A DNA stretch of 47,583 nt from the NCBI GenBank assembly GCA_009377695.1, contig WHTP01000030.1, positions 1 through 47,583 of the forward strand, given 5' to 3'. The notes under the pieces were generated by a model. The model worked only from the letters and a program-made list of their open reading frames with translations. It had not been told where the DNA came from and made no database searches. This document shows positions 1 to 47,583 of this stretch, in pieces (the stretch's first letter is position 1; every line of letters begins with the position of its first letter). Position numbers and translations under genes: made by a program. The stretch is from Hyphomicrobiales bacterium (GTDB taxonomy: Bacteria > Pseudomonadota > Alphaproteobacteria > Rhizobiales > Xanthobacteraceae).

Positions 1-109
1 AATGGGCGTTGATTTGCACCGCCCACAACATCACCAAGCTCGCCAGCGCGGCCTAAGCCACCTATCGTCCATGAACACAGCCCCACACCAGAGCTATCTG
101 GACAGGCTC

Positions 110-274
110 CTAGTGTCCCGATTCCGAAGTTCGTACCATTTCGCAGCAGCCTCTTATACGAACTTCGAATCGAAGGACACTAGCAACTCTTTGAATCTAG
201 CGTGGTTTTGGTTCAGAAGCCCGCATGTCGGACTCGCCGCGAGAATGATGCGGACTTTTGAACCACCACACTAG
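110..274. repeat. Composite palindromic element, copy 1 (A-B)
   Basis: Two hairpins lie side by side. Hairpin A is at 110-183 and hairpin B at 197-274, joined by a 13-base AT-rich spacer (CAACTCTTTGAAT). Both begin CTAG and end CTAG; A starts CTAGTGTCC and B starts CTAGCGTGG. The arms are long near-perfect inverted repeats of about 26-30 bases around loops of about 20. Near-identical units recur at 14382, 16955, 37042 and 43180. It lies beyond the 3' end of bpt. Nothing recognisable lies in bases 1-109. Confidence 0.9.
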
Positions 275-283
275 ACTAGCCAA

Positions 284-1033
284 CTATCGTTCGATCCGTT
301 TCCAGCCGTCGCTGGTCAGCCGTTGCTGCGGCAGGAAGCGGCCCTTGTAATCCATCTTGCGCGAGCCGTGCACCCAGTAGCCGAGATAAACGTAGGGCAG
401 CTTCACGCGGCGTGCGCGATCGATGTGGTCGAGGATCATGAACGTGCCGAGCGACCGCGACCGGTAGTCCGCGTCAAAAAACGAGTAGACCATGGACAGC
501 CCGTCGCCGAGCACGTCGGTCAGCGCGACTGCCAGCAGCTCACCCGACCCGCGGCCATTGATCGCGCTGTCGGGCCCGCGGCGCCGGTACTCGATCATTC
601 GCGTCTCGACGTGGCTGTCCTCGACCATCATGGCGTAGTCGAGCACGGTCATGTCAGCCATGCCGCCGTCGCGGTGGCGCAAGTCGAGGTACGAGCGGAA
701 AACCGAATATTGTTCCGAGGTTGGCGCCGCGGTACGTAGATCGCCGATCAGGTCGCTGTTGCGTTGTTGCACGCGGCGCATGCTCCGCGTTGGCTCGAAT
801 TCATCTGCGATGACCCGCACCGACACGCAGGCCCGGCAGGTCTCGCAGGCTGGACGATAGGCGATCGATTGGCTGCGGCGGAATCCGCCATGGGTGAGCA
901 GATCGTTGAGCTCGGCCGCGCGCTCGCCGACCAGATGCGTGAATACCTTTCGCTCCTCGTGCCCAGGGAGATATGGGCACGGCGACGGAGCCGTCAGATA
1001 GAATTGCGGGGTGTTGCGTGAGTGATGTGTCAC
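284..1033 (-). CDS. bpt: Aspartate/glutamate leucyltransferase (Bpt)
   Basis: This 249-residue protein matches the bacterial leucyl/arginyl transferase family. That family moves leucine from Leu-tRNA onto proteins with N-terminal Asp or Glu, marking them for ClpS/ClpAP degradation in the cytoplasm. The N-terminal SPCPYLPG and ERKVFTHL segments and the cysteine cluster [16 protein letters not shown] are family hallmarks. The C-terminal half shows the GNAT-like acyltransferase fold, with [15 protein letters not shown]. Length is normal for the family. The start is GTG at 1033, which gives the expected N-terminus and has a loose purine-rich site (AGGGGCG) upstream. Repeat elements flank the gene on both sides. 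Identification is secure by sequence resemblance. Confidence 0.93.
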
Positions 1034-1081
1034 GGATTCGAATCGCCCCTTACCAGACTGGCCCTCTCACGGTGGACTCGT

Positions 1082-1248
1082 TTAGTGTGGTGGTTCAGAA
1101 ATTCTCTTCAGTTGCGCCGCGGGTCCGTCAAGGAATTTCGGAAACTAAACCATACTGGATGCATAGAGCTTGCTGGTGCCGTTCGAATCCGAAAATTCGC
1201 TATCGAAGGCGCGGCAGGGTTGAGCGAACTTCGAATTTCCAACACTAG
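1082..1248. repeat. Degenerate composite palindromic element (B-A)
   Basis: This is a decayed copy of the composite element in B-A order. B-like sequence runs 1082-1158 (starts TTAGTGTGGTGGTTCAGAA) and A-like sequence runs 1173-1248 (ends GAACTTCGAATTTCCAACACTAG-like). Arms carry many mismatches but the ends, spacer length and order match intact copies. It fills much of the 383-base gap between bpt and the RDD gene. Confidence 0.7.
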
Positions 1249-1301
1249 CACTAGGCTAGGATCGCCCGGAGCAGGCGTCCAGTCAAACGCCTTTACAACC
1301 G

Positions 1302-1420
1302 CTGGTGTCCCGATTCCGGAGGTCGTACGATTTCTCGGCGGCCTCCAATACACCAGCAACTTATTGATTTCAGTGTGCTTAGGTTCAGGAGTCCGGAATT
1401 CGGACTTGCCGCAGCACTAG
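1302..1420. repeat. Degenerate composite palindromic element (A-B), shortened
   Basis: A second decayed copy. A-like sequence is at 1302-1356 (CTGGTGTCCCGATTCC ... ACACCAG), with much of its right arm deleted. The spacer CAACTTATTGATT at 1357-1369 is identical to that of the copy at 16955. B-like sequence is at 1370-1420 with a deleted middle. Its terminal CACTAG supplies the stop codon of the RDD gene read on the minus strand. Confidence 0.75.
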
Positions 1421-1965
1421 CCGCGCCGCACCTCCCGGATCATCTGTGCGCGGGCGGGGTTATTGATCACCACGGTGCCAACCACCATGTCGTGCAGCAG
1501 CCGTTTACGATCGTTAAAAAGTCCGACCAGCAGGATGAGCGGCGTCAGGAATGAGGTGCTCAGCCAGAACAGCAGCCCGTGCACGGCGCCGAGAACGAAG
1601 TAGGCGGGCGTGCCGTACCAAGTACGCATTTCCAGATCCATGACGCGCATGCCGATGGTCGCAGAGGCCTCGCTTGCGAACGTGTACCCGTAGTAGCACA
1701 GCGCCCAGATGACGATCAGCGGCCAATAGAGTGGCGAGAGGAACACAAACAGAATCGCTGCGAGGCCAAGCGTGGCAATAGTCGCGGCCGCCATGAAGAG
1801 AGCGGCGAGGACGATAGGGACCACGATGATGGCGAGGTCGATGACGAAGGCAATCATCCGGCGCGCCAGAACACCTTCGAACAATTCCGGATTGGTCATG
1901 GGGTCGTAGGCGTGCGGCTTGAGCTCGATCGACACGCCGATCCGTCTCGGTTCGCTGTCGGTCAT
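1417..1965 (-). CDS. RDD-family membrane protein
   Basis: This 182-residue protein has an N-terminal cytoplasmic stretch, then LARRMIAFVIDL. The Arg and Asp of that segment are the RDD signature. Three to four hydrophobic segments follow, including FVIDLAIIVVPIVLAALFMA and YFVLGAVHGLLFWLS. The later RKRLLHDMVVGTVV is the typical RDD closing motif. The family is integral to the inner membrane and of unsettled function, possibly in transport. The start is the ATG at 1965; the reading frame stays open to 2514 but that extension is low-complexity out-of-frame sequence over ilvA. The stop codon is contributed by a repeat element. It is divergent from ilvA. Confidence 0.85.
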   Translation of the reverse strand: MTDSEPRRIGVSIELKPHAYDPMTNPELFEGVLARRMIAFVIDLAIIVVPIVLAALFMAAATIATLGLAAILFVFLSPLYWPLIVIWALCYYGYTFASEASATIGMRVMDLEMRTWYGTPAYFVLGAVHGLLFWLSTSFLTPLILLVGLFNDRKRLLHDMVVGTVVINNPARAQMIREVRRG

Positions 1966-2079
1966 GGTTTGAGTCCTTTGGGAGGTTCTTAGGAGATCCT
2001 TGCTATCCTCGAATCCAGCGCCAGATGGAGAGTAAACGGTCGCAACGCAAGAATCACGGGCATTTGTGGCGAGGTAAGG

Positions 2080-3303
2080 ATGACAGTCACGGCCGCCGAC
2101 ATCGACGCCGCCCGCCGCACCATTGCCGGCCAGATTCTGCGGACACCGATGCTGCCAGCGCCCAAGCTGTCGGCACTGACCGGGGCCGACATTTACGTCA
2201 AATACGAGAATCTTCAGGTTACCAATTCCTTCAAGGAACGCGGCGCACTCAACAAGCTCGCCTCGCTGACGGCGAAGGAGTGCAGAGGCGGCGTCATCGC
2301 GATGTCGGCCGGCAACCATGCCCAGGCAGTCGCCTATCATGCGGCGCGGCTCGGCATTCCCGCCACTATCGTCATGCCAGTGACGACGCCGACCGTGAAG
2401 GTCGACGCGACACAGGCGCACGGTGCGCACGTCGTGCTCGAAGGCGAAACGGTCGCAGAAGCGCAGGTGAAAGCCGAGTCGCTTGCGCGCGAACGCGGCC
2501 TTACCTGGGTGCATCCCTATGACGATGTCAGAGTGATCGCAGGGCAGGGGACGATCGCGCAGGAAATGTTCGAGGACGTCCCCGACCTTGACATGCTGGT
2601 GATCCCGATCGGTGGCGGCGGGTTGATCGCCGGCAACGCTGTTGCGGCGCGCGCGATCAACCCCTCGATCGAGGTCGTTGGTGCGGAAGCGGCGATGTAT
2701 CCGTCGTTCTGGAACGCCTTGACCGGCGAGCAGCGTCCGTTCGGCGGACCGACGCTGGCCGAAGGCATCGCGGTCAAAAATGTCGGCAAGCTGACGCTAC
2801 CCATCGTGCGCGAGCTCGTGTCGGAGATCGTGCTGCTGGATGAAGAATCGGTCGAGCGTGCAGTCAATGCCTATCTCACGCTGCAAAAGACGATGGCGGA
2901 AGGCGCCGGTGCTGCCGGACTGGCGGCGATGCTGGTGAAGCCCGAGCGCTTCCGCGGCCGCAAGGTGGGATTGATCTTGTGCGGGGGCAATATTGATCCA
3001 CGCATCCTCTCGACCATCATGGTGCGCGAGCTCGAGCGCGAATGCCGCATCGCCTCCTTTCGGCTCACGATCCCTGACCGCCCGGGCGTCCTCGGGCAAA
3101 TCGCAACAGTCCTCGGTGATCTCGGCGTCAATATCCTGGAGGTCGATCACCGCCGCCGGTTCCTCGACGTGCCAGCCAAGGGCGCGCGGCTCGATGTCAC
3201 CATCGAAACGCGTGGCCGTGCGCATTGCGACGAAATTTTTACAGTGCTGAAGCGCGAGGGCTACGACCCGGTGCGCATCCAGGCGGCAGCCGCGATGGAG
3301 TAG
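2080..3303 (+). CDS. ilvA: Threonine ammonia-lyase (threonine dehydratase)
   Basis: This PLP enzyme of 407 residues deaminates threonine (and serine) to 2-oxobutyrate, the entry to isoleucine synthesis. SFKERGALNK carries the PLP lysine (K52), and IGGGGLIAGN around residue 175 is the phosphate-binding glycine loop. A C-terminal ACT regulatory domain covers about residues 327-400 (LTIPDRPGVLGQIATVLGD). One ACT domain and about 400 residues match the shorter IlvA/TdcB type common in alphaproteobacteria. The start is ATG 2080, preceded by GAGGTAAGG. It is divergent from the RDD gene with about 115 bases between. Whether it is biosynthetic or catabolic cannot be told from sequence. Confidence 0.92.
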   Translation: MTVTAADIDAARRTIAGQILRTPMLPAPKLSALTGADIYVKYENLQVTNSFKERGALNKLASLTAKECRGGVIAMSAGNHAQAVAYHAARLGIPATIVMPVTTPTVKVDATQAHGAHVVLEGETVAEAQVKAESLARERGLTWVHPYDDVRVIAGQGTIAQEMFEDVPDLDMLVIPIGGGGLIAGNAVAARAINPSIEVVGAEAAMYPSFWNALTGEQRPFGGPTLAEGIAVKNVGKLTLPIVRELVSEIVLLDEESVERAVNAYLTLQKTMAEGAGAAGLAAMLVKPERFRGRKVGLILCGGNIDPRILSTIMVRELERECRIASFRLTIPDRPGVLGQIATVLGDLGVNILEVDHRRRFLDVPAKGARLDVTIETRGRAHCDEIFTVLKREGYDPVRIQAAAAME

Positions 3304-3390
3304 CGCTTCATCGTCGCGCTTCCTCCTGGGGCCATATCCGGACATGATTGCGTCGTAACTCGCGAATCACCCGGGTCGGGGGCGGACACC

Positions 3391-5862
3391 GTGCGCGAAA
3401 AGGAACTGCGCATTGCGCTCGTGTGCTTTGGCGGCGTTTCGCTCGCCGTCTATATGCACGGCATCAGCAAGGAAATCCTCAAGCTGGTGCGGGCCTCCGC
3501 TGCGCTGCACCGGATTCCCGATCCTTCGCAACGGCTTGGCGCGTCGTTCTTCGGTCGCTTCGACCAGTCCGATTCCGAATACGACACCGAGCAGTTCTAT
3601 TTCGAGCTGCTGCGCGATATCGGCCGCACCATCGATTTGCGAGTCGTGGTGGACGTGATCGCCGGCGCGTCCGCGGGCGGCATCGTCGGGACCATGCTGG
3701 CGCGGGCGTTGAGCCATGACCTGCGCATGGAGAAGATGCGCGACCTCTGGCTCGACAATGCCGACGTCACGGTGCTGCTGTCGCCCGATACGAAAGCCGG
3801 TGCCTGGAGCAAGTGGTTCCTCAAGCCGTTCTTGTGGGGCGCTGCCAAGACCGGAATGCTCGGCGCAATCAGAGACCTCGAGGTTCGCCAGAAGCTCTCA
3901 CTGCTGGTGCGCTCGCGCTGGTTCAAGCCTCCGCTCGACGGCCGCATCATGGCCGGCCTGATGTACGACGCGGTCATGTCGATGGGGGAGCCCGAGCATC
4001 CGGCGCAATCGCTGCTGCCGTCGGGGCATGACCTCGATCTGTTCGTGACGCTGACTGATTTCTACGGCTACCACCAGCTCGTGCAGATCCACGATCCGCC
4101 GCTGATCTATGAGCTCGACCATAACCACGTCCTGCACTTCACGTATCAGCGCCGCTCCGACGGGACAGCGGAAAGCGATTTCAACACCGACAACGCGCCC
4201 TCGCTGGCCTTTGCCGCGCGGGCGACCTCGTCGTTTCCGGGGGCATTTCCGCCAGCGCGGATCGTCGAGATGGACGAGGTCGTCGCGCTTCGGCGCGCGA
4301 CTTGGCCGCGGCGCGAGGAGTTCATCGCCAAATCGTTCGATCATCATCTGCGTGCCGACGTGGACCCGGCGGTGACGCCGTTCATTGACGGTGCGGTCCT
4401 CAACAACCGGCCGTTCCAGCTCGCGATCCGCGCCATCCACGGCCGGCCGGCGCATCGGCAGGTCGACCGCCGCCTGGTCTATATCGAGCCGCATCCGGCA
4501 CCGCCATTCATGCCGTCGCGCCAGCGGATGCCGCGCTTCTTCGCCACGCTGCGCGGCGCCATGTCGGACATCCCAAGCTCCCAACCGGTCACCAATGAGC
4601 TCAATTGGGTCAACGAGTTCAACGATCGCGTCCGCCGCCTGAAGGCGATCAATGACAGCGCCCGGCCGCAGGTCAGCCGCTTGGTGGCCGGCGTGCTGCC
4701 GGAAACGCTCAACCGGGCAACAACGCCACAGGAAGTGCGGGGCTGGCGCGAGCAGGTGAATGCCCGGGTCGCGCGCGACGCGGGCTTCGCCTATCAGGCC
4801 TATGTCCGCCTCAAGCTCGCGTCGGTGCGGGCCTTCGGTGCGCAATTGATCGTCAAGCTGCGTGGCGCGCCGGAGCGGTCGCCGCTGGCGCGCGTGGTGG
4901 CGGAAATCATCGATGCCTGGGCGATCCGCAAGGGCGTCGTCTTCGAGAGCGAAGAAACCCGTGCGCTCGAATTCGAGACGGCGACCACCGGCCAGATACC
5001 GGTGTGGGTGCGTTATCTGCTCGCCTTCGATGTGAAGTATCGCGAGCGCCGGCTACATTTCCTCATCGAGGGTCAGAACCGGCTTTACGAGGATATCGAC
5101 GAGGCCCGCTTCAACGGCCTTGATCCGCTAGAGGTCGATCGGCTCAAGCGCGAGTTCTATGCGCAGCTCGACGCGCTCAGGCGTAAGGAGCGCGCGGACT
5201 ACTACAGCAACGATGTCTACGGGCTGGTGCACGACATCATTCCGGAGGAACCGACACCGGATGAGGTGAGGCATCTGCACGACTATGCGGCATCATTCGT
5301 GGAGCGCCATTTCGATAAGCTTGACCGTCTGATCGAGACGCTCGCGGCCGAGATCAAGCTCGACGATAGCACCCGTGACCTCGATGATCTCCTGGCCTCG
5401 CTCGATCCGGCGCGCTGGCCTCTTGGCGCCCGCCGCGAGGTGCTGGTCAATTATCTCGGCTTTCCGTTCTGGGACGTGCTGACATTTCCGATGACCAACG
5501 CGCGAGAGATCGGTGAGCTCAACGAGATGCTGGTCGATCGCATCAGCCCGCAGGACACCCGCACCCTCAAAGGCTTCGATGGAATCGGAAGCCTCAAGGG
5601 GATCGGCTTCGCGCATTTCGCCGCGTTTCTCTCGCGCTCCTACCGCGAGAACGATTATCTGCTCGGGCGCCTGCACGCGGCTGATCGGCTGATCGATATC
5701 GTCTGCGACGCGGCAGGGGCGGCGGCGGCTGGCACGATCGACGTGCTCGCACTTAAGAAAAATGCGTTCACCCGGATTCTCGACGCCGAAGAAAAGCACC
5801 TCGGACAGAGCAAGGACCTGATCGCGTCCTTGCGCAAATGCGTTGCCGAAGTCGGCGCCTAA
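3391..5862 (+). CDS. Large patatin-like protein (predicted lipase/acyl hydrolase)
   Basis: The 823-residue protein has a patatin core in its first half. An oxyanion-type glycine segment (CFGGVSLAVYMHG) lies near residue 12. The nucleophile elbow GASAG has the serine at residue 94, and FIDGAVLNN carries the catalytic aspartate at residue 333. This is a Ser-Asp dyad predicted to hydrolyse lipid acyl esters. The remaining ~450 residues are an accessory region of the kind annotated DUF3376 in patatin-related proteins. No signal peptide or membrane span is evident. The start is GTG 3391 with GGGGGCGG upstream. It stands alone between ilvA and convergent hemB. The substrate is unknown. Confidence 0.85.
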   Translation: MREKELRIALVCFGGVSLAVYMHGISKEILKLVRASAALHRIPDPSQRLGASFFGRFDQSDSEYDTEQFYFELLRDIGRTIDLRVVVDVIAGASAGGIVGTMLARALSHDLRMEKMRDLWLDNADVTVLLSPDTKAGAWSKWFLKPFLWGAAKTGMLGAIRDLEVRQKLSLLVRSRWFKPPLDGRIMAGLMYDAVMSMGEPEHPAQSLLPSGHDLDLFVTLTDFYGYHQLVQIHDPPLIYELDHNHVLHFTYQRRSDGTAESDFNTDNAPSLAFAARATSSFPGAFPPARIVEMDEVVALRRATWPRREEFIAKSFDHHLRADVDPAVTPFIDGAVLNNRPFQLAIRAIHGRPAHRQVDRRLVYIEPHPAPPFMPSRQRMPRFFATLRGAMSDIPSSQPVTNELNWVNEFNDRVRRLKAINDSARPQVSRLVAGVLPETLNRATTPQEVRGWREQVNARVARDAGFAYQAYVRLKLASVRAFGAQLIVKLRGAPERSPLARVVAEIIDAWAIRKGVVFESEETRALEFETATTGQIPVWVRYLLAFDVKYRERRLHFLIEGQNRLYEDIDEARFNGLDPLEVDRLKREFYAQLDALRRKERADYYSNDVYGLVHDIIPEEPTPDEVRHLHDYAASFVERHFDKLDRLIETLAAEIKLDDSTRDLDDLLASLDPARWPLGARREVLVNYLGFPFWDVLTFPMTNAREIGELNEMLVDRISPQDTRTLKGFDGIGSLKGIGFAHFAAFLSRSYRENDYLLGRLHAADRLIDIVCDAAGAAAAGTIDVLALKKNAFTRILDAEEKHLGQSKDLIASLRKCVAEVGA

Positions 5863-5913
5863 GCATGGCGCGTGGCTCTCTCGTCATCAGGATCACGCCG
5901 TCGGCAGGAGCAA

Positions 5914-7524
<1,611 letters not shown>

Positions 7525-7702
7525 CCACAATCTCGCTGCGTCCTGTGCGATCACAATCCGTATGAGACATCGGCGCCGCCTTTAGGCCTGCACGGCGCGC
7601 TGAGGCGGGGCCTAGACCCCGATTCACGGGCCTTGTGCGGACAGAATTCCGCATTGTGTCACGCGCCATGACCGGGCATGACATTAGGGGGGATAACGTA
7701 CG

Positions 7703-7831
7703 GTGATCATCGACAAGGACCATAGGCCCGGAGGGGGCGGCGGGCACTCGACGCCATCCGCGACGCCGAGCCGGACCGGCATTTTGGCCCCAATCTTGGC
7801 CTCGATCGCCGACGAGCTTGATTTTGCATGA
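7703..7831 (+). CDS. Possible 42-residue leader ORF
   Basis: A short frame starts at GTG 7703 and ends at a TGA (7829-7831) that overlaps an ATG as ATGA. The frame is closed upstream by TAA at 7694, so GTG is the only long start. A G-run (7687-7692) could serve as ribosome site, with somewhat long spacing. Codon third positions are strongly G/C, as in neighbouring genes. The product is Gly/Ser/Thr-rich in its first half, then ILAPILASIADELDFA. It would be translationally coupled to the next gene. This is prediction only. The rest of the 319-base gap (7525-7702) shows nothing clear. Confidence 0.4.
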   Translation: MIIDKDHRPGGGGGHSTPSATPSRTGILAPILASIADELDFA

Positions 7832-7845
7832 GCTTGATTTTGCAT
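7814..7845 (+). repeat. 16-base exact tandem duplication at a start codon
   Basis: GAGCTTGATTTTGCAT occurs twice head to tail at 7814-7829 and 7830-7845. Each copy leads into an ATG, so the duplication has doubled the start region of the following membrane-protein gene. The first ATG (7828) reads only seven codons before TGA. The second ATG (7844) opens the long frame. Confidence 0.9.
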
Positions 7846-8293
7846 GACTGACCCAATCGTCACCGAACAGCGCCAGATGCTCGACCCGGTTCATGCCGGG
7901 GAAGAGGAAGGGCGCACTGACCAATGGTCGTCGCGGCTCGTTCTGTTCCTGCGCGTCATGGCAGCGATGGCCCTGGTGAAAGGGCTCTACCATTGGGCGA
8001 TCGTCTGCGGGTTCCTGTCGATTTCCGGGGGCACCTTCGAAGATGCGACAACGCCGGTGCAGGCTGCAACGGTATTTTTCGGCGTCATCGATCTCGTCGC
8101 CGCCGTCGGCCTGTGGCTCGCAGCGCCCTGGGGCGCGGTGGTCTGGCTGACCTCGGTGATTTCGATGGTGGCGCTCGAAGTCTTATTTCCACAGATCTAC
8201 GGCGGACGGGTCTGGGTCGTCGCGATCGATGTGGTGCTGATCTTTTTGTACCTGTGGCTCGCGCTGATGTCGGCGCGTGAGCAGCCACCGTGA
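7844..8293 (+). CDS. DUF6163-like four-span membrane protein
   Basis: This 149-residue protein has a charged N-terminus of about 28 residues, then four hydrophobic segments: LVLFLRVMAAMALVKGLYHW, TVFFGVIDLVAAVGLWLAA, AVVWLTSVISMVALEVLF and VWVVAIDVVLIFLYLWLAL. It resembles a small conserved membrane family of Bradyrhizobium relatives often found near hemB and ldtR; that assignment is from memory and moderate. It may be coupled to the short ORF ending at 7831. Start ATG 7844 lies in the second unit of a tandem duplication. Function is unknown. Confidence 0.75.
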   Translation: MTDPIVTEQRQMLDPVHAGEEEGRTDQWSSRLVLFLRVMAAMALVKGLYHWAIVCGFLSISGGTFEDATTPVQAATVFFGVIDLVAAVGLWLAAPWGAVVWLTSVISMVALEVLFPQIYGGRVWVVAIDVVLIFLYLWLALMSAREQPP

Positions 8294-8337
8294 TGATTGG
8301 CGCGACTGCCGTCCACGCGTGAGATGGAGTGATTTCA

Positions 8338-9354
8338 GTGATCGTCGATTTTCAGCAGCATTACACACCGCCAGAACTCCTGAAGGGCAAACGCGATGTC
8401 GTCTCGGTCCAACTCGACGAGCATGGCAACCCGAATTACCTGCTCAATCCACTGCTGTCGGATCTTGCCGCGCATATCCGGATGATGGATCGCGCCGGCA
8501 TCGACGCCGGCGTGCTGACCTGTGGCTCAGGCTTCGATCAGCCCGACCTTGCGGTCTGCCGGTTGATAAACGATCGCATGAAGCAAGCGGCCGATGATTT
8601 TCCGGGGCGTTTTATCGGTCTGGCGCATGTGCCCGCGCTGAAACCCGCGGAAGCCGCCGCGGAGATGAAACGCTGCGCCGTCGAGCTTCAGCTTCCCGGT
8701 GTCGTAGTCGGTTCGGAATTGCAGGGCCAGTCCCTTGATGCGGAGGCGCTGCGCCCATTCTGGCGCACGGCGGCCGATCTCGGCCTCTATGTTTTCATCC
8801 ATCCGCTGCCGAACGTCATCCGCTGGGAGCACATGTACGCCGACGATCTCGGCCGTATGCTCGGCTGGCAGTTCTCGCTGATGGTTGCCGCGGTGCGGAT
8901 GATCAACAGCGGTCTCCTGGACGAGTTGCCGACGCTGAACGTGCAATTCTCGCATTTCGCCGCCGGCCTCGGCCGCTATCTCGGCCGTATTCGCGGGTTC
9001 CAGCAACGCGACAAGTGGGGCACCGCCGCCGTGCCTGGCCATGGCCGCCGGCCGAAACGGTCCTTCGACCATTACCTCGAGAACAGGTTATTCTACGACT
9101 GCGCCGGCTGGGCCGGTCCCGATCACGCCGCGGACTGGGGGGCGGAATGGGTTCGCTTCGGCTTGCAGGAGGTCGCGCTCTCGCAAATCGTGTTTGCGAC
9201 CGACTATCCGCAGGCGGTGCGTGACCCACAGGAGGTCGCCGAATACGTAGCGGCCGTGCGCGCGCTCGGATCGAATGCGCGCGCGATGGTCGACGGCCTC
9301 AATGCCGAGAAGCTGATCCCCGATCTCAAGCAGCGTCTGCGCAAGAAGGCGTAA
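8338..9354 (+). CDS. Amidohydrolase-2 family protein (ACMSD-like TIM barrel)
   Basis: This 338-residue PF04909-type protein belongs to the family that includes decarboxylases and hydrolases such as ACMSD. The N-terminal metal motif normally reads D-x-H-x-H; here it is VDFQQHY, so the first metal histidine is glutamine. The later ligands look present: FIHPLP, SHFAAGLGR and the FATDYPQ aspartate. I prefer GTG 8338 because GGAG lies 8 bases upstream; an in-frame GTG at 8329 overlaps that site. The 3-hydroxyisobutyrate dehydrogenase gene follows after 55 bases, so they probably form a transcription unit. Substrate is unknown, and metal use may be altered. Confidence 0.82.
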   Translation: MIVDFQQHYTPPELLKGKRDVVSVQLDEHGNPNYLLNPLLSDLAAHIRMMDRAGIDAGVLTCGSGFDQPDLAVCRLINDRMKQAADDFPGRFIGLAHVPALKPAEAAAEMKRCAVELQLPGVVVGSELQGQSLDAEALRPFWRTAADLGLYVFIHPLPNVIRWEHMYADDLGRMLGWQFSLMVAAVRMINSGLLDELPTLNVQFSHFAAGLGRYLGRIRGFQQRDKWGTAAVPGHGRRPKRSFDHYLENRLFYDCAGWAGPDHAADWGAEWVRFGLQEVALSQIVFATDYPQAVRDPQEVAEYVAAVRALGSNARAMVDGLNAEKLIPDLKQRLRKKA

Positions 9355-9409
9355 TGCATGATCCCGACCATGCGCAAATAGCCGGCGAGCAGGCGAGGAG
9401 TTCATCGCA

Positions 9410-10345
9410 ATGGCACAGATCGGATTCGTTGGTCTCGGCAATATGGGGCTGCCGATGGCGCGGAACCTGATCAGGGCCGGCCACGCGGTGACCGGCTACG
9501 ACCTCAACATCGCGGCCTCCGACAAGTTCGCGGCGGTAGGCGGCGTGGCTGCGACCGCGCTCGACATGGCGTGCATGGGCGCCGATGTGGTCATCACCAT
9601 GCTGCCGGCTAGGAAGGAGGTGCGCGAGGCCTATCTCGCGCGCGGCGGGATTCTCGCGTCCGCGCCTGAGGGCGCGCTGCTCGTCGATGCGTCGTCCGTT
9701 GATGTCGAGACTGCTCGCGCGGTCGCGGCCGCGGCGCAGGTGAACGAACTCTCGATGGTCGATGCGCCGGTCTCGGGCGGCGTTCCTGCGGCGGAGGCTG
9801 GGTCTCTCACTTTCATGGTCGGCGGCAGCGACCGGACATTCGAACGGGCGAAGCCGATTTTGGAAGCGATGGGCACGACCATTTTCCATGCCGGCGGCGT
9901 CGGGGACGGCCAGGCCGTCAAGATCTGCAACAACATGATCCTCGGCGTATCGATGATCGCCGTGGCGGAGGCGTTTCTGCTCGCCAACAAGCTTGGCATT
10001 GACCCTCAGACGCTGTTCGACATTGCGTCGAAGGCATCAGGCCAGTGCTGGGCGATGACGAGTTGCTGCCCCGTCCCGGGACCGGTTCCGAGCGCGCCGG
10101 CCAACTATGGTTATCAAGCCGGCCTCACCGCGGCGATGATGCTCAAGGATCTCAAACTGGCACAGGAGGCTGCGAAGGTGTCAGGCGCCAAGTCGCCGAT
10201 CGGCGCGGCGGCAACGGCGCTCTATGCCCTTTATGTGGAGCAGGGAAGCGCCCAATCCGACTTCTCCGGCATCATTCAATTTCTGCGCGGGCCGGAGAAA
10301 GCCAAAGATCAGGGAATGCCGGTGAAAGAAGCCGCGAACAATTAA
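9410..10345 (+). CDS. mmsB: 3-hydroxyisobutyrate dehydrogenase
   Basis: This NAD-dependent beta-hydroxyacid dehydrogenase has 311 residues. The N-terminal Rossmann motif GFVGLGNMG starts at residue 5, the substrate loop is DAPVSGGVPAAEAG near 118, and the catalytic lysine is K171 in GDGQAVKICNN. The C-terminal helices end with GIIQFLRG. The sequence fits MmsB of valine breakdown (3-hydroxyisobutyrate to methylmalonate semialdehyde) better than tartronate semialdehyde reductases. MmsA is not nearby, so a different short hydroxyacid is possible. RBS GAGGAG lies 9 bases before ATG 9410. It follows an amidohydrolase gene in the same direction. Confidence 0.88.
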   Translation: MAQIGFVGLGNMGLPMARNLIRAGHAVTGYDLNIAASDKFAAVGGVAATALDMACMGADVVITMLPARKEVREAYLARGGILASAPEGALLVDASSVDVETARAVAAAAQVNELSMVDAPVSGGVPAAEAGSLTFMVGGSDRTFERAKPILEAMGTTIFHAGGVGDGQAVKICNNMILGVSMIAVAEAFLLANKLGIDPQTLFDIASKASGQCWAMTSCCPVPGPVPSAPANYGYQAGLTAAMMLKDLKLAQEAAKVSGAKSPIGAAATALYALYVEQGSAQSDFSGIIQFLRGPEKAKDQGMPVKEAANN

Positions 10346-10555
10346 TCGGTGAGGCAAGGTATCGTAAATCACTGGTTACAGCAGCCGATGTAATTGGACG
10401 TTCAATTCACCATTTACCGTTGCAAATAAACTTTATCTTTAGCCTGTTGTTTAAGTCGAATTTAGACCACGGGCCGTAGTTTGGCGGTACGGCGACGGGG
10501 ATCAGGGCCTCGTCAATACAAACGATAAACGTTACAACAACAGAGAGGCGTCACC

Positions 10556-11068
10556 ATGAAGGCCGTTGCCAAAACGGTTGAGCCCGCTGAGCGCGAAGCG
10601 CGGTTCGAACATATCCGCCCGCTTTATCTCGAGGCCTTGACGTTGGTGGAGCGTTTGCACCGCCGGTTGCTCGACGTAATCAAGGATGAATTCGATCGTC
10701 GCAGTCGCGCCGATATCAATTCGGTCCAGGCGCTGCTGCTGTACAACATCGGTGACAAGGAATTGACCGCCGGCGAGTTGCGCACGCGCGGTTATTACCT
10801 CGGCTCCAACGTGTCGTACAATCTGAAGAAGCTCGTCGAGATGGGTTTCCTCGATCACCAGCGTTCGCGGATCGACCGCCGGTCGGTGCGCATCAAGCTG
10901 ACCGATAAGGGCCGCGAGATCCGCGATATCGTCGACTCGCTCTATCAGAAGCATGTCCGCACCGTCGAGCAGGTGGGCGGCATCAGTTCCGACGAGTTCT
11001 CGACGCTCAACAAATCGCTGCATCGGCTGGAGCGGTTCTGGACCGACCAGATCCTGTACCGGCTCTAA
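10556..11068 (+). CDS. ldtR: MarR-type winged-helix regulator, LdtR-like
   Basis: This 170-residue cytoplasmic DNA-binding protein has a MarR fold. The winged helix is around residues 65-125 (ELTAGELRTRGYYLGSNVSY, then the wing RSRIDRRSVRIKLTDKG). The long N- and C-terminal helices mediate dimerisation. It resembles LdtR of Hyphomicrobiales, which controls cell-wall L,D-transpeptidase and stress genes. ATG 10556 has AGAGAGG upstream. The 210-base AT-rich leader contains a small palindrome TAAACGTTA at 10526-10534, a conceivable operator. A strong terminator follows. It is flanked on both sides by catabolic genes that look unrelated to its role. Confidence 0.85.
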   Translation: MKAVAKTVEPAEREARFEHIRPLYLEALTLVERLHRRLLDVIKDEFDRRSRADINSVQALLLYNIGDKELTAGELRTRGYYLGSNVSYNLKKLVEMGFLDHQRSRIDRRSVRIKLTDKGREIRDIVDSLYQKHVRTVEQVGGISSDEFSTLNKSLHRLERFWTDQILYRL

Positions 11069-11095
11069 ATTTTTCCGCGTTTACTGGCGGTCCTT

Positions 11096-11125
11096 GCCCC
11101 GGCCAAAAAGGCCGGGGCTTTTTTT
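11096..11125 (+). terminator. Rho-independent terminator after ldtR
   Basis: GCCCCGGCC, a five-A loop and GGCCGGGGC form a perfect 9-bp stem. Seven T follow at 11119-11125. It lies 27 bases past the ldtR stop. Confidence 0.93.
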
Positions 11126-11150
11126 GCGTTTCACGCTATCACGCTATAAT
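11123..11150 (+). promoter_or_regulatory. Predicted sigma-70-type promoter for the catabolic run
   Basis: TATAAT at 11145-11150 is a consensus -10. A weak -35 (TTTGCG, 11123-11128) sits 16 bases upstream, just past the ldtR terminator. It would start transcripts about 30 bases before the TctC-type gene at 11186. Confidence 0.45.
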
Positions 11151-11185
11151 GCCCCGGAGGGACGAACAGGGAGCACCGACCGCCG

Positions 11186-12154
11186 ATGGCGCGCATATCC
11201 GTTTTAATGTTCGCAGCTCTGCTGACCGCGATTGCCGGTACGGCGCACGCGCAGAGCGATTATCCGTCGCGGCCGGTCAAGCTCGTGGTGCCGTTCGCGG
11301 CCGGCGGGCCGACCGATGTCGTGGCCCGCATTCTCGGCGAGATGCTCACGGCGCGCTGGGGCGGACAGTCGATCGTGATCGAGAACCGGCCGGGCGCGGG
11401 AACGATCGTTGCGACTGCAGCGGTCGCAAACGCGCCAAGCGACGGCTACACGTTCCTGGTCGCTACCAATTCGCTGCTCATCAATCCGGCGATCGGCCAG
11501 AAGCTGCCGTATGACACGCTCAAGGACCTTGCTGCCGTCTCGATGATCGCAACGCAGCCGGTCGCGCTGGTCGCGAACAAGGACTTCCCCGCGAACACGA
11601 TCCCGGAGCTGGTCGCGCTCGCCAAGAAGAGCGCCGAGCCGCTGAACTTCACCTCGCCTGGACCGCGTGGCGTCGGACATCTCGCCGGCGAGATGTTGCA
11701 ACAGCGCGCCGGCATCAAGATGCTGCACATCAACTATAATGGCAGCGCGCCTGCGTTGGTCGACCTCATTGCCGGCCGCGTACCGATCATGTTCGACATT
11801 TGGCATTCGGCGAAGCGTTACGTCGATACCGGTCAACTCAAATTGATTGCAGGCGCAGGCGACCAGCGGCTCAGTGATGCGCCGAAGGTCCAAACGATCG
11901 CGGAAACCTATCCGGGCTTTGCAGTAATGGCCGTCAATGCGCTGTATGGACGGTCAGGCATTCCCGCGCCGGCGCTCGCGAAGGCAGCGACCGACGTTCG
12001 TGCCGTTGTCGAATCCGCGGAGTTCCGGGAGAAGACAAAGCACCTGGGCATACATACATGGGGAACGACGCCGCAGGAGCTCGACGCCTGGACGCGTAAG
12101 GAAATCGCTAACTGGGCGAAGGTCGCCAAGGCGGCCAACATCAAGGTAGACTAG
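11186..12154 (+). CDS. Periplasmic binding protein, TctC/Bug family (classical type)
   Basis: This 322-residue protein has a signal peptide (MARISVLMFAALLTAIAG ... AHAQ). It carries Bug-family landmarks: YPSRPVKLVVPFAAGGPTD, IENRPGAGTIVA, the DGYTFL loop and PYDTLKDLAAVS. These proteins capture small carboxylated solutes in the periplasm and deliver them to TctAB permeases; no such permease is nearby. It heads a run with the CmcJ/NvfI-like gene 37 bases downstream and amidohydrolases further on, so the ligand may be the substrate of those enzymes. RBS ACAGGGAG lies before ATG 11186. Confidence 0.9.
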   Translation: MARISVLMFAALLTAIAGTAHAQSDYPSRPVKLVVPFAAGGPTDVVARILGEMLTARWGGQSIVIENRPGAGTIVATAAVANAPSDGYTFLVATNSLLINPAIGQKLPYDTLKDLAAVSMIATQPVALVANKDFPANTIPELVALAKKSAEPLNFTSPGPRGVGHLAGEMLQQRAGIKMLHINYNGSAPALVDLIAGRVPIMFDIWHSAKRYVDTGQLKLIAGAGDQRLSDAPKVQTIAETYPGFAVMAVNALYGRSGIPAPALAKAATDVRAVVESAEFREKTKHLGIHTWGTTPQELDAWTRKEIANWAKVAKAANIKVD

Positions 12155-12191
12155 CTTTTACAGGCCAGGCCTTCCGCAGAAGGAGATTACC

Positions 12192-13025
12192 ATGAGCGCG
12201 ATCGCCGAAGTAGAAACCGTCCCGGACGTCGTCGAAGCAACGGTCAATTACGTTGAGAACAACGGCGAGAAGCTTTTCACCTATACCGGCGCGCCAGGCT
12301 CGAACGACAAGCGCAGTGGCGGCACCTACGACCCGCGCAAGGTGAAGATACATAACGGCCGCCTCGAGGCCGACCGTTTCGTGCTCGATCGCGACGGTTT
12401 CCGCTTCGTCGGTCACCCCACCAAGATGCGCGATTTCTACGACGAGGATGAAATCCGCAACGTTTATTACCCGGAGATGGTCGAGCTGATCAAAGCCGAG
12501 AGCGGTGCCAAGCGCGTGGTGGTGTTCGACCATACGCTGCGCACGGCCGATGACGAAATGCGTGAGGCCAAGAAAATCCGCGAGGTCGTGCGCCGGGCGC
12601 ACAACGACTACACCGAATGGTCCGGCCCGCAGCGCGTTCGCGACATTCTCCCTGACGAGGCCGAGGACCTGCTCACGCGTCGCTTCGCCATCGTGCAGGT
12701 GTGGCGTCCGATCCGCCATCCGGTCGAGACCTTCCCGCTTGCGATCTGCGACGCCCGCAGCGTTGCGTTCGAGGACCTCATCATCTCCGAGCGCATCTAT
12801 CAGAACCGCAAAGGGCAGACCTACGCCTGCACCTACAATCCCAGGCACCACTGGTACTGGTTCCCGCGCATGCGGCGCGAGGAGGCGCTGGTGTTCAAGG
12901 TCTATGACTCTCAGAAGGACGGAGTAGCGCGCTGGACCGCGCATACGGCATTCGAGGATCCGACCACGCCGCCGAACGCGCGTCCGCGCGAGAGCATTGA
13001 GATCAGGACGCTGGCGTTTTTCTGA
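12192..13025 (+). CDS. CmcJ/NvfI-family oxygenase-like protein
   Basis: The 277-residue protein resembles the CmcJ/NvfI/AsaB group, which includes non-haem Fe(II)/2-oxoglutarate enzymes and the CmcJ partner of cephamycin methoxylation. Features include VVVFDHTLR near residue 110, AHNDYTEWSG near 137 (a histidine-x-aspartate pair suited to iron binding), VQVWRPIRHPV near 173, CTYNPRHHWYW near 213 and a closing WTAHTAFEDP. Length is typical. No signal peptide, so it is cytoplasmic. RBS AAGGAG lies upstream of ATG 12192. It is likely co-transcribed with the TctC-type gene before it. Substrate is unknown. Confidence 0.82.
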   Translation: MSAIAEVETVPDVVEATVNYVENNGEKLFTYTGAPGSNDKRSGGTYDPRKVKIHNGRLEADRFVLDRDGFRFVGHPTKMRDFYDEDEIRNVYYPEMVELIKAESGAKRVVVFDHTLRTADDEMREAKKIREVVRRAHNDYTEWSGPQRVRDILPDEAEDLLTRRFAIVQVWRPIRHPVETFPLAICDARSVAFEDLIISERIYQNRKGQTYACTYNPRHHWYWFPRMRREEALVFKVYDSQKDGVARWTAHTAFEDPTTPPNARPRESIEIRTLAFF

Positions 13026-13030
13026 ACGAA

Positions 13031-13131
13031 GTCTCGTGTCCCGGGCGCAGCGCAGTATGACCCGGGACCACGGTTTCTTTTTGCATTTAAAGCAATCGGG
13101 GCCCCGGATCTGCGGTGCACCATTCGCGCCA
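13031..13131. repeat. Intergenic GTCCCGGG-type hairpin repeat
   Basis: The gap holds GTGTCCCGGGCGCAG, ACCCGGGACCA and then GGGGCCCCGGATCTGCGG. This is a decayed copy of a GTCCCGG-rich palindromic family seen widely between genes of Bradyrhizobium relatives. A partial copy is at 36471. It carries no gene. Confidence 0.6.
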
Positions 13132-13230
13132 CGGGTGACGATGAACATGGGTGACGATGAAGACGTATGTTAGGTTCGTAAGGGGCGCTCACGCGGCACC
13201 GCGGCCGGGGCACGCAAATATGGAATACCC

Positions 13231-14295
13231 ATGAGAAGTGAGAGCTCCGCCATCGACTGTGATGTTCACCCAACCGTGCCCAATCTCAAGGCGCTGCTAC
13301 CGCATTTCGACGAATACTGGCGCAACTCGATCGCCGAGCGCGGCATCCCCGGCTTCGAGGCCAATACCTATCCGCCGCGCGCGCCGATCTCGGTACGACA
13401 GGACTGGCAGGGCGCGAACGGCAGCGCCGCCACCGATGTTGGCCAACTCGCTAGTCAGGTGCTTGACCGGCTCGGTGCCCGCCACGCAATCCTGAATTGC
13501 CTCTACGGCGCGCACCTTCCTTACAGCGAGGACATGGGCGTCGCCGTCGCGCGCGCAGTGAACACCTACATCGCCAAGGAATGGCTCGATCGCGATGCGC
13601 GCCTGCGTGCCTCGATCGTGGTGCCGACCCAGAACATCGAATACGCGGTCGACGAGGTCGAGCGGGTCGCGGCCGACCAGCGCTTCGTGCAGATTCAGCT
13701 CGTCAGCAACCAGGAATCGCCCCTCGGACGCCGGCACTGGTGGCCGCTGTTTGCCGCCGCGGAGAAGCACGACCTGCCGATCGGCATCCATCCGGGCTCG
13801 ACCTACCGGCAGTCGATGACCTCGCTCGGCTGGCCGAGCTACTACGTCGAGGACTACGTGTCCTACGCGCAGGCCTTCCAGTCGCAGCTCGGCAGCCTGA
13901 TTTGCGAGGGTGCCTTCGCCAAGTTCCCCAAGCTCAAGATCGTGCTCTTGGAATCCGGTGTCACCTGGCTGCCCGGCTTTCTGTGGCGGCTGTCGAAATT
14001 CTGGCGCGGCGTGCGCTCGGAGGTGCCCTGGGTCGACCGGTCGCCGACCGAGATCGTCCGCCACCATGTCCGGCTGACGATCCAGCCGTTCGATGCTCCG
14101 GACGATCCTGCCATTACGGAACAGATGATCGATCACCTCGATTGTGACGACATACTGCTCTACGCATCGGATTTCCCGCACTGGCAATTCGATGGCGATG
14201 ACGCCTTGCCGCGTGGCTTGCCCGACTCGCTCAAGCAGAAGATTCTGGTCGACAACCCGCTCGCGACCTATCCGCGGCTGAGGGTGGATCATTAA
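13231..14295 (+). CDS. Amidohydrolase-2 family metal-dependent hydrolase
   Basis: This 354-residue TIM-barrel protein starts with the metal motif IDCDVHPTVP. A second ligand site is GIHPGST near residue 189, then LLESGVTWLPGFLWRL near 240 and the catalytic ASDFPHWQFDG near 312. The D-x-D-x-H-P start defines the same subgroup as the protein at 15855. The group includes hydrolases and decarboxylases of cyclic or aromatic acids; the reaction cannot be named. It is cytoplasmic. ATG 13231 has only a weak ribosome site. Neighbours are a CmcJ/NvfI-like oxygenase upstream and, past a repeat element, a P450 downstream, which suggests joint breakdown of one compound. Confidence 0.85.
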   Translation: MRSESSAIDCDVHPTVPNLKALLPHFDEYWRNSIAERGIPGFEANTYPPRAPISVRQDWQGANGSAATDVGQLASQVLDRLGARHAILNCLYGAHLPYSEDMGVAVARAVNTYIAKEWLDRDARLRASIVVPTQNIEYAVDEVERVAADQRFVQIQLVSNQESPLGRRHWWPLFAAAEKHDLPIGIHPGSTYRQSMTSLGWPSYYVEDYVSYAQAFQSQLGSLICEGAFAKFPKLKIVLLESGVTWLPGFLWRLSKFWRGVRSEVPWVDRSPTEIVRHHVRLTIQPFDAPDDPAITEQMIDHLDCDDILLYASDFPHWQFDGDDALPRGLPDSLKQKILVDNPLATYPRLRVDH

Positions 14296-14381
14296 CAAAG
14301 ATTCAAGGTGATTCAGTTCGTGCGCATGCCTGATCTGATGGCCGCGCACGCTGCCATCGCGCGGCCATCTTCTAGGATTGC

Positions 14382-14547
14382 CTAGTGTGGCGGTTCAGAA
14401 GTCCGCATCATTCTTGCGGCGAGTCCGACATGCGGACTTCTGAACCTAAGCCACACTAGAATCAATGAGTTGCTAGTGTCCTTCGATTCCGAAGTTCGTA
14501 TAAGAGGTCGCTGCGAAATGGAACGAACTTCGGAATCGGGACACTAG
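14382..14547. repeat. Composite palindromic element, intact copy (B-A)
   Basis: B is at 14382-14459 and A at 14473-14547, separated by AATCAATGAGTTG (14460-14472). This is the exact reverse orientation of the copies at 110, 16955 and 37042. Both hairpins run CTAGTG to CACTAG. It fills most of the 288-base gap between the amidohydrolase and P450 genes, so a P450 promoter must lie within or very close to it. Confidence 0.93.
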
Positions 14548-14583
14548 CGCCCCTGAACGGTCAGCCATCACAACGGGCGAGCC

Positions 14584-15789
14584 ATGACGGTGCAATTCGA
14601 TTTCACCAGCCAGGACTATCTCCGCAATCCCGCCGCTGGGATTGAACGGCTCAGAGCGTCCGGGCCAGTCGTGGAGGTGCGCTTTCCGGTCATCATCGGG
14701 AAGACCTGGATCACGACCACGCAAGAGGCCGCCGACCTGATGTTGAAGGACAGTGAGACCTTCACGCTTCGCAAGGATGGTCAGGTTGCCGGAATGCGTT
14801 GGTGGATGCCGGGCATCATTCGCACGCTCGCCGATAACATGCTGACGAACGATGAGCCCGACCACACAAGGCTGCGCAGCATTGTCGACGAGGCCTTTCG
14901 CCGGCGGGCGATTCTCGACATGGAACCGCATATCCTTGCGATCGCGGAAGCGCTCGCCAATGACCTATTTGCGGACGGTACTCCTGCCGACCTCGTTGCC
15001 CGTTACGCACGGACGTTGCCGCTCTCCGTGATTTGCGAGCTGCTCGGCTTGCCGGCCTCCGACCGGCCGAGATTCATGGCCTGGGCCGGAAGCATGACCG
15101 GCGTCAGGAGCACGATTGGCGTCGTGTGGCGGATGATCTGGGGGGTGTCCGCAATCAAGCGGTATCTGGAAGCACACTTGGACAAGGCTCGCGAGACCGG
15201 CGGCGAAGGTCTGATCGCTGAACTCATCCGAGTGGAAAAGGATGGCTCGCGGCTCAGCCGCGACGAGATGGTATCGATGGTGTTGCTGCTTCTGTTTGCC
15301 GGGCACGAGACCACCACGCATCTCATCAGCGGGTCGGTGTTCGAGCTCTTGAAAAGCCGCGAGCTACGCGACTGGTTGGAGGAGGACTGGAAACGCGCCG
15401 ATCTGGCGGTCGAGGAATTCCTGCGCTTCGTCTCGCCGGCGCAGTTCACTAAACCGCGTTTCGTGCGAAAGGACACAGAGCTTTGCGGGGTGCGGCTGAA
15501 GCAAGGCGACAAGATCATGGCGATGCTGGGCGCGGCCAACCTGGATCCGGCTGCCAACGACCATCCCGAAAAGCTCGAACTCACAAGGCGGCCAAACCGC
15601 CACATCGCCTTTGGTACCGGCATCCATTTCTGCCTCGGCCACCAGCTCGCGCGTATCGAGGGTCGATGCGCGCTCAAGGCCCTGTTCACGCGCTGGCCCA
15701 AGCTTGAATTGGCGGTCGACTCCTCGCAGGTCCGGTGGCGGCGACAGCCGGGAATGAGGGCTATCGAAAAACTGCCGGTCGTGGGCTAA
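14584..15789 (+). CDS. Cytochrome P450
   Basis: A soluble bacterial P450 of 401 residues. The I-helix oxygen-binding motif AGHETTTH has its glycine at residue 240. The K-helix glutamate-arginine pair is EEFLRF. The haem-ligand loop FGTGIHFCLGHQLAR has the proximal cysteine at residue 350. It hydroxylates or dealkylates an organic substrate, taking electrons from a ferredoxin and reductase. A Rieske-type ferredoxin gene lies 1.4 kb downstream, but P450 partners are usually other ferredoxin types, so pairing is uncertain. ATG 14584 has a weak ribosome site. An amidohydrolase gene follows after 65 bases in the same direction. Confidence 0.93.
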   Translation: MTVQFDFTSQDYLRNPAAGIERLRASGPVVEVRFPVIIGKTWITTTQEAADLMLKDSETFTLRKDGQVAGMRWWMPGIIRTLADNMLTNDEPDHTRLRSIVDEAFRRRAILDMEPHILAIAEALANDLFADGTPADLVARYARTLPLSVICELLGLPASDRPRFMAWAGSMTGVRSTIGVVWRMIWGVSAIKRYLEAHLDKARETGGEGLIAELIRVEKDGSRLSRDEMVSMVLLLLFAGHETTTHLISGSVFELLKSRELRDWLEEDWKRADLAVEEFLRFVSPAQFTKPRFVRKDTELCGVRLKQGDKIMAMLGAANLDPAANDHPEKLELTRRPNRHIAFGTGIHFCLGHQLARIEGRCALKALFTRWPKLELAVDSSQVRWRRQPGMRAIEKLPVVG

Positions 15790-15854
15790 ACTGGCGACGA
15801 CAACCGGCGGGAATCGAAGAGCTAAGAAGAGCGCCGGTTGACGGAGGACCCCTG

Positions 15855-16958
15855 ATGAACATCGAACTGCGACAAGACGACGTCCGGTCGAACACCCGGC
15901 TCAAGATCGTCGACGTCGACATCCATCCCAAGAGCTCGGTCGAGGACCTCAAGCCCTATTTGAGCAAGCGCTGGTGGGATCACTTGGTGACCTATGGAGC
16001 GCGCCAGCGGCAGGGCTATCTCAAGGGCTTTCCCTATCCCAAGATGCAGCCGATGGCCTCGCGCCGCGATAGCTGGCCGCCCGACGGCGGGCTGCCGGCG
16101 AGCAATCTCGGCTTCATGAAGCAGCAGTTCCTTGACGCCTATCCGATCGAATACGCGATCATGAATCCGCTGTCGCCGACCGGGCAGGGCGACCAGAATT
16201 CCGAATTCTCCGCCGCCATGGCCTATGCGGCGAACGAGTTCCAGCTCGAGGGCTGGCACAAGCAGGATCAGCGGCTCTTGGCGTCGGTCGTCGTGCCGTT
16301 CGAGGATGGCGATGCCACCCGCGTCGAGGTCAAGCGCCGCGCCGTCGACAAGCGTTTTGCGCACGTGCTGCTGAAGACCCGCACCAACGATCTGCTCGGC
16401 AAGAAGCAATATTGGCCGGTCTACGAGGCCGCAATCGAAGCAGGACTTCCGATCGGCATCCATGTGTTCGGAACCAGCGGGCGGCCTGCGAGCAATACCG
16501 GCTGGCCGTCGTTCTACATCGAGGACATGACCGAGCATGCGTCATGCTGCCAGGCGCAGGTCGCGAGCCTCGTGCTCGAAGGTGTGTTCGAGCGCTATCC
16601 GGAGCTGAAGATCGTCATGATCGAGGCCGGCTTCGGCTGGATGCCCTCGCTCGGCTGGCGCATGGACAAGAACTGGAAGAAGCTCAAGGACGAGGTCCCC
16701 CACCTCAAGAAGGCGCCGTCGGAATATATGCGCGAGCACATCTGGGTCTCGACCCAGCCGATGGAGGAGACCGACGCGCCGCAGCAGCTCATCGACACCA
16801 TGACATGGATCGGTTGGGACAAGATCATGTTTTCGTCGGACTATCCGCACTGGGATTTTGACGATCCGTTCCGGGCCCTGCCGCCGTCGCTCGACGAGAA
16901 GACGCGCAACATGATTTTCTGCGAGAATGCGCGGTCGCTCTACAAGCTCGACGTCTAG
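15855..16958 (+). CDS. Amidohydrolase-2 family metal-dependent hydrolase
   Basis: This 367-residue paralogue of the protein at 13231 shares the start motif VDVDIHPKSS, GIHVFGTSG near residue 200, MIEAGFGWMPSLGWRMDKNW near 258 and FSSDYPHWDFDDP near 325. It is predicted to be a cytoplasmic TIM-barrel hydrolase or decarboxylase. I chose ATG 15855 because GGAGG sits 7 bases upstream; the frame is open further upstream over the P450 3' end but looks non-coding there. The stop codon TAG (16956-16958) is the first TAG of a palindromic element. It is probably in one transcript with the P450. Confidence 0.87.
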   Translation: MNIELRQDDVRSNTRLKIVDVDIHPKSSVEDLKPYLSKRWWDHLVTYGARQRQGYLKGFPYPKMQPMASRRDSWPPDGGLPASNLGFMKQQFLDAYPIEYAIMNPLSPTGQGDQNSEFSAAMAYAANEFQLEGWHKQDQRLLASVVVPFEDGDATRVEVKRRAVDKRFAHVLLKTRTNDLLGKKQYWPVYEAAIEAGLPIGIHVFGTSGRPASNTGWPSFYIEDMTEHASCCQAQVASLVLEGVFERYPELKIVMIEAGFGWMPSLGWRMDKNWKKLKDEVPHLKKAPSEYMREHIWVSTQPMEETDAPQQLIDTMTWIGWDKIMFSSDYPHWDFDDPFRALPPSLDEKTRNMIFCENARSLYKLDV

Positions 16959-17122
16959 TGTCCCGATTCCGAAGTTCGTTCCATTCGCAGCGGCCTTTTA
17001 TACGAACTTCGGAATCGAAGGACACTAGCAACTTATTGATTCTAGTGTGGCTTTGGTTCAGAAGTCCGCATGTTGGACTCGCCGCAAGAATGATGCGGAC
17101 TTCTGAACCAAAGCCACACTAG
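16955..17122. repeat. Composite palindromic element, intact copy (A-B)
   Basis: A is at 16955-17028 and B at 17042-17122, with spacer CAACTTATTGATT. The B arm is a perfect 30-base inverted repeat around a 21-base loop. The left CTAG overlaps and supplies the upstream gene's stop codon. Confidence 0.95.
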
Positions 17123-17137
17123 AGGCTCTTTGGCTTT

Positions 17138-17184
17138 AGCATGATCTTGTCCGAAAACCGGTTCCCACTTTTCGGGATCATGCT
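17138..17184. repeat. RIME-like palindrome
   Basis: AGCATGATC and GATCATGCT bracket a core of GTCCGAAAACCGGTTCCCAC and a CGGG segment, forming an imperfect hairpin. The sequence matches, from memory, a palindromic intergenic family widespread in Rhizobiales (RIME/RPE type). It ends 3 bases before the start codon of the Rieske gene. Confidence 0.75.
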
Positions 17185-17187
17185 CTA

Positions 17188-17601
17188 ATGGCCAGCCACG
17201 TCGTCGCCGCTGTCGATGAGATTCCGCCGGGCCAGCGCAAGCTGGTCGAAGTGAACGGCCGCAACATCGTCGTGTTCAATCTCGACGGCGATTTCTTCGC
17301 GCTCAATAATCGCTGCCCGCATCGTGGCGGCAGTCTCGCGCACGGCATCCAGACTGCGCTGGTGGAATCAAAGGTCCCGGGCGAATACCTTTGTTCGCGA
17401 CTTGGCGAGATGGTGAAATGCCCCTGGCACGGCTGGGAGTTCGATATCCGTACCGGGAAATCCTGGTGCGACCCGACGCGGCTGCGGGTGCGGCAATACA
17501 CGGTCACCGTCAAAGAGGGCCGCGAGCTGGTCGAAGGGCCATACAAAGCCGAGTCGTTTCCGGTCCGCGTCGAAAACAATTACGTCGTCGTCGAGGCCTA
17601 A
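17188..17601 (+). CDS. Rieske-type [2Fe-2S] ferredoxin
   Basis: This 137-residue soluble protein is a single Rieske domain. The first cluster box CPHRGG has ligands C43 and H45; the second box CPWHGWEFD has ligands C78 and H81. An extra stretch between the boxes (ESKVPGEYLCSRLGEMVK) is longer than in the shortest family members. It would carry electrons to a dioxygenase or monooxygenase. Candidates nearby are the P450 (14584) and, less likely, the 2-oxoglutarate enzymes, which need no ferredoxin. ATG 17188 has no proper Shine-Dalgarno site, because a RIME-like hairpin sits directly before it. Confidence 0.9.
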   Translation: MASHVVAAVDEIPPGQRKLVEVNGRNIVVFNLDGDFFALNNRCPHRGGSLAHGIQTALVESKVPGEYLCSRLGEMVKCPWHGWEFDIRTGKSWCDPTRLRVRQYTVTVKEGRELVEGPYKAESFPVRVENNYVVVEA

Positions 17602-17612
17602 CCTCGACGACG
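17586..17612 (+). terminator. Perfect hairpin across the Rieske stop codon
   Basis: CGTCGTCGAGG, loop CCTAA and CCTCGACGACG form an 11-bp stem with the TAA stop in the loop. There is no T-run. It may stall or protect the transcript 3' end. Confidence 0.45.
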
Positions 17613-17623
17613 GCTGCTGCGGT

Positions 17624-17701
17624 TGTCATCGCCGGGCTTGTGCCGGCGATCCATCTTCTTGCGAAACGGGATGAGTGGGCGGGTCAAGCCTGCGCATAAC
17701 G
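17624..17701. repeat. Intergenic repeat that can be read as 'VIAGLVPAIH'
   Basis: GTCATCGCCGGGCTTGTGCCGGCGAT starts a decayed copy of an intergenic repeat family common in Bradyrhizobium relatives, which conceptually translates to VIAGLVPAIH. The right arm (GGTCAAGCCTGCGCATAAC) is diverged. It lies between the Rieske gene and a short ORF and artificially lengthens the latter's frame. Confidence 0.7.
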
Positions 17702-17793
17702 TCGAAATTGCCGGTCAACCATTTGGGCTCCGCTTAAATCCGGAAGACTGTGTGCCGGCAATCTGCGCCGTAAACAAACACGATGTTGTAACG

Positions 17794-17988
17794 ATGAACG
17801 GGATAGGATCGAGCGGCGACGACGTCTATTTCGAATTCGTGGCCATCGGCCGCAATGTGAAAGTCTCCGCGATCGATGCGGCGACCGGCACCGAGGTCAG
17901 CATCATGGGGCCGGCGACCGCATCACAGCCCGACCTCCAGCGGCTGGCGCTGCAGAAGCTCATGGCGCGCTTAAAGGCGAATGGCTGA
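17794..17988 (+). CDS. Short conserved-looking hypothetical protein
   Basis: A 64-residue cytoplasmic protein. It has a beta-rich first half (DDVYFEFVAIGRNVKVSAID) and a closing amphipathic helix (LQRLALQKLMARLKANG). The frame is open from 17623, but that upstream part is repeat-derived, so I place the start at ATG 17794. The ribosome site is unclear. It resembles small unnamed proteins of Bradyrhizobium relatives. It sits between the Rieske and TauD-type genes. Function is unknown. Confidence 0.6.
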   Translation: MNGIGSSGDDVYFEFVAIGRNVKVSAIDAATGTEVSIMGPATASQPDLQRLALQKLMARLKANG

Positions 17989-18077
17989 GCCGTATTCCCG
18001 TTCCAGCGATTCCGCACTAACATGCGCTCAAGGATTCAAGAAACCGCCAAGAACCGTCAACAACAAAGGAAACGCCC

Positions 18078-18947
18078 ATGCAAGACGTCCTCGATATCCA
18101 GGTCGTGCCGCTCTCGCCCGCGTGCGGCGCCGAAATCAGGGGCGTCGATCTCACCAAGCCCTTGTCGCGAGAAACGGTCGAGGCGATCAGAGACGCCTGG
18201 GACAAGCATCTTGTCTTGGTGTTCCGCGGCCAGAACGTCACGCAGGAGCAGCAGCTCACATTCGCGTCCTATTTCGGCGACCTCGGCTCACGCAAGAAGG
18301 CGCCCGAGCCGCTTCGCGCTCGCGCGGAGGGCGCGCAGCAGGATCACGAGAAGGTGCTGCTGGTCAGCAATATCAAGGAAAACGGCGTGCCGATCGGCGC
18401 CTTCGGTGAGGGCGAGTTCTGGTTCCACATCGATTCCGGCTACTCGGCGACGCCATACCGCTACACGTTCCTCTATGCGCTCGAACTGCCGTCGACCGGC
18501 GGCAACACCATGTTTTCGAACATGTACAAGGCCTATGACGCGGTGCCGGAGGCGCTCAAGCGGAAGCTCACGGGCAAGCGCGCTCTGCACATCCACGAAT
18601 ACAATCGCGCCCGGCAGGCCGACGCCTCAGGCGATATCAGCAATATTCCTCACTACTATCATCCGGTGTTCGTCACCCATCCCGGTACCGGCAACAAGAC
18701 GCTGTTCGTCGATCGTCTGATGACCACCGCGCTCGAAGGTTTTGATCCGGCGGAAGGCGCCGCGATCCTCGATCAGCTCTACGATATCGGCGAGCGGCGC
18801 GAATTCATCTACGAGCATGTCTGGCAGCACGGCGATTTTCTGATGTGGGACAACCGCTGCACCATCCACGCCCGCACCGATTTCCCGAAAGAGCAGCGCA
18901 GGCTGCTGCGCCGCTGCACGGTCGAAGGCGACCTGCTGCGCGAGTAG
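18078..18947 (+). CDS. TauD/TfdA-family 2-oxoglutarate dioxygenase
   Basis: This 289-residue non-haem iron enzyme couples 2-oxoglutarate decarboxylation to hydroxylation of a small acid (taurine, aryloxyacetates and others in characterised members). The iron triad is visible: H117 and D119 in FWFHIDSGY and H264 in CTIHARTDF, with an arginine in the following RRLLRR positioned to bind 2-oxoglutarate. The N-terminal GAEIRGVDLTKPLS is typical. ATG 18078 follows AAGGAAACG. A metal-binding cupin gene follows after 47 bases in the same direction. The protein is cytoplasmic; the substrate is unknown, though location in a catabolic run suggests an imported organic acid. Confidence 0.9.
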   Translation: MQDVLDIQVVPLSPACGAEIRGVDLTKPLSRETVEAIRDAWDKHLVLVFRGQNVTQEQQLTFASYFGDLGSRKKAPEPLRARAEGAQQDHEKVLLVSNIKENGVPIGAFGEGEFWFHIDSGYSATPYRYTFLYALELPSTGGNTMFSNMYKAYDAVPEALKRKLTGKRALHIHEYNRARQADASGDISNIPHYYHPVFVTHPGTGNKTLFVDRLMTTALEGFDPAEGAAILDQLYDIGERREFIYEHVWQHGDFLMWDNRCTIHARTDFPKEQRRLLRRCTVEGDLLRE

Positions 18948-18994
18948 GTCGCCGGGGGTATGTTCGCGGCAAAATCGACGTGTGAGGAAACGAT

Positions 18995-19582
18995 ATGGGC
19001 ACACAGCTTGCTGTCCTTGAACGATTCATTCGCGAACTGCGCAGCATCTGGTCCACGAATGCGGATAACCAGAGCCGCATGGAGAAAGCGAAGGGAGCGC
19101 TCGAACGCTTCGTGATGGAACCGTCGCTCAAGGCGCACTCAGCGGACTGGCCGTCGACCGAAGGTCACAAGAACCTGTTGCTCTATGTCGATCCGGACTT
19201 TGACTTCGTCATCAACGCCGTCGTGCGCGTGCCCGGCCGCAAGGGCAGCATCCACGATCATGCTGACGCCTGGGTGCTCTATGGATTGCTCGACGGCACC
19301 GAGAGCCTCGAGCGTTACGATCGCATCGACGATGGCAGCAAGGAAGGCTACGCCGAGGTGAAGCTCTCGTCGGTGACGACGGGGACGCAAGGCAAGGTCG
19401 ACCTCGTGCCGCCGCGCGCGATCCATGCGGAGCAAGGCGGCGACAACCGTTCGGTCGCGATCATCGTGCGCAGCCAGAAGCTCGGGCAGGGCACGGTGCT
19501 GCAGGGCCGCTACGACCCTGCCGCCAGGACCCGGACCGAGGGGTACGGCCCGACCCAGGTGCCCTTTGAGCTGATGGCCTGA
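18995..19582 (+). CDS. Cupin-fold metal protein (cysteine dioxygenase-like, COG5553 type)
   Basis: A 195-residue protein with an alpha-helical first third and a double-stranded beta-helix. The motif GSIHDHADAWVLYGLLDG gives two histidines (H87, H89) for a metal, and PPRAIHAEQGG supplies a third. This resembles predicted metal-dependent enzymes related to cysteine dioxygenases. The start ATG 18995 has GAGGAA upstream. It follows the TauD-type gene closely and probably shares its transcript. It may process the product of that dioxygenase; this is inference. Confidence 0.75.
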   Translation: MGTQLAVLERFIRELRSIWSTNADNQSRMEKAKGALERFVMEPSLKAHSADWPSTEGHKNLLLYVDPDFDFVINAVVRVPGRKGSIHDHADAWVLYGLLDGTESLERYDRIDDGSKEGYAEVKLSSVTTGTQGKVDLVPPRAIHAEQGGDNRSVAIIVRSQKLGQGTVLQGRYDPAARTRTEGYGPTQVPFELMA

Positions 19583-19696
19583 GGCCCGAACTGACACTGC
19601 CTGATTGCTCAAGATATTGCGGTAATCCCCTGCTGCGGCGCTATCGCTTGGCGCTTGGCGCGCGATATGGTAATCGCGCAGCCTCAGGAGGCCGCC

Positions 19697-21004
19697 ATGG
19701 CAGCAATCGATCCAAGCCCAAAAAATCAAGTATTATCAATGTTTTCCGCCTCGCTCGCGGAGGCTGATCCGGAGATCGCCGACGCCATTGGCAAGGAGCT
19801 CGGGCGTCAGCGCGACGAGATCGAGCTGATCGCGTCCGAGAACATTGTGAGCAAGGCCGTCCTGGAAGCGCAGGGGTCGGTGCTTACCAACAAATACGCG
19901 GAAGGGTTGCCGGGGAAGCGCTACTACGGCGGTTGCCAGTACGTGGACATTGCCGAAACCCTGGCGATCGAACGGGTTACCAAGCTCTTTGGATGCAGAT
20001 TCGCGAACGTGCAGCCGCATTCCGGCGCGTCCGCGAACGCGGCCGCCTTCATGGCGCTGATGGCGCCGGGTGACACGTTCCTGGGCCTCAATCTGACGGC
20101 CGGTGGCCACCTGACGCACGGGTCCCCGGTCAACATGTCGGGCCGCTGGTTCAAGCCGGTGCCCTACAGCGTGCGCCGCGACGACCACCGCATCGACCTC
20201 GATGAGGTGCGCAAGCTCGCGCGCGAATACCACCCCAAGGTGATCATCGCGGGCGGCAGCGCCTATCCGCGCATCATCGATTTCCGTGCTTTCCGCGAGA
20301 TCGCCGACGAAGCCGGCGCCAAGCTGATGGTCGACATGGCGCACTTCGCAGGCCTCGTCGCCGGCGGCGTGCATCCGTCGCCGTTCCCGCACGCGCATGT
20401 GGTCACCTCGACCGCGCACAAGACGCTGCGCGGCCCGCGCTCGGGCTTCGTCCTCTCGGACGACGAGGAGCTTGCGAAGAAGATCAACTCGGCGGTGTTC
20501 CCGGGCCTGCAAGGCGGGCCACTGATGCATGTGATCGCGGCGAAGGCAGTGGCCTTCGGCGAGGCGCTCAAGCCGTCATTCAAGGTCTACGCCAGGAATG
20601 TCGTCGAGAATGCCAAGGCGCTGGCGGAAACGCTGAAGTCCAGGGGTCTCGACATCGTTTCGGGCGGCACCGACACGCATCTGATGCTGGTCGACCTGCG
20701 GCCGAAGCGCCTGACTGGCAAGGTCGCCGAGGCGGCGCTCGGCCGCGCCTACATCACCTGCAACAAGAACGGGATTCCCTACGATCCCGAGAAGCCCATG
20801 GTCACGTCGGGCATCCGTCTTGGCACGCCGGCCGGTACGACCCGCGGGTTCGGCATCGCGGAATTCAAAGAGGTCGGCGAGATGATCGCCGAGGTGCTCG
20901 ACGTACTGTCGCAGAAGGGCACCGATGAAGACGCGCTGGTCGAAGGCGCGGTGCGTGAACGGGTCAAGGCAATGGTGAAGCGGTTTCCGATTTATCAGGG
21001 ATAG
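19697..21004 (+). CDS. glyA: Serine hydroxymethyltransferase
   Basis: GlyA converts serine and tetrahydrofolate to glycine and 5,10-methylene-tetrahydrofolate, using PLP in the cytoplasm. This 435-residue copy is full length. [20 protein letters not shown] is the conserved N-terminal motif, YYGGCQYVD follows, and the PLP lysine is K242 in [14 protein letters not shown] chose ATG 19697 because CAGGAGG lies 5-6 bases upstream; a TTG at 19655 opens a 14-residue extension without support. nrdR follows after 9 bases, as in many alphaproteobacteria, so the two are co-transcribed. Confidence 0.96.
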
Positions 21005-21013
21005 GGCAAGGCC

Positions 21014-21499
21014 ATGCGCTGCCCGAACTGCGCGAGCCTCGATACCCAGGTGAAGGATTCCCGGCCGACGGAAGATTCGTCCGTCATCCGTCGCCGCCGC
21101 GTGTGTCTCACCTGCAATTTCCGCTTCACCACCTTCGAGCGCGTTCAGTTGCGTGAGCTCGTCGTCATCAAGCGCAATGGCCGGCGCGTGCCGTTCGACC
21201 GCGACAAGCTCCTGCGCTCGGTGCAGATTGCGGTGCGCAAACGCCCGGTCGAGCCCGAGCGCATCGACCAGGCGGTGTCGAAGATCGTGCGCGAGCTCGA
21301 AAGCCAGGGCGAGAGCGAGGTGTCATCGGAGGCGGTTGGCGAACTCGTCATGGAGGCGCTGCGCTCGCTCGATGATGTTGCCTATGTGCGGTTTGCGTCG
21401 GTGTACCGCAATTTCCGAGAGGCCAAGGACTTCGAGCAACTGCTCGGCGAATTGTCGAACGAAGATGAGCCGAAGCCGATCAGCGTAGAGCGGAAGTAG
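21014..21499 (+). CDS. nrdR: Transcriptional repressor NrdR
   Basis: NrdR senses ATP/dATP and represses ribonucleotide reductase genes. The 161-residue protein has the N-terminal zinc ribbon with cysteines at 3, 6, 31 and 34 (MRCPNC and VCLTC). The ATP-cone domain follows at about 49-139 ([20 protein letters not shown] onward). ATG 21014 starts 9 bases after glyA. In many relatives ribD follows nrdR; here the next gene is an unrelated GrdB-like gene on the other strand. Confidence 0.96.
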
Positions 21500-21502
21500 C
21501 GC

Positions 21503-22477
21503 TTACCCGGTTGCGAGATTGGATCGACCTGACCGAGGTGCTGTCTCCTCCTCGCGCACAGTCCTTGCGACATCTTTCGCCTTGTCGAATGCCGCGCGGC
21601 GCATCCTGATCTCGTCGGCAGAGAGGCGCTCGATATTGCAATAGTCGAGCTTCCAGTCGGGATTGTCGCTCCAAACGAGCGGGGACTGCACGACCGTGCG
21701 TGCTGCCGGAGCGTGCTCAAGCAGGCGCAGTGCAAGATCGAGGGTCGAGGCTTGTGAGCGCAGGTCGTGCGGGCGTCCCGCCGCATTACCGAGCGGGAAG
21801 TCGGAGAATAGGAAGCGCGGCACGCCCACGTATTCGACGATGTCCTTGGCGCATCCCATCACCACGGTCGCAATGCCGTTCTCTTCCAGCGCGCGGGCGG
21901 CGAAGCTCGCGCTCTGGTGACAGACCGGGCAGTTGGGAACGAGGAGCGCGCCGTCAACGTGATCAGCCCGGCAGCGCGCGACCAGTTCCGGGCAATCGGT
22001 CTCGATGGTCGCGCGATGGCTGCGGTTGGTTGGCAGGCCATGGAAGCGCGCGGCGACCGATCCGATGCGACCGTCGGCCTCCGCATCGCGCAATGCGGGA
22101 AGCGGAAAGTAGCTGCCGGAATCGTCGGCCGTGGTGTGCGTGCGGTCGATTGCAACATGCGAAATGCGCAGGTCGTGGTCCTTCGTCGCATCGCCGGAAT
22201 AGACTTTGTAGAATTTCGCGGCCGCGTTGTAAGGCGCGCCGGGCCCTTGCTCGCCCTTGTCCGGCTGGTAGGGCGCAGCCGTGGTGATGAGGGCAATGCA
22301 GCATTCGGACAGCGGCTTGCCAAGCGGATGGAACAGCGCGCTTTTGTAATGCGCCCATTCGTAAGGCGCGCCATAGCCGAGCGCAGCGTAGTAGGTCCTG
22401 ATCCGCTGCAAGTAGGGGATCGGCACGTCGTGGGCTGCCGCAAAACCAAAATGATCGACGTAATCGGATTTGGACAT
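21503..22477 (-). CDS. GrdB-like glycine/sarcosine/betaine reductase family protein
   Basis: This 324-residue protein resembles the GrdB/proline-reductase selenoprotein family (PF07355 type). That family catalyses reductive deamination in anaerobes with a selenocysteine. Here the corresponding area, ALLVPNCPVCHQS, carries C183-P-V-C186, so a cysteine pair replaces any selenocysteine. No in-frame TGA is present. The N-terminal FHPLGKPLSECCIALITTAAPY fits the family. It is convergent with nrdR (3 bases apart) and 8 bases downstream of the HxlR gene, so it is probably co-transcribed with that regulator. Its role in this likely aerobic bacterium is unknown. Confidence 0.75.
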   Translation of the reverse strand: MSKSDYVDHFGFAAAHDVPIPYLQRIRTYYAALGYGAPYEWAHYKSALFHPLGKPLSECCIALITTAAPYQPDKGEQGPGAPYNAAAKFYKVYSGDATKDHDLRISHVAIDRTHTTADDSGSYFPLPALRDAEADGRIGSVAARFHGLPTNRSHRATIETDCPELVARCRADHVDGALLVPNCPVCHQSASFAARALEENGIATVVMGCAKDIVEYVGVPRFLFSDFPLGNAAGRPHDLRSQASTLDLALRLLEHAPAARTVVQSPLVWSDNPDWKLDYCNIERLSADEIRMRRAAFDKAKDVARTVREEETAPRSGRSNLATG

Positions 22478-22485
22478 CAGGGGCG

Positions 22486-22869
22486 CTACGCCGCCGGCCG
22501 TTCACTCCGCCCGTCGAACGTGCGGCGCGCGTCCTCGACGGCCTCAACGTGCTTTTCGACCCACATCCACATGCCGCAGACGGCCTCGCCGAGGCTTTCA
22601 CCGAGTGGCGTGAGCCTGTAGTCGACGCGCGGCGGCACGGTGGGATGCACGCGCCGCGTCACGAGCCCGTCACGTTCGAGCTGCCGGAGCGTTTTGGTTA
22701 GCATTTTTTGACTGATGTTTCCCACGCGCTCCTGAAGACGCGAGAACCGAATGTCAGTCTCTCGGTCGAGTGCCTCAATAACAAGCAGTGTCCACTTGTC
22801 CGCGATCCGCTCGAGTATTTCGCGAACCATCGCCTCTTTGCTCGGGTCGCAATCCAGGTCGCAAGCCAT
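22486..22869 (-). CDS. HxlR-family transcriptional regulator
   Basis: A 127-residue winged-helix regulator. DKWTLLVIEALDRETDIRFSRLQ around residue 24 and ISQKMLTKTLRQLERDGLVTRRV around 52 are the HxlR core; the wing is YRLTPLGESL. CDLDCD near the N-terminus has two cysteines that might sense redox or electrophiles, as in some family members. It is divergent from the molybdenum hydroxylase operon across 109 bases and is the obvious candidate to control it. The GrdB-like gene is 8 bases downstream. Start ATG 22869. Confidence 0.9.
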   Translation of the reverse strand: MACDLDCDPSKEAMVREILERIADKWTLLVIEALDRETDIRFSRLQERVGNISQKMLTKTLRQLERDGLVTRRVHPTVPPRVDYRLTPLGESLGEAVCGMWMWVEKHVEAVEDARRTFDGRSERPAA

Positions 22870-22895
22870 GGCGGCTCCAATAGTTTCCGCGCGGT

Positions 22896-22908
22896 AAGTA
22901 TGGAACTT
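22896..22908. promoter_or_regulatory. Candidate HxlR operator
   Basis: AAGT-ATGGA-ACTT is a small inverted repeat in the 109-base divergent region between the HxlR gene and iorA. HxlR-type regulators bind short inverted repeats near their own promoters. The half sites are only four bases, so chance is possible. Confidence 0.25.
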
Positions 22909-22978
22909 TCCGGTGCGTTCTTGAGATTAGAAGGATTCGATCGTAGCTCCGAGCAAATGTCCAGATCGGAGCCAGTCC

Positions 22979-23440
22979 ATGACATTTCAACTCAGCGTCA
23001 ACGGCCGCTCGCATGCGGTGGACGTCGATCCCTCGACGCCGCTTTTGTGGGTCCTGCGGGACACCATCGGGCTGACCGGAACCAAATTTGGCTGCGGGAT
23101 CGCTCAATGCGGGGCCTGCACCGTGTTCCTCGACGGTAAGCCTCTGCGCTCATGCGCCTTGCCGGTTTCGGCGGTGGGTAGCCAGTCCGTCATCACCATC
23201 GAGGGCCTCAGCGGCCGCGAGGCGGAGGCCGTCCAGCGTGCGTGGGTCGCCCGCGACGTTCCCCAGTGCGGCTACTGCCAGTCCGGTCAGGTGATGAGCG
23301 CGGTCGCGTTGCTCACTGAAGTCAAAAAGCCATCCGACCGCGACATCGATCTCGCGATGACCGGAAACATCTGTCGTTGCGCGACCTATGTGCGCATCCG
23401 TGCCGCGATCCATGACGCAGCCAAGTCGCTGGAGGGCTGA
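22979..23440 (+). CDS. [2Fe-2S] subunit of a molybdenum hydroxylase (IorA-like)
   Basis: This 153-residue small subunit belongs to the xanthine oxidase family. The plant-type cluster cysteines are C39, C44, C47 and C59; the second cluster uses C97, C100, C132 and C134 (CGYC and CRC). It passes electrons from the molybdopterin subunit. Without an FAD subunit in the operon, the set resembles two-subunit isoquinoline 1-oxidoreductase or related aldehyde oxidoreductases. ATG 22979 follows CGGAGCC. The large subunit starts 3 bases after the stop. Confidence 0.93.
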
Positions 23441-23443
23441 ACC

Positions 23444-25642
23444 ATGTTGATGCAGCCAATGAAGAGCCACCAAACGGTATCGCGTCGCGGCGTCGTGCAA
23501 GGCCTGGGCGGATTGATCCTCGCCGTCGCGCTGCCCGGCACGGCGCATGCCCAGTCGGGCGCAGCTCAGGTGTTGAAGGGCGACGGCGGCGCCGTTGCGG
23601 CGATTGCACCCAACGCATTCGTCCGCATTGCCAGCGACGATATCGTCACCGTTCTCGTCAAGCACATCGAATTCGGCCAGGGCCCGTGGACGGGCCTGGC
23701 GACGCTGGTGGCCGAGGAACTCGATGCCGACTGGTCGCAGATGCGTGCGGAGCATGCGCCTGCGAATTCGGATTTGTACAAGAACTTCGCGTTCGGAATG
23801 CAGGGGACAGGCGGCTCGACCGCAATCGCGAATTCGTTCGAGCAGATGCGCACCGTCGGTGCGACGGCGCGTGCCATGCTGCTTACGGCAGCCGCCAGCG
23901 CCTGGAACGTGCCGGTCGGCGAGCTCACCGTCGACCGTGGCACGATTCGCCACGCGAGCTCCAAGCGCGAGGGCCGCTTCGGGCAATTCGCCGAGGCGGC
24001 GGCAAAGCTGCCGGTTCCGGCCAAGGTTCCGCTTAAGGATCCGTCAGCGTTCACATTGATTGGCCGGGACGACGGCTCGGTCAAGAAGCTCGACAGTGCC
24101 GCGAAGTCGAACGGCACCGCGCAGTTCACGATCGATATCCGCGAGCCGGACATGCTGACGGTGGTGGTCGCGCGGCCACCGCGCTTTGGTGGCAAGGTCG
24201 CAAGCCTTGATGCCAAGGAAGCACTCGCACAGCCGGGCGTCGTCGACGTCAAGCAAATCTCGTCGGGTGTCGCTGTTTACGCCCAGGGGACGTACCAAGC
24301 GATGCAGGGCCGTTCCCGGCTGAAGATCACATGGGATGATAGTGCCGCCGAAAAGCGCAGCTCGGATCAACTGATCGAAGAGTATCGCGCGCTTGCCCGC
24401 AAGCCCGGCTTGGTCGCACGCCAGCACGGCAACGTCGAAGCGGCATTGAAGTTGGCCGACAAGGCGTTGGAAGCCGAATACGTGTTTCCTTACCTCGCCC
24501 ATGCTCCCATGGAGCCGCTCGACGGCTTCCTGCGCTGGGACGGAAACACCGCCGTGGCGCGGTTCGGGAGCCAGCTCCAGACCGGCGATCATCATGCCAT
24601 CGCGAAGGTGTTGGGTCTGCCGCCGGAGCGCGTGCAGGTGGAGACGATGTTGGCCGGCGGTAGCTTCGGCCGTAGGGCGCAAGCGACCATGCATCTCGCA
24701 GTCGAGCTTGCAGAAGCAGCAAAAGCAATCGGCCCCAACCGTCCGATGAAACTGGTCTGGACGCGCGAGGACGACATCCACGGCGGCTATTACCGGCCGC
24801 TGTTCGTTCACCGTCTGCGTGGCGGAATCCGCGACGGCCGCATCACCGCATGGTCGAATACACTCGTTGGCCAGTCGTTCCTCAGAGGCTCGCCGTTCGA
24901 AAAGATGATCAAGGACGGCATCGACGCAACCTCGGTCGAGGGGTCGAAAGAGATTCCGTACCAGGTCGCGGATTTCCGTTGCGACCTGCATACCACAGAC
25001 GTAAGCATCCCGACTCTATGGTGGCGTTCGGTCGGTCATACCCACACCGGCTATGCGGTTGAGTGTTTCATTGATGAACTGCTTGAGGCCACCGGGCAGG
25101 ACCCGGTTTCCGGGCGGTTGGCGCTGATGGACAAGGCTCCGCGCGCGGCGGGCGTCCTGCGTGCCGTGGCCGATCTCGCCGGCTGGAAGGGCCCAGGACC
25201 GACCAACGGCAGGGCGCGCGGCGTGGCGGTGGTCGAGAGCTTCAACACTTACGTCGCGCAGATCGCCGAAGTCTCCGACGGTGGCCGTGAGGGACCGCGC
25301 GTGCACAAAGTGTGGTGCGCGGTCGATTGCGGCATCGCCGTCAATCCGGACGTGATCCGCGCCCAGATGGAAGGCGGAATCGGCTACGGATTGGGACACG
25401 TGCTGTTTGCCGAGGTGTCGCTCGATGAAGGCAGGCCGGTGCAATCGAATTTCGATGGCTATCGGTCGCTCCGCATCCACGAAATGCCGGAGGTCGAGGT
25501 TCGGATTGTCCAGTCAGGCGAAAAGCCGACCGGTGTCGGCGAGCCAGGCGTGCCGCCGATCGGCCCCGCGGTCGCCAATGCGATGGCGCGGCTCGGCCTT
25601 CAGCGGCCGCGGCGGCTTCCAATCGTCAGGGCGGTGTCGTGA
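23444..25642 (+). CDS. Molybdopterin-binding subunit of a molybdenum hydroxylase (IorB-like)
   Basis: The 732-residue catalytic subunit has a Tat export signal: SRRGVVQG near residue 13, a hydrophobic stretch and AHAQ. Export is therefore likely as a folded complex with the small subunit. Conserved xanthine oxidase-family segments include [14 protein letters not shown] near residue 345, AGGSFGRRA near 405, and the C-terminal [13 protein letters not shown] with the catalytic glutamate. It hydroxylates an N-heterocycle or oxidises an aldehyde. The start codon at 23444 is preceded by GGAGG inside the upstream gene. A cytochrome c gene overlaps its stop by 4 bases. Confidence 0.93.
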
Positions 25643-26277
25643 TCCGCGGCGCTGCTCTGGCATTGTTCGCGGCTCTGGCTGCCGGCGTGGCTGGAGCGAC
25701 GGTTGTTGCTGTGAGCCACTCGTCCATGGCCCAGCCCAATGCGACGCCGGCATCAGAGTTGCGGCCGGCGGCGTCCTTCTCATCGGTTGCCAACGCGCGC
25801 GATCGCGCCGTTGCGCTGTTCCAGGAAGCGGCAAAGGTCCTGCAGCATCCGCGCTGCGTGAATTGCCATCCGCGCGGCGACCGCCCCATGCAAACGGACC
25901 AGATGCGTCCCCATGAACCCATGGTGGTGCGTGGCGCGGACGGCCATGGCGCACCGGGCCTAACCTGCACGACCTGTCACGGCAATGCCAACTACGAGAC
26001 GGCGCGGGTGCCGGGCGACCTGCATTGGCATCTCGCGCCTGCGTCGATGGCGTGGGAAGGCATGTCGGTGGGCCAGATCTGCGAGCAGCTCAAGGATCCG
26101 AAGCGCAACGGCAACCGGACCCTCGCTGCCGTCATCGACCACGCGAGCAATGACTCGCTGGTCAAGTGGGGCTGGAATCCAGGCGGCGGTAGGACGCCCG
26201 CGCCCGGCACCAACGCAGAGTTTGGCGAACTGTTGCGCGCATGGGCCGACGCCGGCGCGCATTGTCCGGCGGGGTGA
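25639..26277 (+). CDS. Periplasmic di-haem cytochrome c-like protein
   Basis: The 212-residue protein starts with a signal-type hydrophobic segment (residues 5-30). It has two CxxCH haem sites, C73-V-N-C-H77 and C110-T-T-C-H114. The GTG start overlaps the TGA of the upstream gene (GTGA), which indicates translational coupling. It most likely takes electrons from the exported molybdenum hydroxylase to the respiratory chain. The ends of this operon and the TctC-type gene at 26310 face each other. Confidence 0.88.
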   Translation: MIRGAALALFAALAAGVAGATVVAVSHSSMAQPNATPASELRPAASFSSVANARDRAVALFQEAAKVLQHPRCVNCHPRGDRPMQTDQMRPHEPMVVRGADGHGAPGLTCTTCHGNANYETARVPGDLHWHLAPASMAWEGMSVGQICEQLKDPKRNGNRTLAAVIDHASNDSLVKWGWNPGGGRTPAPGTNAEFGELLRAWADAGAHCPAG

Positions 26278-26309
26278 TCGCGCATCGTGGGCGGCTGAGC
26301 GCGTTCATG

Positions 26310-27338
26310 CTACTTCTGCATGACGCGCCTCAGCGCTTCTATGATGTCCTTCGGCAGCTTCATCGTGTCGCGCGTGGTGGCGTCCAGTTGCTCACCGGTC
26401 GCGCCGTCGATCATGACCTTGCGCTTTTGGGTCGCGGCGATGAATTCCGGATCCCTTAGCATCGCCTGGAACGCCGTCCGCAGCGCAGCCAGGCGCTCCG
26501 ACGGCACGCCCGGCGTGGTCAGGATCGAACGGCCGATCTCGGCCGTGCCAGCAAGTACGCCCATTACCCTCTTTCCCTCATCGTTGGTCGCTAGCTCTGT
26601 CATGGTCGGGACCTTCGGCAACTGCGCATGCCGTTTGAGACCGCTCTGAAATAGGAGTGTAGCTTTGCCTTGCAGCCATTCGGGATTCTGGACGATGATG
26701 GTGGGCAGCGACTCACCCCCGTTCACGTCGACTTCGCCGCGCTCGAGCGCGAGTTCAATCTCTTTCGTACCGCTGTAGCCGGTGATGACCTTGAAGCGGG
26801 ATCCGGCATAGGCGTTCAGCGCTCGCGCATAGATGGCTGACGTCGACGTCGCCTGGCCGGCACCGACCGTGATTTCGCGCTTGCGCGTATCCTCGAAGGA
26901 CTTGATGCCGCTCTTCGGCAGCGCCACCGCAACGTCGACCATTGAGACGAGGCGACCGAGATAGCTGAAGCGTCTCGGGTCGATCCCCATCTTGTCATCG
27001 ACGAGCAGGGTCATTGCGAGTTGCTGAGGGGTGCTGCCGAGCTGGGTCCCGTCCTGCGGCGCCACCTTGTAAAGGTAGTCGACCGCCTTGAAGCCACCAG
27101 CTCCGGGCATGTTCACCGCGATGACGGTCGGATTGCCGGGAATGTGGCGGCCTAGAAATTCGACGGCGAGCCGTCCATAGAGATCGTAGCTGCCGCCCGT
27201 GCCGTAGCCGACGATCAGACGCACGGTCTTGCCGCGATAGAAGTCGGCGACTGCGTCCGCGCGTGCGCTGGCGCTAAAGGCGAGTTGCGCTATGGCGGTC
27301 GCAAAAAGCGCCATCAAGTGCCACGTTATCCGAGACAT
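26310..27338 (-). CDS. TctC-type periplasmic binding protein (long subfamily)
   Basis: A 342-residue protein with a signal peptide ending SARA. The subfamily pattern is VADFYRGKTVRLIVGYGTGG, then YDLYGRL, IPGNPTVIAVNMPGAGG and VAPQDGTQ. It is related to but distinct from classical Bug proteins. It binds a small solute in the periplasm; the ligand is unknown. It lies 15 bases downstream of the class II aldolase-type gene in the same operon, so its ligand may feed that enzyme. RBS AGGGAG lies before ATG 27338. Confidence 0.88.
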   Translation of the reverse strand: MSRITWHLMALFATAIAQLAFSASARADAVADFYRGKTVRLIVGYGTGGSYDLYGRLAVEFLGRHIPGNPTVIAVNMPGAGGFKAVDYLYKVAPQDGTQLGSTPQQLAMTLLVDDKMGIDPRRFSYLGRLVSMVDVAVALPKSGIKSFEDTRKREITVGAGQATSTSAIYARALNAYAGSRFKVITGYSGTKEIELALERGEVDVNGGESLPTIIVQNPEWLQGKATLLFQSGLKRHAQLPKVPTMTELATNDEGKRVMGVLAGTAEIGRSILTTPGVPSERLAALRTAFQAMLRDPEFIAATQKRKVMIDGATGEQLDATTRDTMKLPKDIIEALRRVMQK

Positions 27339-27353
27339 GGTCGTTATCTCCCT

Positions 27354-28097
27354 CTACGGTGTTCCAACCTGCTTCTTCCACATGGCCCAGGGTCGATCGA
27401 CGTTCTGCGCCTTGAGCTGCTCGAATTCATTGAGGAAAGTGATCGGGCCGCCGAGCATCACGGCCTGCATCTGGAGCTTGGCGTTCACCTCGGTGTAGAT
27501 CGCGCGAAACGCCGCGGTCTTGAGATCGGGCCCCGCGACCGCGTTGCCGTGGCCTCGCATCAGCACCACTGATCCTTTGCCGAGCGTTTCAGCGAGCGAT
27601 TTGCCAAGCTCGTTGGTGAGTACCAGCATATTGTTCTTTTCGCCCGCGACCTGCCGGATCTCCCACACTGGAACGCTTTGGCCGAGGAAATGCCCGTTGT
27701 GGAAGATGGCGCGCAGCGGCTTCTCGGTCACGCTGAACGGAATGATGGTCGGCGAGTGGCTGTGCACGACCGCATTTACATCCGGGCGCAACTTGTAAAT
27801 CTCGCCGTGGATGAAACGCTCGCGATAGACTGGACGGCCGTTCGCATCGATCGCGGTGCTATCGAGATCGAAGGTGATGAGATCGCTGACCGTCACGTCG
27901 CGCGGCGCGATCGCCTGCATCTGCAGATAGCGATCGGGATTGCGCGGGTCGCGCACGCTGACGTGACCGAACGAGTCAAGAACGCCGTTTTCGGCGAGGA
28001 TGTGATTGGCGGCGACCAGATCGATCGCGGCTGCGGGATCAAGGTCGGCATAGCCGGAACCGAGCTTGACGCCGCCATCCTTGGATGTTTCTGCCAT
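27354..28097 (-). CDS. Class II aldolase/adducin-family protein
   Basis: This 247-residue protein has the AraD/FucA-like fold. The metal histidines appear in VVHSHSP near residue 113 and RGHGN near 182, with SFGHVSVRDP near 42 as the substrate-phosphate or carboxylate loop. The family includes aldolases, epimerases and decarboxylases acting on hydroxyacids or sugar phosphates. No signal peptide. RBS GGGAGG lies before ATG 28097. The TctC-type gene follows. The 260-base region upstream, shared with a divergent TctC-type gene at 28358, holds no clear gene. Confidence 0.87.
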   Translation of the reverse strand: MAETSKDGGVKLGSGYADLDPAAAIDLVAANHILAENGVLDSFGHVSVRDPRNPDRYLQMQAIAPRDVTVSDLITFDLDSTAIDANGRPVYRERFIHGEIYKLRPDVNAVVHSHSPTIIPFSVTEKPLRAIFHNGHFLGQSVPVWEIRQVAGEKNNMLVLTNELGKSLAETLGKGSVVLMRGHGNAVAGPDLKTAAFRAIYTEVNAKLQMQAVMLGGPITFLNEFEQLKAQNVDRPWAMWKKQVGTP

Positions 28098-28357
28098 CAG
28101 TCCTCCCGAGCGTTGTCACTTGCCGTGACCTGCGCCTTCTTGTCGCTTCATCGACTGGGCAATGAAGTGTCAGGGACGAGCGCCAAATTTGGTAGCCCGT
28201 TTCGCAGAACAACTGTTGTTTCCAGGACGCTGACCCAGCGTAGACGGCGCAAGCGACGCCTGCTCGGTCCCGACCGCCTTGTCGATCGTGGGCGGATCGT
28301 CATAATCGGCTGTGGGCACGCGAGATTGAAAAAAACCAGTGCCTGAGGACGCGCTCA

Positions 28358-29383
28358 ATGATCCGGTTGACACTGATTGCAGCCGCAATCGCGGGCTCGC
28401 TCGTGCCGTCTGCGCGCGCCGCCGACGTTGCCGATTTCTACAAAGGCAAGACCGTTCGGGTGGTCATCGGGACCAACGTCGGCGGGACCTATGGGGTCTA
28501 CGGCCAGCTTGTGGCCCGGCATTTCGGCCGCTTCGTCCCGGGCAATCCGACGGTCGTGATGCAGTCGATGCCGGGGGCGGGCGGCTTCACCGCGCTCAAT
28601 TGGCTCGGCACCACTGCGCCACGCGACGGGACCGTCATCACTGTCGCCCACACCAATATCGTGCACGAAGGTCTGCTCAATAAGGAAGCAAAATTCGATC
28701 CGCGCGAGTTCCTGTGGGTGGGGCGCTTTTCGACTTTTGCGTCGGTTGGCGTCGCCAGCAAAAGGTCCGGTGTCCGCAAGCTCGCCGATGCCAAGCTGCG
28801 CGAGGTTATGGTCGGTGCACCGGCCGCGCAGGCTATTCCGGCACAGTCGCCCATTATCCTCAACAAGATCGCCGGCACGAAATTCAAGATCGTTTTGGGA
28901 TATCGTTCGACAGGTGATAGCTTGCTGGCGCTTGAGCGGGGCGAAGTGGACATGGCGGGGACCTCGATGGACGCGCTGCGCGCGCTACACTGGCCAAAGC
29001 TCGAAAGCGGCGACTTGATCCCGATTTTCGTGCAGGGCGTCCGGCGGCTGAAGGAGTTTCCCGACGTGCCGACCCTGGGGGAGTTTGGCAATGACGACAT
29101 CGAGAAGGCGTTTCTCAGCGTCTTCAACATCACGGCGGAGGTCGGACGTTCGCTGGCAACGCCGCCCGGCGTGCCGGGCGATCGCCTCGCCGCGCTGCGC
29201 AAGGCCTATGAGGAGATGGTCGCGGACGCGGCGTTCCTCGCCGACATCAAGAAGCTGGGCATCGAGCTCGACCTGTTGCCGGGCGCGAAGCTGCAGGAGG
29301 TGATCGGCGCCTCGATGCGGATGTCGCCACAGACGCAGGAACAGGCCCGCAAGTTCTACGAGGATTTGTTCAAAGGTCATTAG
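28358..29383 (+). CDS. TctC-type periplasmic binding protein (long subfamily)
   Basis: A 341-residue protein with a signal peptide ending ARAA, then VADFYKGKTVRVVIGTNVGG, FVPGNPTVVMQSMPGAGG and APRDGTVI. It is a clear tandem paralogue of the next gene, sharing AQSPIILNKIAGTKFK, ALERGEV and FPDVPTL. The two differ from others in the window by QSMP instead of NMPG at the third motif. RBS TGAGGAC lies before ATG 28358. A further paralogue starts 25 bases downstream. Ligand unknown. Confidence 0.88.
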   Translation: MIRLTLIAAAIAGSLVPSARAADVADFYKGKTVRVVIGTNVGGTYGVYGQLVARHFGRFVPGNPTVVMQSMPGAGGFTALNWLGTTAPRDGTVITVAHTNIVHEGLLNKEAKFDPREFLWVGRFSTFASVGVASKRSGVRKLADAKLREVMVGAPAAQAIPAQSPIILNKIAGTKFKIVLGYRSTGDSLLALERGEVDMAGTSMDALRALHWPKLESGDLIPIFVQGVRRLKEFPDVPTLGEFGNDDIEKAFLSVFNITAEVGRSLATPPGVPGDRLAALRKAYEEMVADAAFLADIKKLGIELDLLPGAKLQEVIGASMRMSPQTQEQARKFYEDLFKGH

Positions 29384-29408
29384 TCTCAAGGATATCGAAG
29401 GAAATGCC

Positions 29409-30464
29409 ATGAGGCGCTTGCGCTCGATCGTCATGCTTGCCGTCGTCATGTTTGCCGTCGCGCTGGGAGCGCTTGCGGTGAGTCCGCTCGCGCATGCTCA
29501 ATCTGTCGCCGACTTCTACCGCGGCAAGACGATCCGCTTGATCATCGGCACCAGCGTCGGCGGCGCCTATGGCGTCTTCAGCCAGCTCGCATCGCGCCAT
29601 ATCGGCCGATTCATTCCGGGCTCGCCGACCGTCATCATTCAGTCGATGCCGGCTGCCGGCGGGCTGGTTGCGCTCAACCATCTCGGTAGCGCAGCGCCAC
29701 GCGACGGCACCGTGATCACGCTCATCCATGTCACCGTCGTTCAGGAAGGCCTGTTCAACCCCGCCGCCACCTTCGACCCGGGCGCGTTCCATTGGATCGG
29801 CCGGCTGGCGAGCCTCGAATTCCTGGGGCTGGCATCGCAGAAGTCGGGCGTCCGCTCGCTTGACGACGCCCGCAATCGCGAGGTCGTCGTTGGCGCCCCG
29901 GGATTGACCAACGTGCCGGCTCAGTCGCCGCTCATCCTCAACCGGATTGCGGGGACGAAGTTCAAGCTCATCTCGGGCTACAGCGGCACCGGACAGACCT
30001 TCATTGCGCTTGAACGCGGCGAGGTCGAGCTGGCGGCGGGGTCGATGGACGGCATCCGCGCGCTGCATTGGGACAAGCTCAAGAGCGGAGAATTCGTCCC
30101 GATCTTTGCGCAGGCCGGCCGGCGGCTGAAGGATTTTCCGGATGTCCCGACGCTGCTCGAGTTCAGCAACAACGAGGCCGAGAAGGCGTTCCTGAGCGTG
30201 TTCTCGATCACGGCCGACATCGGCCGTTCGCTGGCTGCGCCGCCCGGCGTACCGAAAGATCGTCTCGATGCGTTGCGCAGCGCCTTCGACGCAATGATCG
30301 CTGACCCGGCGTTCAAGGCCGACGTTGAGAAGCTGCGGATTGAGCTTAATCCCATCAGCGGCCCGAAGCTCGATCAATTGGTTGCGCAGACTGTGAAGAT
30401 GTCCGGCGAGACGCGGGCGAGCGCGAGGGCGTTCTACGACGACCTGTTCAAAGGCATCAAATAG
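29409..30464 (+). CDS. TctC-type periplasmic binding protein (long subfamily)
   Basis: A 351-residue protein whose signal peptide ends AHAQ, followed by VADFYRGKTIRLIIGTSVGG, IPGSPTVIIQSMPAAGG and APRDGTVI. It is the closest relative in the window of the preceding gene and shares its ending (FYDDLFKG against FYEDLFKG). It sits second in a three-gene run of binding proteins, with the next starting 19 bases on. Start ATG 29409 with GAAGGAA upstream. Ligand unknown. Confidence 0.88.
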   Translation: MRRLRSIVMLAVVMFAVALGALAVSPLAHAQSVADFYRGKTIRLIIGTSVGGAYGVFSQLASRHIGRFIPGSPTVIIQSMPAAGGLVALNHLGSAAPRDGTVITLIHVTVVQEGLFNPAATFDPGAFHWIGRLASLEFLGLASQKSGVRSLDDARNREVVVGAPGLTNVPAQSPLILNRIAGTKFKLISGYSGTGQTFIALERGEVELAAGSMDGIRALHWDKLKSGEFVPIFAQAGRRLKDFPDVPTLLEFSNNEAEKAFLSVFSITADIGRSLAAPPGVPKDRLDALRSAFDAMIADPAFKADVEKLRIELNPISGPKLDQLVAQTVKMSGETRASARAFYDDLFKGIK

Positions 30465-30483
30465 GCGTGGGAGGGACATAAGC

Positions 30484-31452
30484 GTGGTCACGGCTTTCAT
30501 TCGTTGTGCAGTGGCAATTGTCATCTGCTGTGGTGCCGCGTCGGCAGCAGTCGCCCAGACCTGGCCTGAGCGGCCGATCCGTTTACTCATAAGCTTCCCG
30601 CCGGGCGGCAGTTCGGATGCGGTGGGGCGGATCATTCAGCCAGGCCTTGAGAAGCGGCTCGGCCGGTCGATTGTGATCGAGAACCGGCCCGGAGCGGGCG
30701 GCATGATCGCCATCGACGCGGTCGCAAAGGCTGCGCCCGATGGCTACACCCTTGGCCTTGGCGGCGCCGGTGCGCTCGGCGGCAATGTGGCGCTGGGCGA
30801 GAAGATGTCCTACGACCCACGCAAGGACGTGACGCCGGTGACGGTGCTGTCCGGCTCGCCCTTCATTCTGGCCGCCGCGCCGTCGCTCCCGGCAAAGTCG
30901 GTGCAGGACGTCGTCGCTCTCGCAAAACGCCAGAAGCTCGCCATCGGCCACGGCGGAAACGGGACGCTGATGCATCTCACCGCCGAGATGTTCAACCAGA
31001 TGGCCGGCATCAAAGTGCCACTGGTCCCCTATCGCGGCATCGCGCCGGTCGTGACCGACCTGATCGGCGGTCACGTTGCGCTCGGGATCGTCGATCCGCC
31101 GTCCGCACTGTCGGCCCTCGAAGCGGGACAGATCAAAGCCATTGGCATTTCGTCGAAGGCGCGGTTTCCGCGCATGAAGGACATCCCGACCGTTGCAGAG
31201 CAGGGACTGCGGGATTTCGAGTCCTTTGGCTGGTTCGGCATCATCGCGCCGGCGAAGACGCCGCCCCACGTGATCGCAAAGCTCAATGGTGCATTGGTTG
31301 CCGAGCTGAAGGAGCCGTCGGTTGTGGAGCGCATCCGCGCGCTTGGCGCCGAGCCGATGCCGCAGACGCCGGCGGAGTTCTCGGCCTTCATCCTCCGCGA
31401 GATCGACAAGTGGACGAAGGTGGTGGCCGCGTCCGGCGATTTGAAGAAGTGA
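30484..31452 (+). CDS. Periplasmic binding protein, TctC/Bug family (classical type)
   Basis: A 322-residue classical Bug protein. It has a signal peptide (through AAVAQ), WPERPIRLLISFPPGGSSD, IENRPGAGGMIA, APDGYTLGL, YDPRKDVTPV and AAPAKTPPHV-like C-terminal motifs. It differs from the two long-subfamily paralogues before it, so the operon combines both types. The start is GTG 30484 with GAGGG upstream. A hairpin lies 37 bases past the stop. Confidence 0.9.
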   Translation: MVTAFIRCAVAIVICCGAASAAVAQTWPERPIRLLISFPPGGSSDAVGRIIQPGLEKRLGRSIVIENRPGAGGMIAIDAVAKAAPDGYTLGLGGAGALGGNVALGEKMSYDPRKDVTPVTVLSGSPFILAAAPSLPAKSVQDVVALAKRQKLAIGHGGNGTLMHLTAEMFNQMAGIKVPLVPYRGIAPVVTDLIGGHVALGIVDPPSALSALEAGQIKAIGISSKARFPRMKDIPTVAEQGLRDFESFGWFGIIAPAKTPPHVIAKLNGALVAELKEPSVVERIRALGAEPMPQTPAEFSAFILREIDKWTKVVAASGDLKK

Positions 31453-31489
31453 GGCTGGGCTGAAACATTGCGGCGCCGGCGGTGCGCAC

Positions 31490-31513
31490 CCTCTCCCCGC
31501 AAGCGGGGAGAGG
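31490..31513. terminator. GC-rich hairpin between convergent genes
   Basis: CCTCTCCCCGC-AA-GCGGGGAGAGG is an almost loop-free inverted repeat between two converging operons. No T-run on either side. The same CTCTCCC...GGGAGAG theme occurs near 39640 and at 41883. Confidence 0.6.
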
Positions 31514-31542
31514 TTGTACGCGGCACCGCTCTGGCTGAATTG

Positions 31543-32535
31543 CTACGCCCCGTCCGCGATCTTTTCCCAATCGACCAGCCCGATGAGCGGCTCGCCCGCG
31601 CGATAGCGGCGTATGTTCTCGCTGAAGATCGCGGTGAACCGCTCAGAGCCGTCCTTGCCGCAGCCGGCGCTGTGTGGCGAGATCAGCACGTTGTCGAATG
31701 TCCACAGCGGGCTGTCGGCGGGCAGCGGTTCGACCGTGGTGACGTCGAGCGCAGCGCCGCCGATGCGCTTGGCGGCGAGCGCGCAGATGAGCGCGTCCTC
31801 ATCAACCAGGTCGCCGCGGCCGACATTGATGAAGAGGGCGTCCGGATTCATGCGCGCAAACTCGGGATCGCCGAACATGCGGATTGTGTCGGGCTCGACG
31901 GGTAGGCAGAGCACAACCGCGCCGGCGTCCGGCAGCACCTCATGCAATTGTTCGCGCGTGACCGCTCGATCGACGGTCGCCCCGGCACGTCCAGCGCGCG
32001 TCACCGTGATCACGTGCATGTCGAAAGCCTTGGCCTTACGCGCGATCTCCTGGCCGATGGCGCCGAAGCCGACGATCACCAGCGTCGCGCCCTCCAGTGT
32101 CCGCGCGGTCTCATGCAACCGGTCGCGGATCCAGTCTCGCCTGGCTCGGGCTTGTTCGATGTCGCGGAAGCGGCGGAAGCTCGCGAGCAGAAGCGTCATC
32201 GCATGCTCGGCCACGGTTGGTCCCTTGACGCCCGGTGCGGCGCAGACCGGAATGCCTCGCGGCATGCCGAAGCGAATGCCGCGTTCGACGCCGGCCGTCC
32301 AAAACTGGATCCAGCGCAGGTCCTGGCCGTGCGCCATCACCACGCGGCCAACCTCTTCGTCGTAGAACCGGTTGTTGGCGATCAGGAGCTCGGCGCCGGG
32401 CAGCACGTCGCGAAGCTCAGCCGCGTTCCGCACGGGCGCGACATCGAGCACCGGATGGCTTGCAAGCCGCGACAGCAGGTCATCCTTGGCGAACTGCTGC
32501 ATGTAGACGGCGCGAATACGCCCGTTGTTACCCAT
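31543..32535 (-). CDS. D-2-hydroxyacid dehydrogenase
   Basis: A 330-residue NAD(P)-dependent enzyme that reduces 2-oxoacids or oxidises D-2-hydroxyacids. The Rossmann motif GFGAIGQEIA is central. The catalytic set is the arginine in INVGRGDLVDE, the glutamate in TVEPLP and the histidine in ISPHSAG. No signal peptide. The frame stays open to 33507 across the cupin gene, but ATG 32535, 14 bases after the cupin stop, gives the proper N-terminus. It is the last gene of a four-gene minus-strand operon that starts at 34817. Confidence 0.9.
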   Translation of the reverse strand: MGNNGRIRAVYMQQFAKDDLLSRLASHPVLDVAPVRNAAELRDVLPGAELLIANNRFYDEEVGRVVMAHGQDLRWIQFWTAGVERGIRFGMPRGIPVCAAPGVKGPTVAEHAMTLLLASFRRFRDIEQARARRDWIRDRLHETARTLEGATLVIVGFGAIGQEIARKAKAFDMHVITVTRAGRAGATVDRAVTREQLHEVLPDAGAVVLCLPVEPDTIRMFGDPEFARMNPDALFINVGRGDLVDEDALICALAAKRIGGAALDVTTVEPLPADSPLWTFDNVLISPHSAGCGKDGSERFTAIFSENIRRYRAGEPLIGLVDWEKIADGA

Positions 32536-32549
32536 GTCTTGACCCCGAT

Positions 32550-33023
32550 CTACTCGTAGAACGCGCCCGGGATCGGCACCCCCTTCGAGCCTTTGTTGGC
32601 CGTGGCCTGCGCACCGAACTCGGCCCCTTGCGTATCGTGTCGCCCGCTGTTGGCGGCGGCGGCCTCGCCGGCGACCGGCTGCCAGGCATTGCCGACCCGC
32701 AGCAGCACCAGGGGTTCGGCAGACGCGGTTTCGAATTTGTAGAGCGCGCCGGCCGGGATTAGAATGCCTTCGTTGCGCCCAAGCTCGCACACGGAGCGGT
32801 CCGGCTGATAGAAGCGGGCGCGGCCCTGCAACACGACAAAGGTGTGGTCTTCCTTGGCGTGGGCGTGGAATTCGTTCTCGCCACCTTCGGCGTAGCACTT
32901 GATGGCGACGTTCATCGCGCCGGTGTCGGCCTTGCTCGACGCCAGAATGGTATGGCTGCGGCCCTTGCTCAGGAGCGGAGTGCGCAGTCTGAACGTCTGT
33001 GCGGCAATTCCTTGATCTGTCAT
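32550..33023 (-). CDS. Cupin-domain protein
   Basis: A 157-residue protein with one cupin barrel. The metal-site motif NEFHAHAKEDHTFVVLQG gives H53, H55 and H60 (possibly E58). The second cupin motif is GILIPAGALYKFE. A Gly/Ala-rich tail follows. It may be an isomerase or dioxygenase-like enzyme, or a binding protein; sequence cannot tell. RBS CAGGAG lies before ATG 33023. It sits between a TctC-type gene and a hydroxyacid dehydrogenase in one operon. Confidence 0.82.
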   Translation of the reverse strand: MTDQGIAAQTFRLRTPLLSKGRSHTILASSKADTGAMNVAIKCYAEGGENEFHAHAKEDHTFVVLQGRARFYQPDRSVCELGRNEGILIPAGALYKFETASAEPLVLLRVGNAWQPVAGEAAAANSGRHDTQGAEFGAQATANKGSKGVPIPGAFYE

Positions 33024-33046
33024 GCTTCACTCCTGATCGGCGACGC

Positions 33047-34072
33047 TTACTTGCCTGTGGAGAGCTGCCTTCCGATCTCAACAACATCCCCGGGCGTTGC
33101 ATAGATGCGCCGGACGAGCGTCTCGACGTCCTCGCCGGACATGGGGGAGAGCTCGACCTTCTGCTTTTCCGCGTCGGCCAGGAAGGCCTCGTCCTTGGTC
33201 GTGGCGTCAAGCGCGCGACGCAGAACGTGCACGCGATCCGCCGGGACACCAGGCGGAGCGAAGAAAGGCCGGCCCATTTGAAGCTGAGCAAGCAGAAGCT
33301 CGACGAGTTGCCGGTCTTCCGCGGTCCGCGCCAGGTCGACGATCGAGGTGACCTTTGGCAGGTCCGGATGCTTGGAAAGCCCAAACTGCGCCAGGATCGC
33401 AATTTGGTTGCTCTTGAGCCAATGCGGGTATCGCGAGACGATCGAGTCCCATCCGAGCCCGCAGCGTCCCTGCACCTCGCCGCGCTCCATCGCGACATGG
33501 ACGCCACTGCTGCCGTTGTAGCCGTGGATCAGGCGGATCTTTGTTCCAGCGATGCGATTGATCAGCTTCGCATGGATGGTGTCCGAGGCGGTGAGGCCAC
33601 TCGAACCCATGACCATCTCCGCGTTGCGAATGTCGTCAACGGTCCGGAACGGCGACGTATGCCACGCAACGCACACCGGGATCTCGTTGTTGAGGCTGCC
33701 GAGCCAGGCGAGCTTCAACGCGTCGATTTTCGTAGCGGTCTCGCCGTAGAGCGGATCGAAGGCGATGTTGCGGAGCGTGATGCCGATCGCGGTGCCGTCG
33801 GCGGGCGCCACATTGTAGACGTGGTTCATCGCCTGGCGGCCGCCTCCCGCCGGCATGTTGCGATAGACGAACGCCGGATGACCCGGGATGTGGCGGCTCA
33901 TGTGCCGCCCGAGCAGACGGCCATACTGGTCATAGCCGCCGCCTGCCGGCGTGCCGATGAACATGTCGATCTGCTTGCCCTTGTAGAAATCCGCGGCCGG
34001 CTGCGCAGCAACCGATCCGCAGGTCAGCAACCACGTCAGTGCAAGCAGGGTCCTCAAGCGTCCGTTGGCCAT
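33047..34072 (-). CDS. TctC-type periplasmic binding protein (long subfamily)
   Basis: A 341-residue protein with a clear signal peptide (MANGRLRTLLALTWLL ... VAAQ). Then come AADFYKGKQIDMFIGTPAGG, YDQYGRLLGRHM, IPGHPAFVYRNMPAGGG and VAPADGT. The start ATG 34072 has AGGGAGG 6 bases upstream and gives the only sensible signal peptide. The upstream isochorismatase-type frame runs 143 bases into this gene in another frame. It is in an operon with that hydrolase, a cupin and a dehydrogenase. Confidence 0.88.
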   Translation of the reverse strand: MANGRLRTLLALTWLLTCGSVAAQPAADFYKGKQIDMFIGTPAGGGYDQYGRLLGRHMSRHIPGHPAFVYRNMPAGGGRQAMNHVYNVAPADGTAIGITLRNIAFDPLYGETATKIDALKLAWLGSLNNEIPVCVAWHTSPFRTVDDIRNAEMVMGSSGLTASDTIHAKLINRIAGTKIRLIHGYNGSSGVHVAMERGEVQGRCGLGWDSIVSRYPHWLKSNQIAILAQFGLSKHPDLPKVTSIVDLARTAEDRQLVELLLAQLQMGRPFFAPPGVPADRVHVLRRALDATTKDEAFLADAEKQKVELSPMSGEDVETLVRRIYATPGDVVEIGRQLSTGK

Positions 34073-34817
34073 GGACGTCCTCCCTCGCCCCCTTCGGGAG
34101 CTCGAACATGCCGGGCTTGAGGCTGTCAACGAAAGTCAGCACCTCGGACGTCTTCACGACGTCGGCATATTTGGCGTTCATGTCGCAAAGGTTGATCGCA
34201 TGGCTCGCCTGTGAGCGATCGAAGCAGCCCTCTTCAGCGATGGCGACCCGGTAGTTGAGGCTGAATGCGTCGAGCACGGTCGCTCGCACGCAGCCCGACG
34301 TCGTGGTGCCGGTCACGATGACGCTATCACAGCCGAGCAGCGTCAGGTAGCTCGCCATGTTGGAGCCGAAGAAGCCCGACGGCTTCTGCTTGTAGATCAC
34401 GATATCTTGGGGTGCAGGTGCAATGGGCGCGACAATCTCATTGCCGTCGATGTTCGGCACCAGCGTGTGCACGTCCTCATTGTTGCGGTTGTTCTTCCAG
34501 CTCCAGGAACCGGAATCCCAATTGTCCTCGCGGCGCACGCCCGTGGTGTAGATCACCGGCACGCCCTTCTCATGGCACTTGTCGATCAGGAAGCGGATGT
34601 AGGGCAGGGCGATCCAGGCGTCCTCGCCGCAGGAGTTCCGCCAGCGCTTGATCGATTCCAGGATTGGCTCCGGCCGGTCGCCGCAGAACGCCCAGTTCAC
34701 GTCGATGATGACGAGTGCAGGGCGCTTGCCGAAGCCGCCGCGCGTGCCATAGCCGGACGCGTCGAATACCGCCCGATCACGCTCTGTGAGAAATTTGTTC
34801 CAGACGGGCTCCGACAT
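33930..34817 (-). CDS. Isochorismatase-family hydrolase with a long overlapping tail
   Basis: The frame of 295 residues has the cysteine-hydrolase triad: D39 in VIIDVNWAF, K143 in IVIYKQKPSGFFG, and C176 in TTTSGCVRATVLDA. This pattern resembles N-carbamoylsarcosine or maleamate amidases, which release ammonia from amides or carbamoyl groups. The paralogue at 42473 ends near the position matching residue 235. Here about 55 extra residues are read out of frame over the start of the TctC-type gene, so either the overlap is real or a frameshift removed the original stop. RBS CAGGAGG lies before ATG 34817. First gene of its operon. Confidence 0.82.
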   Translation of the reverse strand: MSEPVWNKFLTERDRAVFDASGYGTRGGFGKRPALVIIDVNWAFCGDRPEPILESIKRWRNSCGEDAWIALPYIRFLIDKCHEKGVPVIYTTGVRREDNWDSGSWSWKNNRNNEDVHTLVPNIDGNEIVAPIAPAPQDIVIYKQKPSGFFGSNMASYLTLLGCDSVIVTGTTTSGCVRATVLDAFSLNYRVAIAEEGCFDRSQASHAINLCDMNAKYADVVKTSEVLTFVDSLKPGMFELPKGAREDVHGQRTLEDPACTDVVADLRIGCCAAGRGFLQGQADRHVHRHAGRRRL

Positions 34818-34946
34818 GCGTCCTCCTGTTTCGTATTGCTATTCGTGGCGCTGTTAGGCCAGGTCGCGCTCGACCGAGGCCGCCCACAGAATAGGGCAAC
34901 GAATTCAAAAGTCGATCATATCGAAAGCGCCAGTCCGAAGGCGCCA

Positions 34947-34975
34947 GGGGAAGCCGGCTTGAGGCCGGCTTCCCC
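34947..34975 (-). terminator. Strong hairpin after the small membrane-protein gene
   Basis: GGGGAAGCCGGC and GCCGGCTTCCCC pair perfectly (12 bp) around a five-base loop. It lies 33 bases past the stop of the gene at 35009. A T-run is lacking. Confidence 0.55.
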
Positions 34976-35008
34976 ATCGTTCCAGCGAAACCTGAGAGGG
35001 ACGGCGGT

Positions 35009-35233
35009 TTAGGCTCGCTGGTCGCCCGTCGCGCCGGCCAGCGGCGCGGATTCAGTTTGCGGCTCGGTCATCCGGACGGCGATGACCCACGCGCCCCACA
35101 GGACCGTGAAGTACATCAACAGGAAAATCGGCATGCTGATGGCGGGCGCGACCTTTTCGATGCCGAAGCCGATGAAGACGGCGATGGCGTCGCCGATGAG
35201 CTGGATGACGACGTAGTAAGCAATCAATTTCAT
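35009..35233 (-). CDS. Small two-span membrane protein
   Basis: A 74-residue protein with two hydrophobic segments: LIAYYVVIQLIGDAIAVFIGF and AISMPIFLLMYFTVLWGAWVIAV. The polar tail is TEPQTESAPLAG. RBS GGAGAG lies 5 bases before ATG 35233, and a hairpin follows the stop, so it looks like a genuine single-gene unit. No family is recognised and the function is unknown. Confidence 0.7.
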   Translation of the reverse strand: MKLIAYYVVIQLIGDAIAVFIGFGIEKVAPAISMPIFLLMYFTVLWGAWVIAVRMTEPQTESAPLAGATGDQRA

Positions 35234-35492
35234 GGGATCTCTCCACAGCGAGCGCGAGCGATCGATGGCTTGCAGCTTCGCCTGGTCCGCCTGCCGGATA
35301 GGGCCGGAGCGGCGCGACTGATTGGGGACAGCGCCCTGGCGATACAGAGAGGTCCGGTCAGGCCGATACTGTGGGAGGATTCCGCCCGTGAGCGGAAAAG
35401 CACCGACCCGACCGGGTCTCGTTGCACAAGCAAGGACGCGTTTTCACGCGCGTTCGCGCCGCTCTCGCGAAAGAGCGGACACGATCCTTGGC

Positions 35493-35861
35493 TCAGGCGA
35501 TCGGAGGTGCTCGGGGAGGCGCGGCGCAGGGCCGGTGGGTGGGACCGGCTACAGCATGCGTGTCGACGCTCCGCGCATGAGGCGCGGGGGCCGGCCAAAT
35601 AATCGCAACGGCGATCCGGATGATGCGATCGTCGTCGGTCCGGTCGTCGTCGGCGACGATCCGCAGAATGCGATCGTCCGGGGTGTCATCCTCGTCGGCG
35701 GACTGATTGACGACACGGTCTGTGACGGGGGCGCTTGCGGCCCCACTATTCCACACCGTCGCGCTGGCTTCAGGGCCGCCAATACCGGCGACTGGCGTCC
35801 CGCACAGGAAAGCCAGTGCCAGGAACGCAGGAACGAAGCCGAGGAGCGTTCGTCGGAGCAT
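35493..35861 (-). CDS. Possible secreted hypothetical protein with acidic DDRI repeats
   Basis: The 122-residue frame begins with a convincing signal peptide (MLRRTLLGFVPAFLALAFLC, then GTPVAG). A short repeat, PDDRILRIVADDD and TDDDRIIRIAVAI, is the only other feature, and the tail is Pro/Ala-rich. Codon use is G/C at third positions. The ribosome site is weak, and plus-strand frames overlap it, so the call is tentative. The surrounding 35234-35492 shows no supported gene. Confidence 0.45.
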   Translation of the reverse strand: MLRRTLLGFVPAFLALAFLCGTPVAGIGGPEASATVWNSGAASAPVTDRVVNQSADEDDTPDDRILRIVADDDRTDDDRIIRIAVAIIWPAPAPHARSVDTHAVAGPTHRPCAAPPRAPPIA

Positions 35862-36060
35862 GAAAGCCCGCTGCTTGCCTTAGGTCCGCAGGACCATCGT
35901 CAAAATCGTTAAAGAAGTCTAGGCTTGGATGGTATCGCGTCGCAAGTCCGGCGAGGATCACAATGCCGCGTGCTCCGTCGGAAACAGGGCTTGCACGAGG
36001 GACACCGCCGCCCTAATCCGCTCATTTCCGAGGCCATTTTACGATAGCGAGGGGATTTCG

Positions 36061-36459
36061 ATGGCGGATGTGGATCGCGCTGCCCTGATCGAACTGTTGA
36101 ACCGCCTCGGTTCCGATGATGATGCGACGGTCCTTGAAGCGGCGCGCGGCCTGCATCGCAAGGCCGCCGAATCCGGGCTGTCGTGGGACGACGTTCTCCG
36201 TTTGGATCAGACGGACGATGAACCGGCGGACGATGAACCTGTGGGCGATGAGGCTGGCGAGCGTCAGGAAGCGGCCGCCGCCAAGCCGGACGACGCCGTG
36301 ACGACGCGGCTGATCGACCGGTTGCTGCGCAAGGGCGTGTCGAACGACTTGCGTGAGGATCTCACCGAGATGAAGCGCCAGCTCGCCAATGGCAGCCTCG
36401 AGCAGGACGATCGACGTTACGTCCGCGCGCTGGCGAAGCGGCTGGGTATCTCAACATAA
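36061..36459 (+). CDS. Acidic hypothetical protein
   Basis: A 132-residue cytoplasmic protein. The first third is helical (MADVDRAALIELLNRLGSDD). The middle is an acidic, repetitive linker (QTDDEPADDEPVGDEAGE). The C-terminal part (VTTRLIDRLLRKGVSNDLREDL onward) is helical and charged. I chose ATG 36061, preceded by GCGAGGGG; the frame upstream to 35929 looks non-coding. It resembles no named family that I can identify. Confidence 0.65.
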   Translation: MADVDRAALIELLNRLGSDDDATVLEAARGLHRKAAESGLSWDDVLRLDQTDDEPADDEPVGDEAGERQEAAAAKPDDAVTTRLIDRLLRKGVSNDLREDLTEMKRQLANGSLEQDDRRYVRALAKRLGIST

Positions 36460-36470
36460 TCGAGGCGATA

Positions 36471-36540
36471 ACGTCCGTGTCCCGGACGCCATCAGCGCGT
36501 TCACGCGCGTCGTCGACGCGCTATGGCCCGGGGCACGCGA
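36471..36540. repeat. Partial GTCCCGG-type intergenic repeat
   Basis: CGTCCGTGTCCCGGACG begins a partial copy of the family seen at 13031; the right arm is diverged (GGCCCGGGGCACG). It fills the gap between two convergent genes. Confidence 0.5.
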
Positions 36541-36547
36541 GCTGTTG

Positions 36548-36949
36548 TCAGTCCGGCTGGAAAATGGTTGCGACGCCGTTGATGCAGTAGCGCAGTCCGG
36601 TGGGCGGCGGGCCGTCGGGAAAGATGTGTCCGAGATGACTGCCGCAGCGGCTGCAATGCACCTCGGTGCGGAGCATTCCGAAGCTGCGGTCCTCGGTCGT
36701 TTCCACGGAGCCCGGGACCGGATCGTTGAAGCTCGGCCAGCCGGTACCGCTTTCGAACTTCTTCGTCGACGTGAACAGCGGTTGACCGCAGGCTGCGCAA
36801 ACGAACGACCCCGGACGCTTCTCGTGGAGGAGGGCGCAACTGCCCGGCCGTTCGGTGCCGTGCTCGCGCATGATGTGATACTGCTCGGGTGTCAGGATCT
36901 TTCGCCACTCTTCGTCCGTGTGGGTGACCGCGTATTGTTTCGTCTGCAT
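36548..36949 (-). CDS. msrB: Peptide-methionine (R)-S-oxide reductase
   Basis: MsrB repairs methionine-R-sulfoxide in proteins. The 133-residue protein has both zinc-binding CxxC pairs (C51/C54 and C99/C102), the GTGWPSF substrate motif near residue 68 and the catalytic cysteine C122 in RYCINGV. No signal peptide, so it is cytoplasmic. ATG 36949 has AGGAGG upstream. The open frame continues to 37204 through a palindromic element and is not coding there. Two repeats flank the gene. Confidence 0.95.
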   Translation of the reverse strand: MQTKQYAVTHTDEEWRKILTPEQYHIMREHGTERPGSCALLHEKRPGSFVCAACGQPLFTSTKKFESGTGWPSFNDPVPGSVETTEDRSFGMLRTEVHCSRCGSHLGHIFPDGPPPTGLRYCINGVATIFQPD

Positions 36950-37041
36950 GACTGACTGTCCTCCTGAGGCCTGAAAGCGAGAAGGCGGAGTTTGCTCCGC
37001 CTTCATGTAGTCATTGATGCAGGTCGGTTCCAACGGCTGCG

Positions 37042-37207
37042 CTAGTGTCCCGATTCCGAAGTTCGTACCATTTCGCGGCGGCCTGTTATACGAACTTCGG
37101 GATCGAAGGACACTAGCAACTCTTTGAATCGAGTGTGGCTTTGGTTCAGACGTCCGCATGTTGGACTTGCCGCGAGAATGATGCGGACTTCTGAACCGCC
37201 ACACTAG
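37042..37207. repeat. Composite palindromic element, intact copy (A-B)
   Basis: A is at 37042-37116 and B at 37130-37207 with spacer CAACTCTTTGAAT, identical to copy 1. The B left end has CGAG instead of CTAG. The right CTAG supplies the stop codon of the methyltransferase gene at 37204 on the minus strand. Confidence 0.95.
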
Positions 37208-38019
37208 CCGCGCGTCGCCCTGAACGTAGTGCCGCCGGCGGAGCCTTCCATGCTATTGCCGTCGATCTTGCCGGTGTACTTCGTGCCGCCGGCGGTAAAG
37301 GCGATCTCGGCGCCGGTCAGCTTGCCGTCGGTGATCGGCACTTCCTTGCCTCCGATCACGGCCGTTCCGTTGATCACCTGGAACCGCTGCTGCAACCGCA
37401 GCTCACCGTTATCAAGCTTCCAGGTGCCCGCGACCCGGGCCGGGACTATCCAGTAATGCGCGGTGCAATATTGACAGCCTTCGAAGCCGTTGACGGTGGT
37501 GTCCGGCCGCCAGTCGCCCATATCGAAGGAATTTGACGCCACGCGGGTGCCGGGCCGCATTTCCAGGATGGTCGGCCGCAGCTTCGCGTTCAGGCTGGTG
37601 AGCAGATACAGCGTGATGACGTTGGCCTTCGAGAAATCGGTCTTGAAGATGTCGCCGTTGATGAAGGTCGCACGGTCGCTGACTTTTTCCTTCTCGGCAT
37701 TGGCCTGCGAGAGCGCGACCATGTCCGGATTGTATTCGACGCCGAACGCCTGCGCACCGCGCTTGGCGGCGGCGATCACGGTGCGCCCATCGCCCGAGCC
37801 GAGGTCGTAGTGGACGTCGTTCGCAGAGACCTTGGTGAGATCCAGCATCTTCTCGACCAGCGCCTGCGGCGTCGGTACCCAGATCACGTCCTTGCCCGGC
37901 TGGCCGACCTGCGGCTCGAACGGCTTCTTGCTCGGCTGCGCCAGCGCAATGCCCAAGGTCGCCGTAGCCGCGACGGCGGCGAACGCCAGCGAGCGGGTGA
38001 CCGATTGTGTGAACCTCAT
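37204..38019 (-). CDS. Predicted exported methyltransferase-fold protein, paralogue 1
   Basis: The 271-residue protein starts with a signal peptide (MRFTQSVTRS, a hydrophobic core, then IALAQ). A class I SAM-dependent methyltransferase domain follows: VIWVPTPQALVEKML, motif I DLGSGDGR at 72-79, acidic residue E94 in GVEYNPDM, and SNSFDMGDW near 161. A beta-rich C-terminal domain has two cysteines (C181, C184) that could form a disulfide. The methyltransferase part resembles the FAM173-type lysine methyltransferases. The start ATG 38019 has CGGAGG upstream. The TAG stop is from a palindromic element. Paralogues are at 43206 and 44224. Target is unknown. Confidence 0.82.
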   Translation of the reverse strand: MRFTQSVTRSLAFAAVAATATLGIALAQPSKKPFEPQVGQPGKDVIWVPTPQALVEKMLDLTKVSANDVHYDLGSGDGRTVIAAAKRGAQAFGVEYNPDMVALSQANAEKEKVSDRATFINGDIFKTDFSKANVITLYLLTSLNAKLRPTILEMRPGTRVASNSFDMGDWRPDTTVNGFEGCQYCTAHYWIVPARVAGTWKLDNGELRLQQRFQVINGTAVIGGKEVPITDGKLTGAEIAFTAGGTKYTGKIDGNSMEGSAGGTTFRATRG

Positions 38020-38078
38020 TGAGAACCTCCGATAAGTGCGCGGCGCCCGCGCGGCGCCGTAGACTGCCCGCCGCCGGG

Positions 38079-38107
38079 ACATTAGCCGGGCGCGGTATGC
38101 CTGTCAG
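38079..38107 (-). promoter_or_regulatory. Predicted promoter of exported methyltransferase paralogue 1
   Basis: Read on the minus strand, CTGACA (38107-38102) and TAATGT (38084-38079) are separated by exactly 17 bases, about 60 bases before the ATG. The same hexamers and spacing precede paralogue 3. Confidence 0.6.
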
Positions 38108-38260
38108 CAGCGTTGCCGAGGGATTTGGCGATCAAATTCCAGCGATGGCGGGGAATAAGATTTGCAGCGACATCATGGCGTTGCACGGGCGCCTTGCGAA
38201 ACTTGCCAAGGCGTTGGAACCGGCACAAAGTAGTGAAAACGAATAAGCAACAGGGAGCTC

Positions 38261-39679
38261 ATGACGGCGCCGCGCCAGATCAAGCTTGGAATGTTTCTGC
38301 GCCCGGCGGCGCATCACATCGCCGGATGGCGCCACCGGGATGCCTGGGCCGATGGCGGGCTGAATTTTGCGAAATATGTCGAGACTGCGAAAGCGGCGGA
38401 GCGGGGGCTGTTCGATCTGTTGTTTTCTGCCGATGCCCTGACCGGCGAACGTTACGACCGCGAGACCCTGTCGCGCACGACCTACGTTGCGTGGATCGAC
38501 CCGATGTCGCTGCTCACGGCACTGGCGCCGGTGACGCAGAACATCGGTCTCGTCTGCACATCGACCACGACCTACGACGAGCCCTATCACATCACCCGCC
38601 GCTTCGCGTCGCTCGACCTCATCAGCGGCGGACGCTCCGGCTGGAATCTTGTCACCTCGGCCAACGATGCGGAGGCGAAGAATTTCGGCCGCGAGGACCA
38701 CATGCCGAAGGAGGTGCGCTACCGGCGTGCCCGCGAGTTTGTCGAGGTGGTGCGCGGCCTGTGGGATTCGTGGGACGATGACGCCTTCCTCTTCGACAAA
38801 GCGGACGGCCGCTTCTATGACCCCGACCGCCGCCACGTGCTCGACCATGTCGGAGAATTCTTCAAGGTGAGGGGACCGCTGACGGTCTCCCGCTCGCCGC
38901 AGGGCCAGCCGGTGGTGGTGCAGGCCGGCGCGTCGGACGATGGCCGACAACTGGCGGCCGAGACCGCTGAAGTCGTGTTCTGCGCGCACCAGTCGATCGA
39001 TGGAGCGCGGCAATATTATCGTGACGTCAGGGAGCGCGCATCGCGTTGCGGCCGCGATCCGGATCATCTCAAGGTGATGCCTGGCCTCGGCGTCATGGTC
39101 GCGCCGACCCGGCAGGAGGCGGAGGACAGGTATCAGGAGCTGCAGGACCTCATCCATCCTGAGGTGGGCGTCGCGCTGCTGTCCAAATATCTGTTCTTCG
39201 ATCTGACCGGCTACGACATCGATGGTCCGGTGCCGGTCGTCAAACAAAGCGGCCAGCCATCGCGCTCGCAACTCCTGAGCGAAACCGCGCGCGCGGAGGG
39301 TTTGACGATCCGCCAGCTCTATCAGCGCATCGCCGGCGGGCGCGGCCATTTCCAAGCCGTCGGCTCACCCAAGGACGTCGTCGACCTGATGGAGGAATGG
39401 TTCACCACCGGCGCCGCCGACGGCTTCAACGTCATCCCGCCGTTCTTCCCGAATTCGCTCGACGAATTCAACGCGCTGGTCGTGCCCGAGCTGCAACGGC
39501 GCCGCCTTTACCGCACCGCCTATGAAGGGAAGACGCTACGGGAGAATCTCGGATTGCCGCGTCCGGCGAGCCGCTACGCGCATGGCGCGACGAAAGGGAA
39601 GCGGCCGAATAAAAGGCAGATGAGGGGCCCCCTCCTTTCCCCCGCAAGCGCGGGGAGGGTGGGCGGGGTAACAAAATAA
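38261..39679 (+). CDS. LLM-class flavin-dependent monooxygenase (NtaA/SnaA/DszA type)
   Basis: A 472-residue bacterial luciferase-like monooxygenase using reduced flavin from a separate reductase. Landmarks are IKLGMFLRP, GLFDLLFSADAL, VCTSTTTYDEPYHITRRFASLD, SGGRSGWNLVTS and PVVVQAGASDDGR. Characterised relatives attack nitrilotriacetate, dibenzothiophene sulfone and similar compounds. The last ~20 residues are read through a GC-rich hairpin repeat and probably are not part of the ancestral protein. ATG 38261 has AGGGAG upstream. Two TctC-type genes follow within 30 bases, suggesting uptake of its substrate. Confidence 0.9.
   Translation: MTAPRQIKLGMFLRPAAHHIAGWRHRDAWADGGLNFAKYVETAKAAERGLFDLLFSADALTGERYDRETLSRTTYVAWIDPMSLLTALAPVTQNIGLVCTSTTTYDEPYHITRRFASLDLISGGRSGWNLVTSANDAEAKNFGREDHMPKEVRYRRAREFVEVVRGLWDSWDDDAFLFDKADGRFYDPDRRHVLDHVGEFFKVRGPLTVSRSPQGQPVVVQAGASDDGRQLAAETAEVVFCAHQSIDGARQYYRDVRERASRCGRDPDHLKVMPGLGVMVAPTRQEAEDRYQELQDLIHPEVGVALLSKYLFFDLTGYDIDGPVPVVKQSGQPSRSQLLSETARAEGLTIRQLYQRIAGGRGHFQAVGSPKDVVDLMEEWFTTGAADGFNVIPPFFPNSLDEFNALVVPELQRRRLYRTAYEGKTLRENLGLPRPASRYAHGATKGKRPNKRQMRGPLLSPASAGRVGGVTK
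39628..39666 (+). repeat. GC-rich hairpin repeat inside the monooxygenase 3' end
   Basis: CCTTTCCCCCGC-AAGC-GCGGGGAGGG is an imperfect inverted repeat of the same type as 31490 and 41883. It lies within the coding frame just before the stop at 39679. Confidence 0.55.
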
Positions 39680-39706
39680 AACAAGCCACTGACGGGAGCG
39701 AACGCG

Positions 39707-40786
39707 ATGGTGAAGCCACTTACAGGTGGAATTCTATGTGCTGCGCTGTCGGGCGCGGTGCTGCTCGGCGCCAGCCCGGCGATGGCCGATGCGGTTGCCG
39801 ATTTCTATCGCGGCAAGCAGATCCGTGTAATCGTGCGGACGTTGCCCGCGACCGACTATGACGCCTATTCACGGCTGATCGCCCGTTTCATGGGCAAGTA
39901 CATTCCGGGCCATCCGTCGATGATCGTGGTGAACATGACCGGTGGAGGCGGGATCATCGCCGCCAATTACATGGCCGAGGTGGCGCCGCGGGACGGCACG
40001 GTGATCGGCATCGTCAGTCAGGGGCTTGCCGTCGATCAGACTCTCGGAAAGTCGCCGCAGCTCAAGGCCAACCTGCGCGACTTCAACTGGATCGCCAATG
40101 TCGTGTTCTCGAACCAGCTCCTGGTCACGTGGCACACGTCGGAGACCAAGACGCTCGATCAGGCGAAACAGCGCGTCACCACCATCGGCACCACCGGCGC
40201 GGGCTCCGCGTCGGTGCAGTATCCGCTATTTTACAACAGCATCCTCAAAACGAAGTTCAAGATCATCTTTGGCTACCGCAGCGGTGCTGAGATCGATCTC
40301 GCGATGGAGCGCGGGGAGGTCGAAGGCCGTGGCACCAATCCATATTCGTCCTACATGGCCTCGCATCCGACCTGGATTCCGCAAAAGAAGATCATTCCGC
40401 TGGTGCAGGCCGGCGTCGAGAAGGAGGCCGAGCTGCCGAACGTTCCGCTGATCCTCGATCTGCCGGTGCGTCCCGAGGACCGGCCGCTGCTTCAGTTCAT
40501 GGCGCGCGCCGCGACCGTCGGCCGGCCGCTGGCGACAACGCCGGGCGTCCCTTCCGACCGGGTGGCGGCGCTGCGGCGCGCGTTCGACGCGGCGGTCCGC
40601 GATCCGGAATTCATCGCGGCAGCGGCCAAGGAGAAACTGCAAGTGCGTCCGCAGTCCGCCGACAAGATCGCGGAGATCATTTTCGGGCTGCTCGATACGC
40701 CCACAGATGTGCGCGAACGGATGAAGACGGCGCTGGCGTCGAGGGACCTGCACAAGCTCGATCGGCCGGCAGCCAAGAAGCAATAG
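39707..40786 (+). CDS. TctC-type periplasmic binding protein (long subfamily)
   Basis: A 359-residue protein with signal peptide ending AMADA. Then VADFYRGKQIRVIVRTLPAT, YDAYSRLIARFMGKYIPG, HPSMIVVNMTGGGG and VAPRDGTVI. The usual glycine pair after the first strand is replaced by an LPATDYD loop, which may alter the ligand pocket. It is a tandem paralogue of the next gene, sharing IGTTGAGS, MERGEVEGRG and TTPGVP. RBS CGGGAG lies before ATG 39707. Downstream of the flavin monooxygenase in an operon. Confidence 0.88.
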   Translation: MVKPLTGGILCAALSGAVLLGASPAMADAVADFYRGKQIRVIVRTLPATDYDAYSRLIARFMGKYIPGHPSMIVVNMTGGGGIIAANYMAEVAPRDGTVIGIVSQGLAVDQTLGKSPQLKANLRDFNWIANVVFSNQLLVTWHTSETKTLDQAKQRVTTIGTTGAGSASVQYPLFYNSILKTKFKIIFGYRSGAEIDLAMERGEVEGRGTNPYSSYMASHPTWIPQKKIIPLVQAGVEKEAELPNVPLILDLPVRPEDRPLLQFMARAATVGRPLATTPGVPSDRVAALRRAFDAAVRDPEFIAAAAKEKLQVRPQSADKIAEIIFGLLDTPTDVRERMKTALASRDLHKLDRPAAKKQ

Positions 40787-40806
40787 GAATCATCGGAGCG
40801 GAAACA

Positions 40807-41868
40807 ATGACCAGGTTCCTTCTCACGATACTGGCTGGCGTGCTTTGTCTCGGGCCGGGTCCGGCTGCGGCCGACTCCGTCGCCGGCTTCTACAAGGATA
40901 AGCAGATCCGGTTCGTCGTGCGCACCACCGTCGGCGGCGACTATGACCAGTATACGCGGCTCATCGCCCGCTTCATCGGCAAGTACATTCCCGGTAATCC
41001 GTCGATCGTGGTCGTCAACATGCCGGGCGGCGGCGGCATCACCGCCGCGAACTACATGGCGCAGGTTGCGCCCCGCGACGGCACCGTGATCGGCATCGTC
41101 AGCCAGGGGCTCGCGATGGATCAGGCACTTGGGGTCTCGCAGCAGCTCAAGGCCGATCTCAAGGAATTCAATTGGATCGCCAACGTCGTCCATTCGAACC
41201 AGTTGCTGGTCGTGTGGCATACCTCGCCGACCAAGACGATCGAGGACGCGAAGAAGCGCGTCACCACCATCGGCACCACGGGTGCCGGCTCGGTATCGGT
41301 GCAGTATCCGGCGTTCTACAACAATGTGCTTGGCACCAGGTTCAAGATCGTGTTTGGCTATCCGGGCGGCCAGTTCATCGACCTCGCAATGGAACGCGGC
41401 GAGGTGGAGGGACGCGGCGCCAATCCCTATTCCGGCTGGATGGCATCGAAGCCGACTTGGATTCCGGAAAAGAAGATCATCCCGCTGATGCAGGCCGGGA
41501 TCGAGAAGGAGCCGGCGCTGCCGCACGTGCCGTTGATCACCGATCAGCCGGTTCGCGACGAGGACCGGCCGCTGCTGCGTTTCATGGCGAATTCATCGTC
41601 AATTGGGCGCCCGCTGGCCACGACGCCCGGCGTTCCGGCCGACCGCGTAGCGGCACTACGCCGTGCCTTTGCGGCGACCGTCCGCGATCCGGAGTTCATC
41701 GCCGCGGCCAAGAAAGAGAATATGCAGATCAAGCCGCAGAGCGCGGAGGTCCTGCTGAAGATTATCCTCAGCGTCCTCAATGCGCCTCAGGATGTGCGCG
41801 ACCGTATGAAGGTCGCGCTGCAGCCGCGTGACGAGCACACCCAGAAGATCAAGATCAATAAGAAATAG
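40807..41868 (+). CDS. TctC-type periplasmic binding protein (long subfamily)
   Basis: A 353-residue protein, tandem paralogue of the preceding gene, with signal peptide ending AAAD. It has VAGFYKDKQIRFVVRTTVGG, YDQYTRLIARFIGKYIPG, NPSIVVVNMPGGGG and VAPRDGTVI. Unlike its neighbour it keeps the double-glycine loop. The tail is short and lysine-rich. It begins 20 bases after the previous stop and ends 14 bases before a perfect hairpin, so it closes the monooxygenase operon. Confidence 0.88.
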   Translation: MTRFLLTILAGVLCLGPGPAAADSVAGFYKDKQIRFVVRTTVGGDYDQYTRLIARFIGKYIPGNPSIVVVNMPGGGGITAANYMAQVAPRDGTVIGIVSQGLAMDQALGVSQQLKADLKEFNWIANVVHSNQLLVVWHTSPTKTIEDAKKRVTTIGTTGAGSVSVQYPAFYNNVLGTRFKIVFGYPGGQFIDLAMERGEVEGRGANPYSGWMASKPTWIPEKKIIPLMQAGIEKEPALPHVPLITDQPVRDEDRPLLRFMANSSSIGRPLATTPGVPADRVAALRRAFAATVRDPEFIAAAKKENMQIKPQSAEVLLKIILSVLNAPQDVRDRMKVALQPRDEHTQKIKINKK

Positions 41869-41882
41869 GGGTGTGCATCGAA

Positions 41883-41911
41883 GAGCCCTCTCCCTGCAAG
41901 GGAGAGGGCTC
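41883..41911 (+). terminator. Perfect hairpin ending the monooxygenase operon
   Basis: GAGCCCTCTCCCT and AGGGAGAGGGCTC form a 13-bp stem with a three-base loop. No T-run follows, so it may act as a transcript-end stabiliser rather than an intrinsic terminator. Confidence 0.65.
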
Positions 41912-41997
41912 AAGACAACAGCCTTCAGGATGCAAGTCGAGTGTGACTGATCTACCTGATATCAATCACGGTCAGTGACTAATCCGAATGATTGTGT

Positions 41998-42255
41998 TCA
42001 GCGGCGACCTTCGCATTCCACTTCTTCTTTGTAGCTGCCGTCACGCTTCCGCTCACGTTTCACCTTGCAGCCCTGATGGTAGAACTCCTCCTTGTACTCA
42101 CGGCGCTGTTGAGCGTATGCGTCGCGATTATAGTCGCGGTATTCACTCCGCCAGCGGCCTCTGCCACTTTCGTCCTTCCAGGGGTCAGCGGATACCGCGC
42201 CGCCAGTTGCCAAGGCGATTGCCGCACAGATTGCAAGGCTCAGTTGCGTTTTCAT
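41998..42255 (-). CDS. Small secreted basic protein
   Basis: An 85-residue protein with a signal peptide (MKTQLSLAICAAIALATGG, cleaved after VSA). The mature part of about 60 residues is rich in Arg, Lys, Glu and Tyr. It has two cysteines (GCKVKRE and VECEG) near the end that could form one disulfide. I prefer ATG 42255, with GGAG six bases upstream, over the ATG at 42267. No family is recognised; it may be an envelope stress or metal-binding peptide. The interval to the next gene (42268-42472) shows nothing supported. Confidence 0.7.
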   Translation of the reverse strand: MKTQLSLAICAAIALATGGAVSADPWKDESGRGRWRSEYRDYNRDAYAQQRREYKEEFYHQGCKVKRERKRDGSYKEEVECEGRR

Positions 42256-42472
42256 CGTGTTCTCCATTGTCTGCGAGCTAAAACGCCACTTGAGCCAATT
42301 GGTTCAGAAGCTCAGGATGCAGGACAATATGGACCGAAACACTGAGCCGGAGCGCCGTGCGTCCCTGATTATCCGGCTCGCATCCAATACGGCGGCACCG
42401 CGTAGTAATCGCAAAATTCTTGCGTTCCCGGCGGTGGCTTGCGGAAACCGTTTGAAATCTTTGAGAAAATCG

Positions 42473-43168
42473 TCAAGCGACTTTGCGTTGCGTCGCCAGC
42501 CCGTCGAGATGCGCCAGCACGTCCTCGATATGCATCACGTCGGCATATTTGTGATGCAGGTCGAACAAGTTGACCTTGTGTGTGATCATCGAGCGGTCGT
42601 AGGTGCACTCTTCGACGACGGTATTGTGGAAGCCGTAGGAATAGGCGTCCACAGTGGAGGCGCGCACGCAGCCTGATGTGCTTTCGCCGCAGATGATCAG
42701 GCTGTCGATGCCTTTCATCTGCAGGTGCGCGATCAGCGGCGTGCCGAAGAACGCCGAGGCACGCTCCTTGTAGATCACGAGCTCGCCCGGCTGCGGCGCA
42801 AGCTCCGCCTTGATGTCGTAGACGTCGTCGGCCAGCTTGCCGAGATTGCGATTGGTCGAGTGCACGCCGCGGGTATCGACGTGCCGCGTCGAGTAGATGA
42901 TCGGCACGCCGGCGCGGCGAGCCGCCGCGAACAGCGTCTGAGTATCGGGCAGGGCGCGCCAGGCATTCTCGCCGCAGGAACCGGAGAATTCGCGGTCGAC
43001 CTCGGCCACCGGGCGGCTCCCGCCGAGATAGGCCTTGTTGTAAAGATCGATCGCCAGCACCGCCGGATTGTTCCCGACATAGATCTTCCGGCGGTACGCT
43101 TGATAGATCTGCAGCGTTTCCGCGTCGATCACATCTTTCCAGCAGTAGTCTTCAAAATCGCGTGCCAT
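42473..43168 (-). CDS. Isochorismatase-family hydrolase
   Basis: A 231-residue cysteine hydrolase, paralogue of the one at 33930. The triad is D41 in LAIDLYNK, K134 in LVIYKERASAFFG, and C167 in ESTSGCVRASTVDA. It shares the HKVNLFDLHHKYADVM ending region and stops soon after, giving the usual family length. It probably cleaves an amide or carbamoyl substrate in the cytoplasm. ATG 43168 has GTGGAG upstream; a composite palindromic element begins 12 bases before the start, so its promoter lies in or beyond the element. Confidence 0.87.
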   Translation of the reverse strand: MARDFEDYCWKDVIDAETLQIYQAYRRKIYVGNNPAVLAIDLYNKAYLGGSRPVAEVDREFSGSCGENAWRALPDTQTLFAAARRAGVPIIYSTRHVDTRGVHSTNRNLGKLADDVYDIKAELAPQPGELVIYKERASAFFGTPLIAHLQMKGIDSLIICGESTSGCVRASTVDAYSYGFHNTVVEECTYDRSMITHKVNLFDLHHKYADVMHIEDVLAHLDGLATQRKVA

Positions 43169-43179
43169 GATGGACTCCA

Positions 43180-43340
43180 CTCGTGTGGTGGTTCAGAAGT
43201 CCGCATCATTCTCGCGGCGAGTCCGACCTGCGGACTTCTGAACCAAAGCCACTAGATTCAAAGGTTTTTAATGTCCCGATTCCGAAGTTCGTAAAAGAGG
43301 GCGCTGCGAGATGGTACGAACTTCGGAATCGGGACATTAG
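43180..43340. repeat. Composite palindromic element, intact copy (B-A) inside a gene end
   Basis: B is at 43180-43255 and A at 43268-43340, joined by an ATTCAAAGG-type spacer. Ends have drifted to CTCG, TTAA and ATTAG. The element overlaps the 3' end of the methyltransferase gene, which reads through A and stops inside B at 43206-43208. Confidence 0.92.
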
Positions 43341-44132
43341 TTCCCGCGGGCTGAGGCCTTCGATGGCATTGCCATTGACGCGGCCGGTGTAGCGGGTGTC
43401 ACCCGCAATGAAGGAGACGGTCTCGCCGATCACCTTGCCGTCGGTGATATTCATGGTCGAATTCCCGGAGCGCAGCGTGCCGTGGAGAGTCTGATAGGTC
43501 TGCTCCAGCCGCATGTCGCCCTCCGGCAGCTTCCAGGTGCCTTCGACCTTCGCCGGCACGATCCACAGATGCGCCCGGCAGTAGGACGTGCACTCGCCCG
43601 GGGCCTCGACCGTCTGCTCCGGCCGCCAATCGCCCATGTCGAAGGAATTGGAGACCACGCGCGTGCCCGGCCGCATCTCCAGGATCTTGGGACGCAGCTT
43701 GAGATTGATGCTCGGCAGCAGGAACATCGTGACGACGGTGGCCTTGGAGAAATCGGTCGCGAACAGGTCGGCTTCCATGAACGTCGCGCGCTCGCTGACG
43801 CCGGCGACCTTCGCGTTCCGCCGCGACAGCACCACCATCTCGGGATTGTATTCGACGCCGATTGCCCGGGTGCCGCGCGAGGCCGCGGTGATGACGGTGC
43901 GGCCGTCGCCGGAGCCGAGGTCCATCAGGAGATCGGCGGGTGTAATCTCTGCAAGGTTGAGCATCCGGTCGACCAACGCTTGTGCGGTCGGCACCCAGAT
44001 CACGTCTTTACCCGATTGTCCGACGCGCGGCTCGAACGGAGCCTTCGGCTCAGCGAGCGCAAAGCTCAACGCCGCGATGACGGCAGCCGCCGAAGCCGGT
44101 AGCGACAGTGTGAACGACCGGGACAATGTCAT
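43206..44132 (-). CDS. Predicted exported methyltransferase-fold protein, paralogue 2, with repeat-derived tail
   Basis: The 308-residue frame has a signal peptide (MTLSRSFTLS, hydrophobic core, FALAE). SAM motif I DLGSGDGR lies at 71-78, with GVEYNPEMV and SNSFDMGDW. The C-terminal beta domain includes TSYCRAHLW. After NAIEGLSPRE the native ending seen in the paralogues (WRATR or FRATRG) is missing, and 44 residues are read from a palindromic element instead. ATG 44132 has CAGGAG upstream. It lies 91 bases after paralogue 3 with a hairpin between. The fold is probably intact, because the tail lies beyond the last conserved strand. Confidence 0.8.
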   Translation of the reverse strand: MTLSRSFTLSLPASAAAVIAALSFALAEPKAPFEPRVGQSGKDVIWVPTAQALVDRMLNLAEITPADLLMDLGSGDGRTVITAASRGTRAIGVEYNPEMVVLSRRNAKVAGVSERATFMEADLFATDFSKATVVTMFLLPSINLKLRPKILEMRPGTRVVSNSFDMGDWRPEQTVEAPGECTSYCRAHLWIVPAKVEGTWKLPEGDMRLEQTYQTLHGTLRSGNSTMNITDGKVIGETVSFIAGDTRYTGRVNGNAIEGLSPRELMSRFRSSYHLAAPSFTNFGIGTLKTFESSGFGSEVRRSDSPRE

Positions 44133-44174
44133 GGCTGGCTCCTGAGGCCGTTCAACAAAAATAGTCCACGAGGT

Positions 44175-44200
44175 CGGGCGGGAGGCGATGCTCCCACCCG
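44175..44200 (-). terminator. Hairpin between methyltransferase paralogues 3 and 2
   Basis: Minus-strand CGGGTGGGAG, loop CATCG and a ten-base right arm pair with one G-T wobble. TTTTT follows 13 bases later. It may attenuate read-through from paralogue 3 into paralogue 2. Confidence 0.45.
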
Positions 44201-44223
44201 CATCTCGCAATCTTGCGATGCGC

Positions 44224-45033
44224 TCAGCGTGTTGCGCGCCAGCTTGTCGAGGTCTGGGCGATGCCCTCGATCGTGTTCCCGCTCACCCGGCCGGTGTATT
44301 GCATCGTGCCGGCGGTGAAGGTGACCTGATCGGCAATCACCTTGCCGTTGCTGATGTTCATGTTGCTGCTGCCCATCCGCAACGAGCCGGTGATGGTCTG
44401 GTACTTCTGCTCGAGCGTGAGCTCGCCCCCGTCGGGCAGTTTCCAGGTTCCGCCCACCTTGGCCGGGACGATCCAGAGGTGCGCGCGGCACCATGACGTG
44501 CATTCTCCGCCGGCCTGGATGGTCTGGTCCGGAGTCCAATCGCCCATATCGAACGAGTTCGACACAATACGCGTGCCCGGCCGCAGGTCGAGAAGCTTCG
44601 GACGCAGCCGCAGATTGATGTCGGGCAGCAGGAACAGCGTGATCACGTTCGCCTTGGAGATGTCGGCCTTGAACAGGTCACCCTCGATGAAGGTCGCGCG
44701 GTCACCCACGCCAGCCTGCTTCGCATTTTCGCGCGCCAAAGCCACCATATTCGGATTGTATTCGACGCCGACAGCGATCGCGCCGCGCTTGGCCGCGGTG
44801 ATGACGGTGCGGCCATCGCCCGAACCGAGATCCATGTGGTATTCGCCCGGGGCGAGCTTTGCCATATCGAGCATGCGGTCGACCAGCGCCTGCGGCGACG
44901 GTACCCAGACCACGTCCTTGCCGGGCTGACCAACGCGCGGCTCAAACTTTTCCGCGAGCGCTGCGCCGGCGAGGATGACGATCGCCAGGCATGAAAGCGC
45001 CAGTGATCGCGGGAAAGACTGCGATAACCTCAT
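44224..45033 (-). CDS. Predicted exported methyltransferase-fold protein, paralogue 3
   Basis: A 269-residue protein with signal peptide (MRLSQSFPRSLALSCLAIVI, then AALAE). VVWVPSPQALVDRML precedes SAM motif I DLGSGDGR at 68-75. GVEYNPNMV and SNSFDMGDW follow, and the beta-rich C-terminal domain ends SWRATR. Cysteines in ECTSWCRAHLW could pair if exported. The native C-terminus is intact here, unlike paralogue 2. ATG 45033 has GGAG upstream and a promoter-like pair about 60 bases before. Paralogue 2 follows. Target is unknown. Confidence 0.82.
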   Translation of the reverse strand: MRLSQSFPRSLALSCLAIVILAGAALAEKFEPRVGQPGKDVVWVPSPQALVDRMLDMAKLAPGEYHMDLGSGDGRTVITAAKRGAIAVGVEYNPNMVALARENAKQAGVGDRATFIEGDLFKADISKANVITLFLLPDINLRLRPKLLDLRPGTRIVSNSFDMGDWTPDQTIQAGGECTSWCRAHLWIVPAKVGGTWKLPDGGELTLEQKYQTITGSLRMGSSNMNISNGKVIADQVTFTAGTMQYTGRVSGNTIEGIAQTSTSWRATR

Positions 45034-45359
45034 TACCGTCTCCAATGAATGCGCCGCGCGTGCGCAGAAGGAACCTGCCGCCCGGGGCTGGACATTAGCG
45101 ACCCCCGGGACCTTTGTCAGTATCGATACGGGGCGGCGAAAGGGTCGCGCGTTTACAGGATTTTTTCGTAGTGCCAAGGGCTTGGCATTGCCACCTCGGA
45201 CATCGCATGCAACAAGCCGATCCGGTGCCGCGCGCTCTTTTGCCCCGCCCGGAGCGCGCGGCGCGCCCTTGGAGGGTTGTCGAAAAAGAGACATTCTCGG
45301 CTGAAGCGGATCGCAAGCTCCGCCGGGCGGCCGCCAATCAATATCGGAAGGACAACAGA
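45034..45359. other. 326-base divergent intergenic region
   Basis: No supported gene. It carries the promoter pair of methyltransferase paralogue 3 (45092-45120) and, touching it, the palindrome GTATCGATAC at 45120-45129, a possible operator. The rest leads to the TctC-type gene at 45360; frames running through it lack sensible starts. Confidence 0.6.
45092..45120 (-). promoter_or_regulatory. Predicted promoter of exported methyltransferase paralogue 3
   Basis: Minus-strand CTGACA (45120-45115) and TAATGT (45097-45092) are 17 bases apart. The GCTAATGTCC block lies at nearly the same distance from the start codon as in paralogue 1 (66 and 67 bases). Confidence 0.6.
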
Positions 45360-46400
45360 ATGCAGGTGATCGTTCGTGCGGGCGTCGCCGCTGCCAGCGT
45401 CGTTGCGGCGGCCGGCCTCGCGACGCAGGTCTCGGCGCAGCCGTCGGTCGAGCAGTTCTACAAGGGCAAGACCGTTGACGTGATCATCGGCTACCCGCCC
45501 GCCGGGTCGAACGACACGTATGCGCGCGCGCTCGCCCGCCATCTCGGCAAGCACATTCCGGGGCGCCCCAACGTAGTGCCGAAGAACATGCCGGGCGCCG
45601 GCAGCTTCCTTGCGGTCAACAACGTCTACAGCGTCGCGCCCAAGGACGGCACCGTACTCGCGCTCGGCGCGCCGACGCTCGCGCTCGACGAGCGGCTCGG
45701 CACTTCCAATGTGCGCTTCAAGACCGCGGAGTTCGGCTGGGTCGGCCGTGTCGATTCCCTGATCAACATCGTGTTCATGTGGCACACGTCGAAAGTGAAA
45801 ACCTTCGCGGACGCGCAGAAATATGAATCGACGCTGTCGGGTACGGGCGCGGGCTCGACAGTCTCGATCTACCCGACCGTCATGAACAACGTGTTCAAGA
45901 CGAAGTTCAAACTGGTCATGGGCTACAAGGGATCGGCCGCGGCGCAGCTCGCGGTCGAGCGTGGCGAGGTCGAGGGCCACTCGACCTCCTGGACCGCGGT
46001 GAAGGTCGGCCATCCGGATTGGTGGCCGACGAAAAAGATTTCCATTCTCGTCCAGTTTGGGCTCAAGCGTCACCCGGAACTGCCTGGGATTCCCACCGCG
46101 GTCGATCTCGCGCGCGATGACGACGAGAAGCAGGCCCTCAGCGCCATCATGGCGGCGTCCGAGATTGGTACCGCATTCTTCACCGCGCCCGGCGTGCCAC
46201 CGGATCGCCTGGCGGCGCTGCGGCGCGCGTTCGACGCCACCATGAAGGATCCGGAATTCCTGGCTGACACCGCCAAGATCAAGCTCACCGTCGGGCCGAT
46301 GACCGGCGAGGCGCTGCAGAAGCTCGTTACCTCGGTGAGCAATTTGTCCCCTGAGATGCTGGCGAAGGTCCGCGCGGCTTACACGACGGGCAAGCAATAG
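45360..46400 (+). CDS. TctC-type periplasmic binding protein (long subfamily)
   Basis: A 346-residue protein with signal peptide ending VSAQ. VEQFYKGKTVDVIIGYPPAG is followed by NDTYARALARHLGKHIPG, RPNVVPKNMPGAGS and VAPKDGTVL. I chose ATG 45360, with GGAAGGA upstream; the frame is open back to 45114 but without a signal-like start. It is divergent from the methyltransferase pair. It stands alone, with no enzyme or permease gene adjacent. Ligand unknown. Confidence 0.87.
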   Translation: MQVIVRAGVAAASVVAAAGLATQVSAQPSVEQFYKGKTVDVIIGYPPAGSNDTYARALARHLGKHIPGRPNVVPKNMPGAGSFLAVNNVYSVAPKDGTVLALGAPTLALDERLGTSNVRFKTAEFGWVGRVDSLINIVFMWHTSKVKTFADAQKYESTLSGTGAGSTVSIYPTVMNNVFKTKFKLVMGYKGSAAAQLAVERGEVEGHSTSWTAVKVGHPDWWPTKKISILVQFGLKRHPELPGIPTAVDLARDDDEKQALSAIMAASEIGTAFFTAPGVPPDRLAALRRAFDATMKDPEFLADTAKIKLTVGPMTGEALQKLVTSVSNLSPEMLAKVRAAYTTGKQ

Positions 46401-46541
46401 GCCGCAGGCGATGCTTGTTAATCGGGCACCTTGAGGTAACAGGATAACGCAGGCTCGCCATCTGGGTGTGGCATCCTGGTAAATGGGTGGCGGTTTTTTT
46501 CGCGTCCGTTGGGGAATTCGTGGTTGGGGGGCCGGTCAATT

Positions 46542-47583
46542 ATGATCCGGACGCTGTTTCGCACGCTGTTATCACTGGCGCTGGCGCTGACGTTTTGGCC
46601 GCAAGGTGCGTTAGCGCAAGGGCCGTGCCCGTCGCAGACGGCTTGTCCCCCTCCGAACTCGCAACCCTACCGGCCCGACTCCAATAACAACACCGTCTGG
46701 TACGTCGTCGGCGGCATCGCCACGGCCGCGATCGGCGCGTTCATCGCGTCACGGCTGTTTCCAACGCCCGAGCGCGGACTGCCGCCGCAACAGCCGTCAA
46801 ATAACTTGCCAAGCGACCCGCCGCCAATCCAGCCGATCAACCTGCCACCGCCGGGCGCAGGGGCGCCAGGCGCAGGTGGGAGCGGGGGCAAGGGTACCCC
46901 GAAGGCCCCAACGACCGCCTTGCGCAAAGGATTTAATCTTCCGCCGCCGGGCGAGACCCGGTTCGTGGCCAATGAGGTGATGCTCGACATCCCCTCGCGC
47001 GTCTCGGAACGTCAACTCGACCTCATCGCCGCGCGTCATCGGATGGTTCGGGTGGAGACGCAGACCTTCCGCCTGACCGGCCGCACACTGCATCGCTGGA
47101 CGTTCGACGATGGCAACGTCCGCGACATGATCCGCGGCATGGTGCGCGAGCGGCAGGTCGCTGGTGCACAGCCGAACTACCTCTATGCGCTGGCGCAGGA
47201 TCCGCTCCCGGCGATGAACGCCGATCAGTATGCGCCGGAGAGGCTCAATCTGCCGGAGGCGCATAAGCTGGCGACCGGCAGTCGCGTGCTGGTTGCGGTG
47301 ATCGATTCCGGGATCGACGCCTCGCATCCGGATCTGTCCGGGGCGATCGTGAGCAGCTTTGAGGCCGCCGCCGGCAACGGGGCATCGCATCCCCACGGTA
47401 CCGGCATGGCGGGGGCGATCGCGGCGCGACACACCACGCTCGGCGCGGCGCCGCGCGTTGGCGTGCTGGCCGTGCGGGCGTTCGATCCGCGCACCACCAA
47501 CGGCGAGGGCACCACCTTCAACATTATCAAGGGCCTCGAATGGGCGGCCGAGAATGGCGCCCGCGTCATCAACATGAGCTTCG
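46542..47583 (+). CDS. Subtilisin-like (S8) serine protease, 3' end outside the window
   Basis: The 347 codons visible start with a signal peptide (MIRTLFRTLLSLALALTFWP, then ALAQ). A second hydrophobic span (VWYVVGGIATAAIGAFIASR, residues 52-71) and a proline-rich linker follow. A propeptide-like region starts around residue 140. The S8 catalytic aspartate is D255 in VIDSGID and the histidine is H285 in HPHGTGMAG. The serine lies beyond the window. The second hydrophobic span suggests it stays anchored in the envelope. The ATG at 46542 is weakly preceded by GGGGGG. Confidence 0.85.
   Translation, partial: MIRTLFRTLLSLALALTFWPQGALAQGPCPSQTACPPPNSQPYRPDSNNNTVWYVVGGIATAAIGAFIASRLFPTPERGLPPQQPSNNLPSDPPPIQPINLPPPGAGAPGAGGSGGKGTPKAPTTALRKGFNLPPPGETRFVANEVMLDIPSRVSERQLDLIAARHRMVRVETQTFRLTGRTLHRWTFDDGNVRDMIRGMVRERQVAGAQPNYLYALAQDPLPAMNADQYAPERLNLPEAHKLATGSRVLVAVIDSGIDASHPDLSGAIVSSFEAAAGNGASHPHGTGMAGAIAARHTTLGAAPRVGVLAVRAFDPRTTNGEGTTFNIIKGLEWAAENGARVINMSF

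Follow-up and report, generated by a model that had tools for sequence, protein, structure and literature searches.

A composite two-hairpin repeat of about 166 bp with CTAG ends and MITE-like features in an alphaproteobacterial genome

Results and discussion

Anatomy of the repeat unit and its copies in the window

The window analyzed here, a 47,583-nucleotide stretch of a Hyphomicrobiales genome (contig WHTP01000030.1, positions 1 to 47,583), contains seven copies of a repeat unit of ~166 bp, five of them largely complete and two decayed, among open reading frames (ORFs) that were called by length only. The unit is organized as CTAG-hairpin A-CTAG-13-nt spacer-CTAG-hairpin B-CTAG. Its hairpins are 74 to 81 nt long with CTAG at both feet, the outer ends read CTAG-TGT, and a core such as GAAGTTCG is common to all four arms. 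The 166 bp consist of the hairpins and the 13-nt spacer, and the unit has no coding capacity. The copies and the ORF ends that they touch are as follows.

110..183, + strand: copy 1, hairpin A (fold z -8.3)
184..196, + strand: copy 1, spacer CAACTCTTTGAAT
197..274, + strand: copy 1, hairpin B (fold z -5.5), with an extra CTAG at 276-279, one base outside the right end
1082..1248, - strand: copy 2, decayed, B then A
1302..1420, + strand: copy 3, decayed (spacer between a truncated A and a truncated B); the right CTAG, 1417-1420, and the stop codon of ORF 1417-2514 (-) overlap
14382..14547, - strand: copy 4, complete; B 14382-14459, spacer 14460-14472, A 14473-14547 (fold z -11.2 and -8.8)
16955..17122, + strand: copy 5, complete; A 16955-17028, spacer 17029-17041, B 17042-17122 (fold z -9.0 and -12.9); ORF 15735-16958 (+) takes its TAG stop from the left CTAG
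37042..37207, + strand: copy 6, complete; A 37042-37116, spacer 37117-37129, B 37130-37207 (inner end CGAG); ORF 37204-38082 (-) ends in a stop provided by the right CTAG
43180..43340, - strand: copy 7, nearly complete with mutated ends; B 43180-43255, spacer ~11 nt, A ~43267-43340

A first-pass annotation of this DNA had placed seven copies here, and all were recovered, in A-B order at 110-274, 16955-17122 and 37042-37207, in B-A order at 14382-14547 and 43180-43340, and as decayed copies at 1082 and 1302; its view that the two orders are one composite unit, inverted, also holds. It had counted five copies as intact; the one at 43180 is less so than stated, with outer ends CTCG and TTAG, 2 nt missing near the right end of B, and an 11-nt spacer.

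Hairpin folding, homology of A and B, and stem covariation

Six hairpins, from the copies at 110, 14382 and 16955, folded with z between -5.5 and -12.9, and none of 200 shuffles folded as well. The unit as RNA likewise folds strongly (z -14.8), and a generic CTAG-hairpin detector returned 110 matches in 0.80 Mb of the window's own genome and none in the same sequence read backwards. The two hairpins had been described as unrelated, a description that comparison of A with the reverse complement of B overturns: hairpin B is homologous to A, loops included, as an inverted copy that has diverged. Over 51 units, loop A scored a mean of -0.08 against the reverse-complemented loop B. The mean was -3.64 (sd 0.33) when loops were shuffled and -1.63 (sd 0.36) when units exchanged partners, 0 of 500 trials of either control reaching the observed score, and -4.35 against loop B left unturned. 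The unit is thus a short element whose two ends are inverted repeats of ~76 bp, both of them interrupted palindromes.

The stems covary. Class-wide matches listed included at least 81 units, 52 of them with intact ends, and the alignment consists of 50 of these and one window unit; the second unit of locus L233 and L251, which resembles other rows, were left out. In this 51-unit alignment, 99.2% of stem cells were paired and 194 of 2396 cells had changed on both sides, a level reached by none of 500 shuffles, with helices 1 and 3 partly forced by the search pattern and the demand for intact ends and helices 2 and 4 free. The left arm of A carries GANTC, a methylation site, in 41 of the 51 units.

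Copy number and pairing of the hairpins

The own genome holds the element at hundreds of places. We counted 117 full-length copies in three subfamilies (91 F1, 21 F2 and 5 F3) in 1.575 Mb, or 27% of the assembly, a sample drawn largely from contigs with known matches, so that the density may run high. Over the genome, a pattern for the A arm gave 350 matches (2 in the backward control), one for the B arm 518 (0 in the control; the B hairpin has two arms) and one for the inner junction, GGACACTAG-N12-14-CTAGTGTGG, 107 (0 in the control). From the 350 A-arm matches and the 117 full-length copies, the element by a rough estimate makes up about 1% of this genome. CTAG overall is ~5-fold below expectation, and 480 of the 996 CTAGs of the part read lie in or at copies of the element.

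That A and B always occur together proved true of most places rather than all. Among 164 places of the window's subfamily in 1.57 Mb, A and B were in one alignment at 101, and a further 38 were fragments with a second fragment, or the other arm, in the vicinity; at the remaining 25 no partner was seen within 250 bp, so that neither hairpin was found frequently alone. Some of the 38 unpaired places in the first 0.80 Mb sampled were other subfamilies, and most of the rest were truncated, interrupted by another copy, or accompanied by remains of the spacer or B. Some deletion forms have lost all but the outer arms, and these seem to be one-offs.

CTAG as the insertion target

CTAG is present at both outer ends of 77 of the 116 full copies with flanks, most of the others being off by one base at one end. 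One-base differences among the end tetramers can be plain decay. Six nested insertions have both halves of the host unit readable, and in all of them CTAG flanks the inserted copy on either side; in five of these the host's single CTAG accounts for both flanking CTAGs, and the sixth (C162b) has an extra CTAG-T on the left. Tandem units have one CTAG in common with their neighbors. At 5 of 232 outer ends, against 0.15 expected by chance, another CTAG follows after one intervening base (CTAG-N-CTAG); copy 1 and the sixth nested case are among them, and plain duplication of CTAG gives no account of these ends.

Insertions absent from orthologous loci, which the first-pass annotation had proposed as a check, were found by comparison with a genome of the same genus (G001). 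At the copy 6 site (37042) this genome reads GGTT-CTAG-CCGCGCGTC, with a single CTAG, where the window reads ...CTAG-unit-CTAG-CCGCGCGTC; the right side is exact to the base, and on the left ~12 bases differ between GGTT and CTAG. G001 also lacks the units at 1082/1302, 14382, 16955 and 43180, with less clean junctions, and reads ATAG at the copy 5 site; none of the G001 comparisons gave an empty site clean on both sides. With CTAG as the target, a 4-bp duplication of CTAG and a 2-bp duplication of TA inside CTAG are indistinguishable. If the unit moved as a single strand, the second CTAG might be part of the element itself.

Distribution beyond the own genome

The same design, at 162 to 169 bp, recurs in scattered, distantly related Alphaproteobacteria; the class-wide scan listed at least 80 loci, many of them from the same genomes. 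Rhodopseudomonas rhenobacensis and Nitrobacter are among the carriers. A further 298 genomes sampled from the phylum all lacked the exact core. Within a single genus copies are gained and lost: genomes with recent bursts (the own genome, G000, and G003-G005, G007 and G010) stand beside same-genus genomes that have almost none (G001, G002 and G006). Plasmids and phages gave no match to the window's subfamily. When plasmids were searched with five class-wide units, three matched Roseibium/Labrenzia plasmids, one of them an Agrobacterium plasmid as well, and two had no plasmid match; no annotated transposase lay near the plasmid copies in the two contexts opened.

A probable MITE-like element and its putative mover

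We consider the unit to be a non-autonomous, MITE-like mobile element of ~166 bp that is moved in trans and inserts at CTAG, a reading to which we assign a probability of roughly 0.8 and which agrees with the earlier proposal, given CTAG at both ends of 77 of 116 copies and the units missing from G001 loci. The two ends of such an element would be the ~76-bp inverted repeats A and B, each an interrupted palindrome. A putative transposase supplied in trans would recognize the outer CTAG-TGT ends and may bind the core shared by the four arms (such as GAAGTTCG), and insertion at CTAG would produce CTAG-unit-CTAG, by duplication either of the 4-bp CTAG or of the 2-bp TA inside it. The enzyme's substrate could be double-stranded ends or folded single strands. 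The inner arms are probably needed, because they are kept and covary and because the deletion forms with only outer arms look like one-offs.

Several observations sit against the MITE reading, among them the CTAG-N-CTAG ends and the lack of an empty site clean on both sides. In a simple MITE the outer ends suffice, and the kept inner arms and loop lengths go beyond ordinary MITE logic; and neither the 27% of the own genome that was read nor five transposase families yielded an autonomous partner. Identifying the mover would show why an element this short retains the inner as well as the outer arm of each end hairpin, something that plain cut-and-paste does not require. No gene was enclosed by an A and B pair in the 27% of the own genome, where the sole wide gap (525 bp) lies inside A, and no copy of the five transposase families tested had ends matching the unit; an IS with matching ends, for which the first-pass annotation had suggested searching, was found in neither. 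At the class-wide loci (at least 80), the biggest of the 25 largest protein clusters listed held 6 proteins from 5 loci, and no transposase common to the loci was seen in these 25, as judged by first residues.

Several sources were tried, of which IS630 and IS701 were rejected. For IS630 (Tc1/mariner), the own assembly, 95% complete, has no DDE_3 match. For IS701, DDE_5 occurs in three of ten element-rich genomes and not in the own genome, which does not fit copy number; element-rich here denotes at least 14 matches, which count alignments drawn from up to 13 scored candidates per genome and are not copy numbers. IS481 elements combine an rve transposase with TGT ends and a CTAG target. In the own genome, rve gave two weak matches below the cut-off, at loci without CTAG.

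Movement as a folded single strand by an HUH-type transposase (Y1, RAYT/REPIN- or IS200/IS605-like), in which the second CTAG would be the element's own and the hairpins required, would account for ends that are bulged hairpins bounded by a tetranucleotide, for covariation that includes the inner arms, and for outer-arm-only deletion forms that look like dead ends; in addition, one deletion form (L138:294-367) lies ~1 kb away from the Y1 gene of the own genome, a further gene separating the two. We nevertheless regard this model as unlikely, and Y1 as the carrier was rejected: the one Y1 gene of the own genome is flanked by a different, GTAG-type palindrome, the detector found no intact CTAG hairpins at 24 Y1 loci, and a Y1_Tnp match is absent in 6 of the 10 element-rich genomes, three of these at least 99% complete.

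The first-pass annotation had instead pointed to an IS5-type transposase. IS711 belongs to the IS5/IS427-like group. A CTAG/YTAR target is reported for IS711 in the accessible part of the source (PMC2266754), and the own genome contains one complete, CTAG-flanked IS5-like element. The ends of that element, GGTCTGTAGACATTC, are nevertheless unlike the unit's, and both the hairpins and matching ends are missing from all five DDE_Tnp_1 loci of the own genome; an IS5-like source there was accordingly rejected. The link is not supported beyond the common CTAG/YTAR target, and we judge it quite improbable that an IS5/IS427-like transposase moves the unit.

With regard to the MITE-like element, a ~166-bp design shared among scattered Alphaproteobacteria suggests that a single enzyme system has been at work across a wide span on a substrate that has hardly changed. 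We speculate, as a tentative possibility, that there is an alphaproteobacterial class of elements in which both ends must fold into long bulged hairpins, fixing length, loop size and inner arms; its mover would be a single-copy or domesticated enzyme outside the tested transposase families, and the scarcity of CTAG in the hosts would make the element's own copies its chief landing sites.

Gene context and RNA families

The orientations of neighboring genes at 108 copies (30/28/26/24) are as in other gaps (206/200/192/181), so that position suggests no use for genes. A preference for stop codons was rejected: 25 of 116 copies overlap one, but the ratio of 25:80 compares with 60:163 for free CTAGs outside ORFs (p 0.59). 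Rfam at gathering score gave no match in the window. Sub-threshold matches to two Brucella sRNA families near copy 5 were set aside, being carried by a neighboring palindrome at 17139-17183, and copy 6 had only one Rfam match, at chance level. A functional RNA or DNA signal (terminator, mRNA stabilizer or nucleoid site) spread by selection, with mobility secondary, could draw on the RNA fold, the stem covariation across the class and the known 3'-end repeats of related bacteria described in the part of PMC5082802 available, but is very improbable given the even orientations, stop-codon overlap no commoner than for free CTAGs, copies that nest and that come and go within one genus, and the exact core in none of the 298 other genomes.

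Relation to known repeats

In keeping with the first-pass annotation, which knew of no named family with this two-hairpin design, no description of the unit was found in Rfam or the open literature searched, including as a RIME/BIME subtype. Bacterial MITEs, such as Correia/NEMIS, are non-coding elements of 100 to 200 bp with inverted repeats and a target word on both sides, present in high copy and nested. Like these, the unit has terminal inverted repeats, CTAG on both sides, no coding capacity, high copy number and nesting; unlike the Correia/NEMIS type, each of its inverted repeats is a bulged palindrome with CTAG on both sides, its length is near constant across distant hosts, and a parent IS was not found. 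RIME1 of Rhizobium comprises two large palindromes in about 106 to 112 bp, and by this description it shares the two palindromes with the unit and is shorter.

The unit also resembles REP, BIME and REPIN sequences in having tetranucleotide palindromes, inverted pairs and many, mostly intergenic copies, to the extent that these are covered in the available parts of the literature (PMC3733652, PMC3116915, PMC2817692). REPs are 20 to 40 bp long with GTAG or CGTC tags (PMC3733652, in part), whereas the unit's hairpins are ~75 nt with CTAG at both feet, and, unlike in REP/RAYT systems, none of the Y1 genes examined was found flanked by them. Br-REP1 and Br-REP2 of Bradyrhizobium are, like the unit, palindromic intergenic repeats of related bacteria; they lie at 3'-ends, with Br-REP1 between two flanking palindromes, their published consensus sequences differ from the unit, and the accessible part of the report does not mention CTAG ends for them (PMC5082802). 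Bru-RS1 and Bru-RS2 of Brucella are alphaproteobacterial palindromic repeats too, shorter at 103 to 105 bp when compared by description only, and in the parts of the sources available they are preferred sites of an IS with a YTAR target (PMC2267715, PMC2266754).

Structure and kinship of the two hairpins

The window, contig C103 of a draft assembly of 5.85 Mb in 235 contigs (G000), holds seven copies of the unit, each on the plan CTAG-hairpin A-CTAG-spacer-CTAG-hairpin B-CTAG.

Copies of the unit in the window, by start position
110: essentially complete
14382: essentially complete
16955: essentially complete
37042: essentially complete
43180: essentially complete, ends damaged
1082: decayed
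1302: decayed

The seven-copy, two-hairpin element described by the first-pass annotation is real, copies and places alike, because all six hairpins tested fold much better than shuffled controls and because the A-B and B-A orders are, as that annotation held, a single unit in two orientations. Of the five copies called intact, four stand as such, and 43180 is complete except at its damaged ends.

The further claim that A and B are unrelated is refuted by homology between loop A and the reverse complement of loop B. Both hairpins start CTAG-TG and carry a similar core in both arms: GAAGTTCG / GAAGTCCG in F1, the subfamily of the window's copies, ACATTCGC in both in F2, and GACGCTTG / GACGTTCG in F3, the latter two subfamilies having arm sequences different from those of F1 on an identical plan. 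Across 51 aligned units from many hosts (50 from the scan of one genome per species described below and one from the window), the alignment of loop A to reverse-complemented loop B scores far above that of shuffled loops, and also above those with the loops of other units and with B unturned. Judged from these alignments, B is a diverged, inverted copy of A, which makes the unit a short element whose inverted repeats, ~76 bp each, are themselves palindromes with an unequal bulge. In the same 51 units the stems are paired in 99.2% of cells, 194 of 2396 cells being changed on both sides; GANTC occurs in the left arm of A (A1 columns 11-15) in 41 and at the spacer junction in 25. In one copy elsewhere in the genome (L025:1497-1665, contig C20), hairpin B is turned around with respect to A, as it would be after inversion of the palindrome in place.

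Copy number and evidence of movement

Searches of G000 returned 350 matches to the A arm, 518 to the B arm and 107 to the exact inner junction, against 2, 0 and 0 in backward controls. Within the 1.575 Mb examined (27%, mostly contigs already known to hold matches), the three subfamilies occupy 220 places, 117 of them full length; a reasonable estimate for the whole is a few hundred copies, making up ~1% of the genome. Full F1 copies are 69-99% identical to their own consensus (median 94.6%), and much of the F1 spread is therefore fairly recent. A 525-bp insert within one hairpin A (L013:795-1320, contig C13), with ends GGTGCTGTCCTAA...TTAGGACAGCACC, looks like the remnant of another mobile element.

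The unit moves, as seen from its absence at matching sites, from nested copies and from its CTAG flanks. The first-pass annotation had looked to insertions absent from orthologous loci, and the same-genus genome G001 supplies them: its matching DNA lacks the units of 1082/1302, 14382, 16955, 37042 and 43180. The cleanest case is 37042, where G001 reads GGTT-CTAG-CCGCGCGTC and the window CTAG-unit-CTAG-CCGCGCGTC; the two agree to the base on the right, and on the left they diverge over ~12 bases lying between GGTT and CTAG. For 16955, G001 has ATAG, with the stop codon of the gene that also ends there in the window; the junctions of the remaining empty sites are less alike. Both halves of the host unit can be read for six copies nested in others. 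Each of these is flanked by CTAG, and in five the host's single CTAG explains both flanks; the sixth (C162b) has an extra CTAG-T on its left. Tandem units share one CTAG. Among 116 full copies with flanks, CTAG stands at both ends in 77, most others being one base off at one end. At 5 of 232 ends, against 0.15 expected, a further CTAG lies outside, separated by a single base (CTAG-N-CTAG), which does not fit plain CTAG duplication.

CTAG-N-CTAG ends in G000
Window 271-279
C13:33348-33521
C130:11939-12104
C162b:2361-2526
C78:39355-39523

In another genome rich in recent copies (G007), an F2 unit (L122:15709-15876) lies in the matching intergenic gap where the window has the F1 copy 110-274.

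Landing sites

In the examined part of G000, base composition predicts 5299 CTAGs; 996 are present, 480 of them in or at element copies. Copies lie inside ORFs in 11 of 116 cases, compared with 293 of 516 free CTAGs. Among those outside ORFs, overlap with a stop codon is as frequent for copies as for free CTAGs (25:80 versus 60:163, p 0.59), and neighbouring gene orientations are even (30/28/26/24 at 108 copies; 206/200/192/181 at other gaps). This pattern is explained if the unit inserts into CTAGs at random and harmful insertions are then lost. The position of the unit does not suggest a role in gene expression.

Search for a mover

CTAG is a target of IS630, IS870 and IS481. No mover of the unit was found among the Y1, IS630, IS701, rve and DDE_Tnp_1 families searched. 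The assembly has no match to IS630-type or IS701-type families and two weak matches to rve; the five DDE_Tnp_1 loci all have ends unlike the unit's. The first-pass suggestion of an IS5-type element with matching ends finds no support in G000: a complete ~880-bp IS5-like element (L141, contig C143) has CTAG on both sides, but its 15-bp inverted ends, GGTCTGTAGACATTC, are not those of the unit. The single Y1 (RAYT-like) gene of G000 (L138; C25:11251-11547) is flanked by a different, GTAG-type palindrome; ~1 kb from it, with another gene between, there is a CTAG unit in deletion form (L138:294-367). Intact hairpins of the unit were not detected at 24 Y1 loci, and six of ten element-rich genomes gave no Y1 match.

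In deletion forms of the unit, the outer arms of A and B survive and the inner arms are lost. They look like dead ends and not mobile forms, since ~10 of their junctions, compared by eye, all differ. Together with covariation of the inner arms, these forms suggest a role in movement for both arms of each hairpin.

Spread and relation to known repeats

The distribution of the unit is patchy. Matches occur in 16 of the 61 nearest genomes by kinship (own included), ten having at least 14, and three same-genus genomes gave 3, 0 and 0; these figures are alignments from a limited candidate set, not copy counts. Among 299 evenly sampled genomes of the phylum, G000 alone has the exact junction; none of the other 112 from the class has it, nor any of the 186 from elsewhere in the phylum, in a search that diverged copies would escape. 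A scan of one genome per species (84,980 species) found at least 106 stretches with the exact junction. Of the 80 examined by title, 73 name groups that we take to belong to Alphaproteobacteria, including Parvularculaceae, Paramagnetospirillum, Devosia, Hyphomicrobium, Afipia, Nitrobacter and Acidiphilium; seven say just "Proteobacteria bacterium", and many of the listed loci share a genome with others. Both CTAG ends are present in 52 of 81 units among the listed loci, and these 52 measure 162-169 bp. Large plasmids of Roseibium/Labrenzia carry related units, as does one plasmid of Agrobacterium. Another subfamily, with TGCCC / TACCGC hairpins, occurs in a Bradyrhizobium MAG in a CTAG-bounded array with a third hairpin (L227:240-500).

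We regard the unit as MITE-like in its working, with a probability of about 0.8. Rfam has no family for it, and its design did not appear in the open literature searched, subscription papers lying mostly outside that scope. Other repeats described from related bacteria include GTAG and CGTC REPs (PMC3733652), Br-REP1/2 (PMC5082802) and Bru-RS (PMC2267715, PMC2266754). The palindromic ends and near-constant length probably set the unit apart from known MITE-like elements, a comparison made on design for RIME1 and Bru-RS.

Neighbouring features in the window

A separate palindrome, GCATGATC...GATCATGC (17139-17183), adjoins the copy at 16955, and G001 has it too at the corresponding site. This palindrome gives sub-threshold Rfam matches to two Brucella sRNA families (BASRCI27, BASRCI408). 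Paralogous ORFs occupy repeated blocks at 28424-30347, 39785-41870 and 45444-46287, and a second repeated set lies at 37403-38082, 43357-44210 and 44224-45294; these blocks are a gene family expansion in the region.
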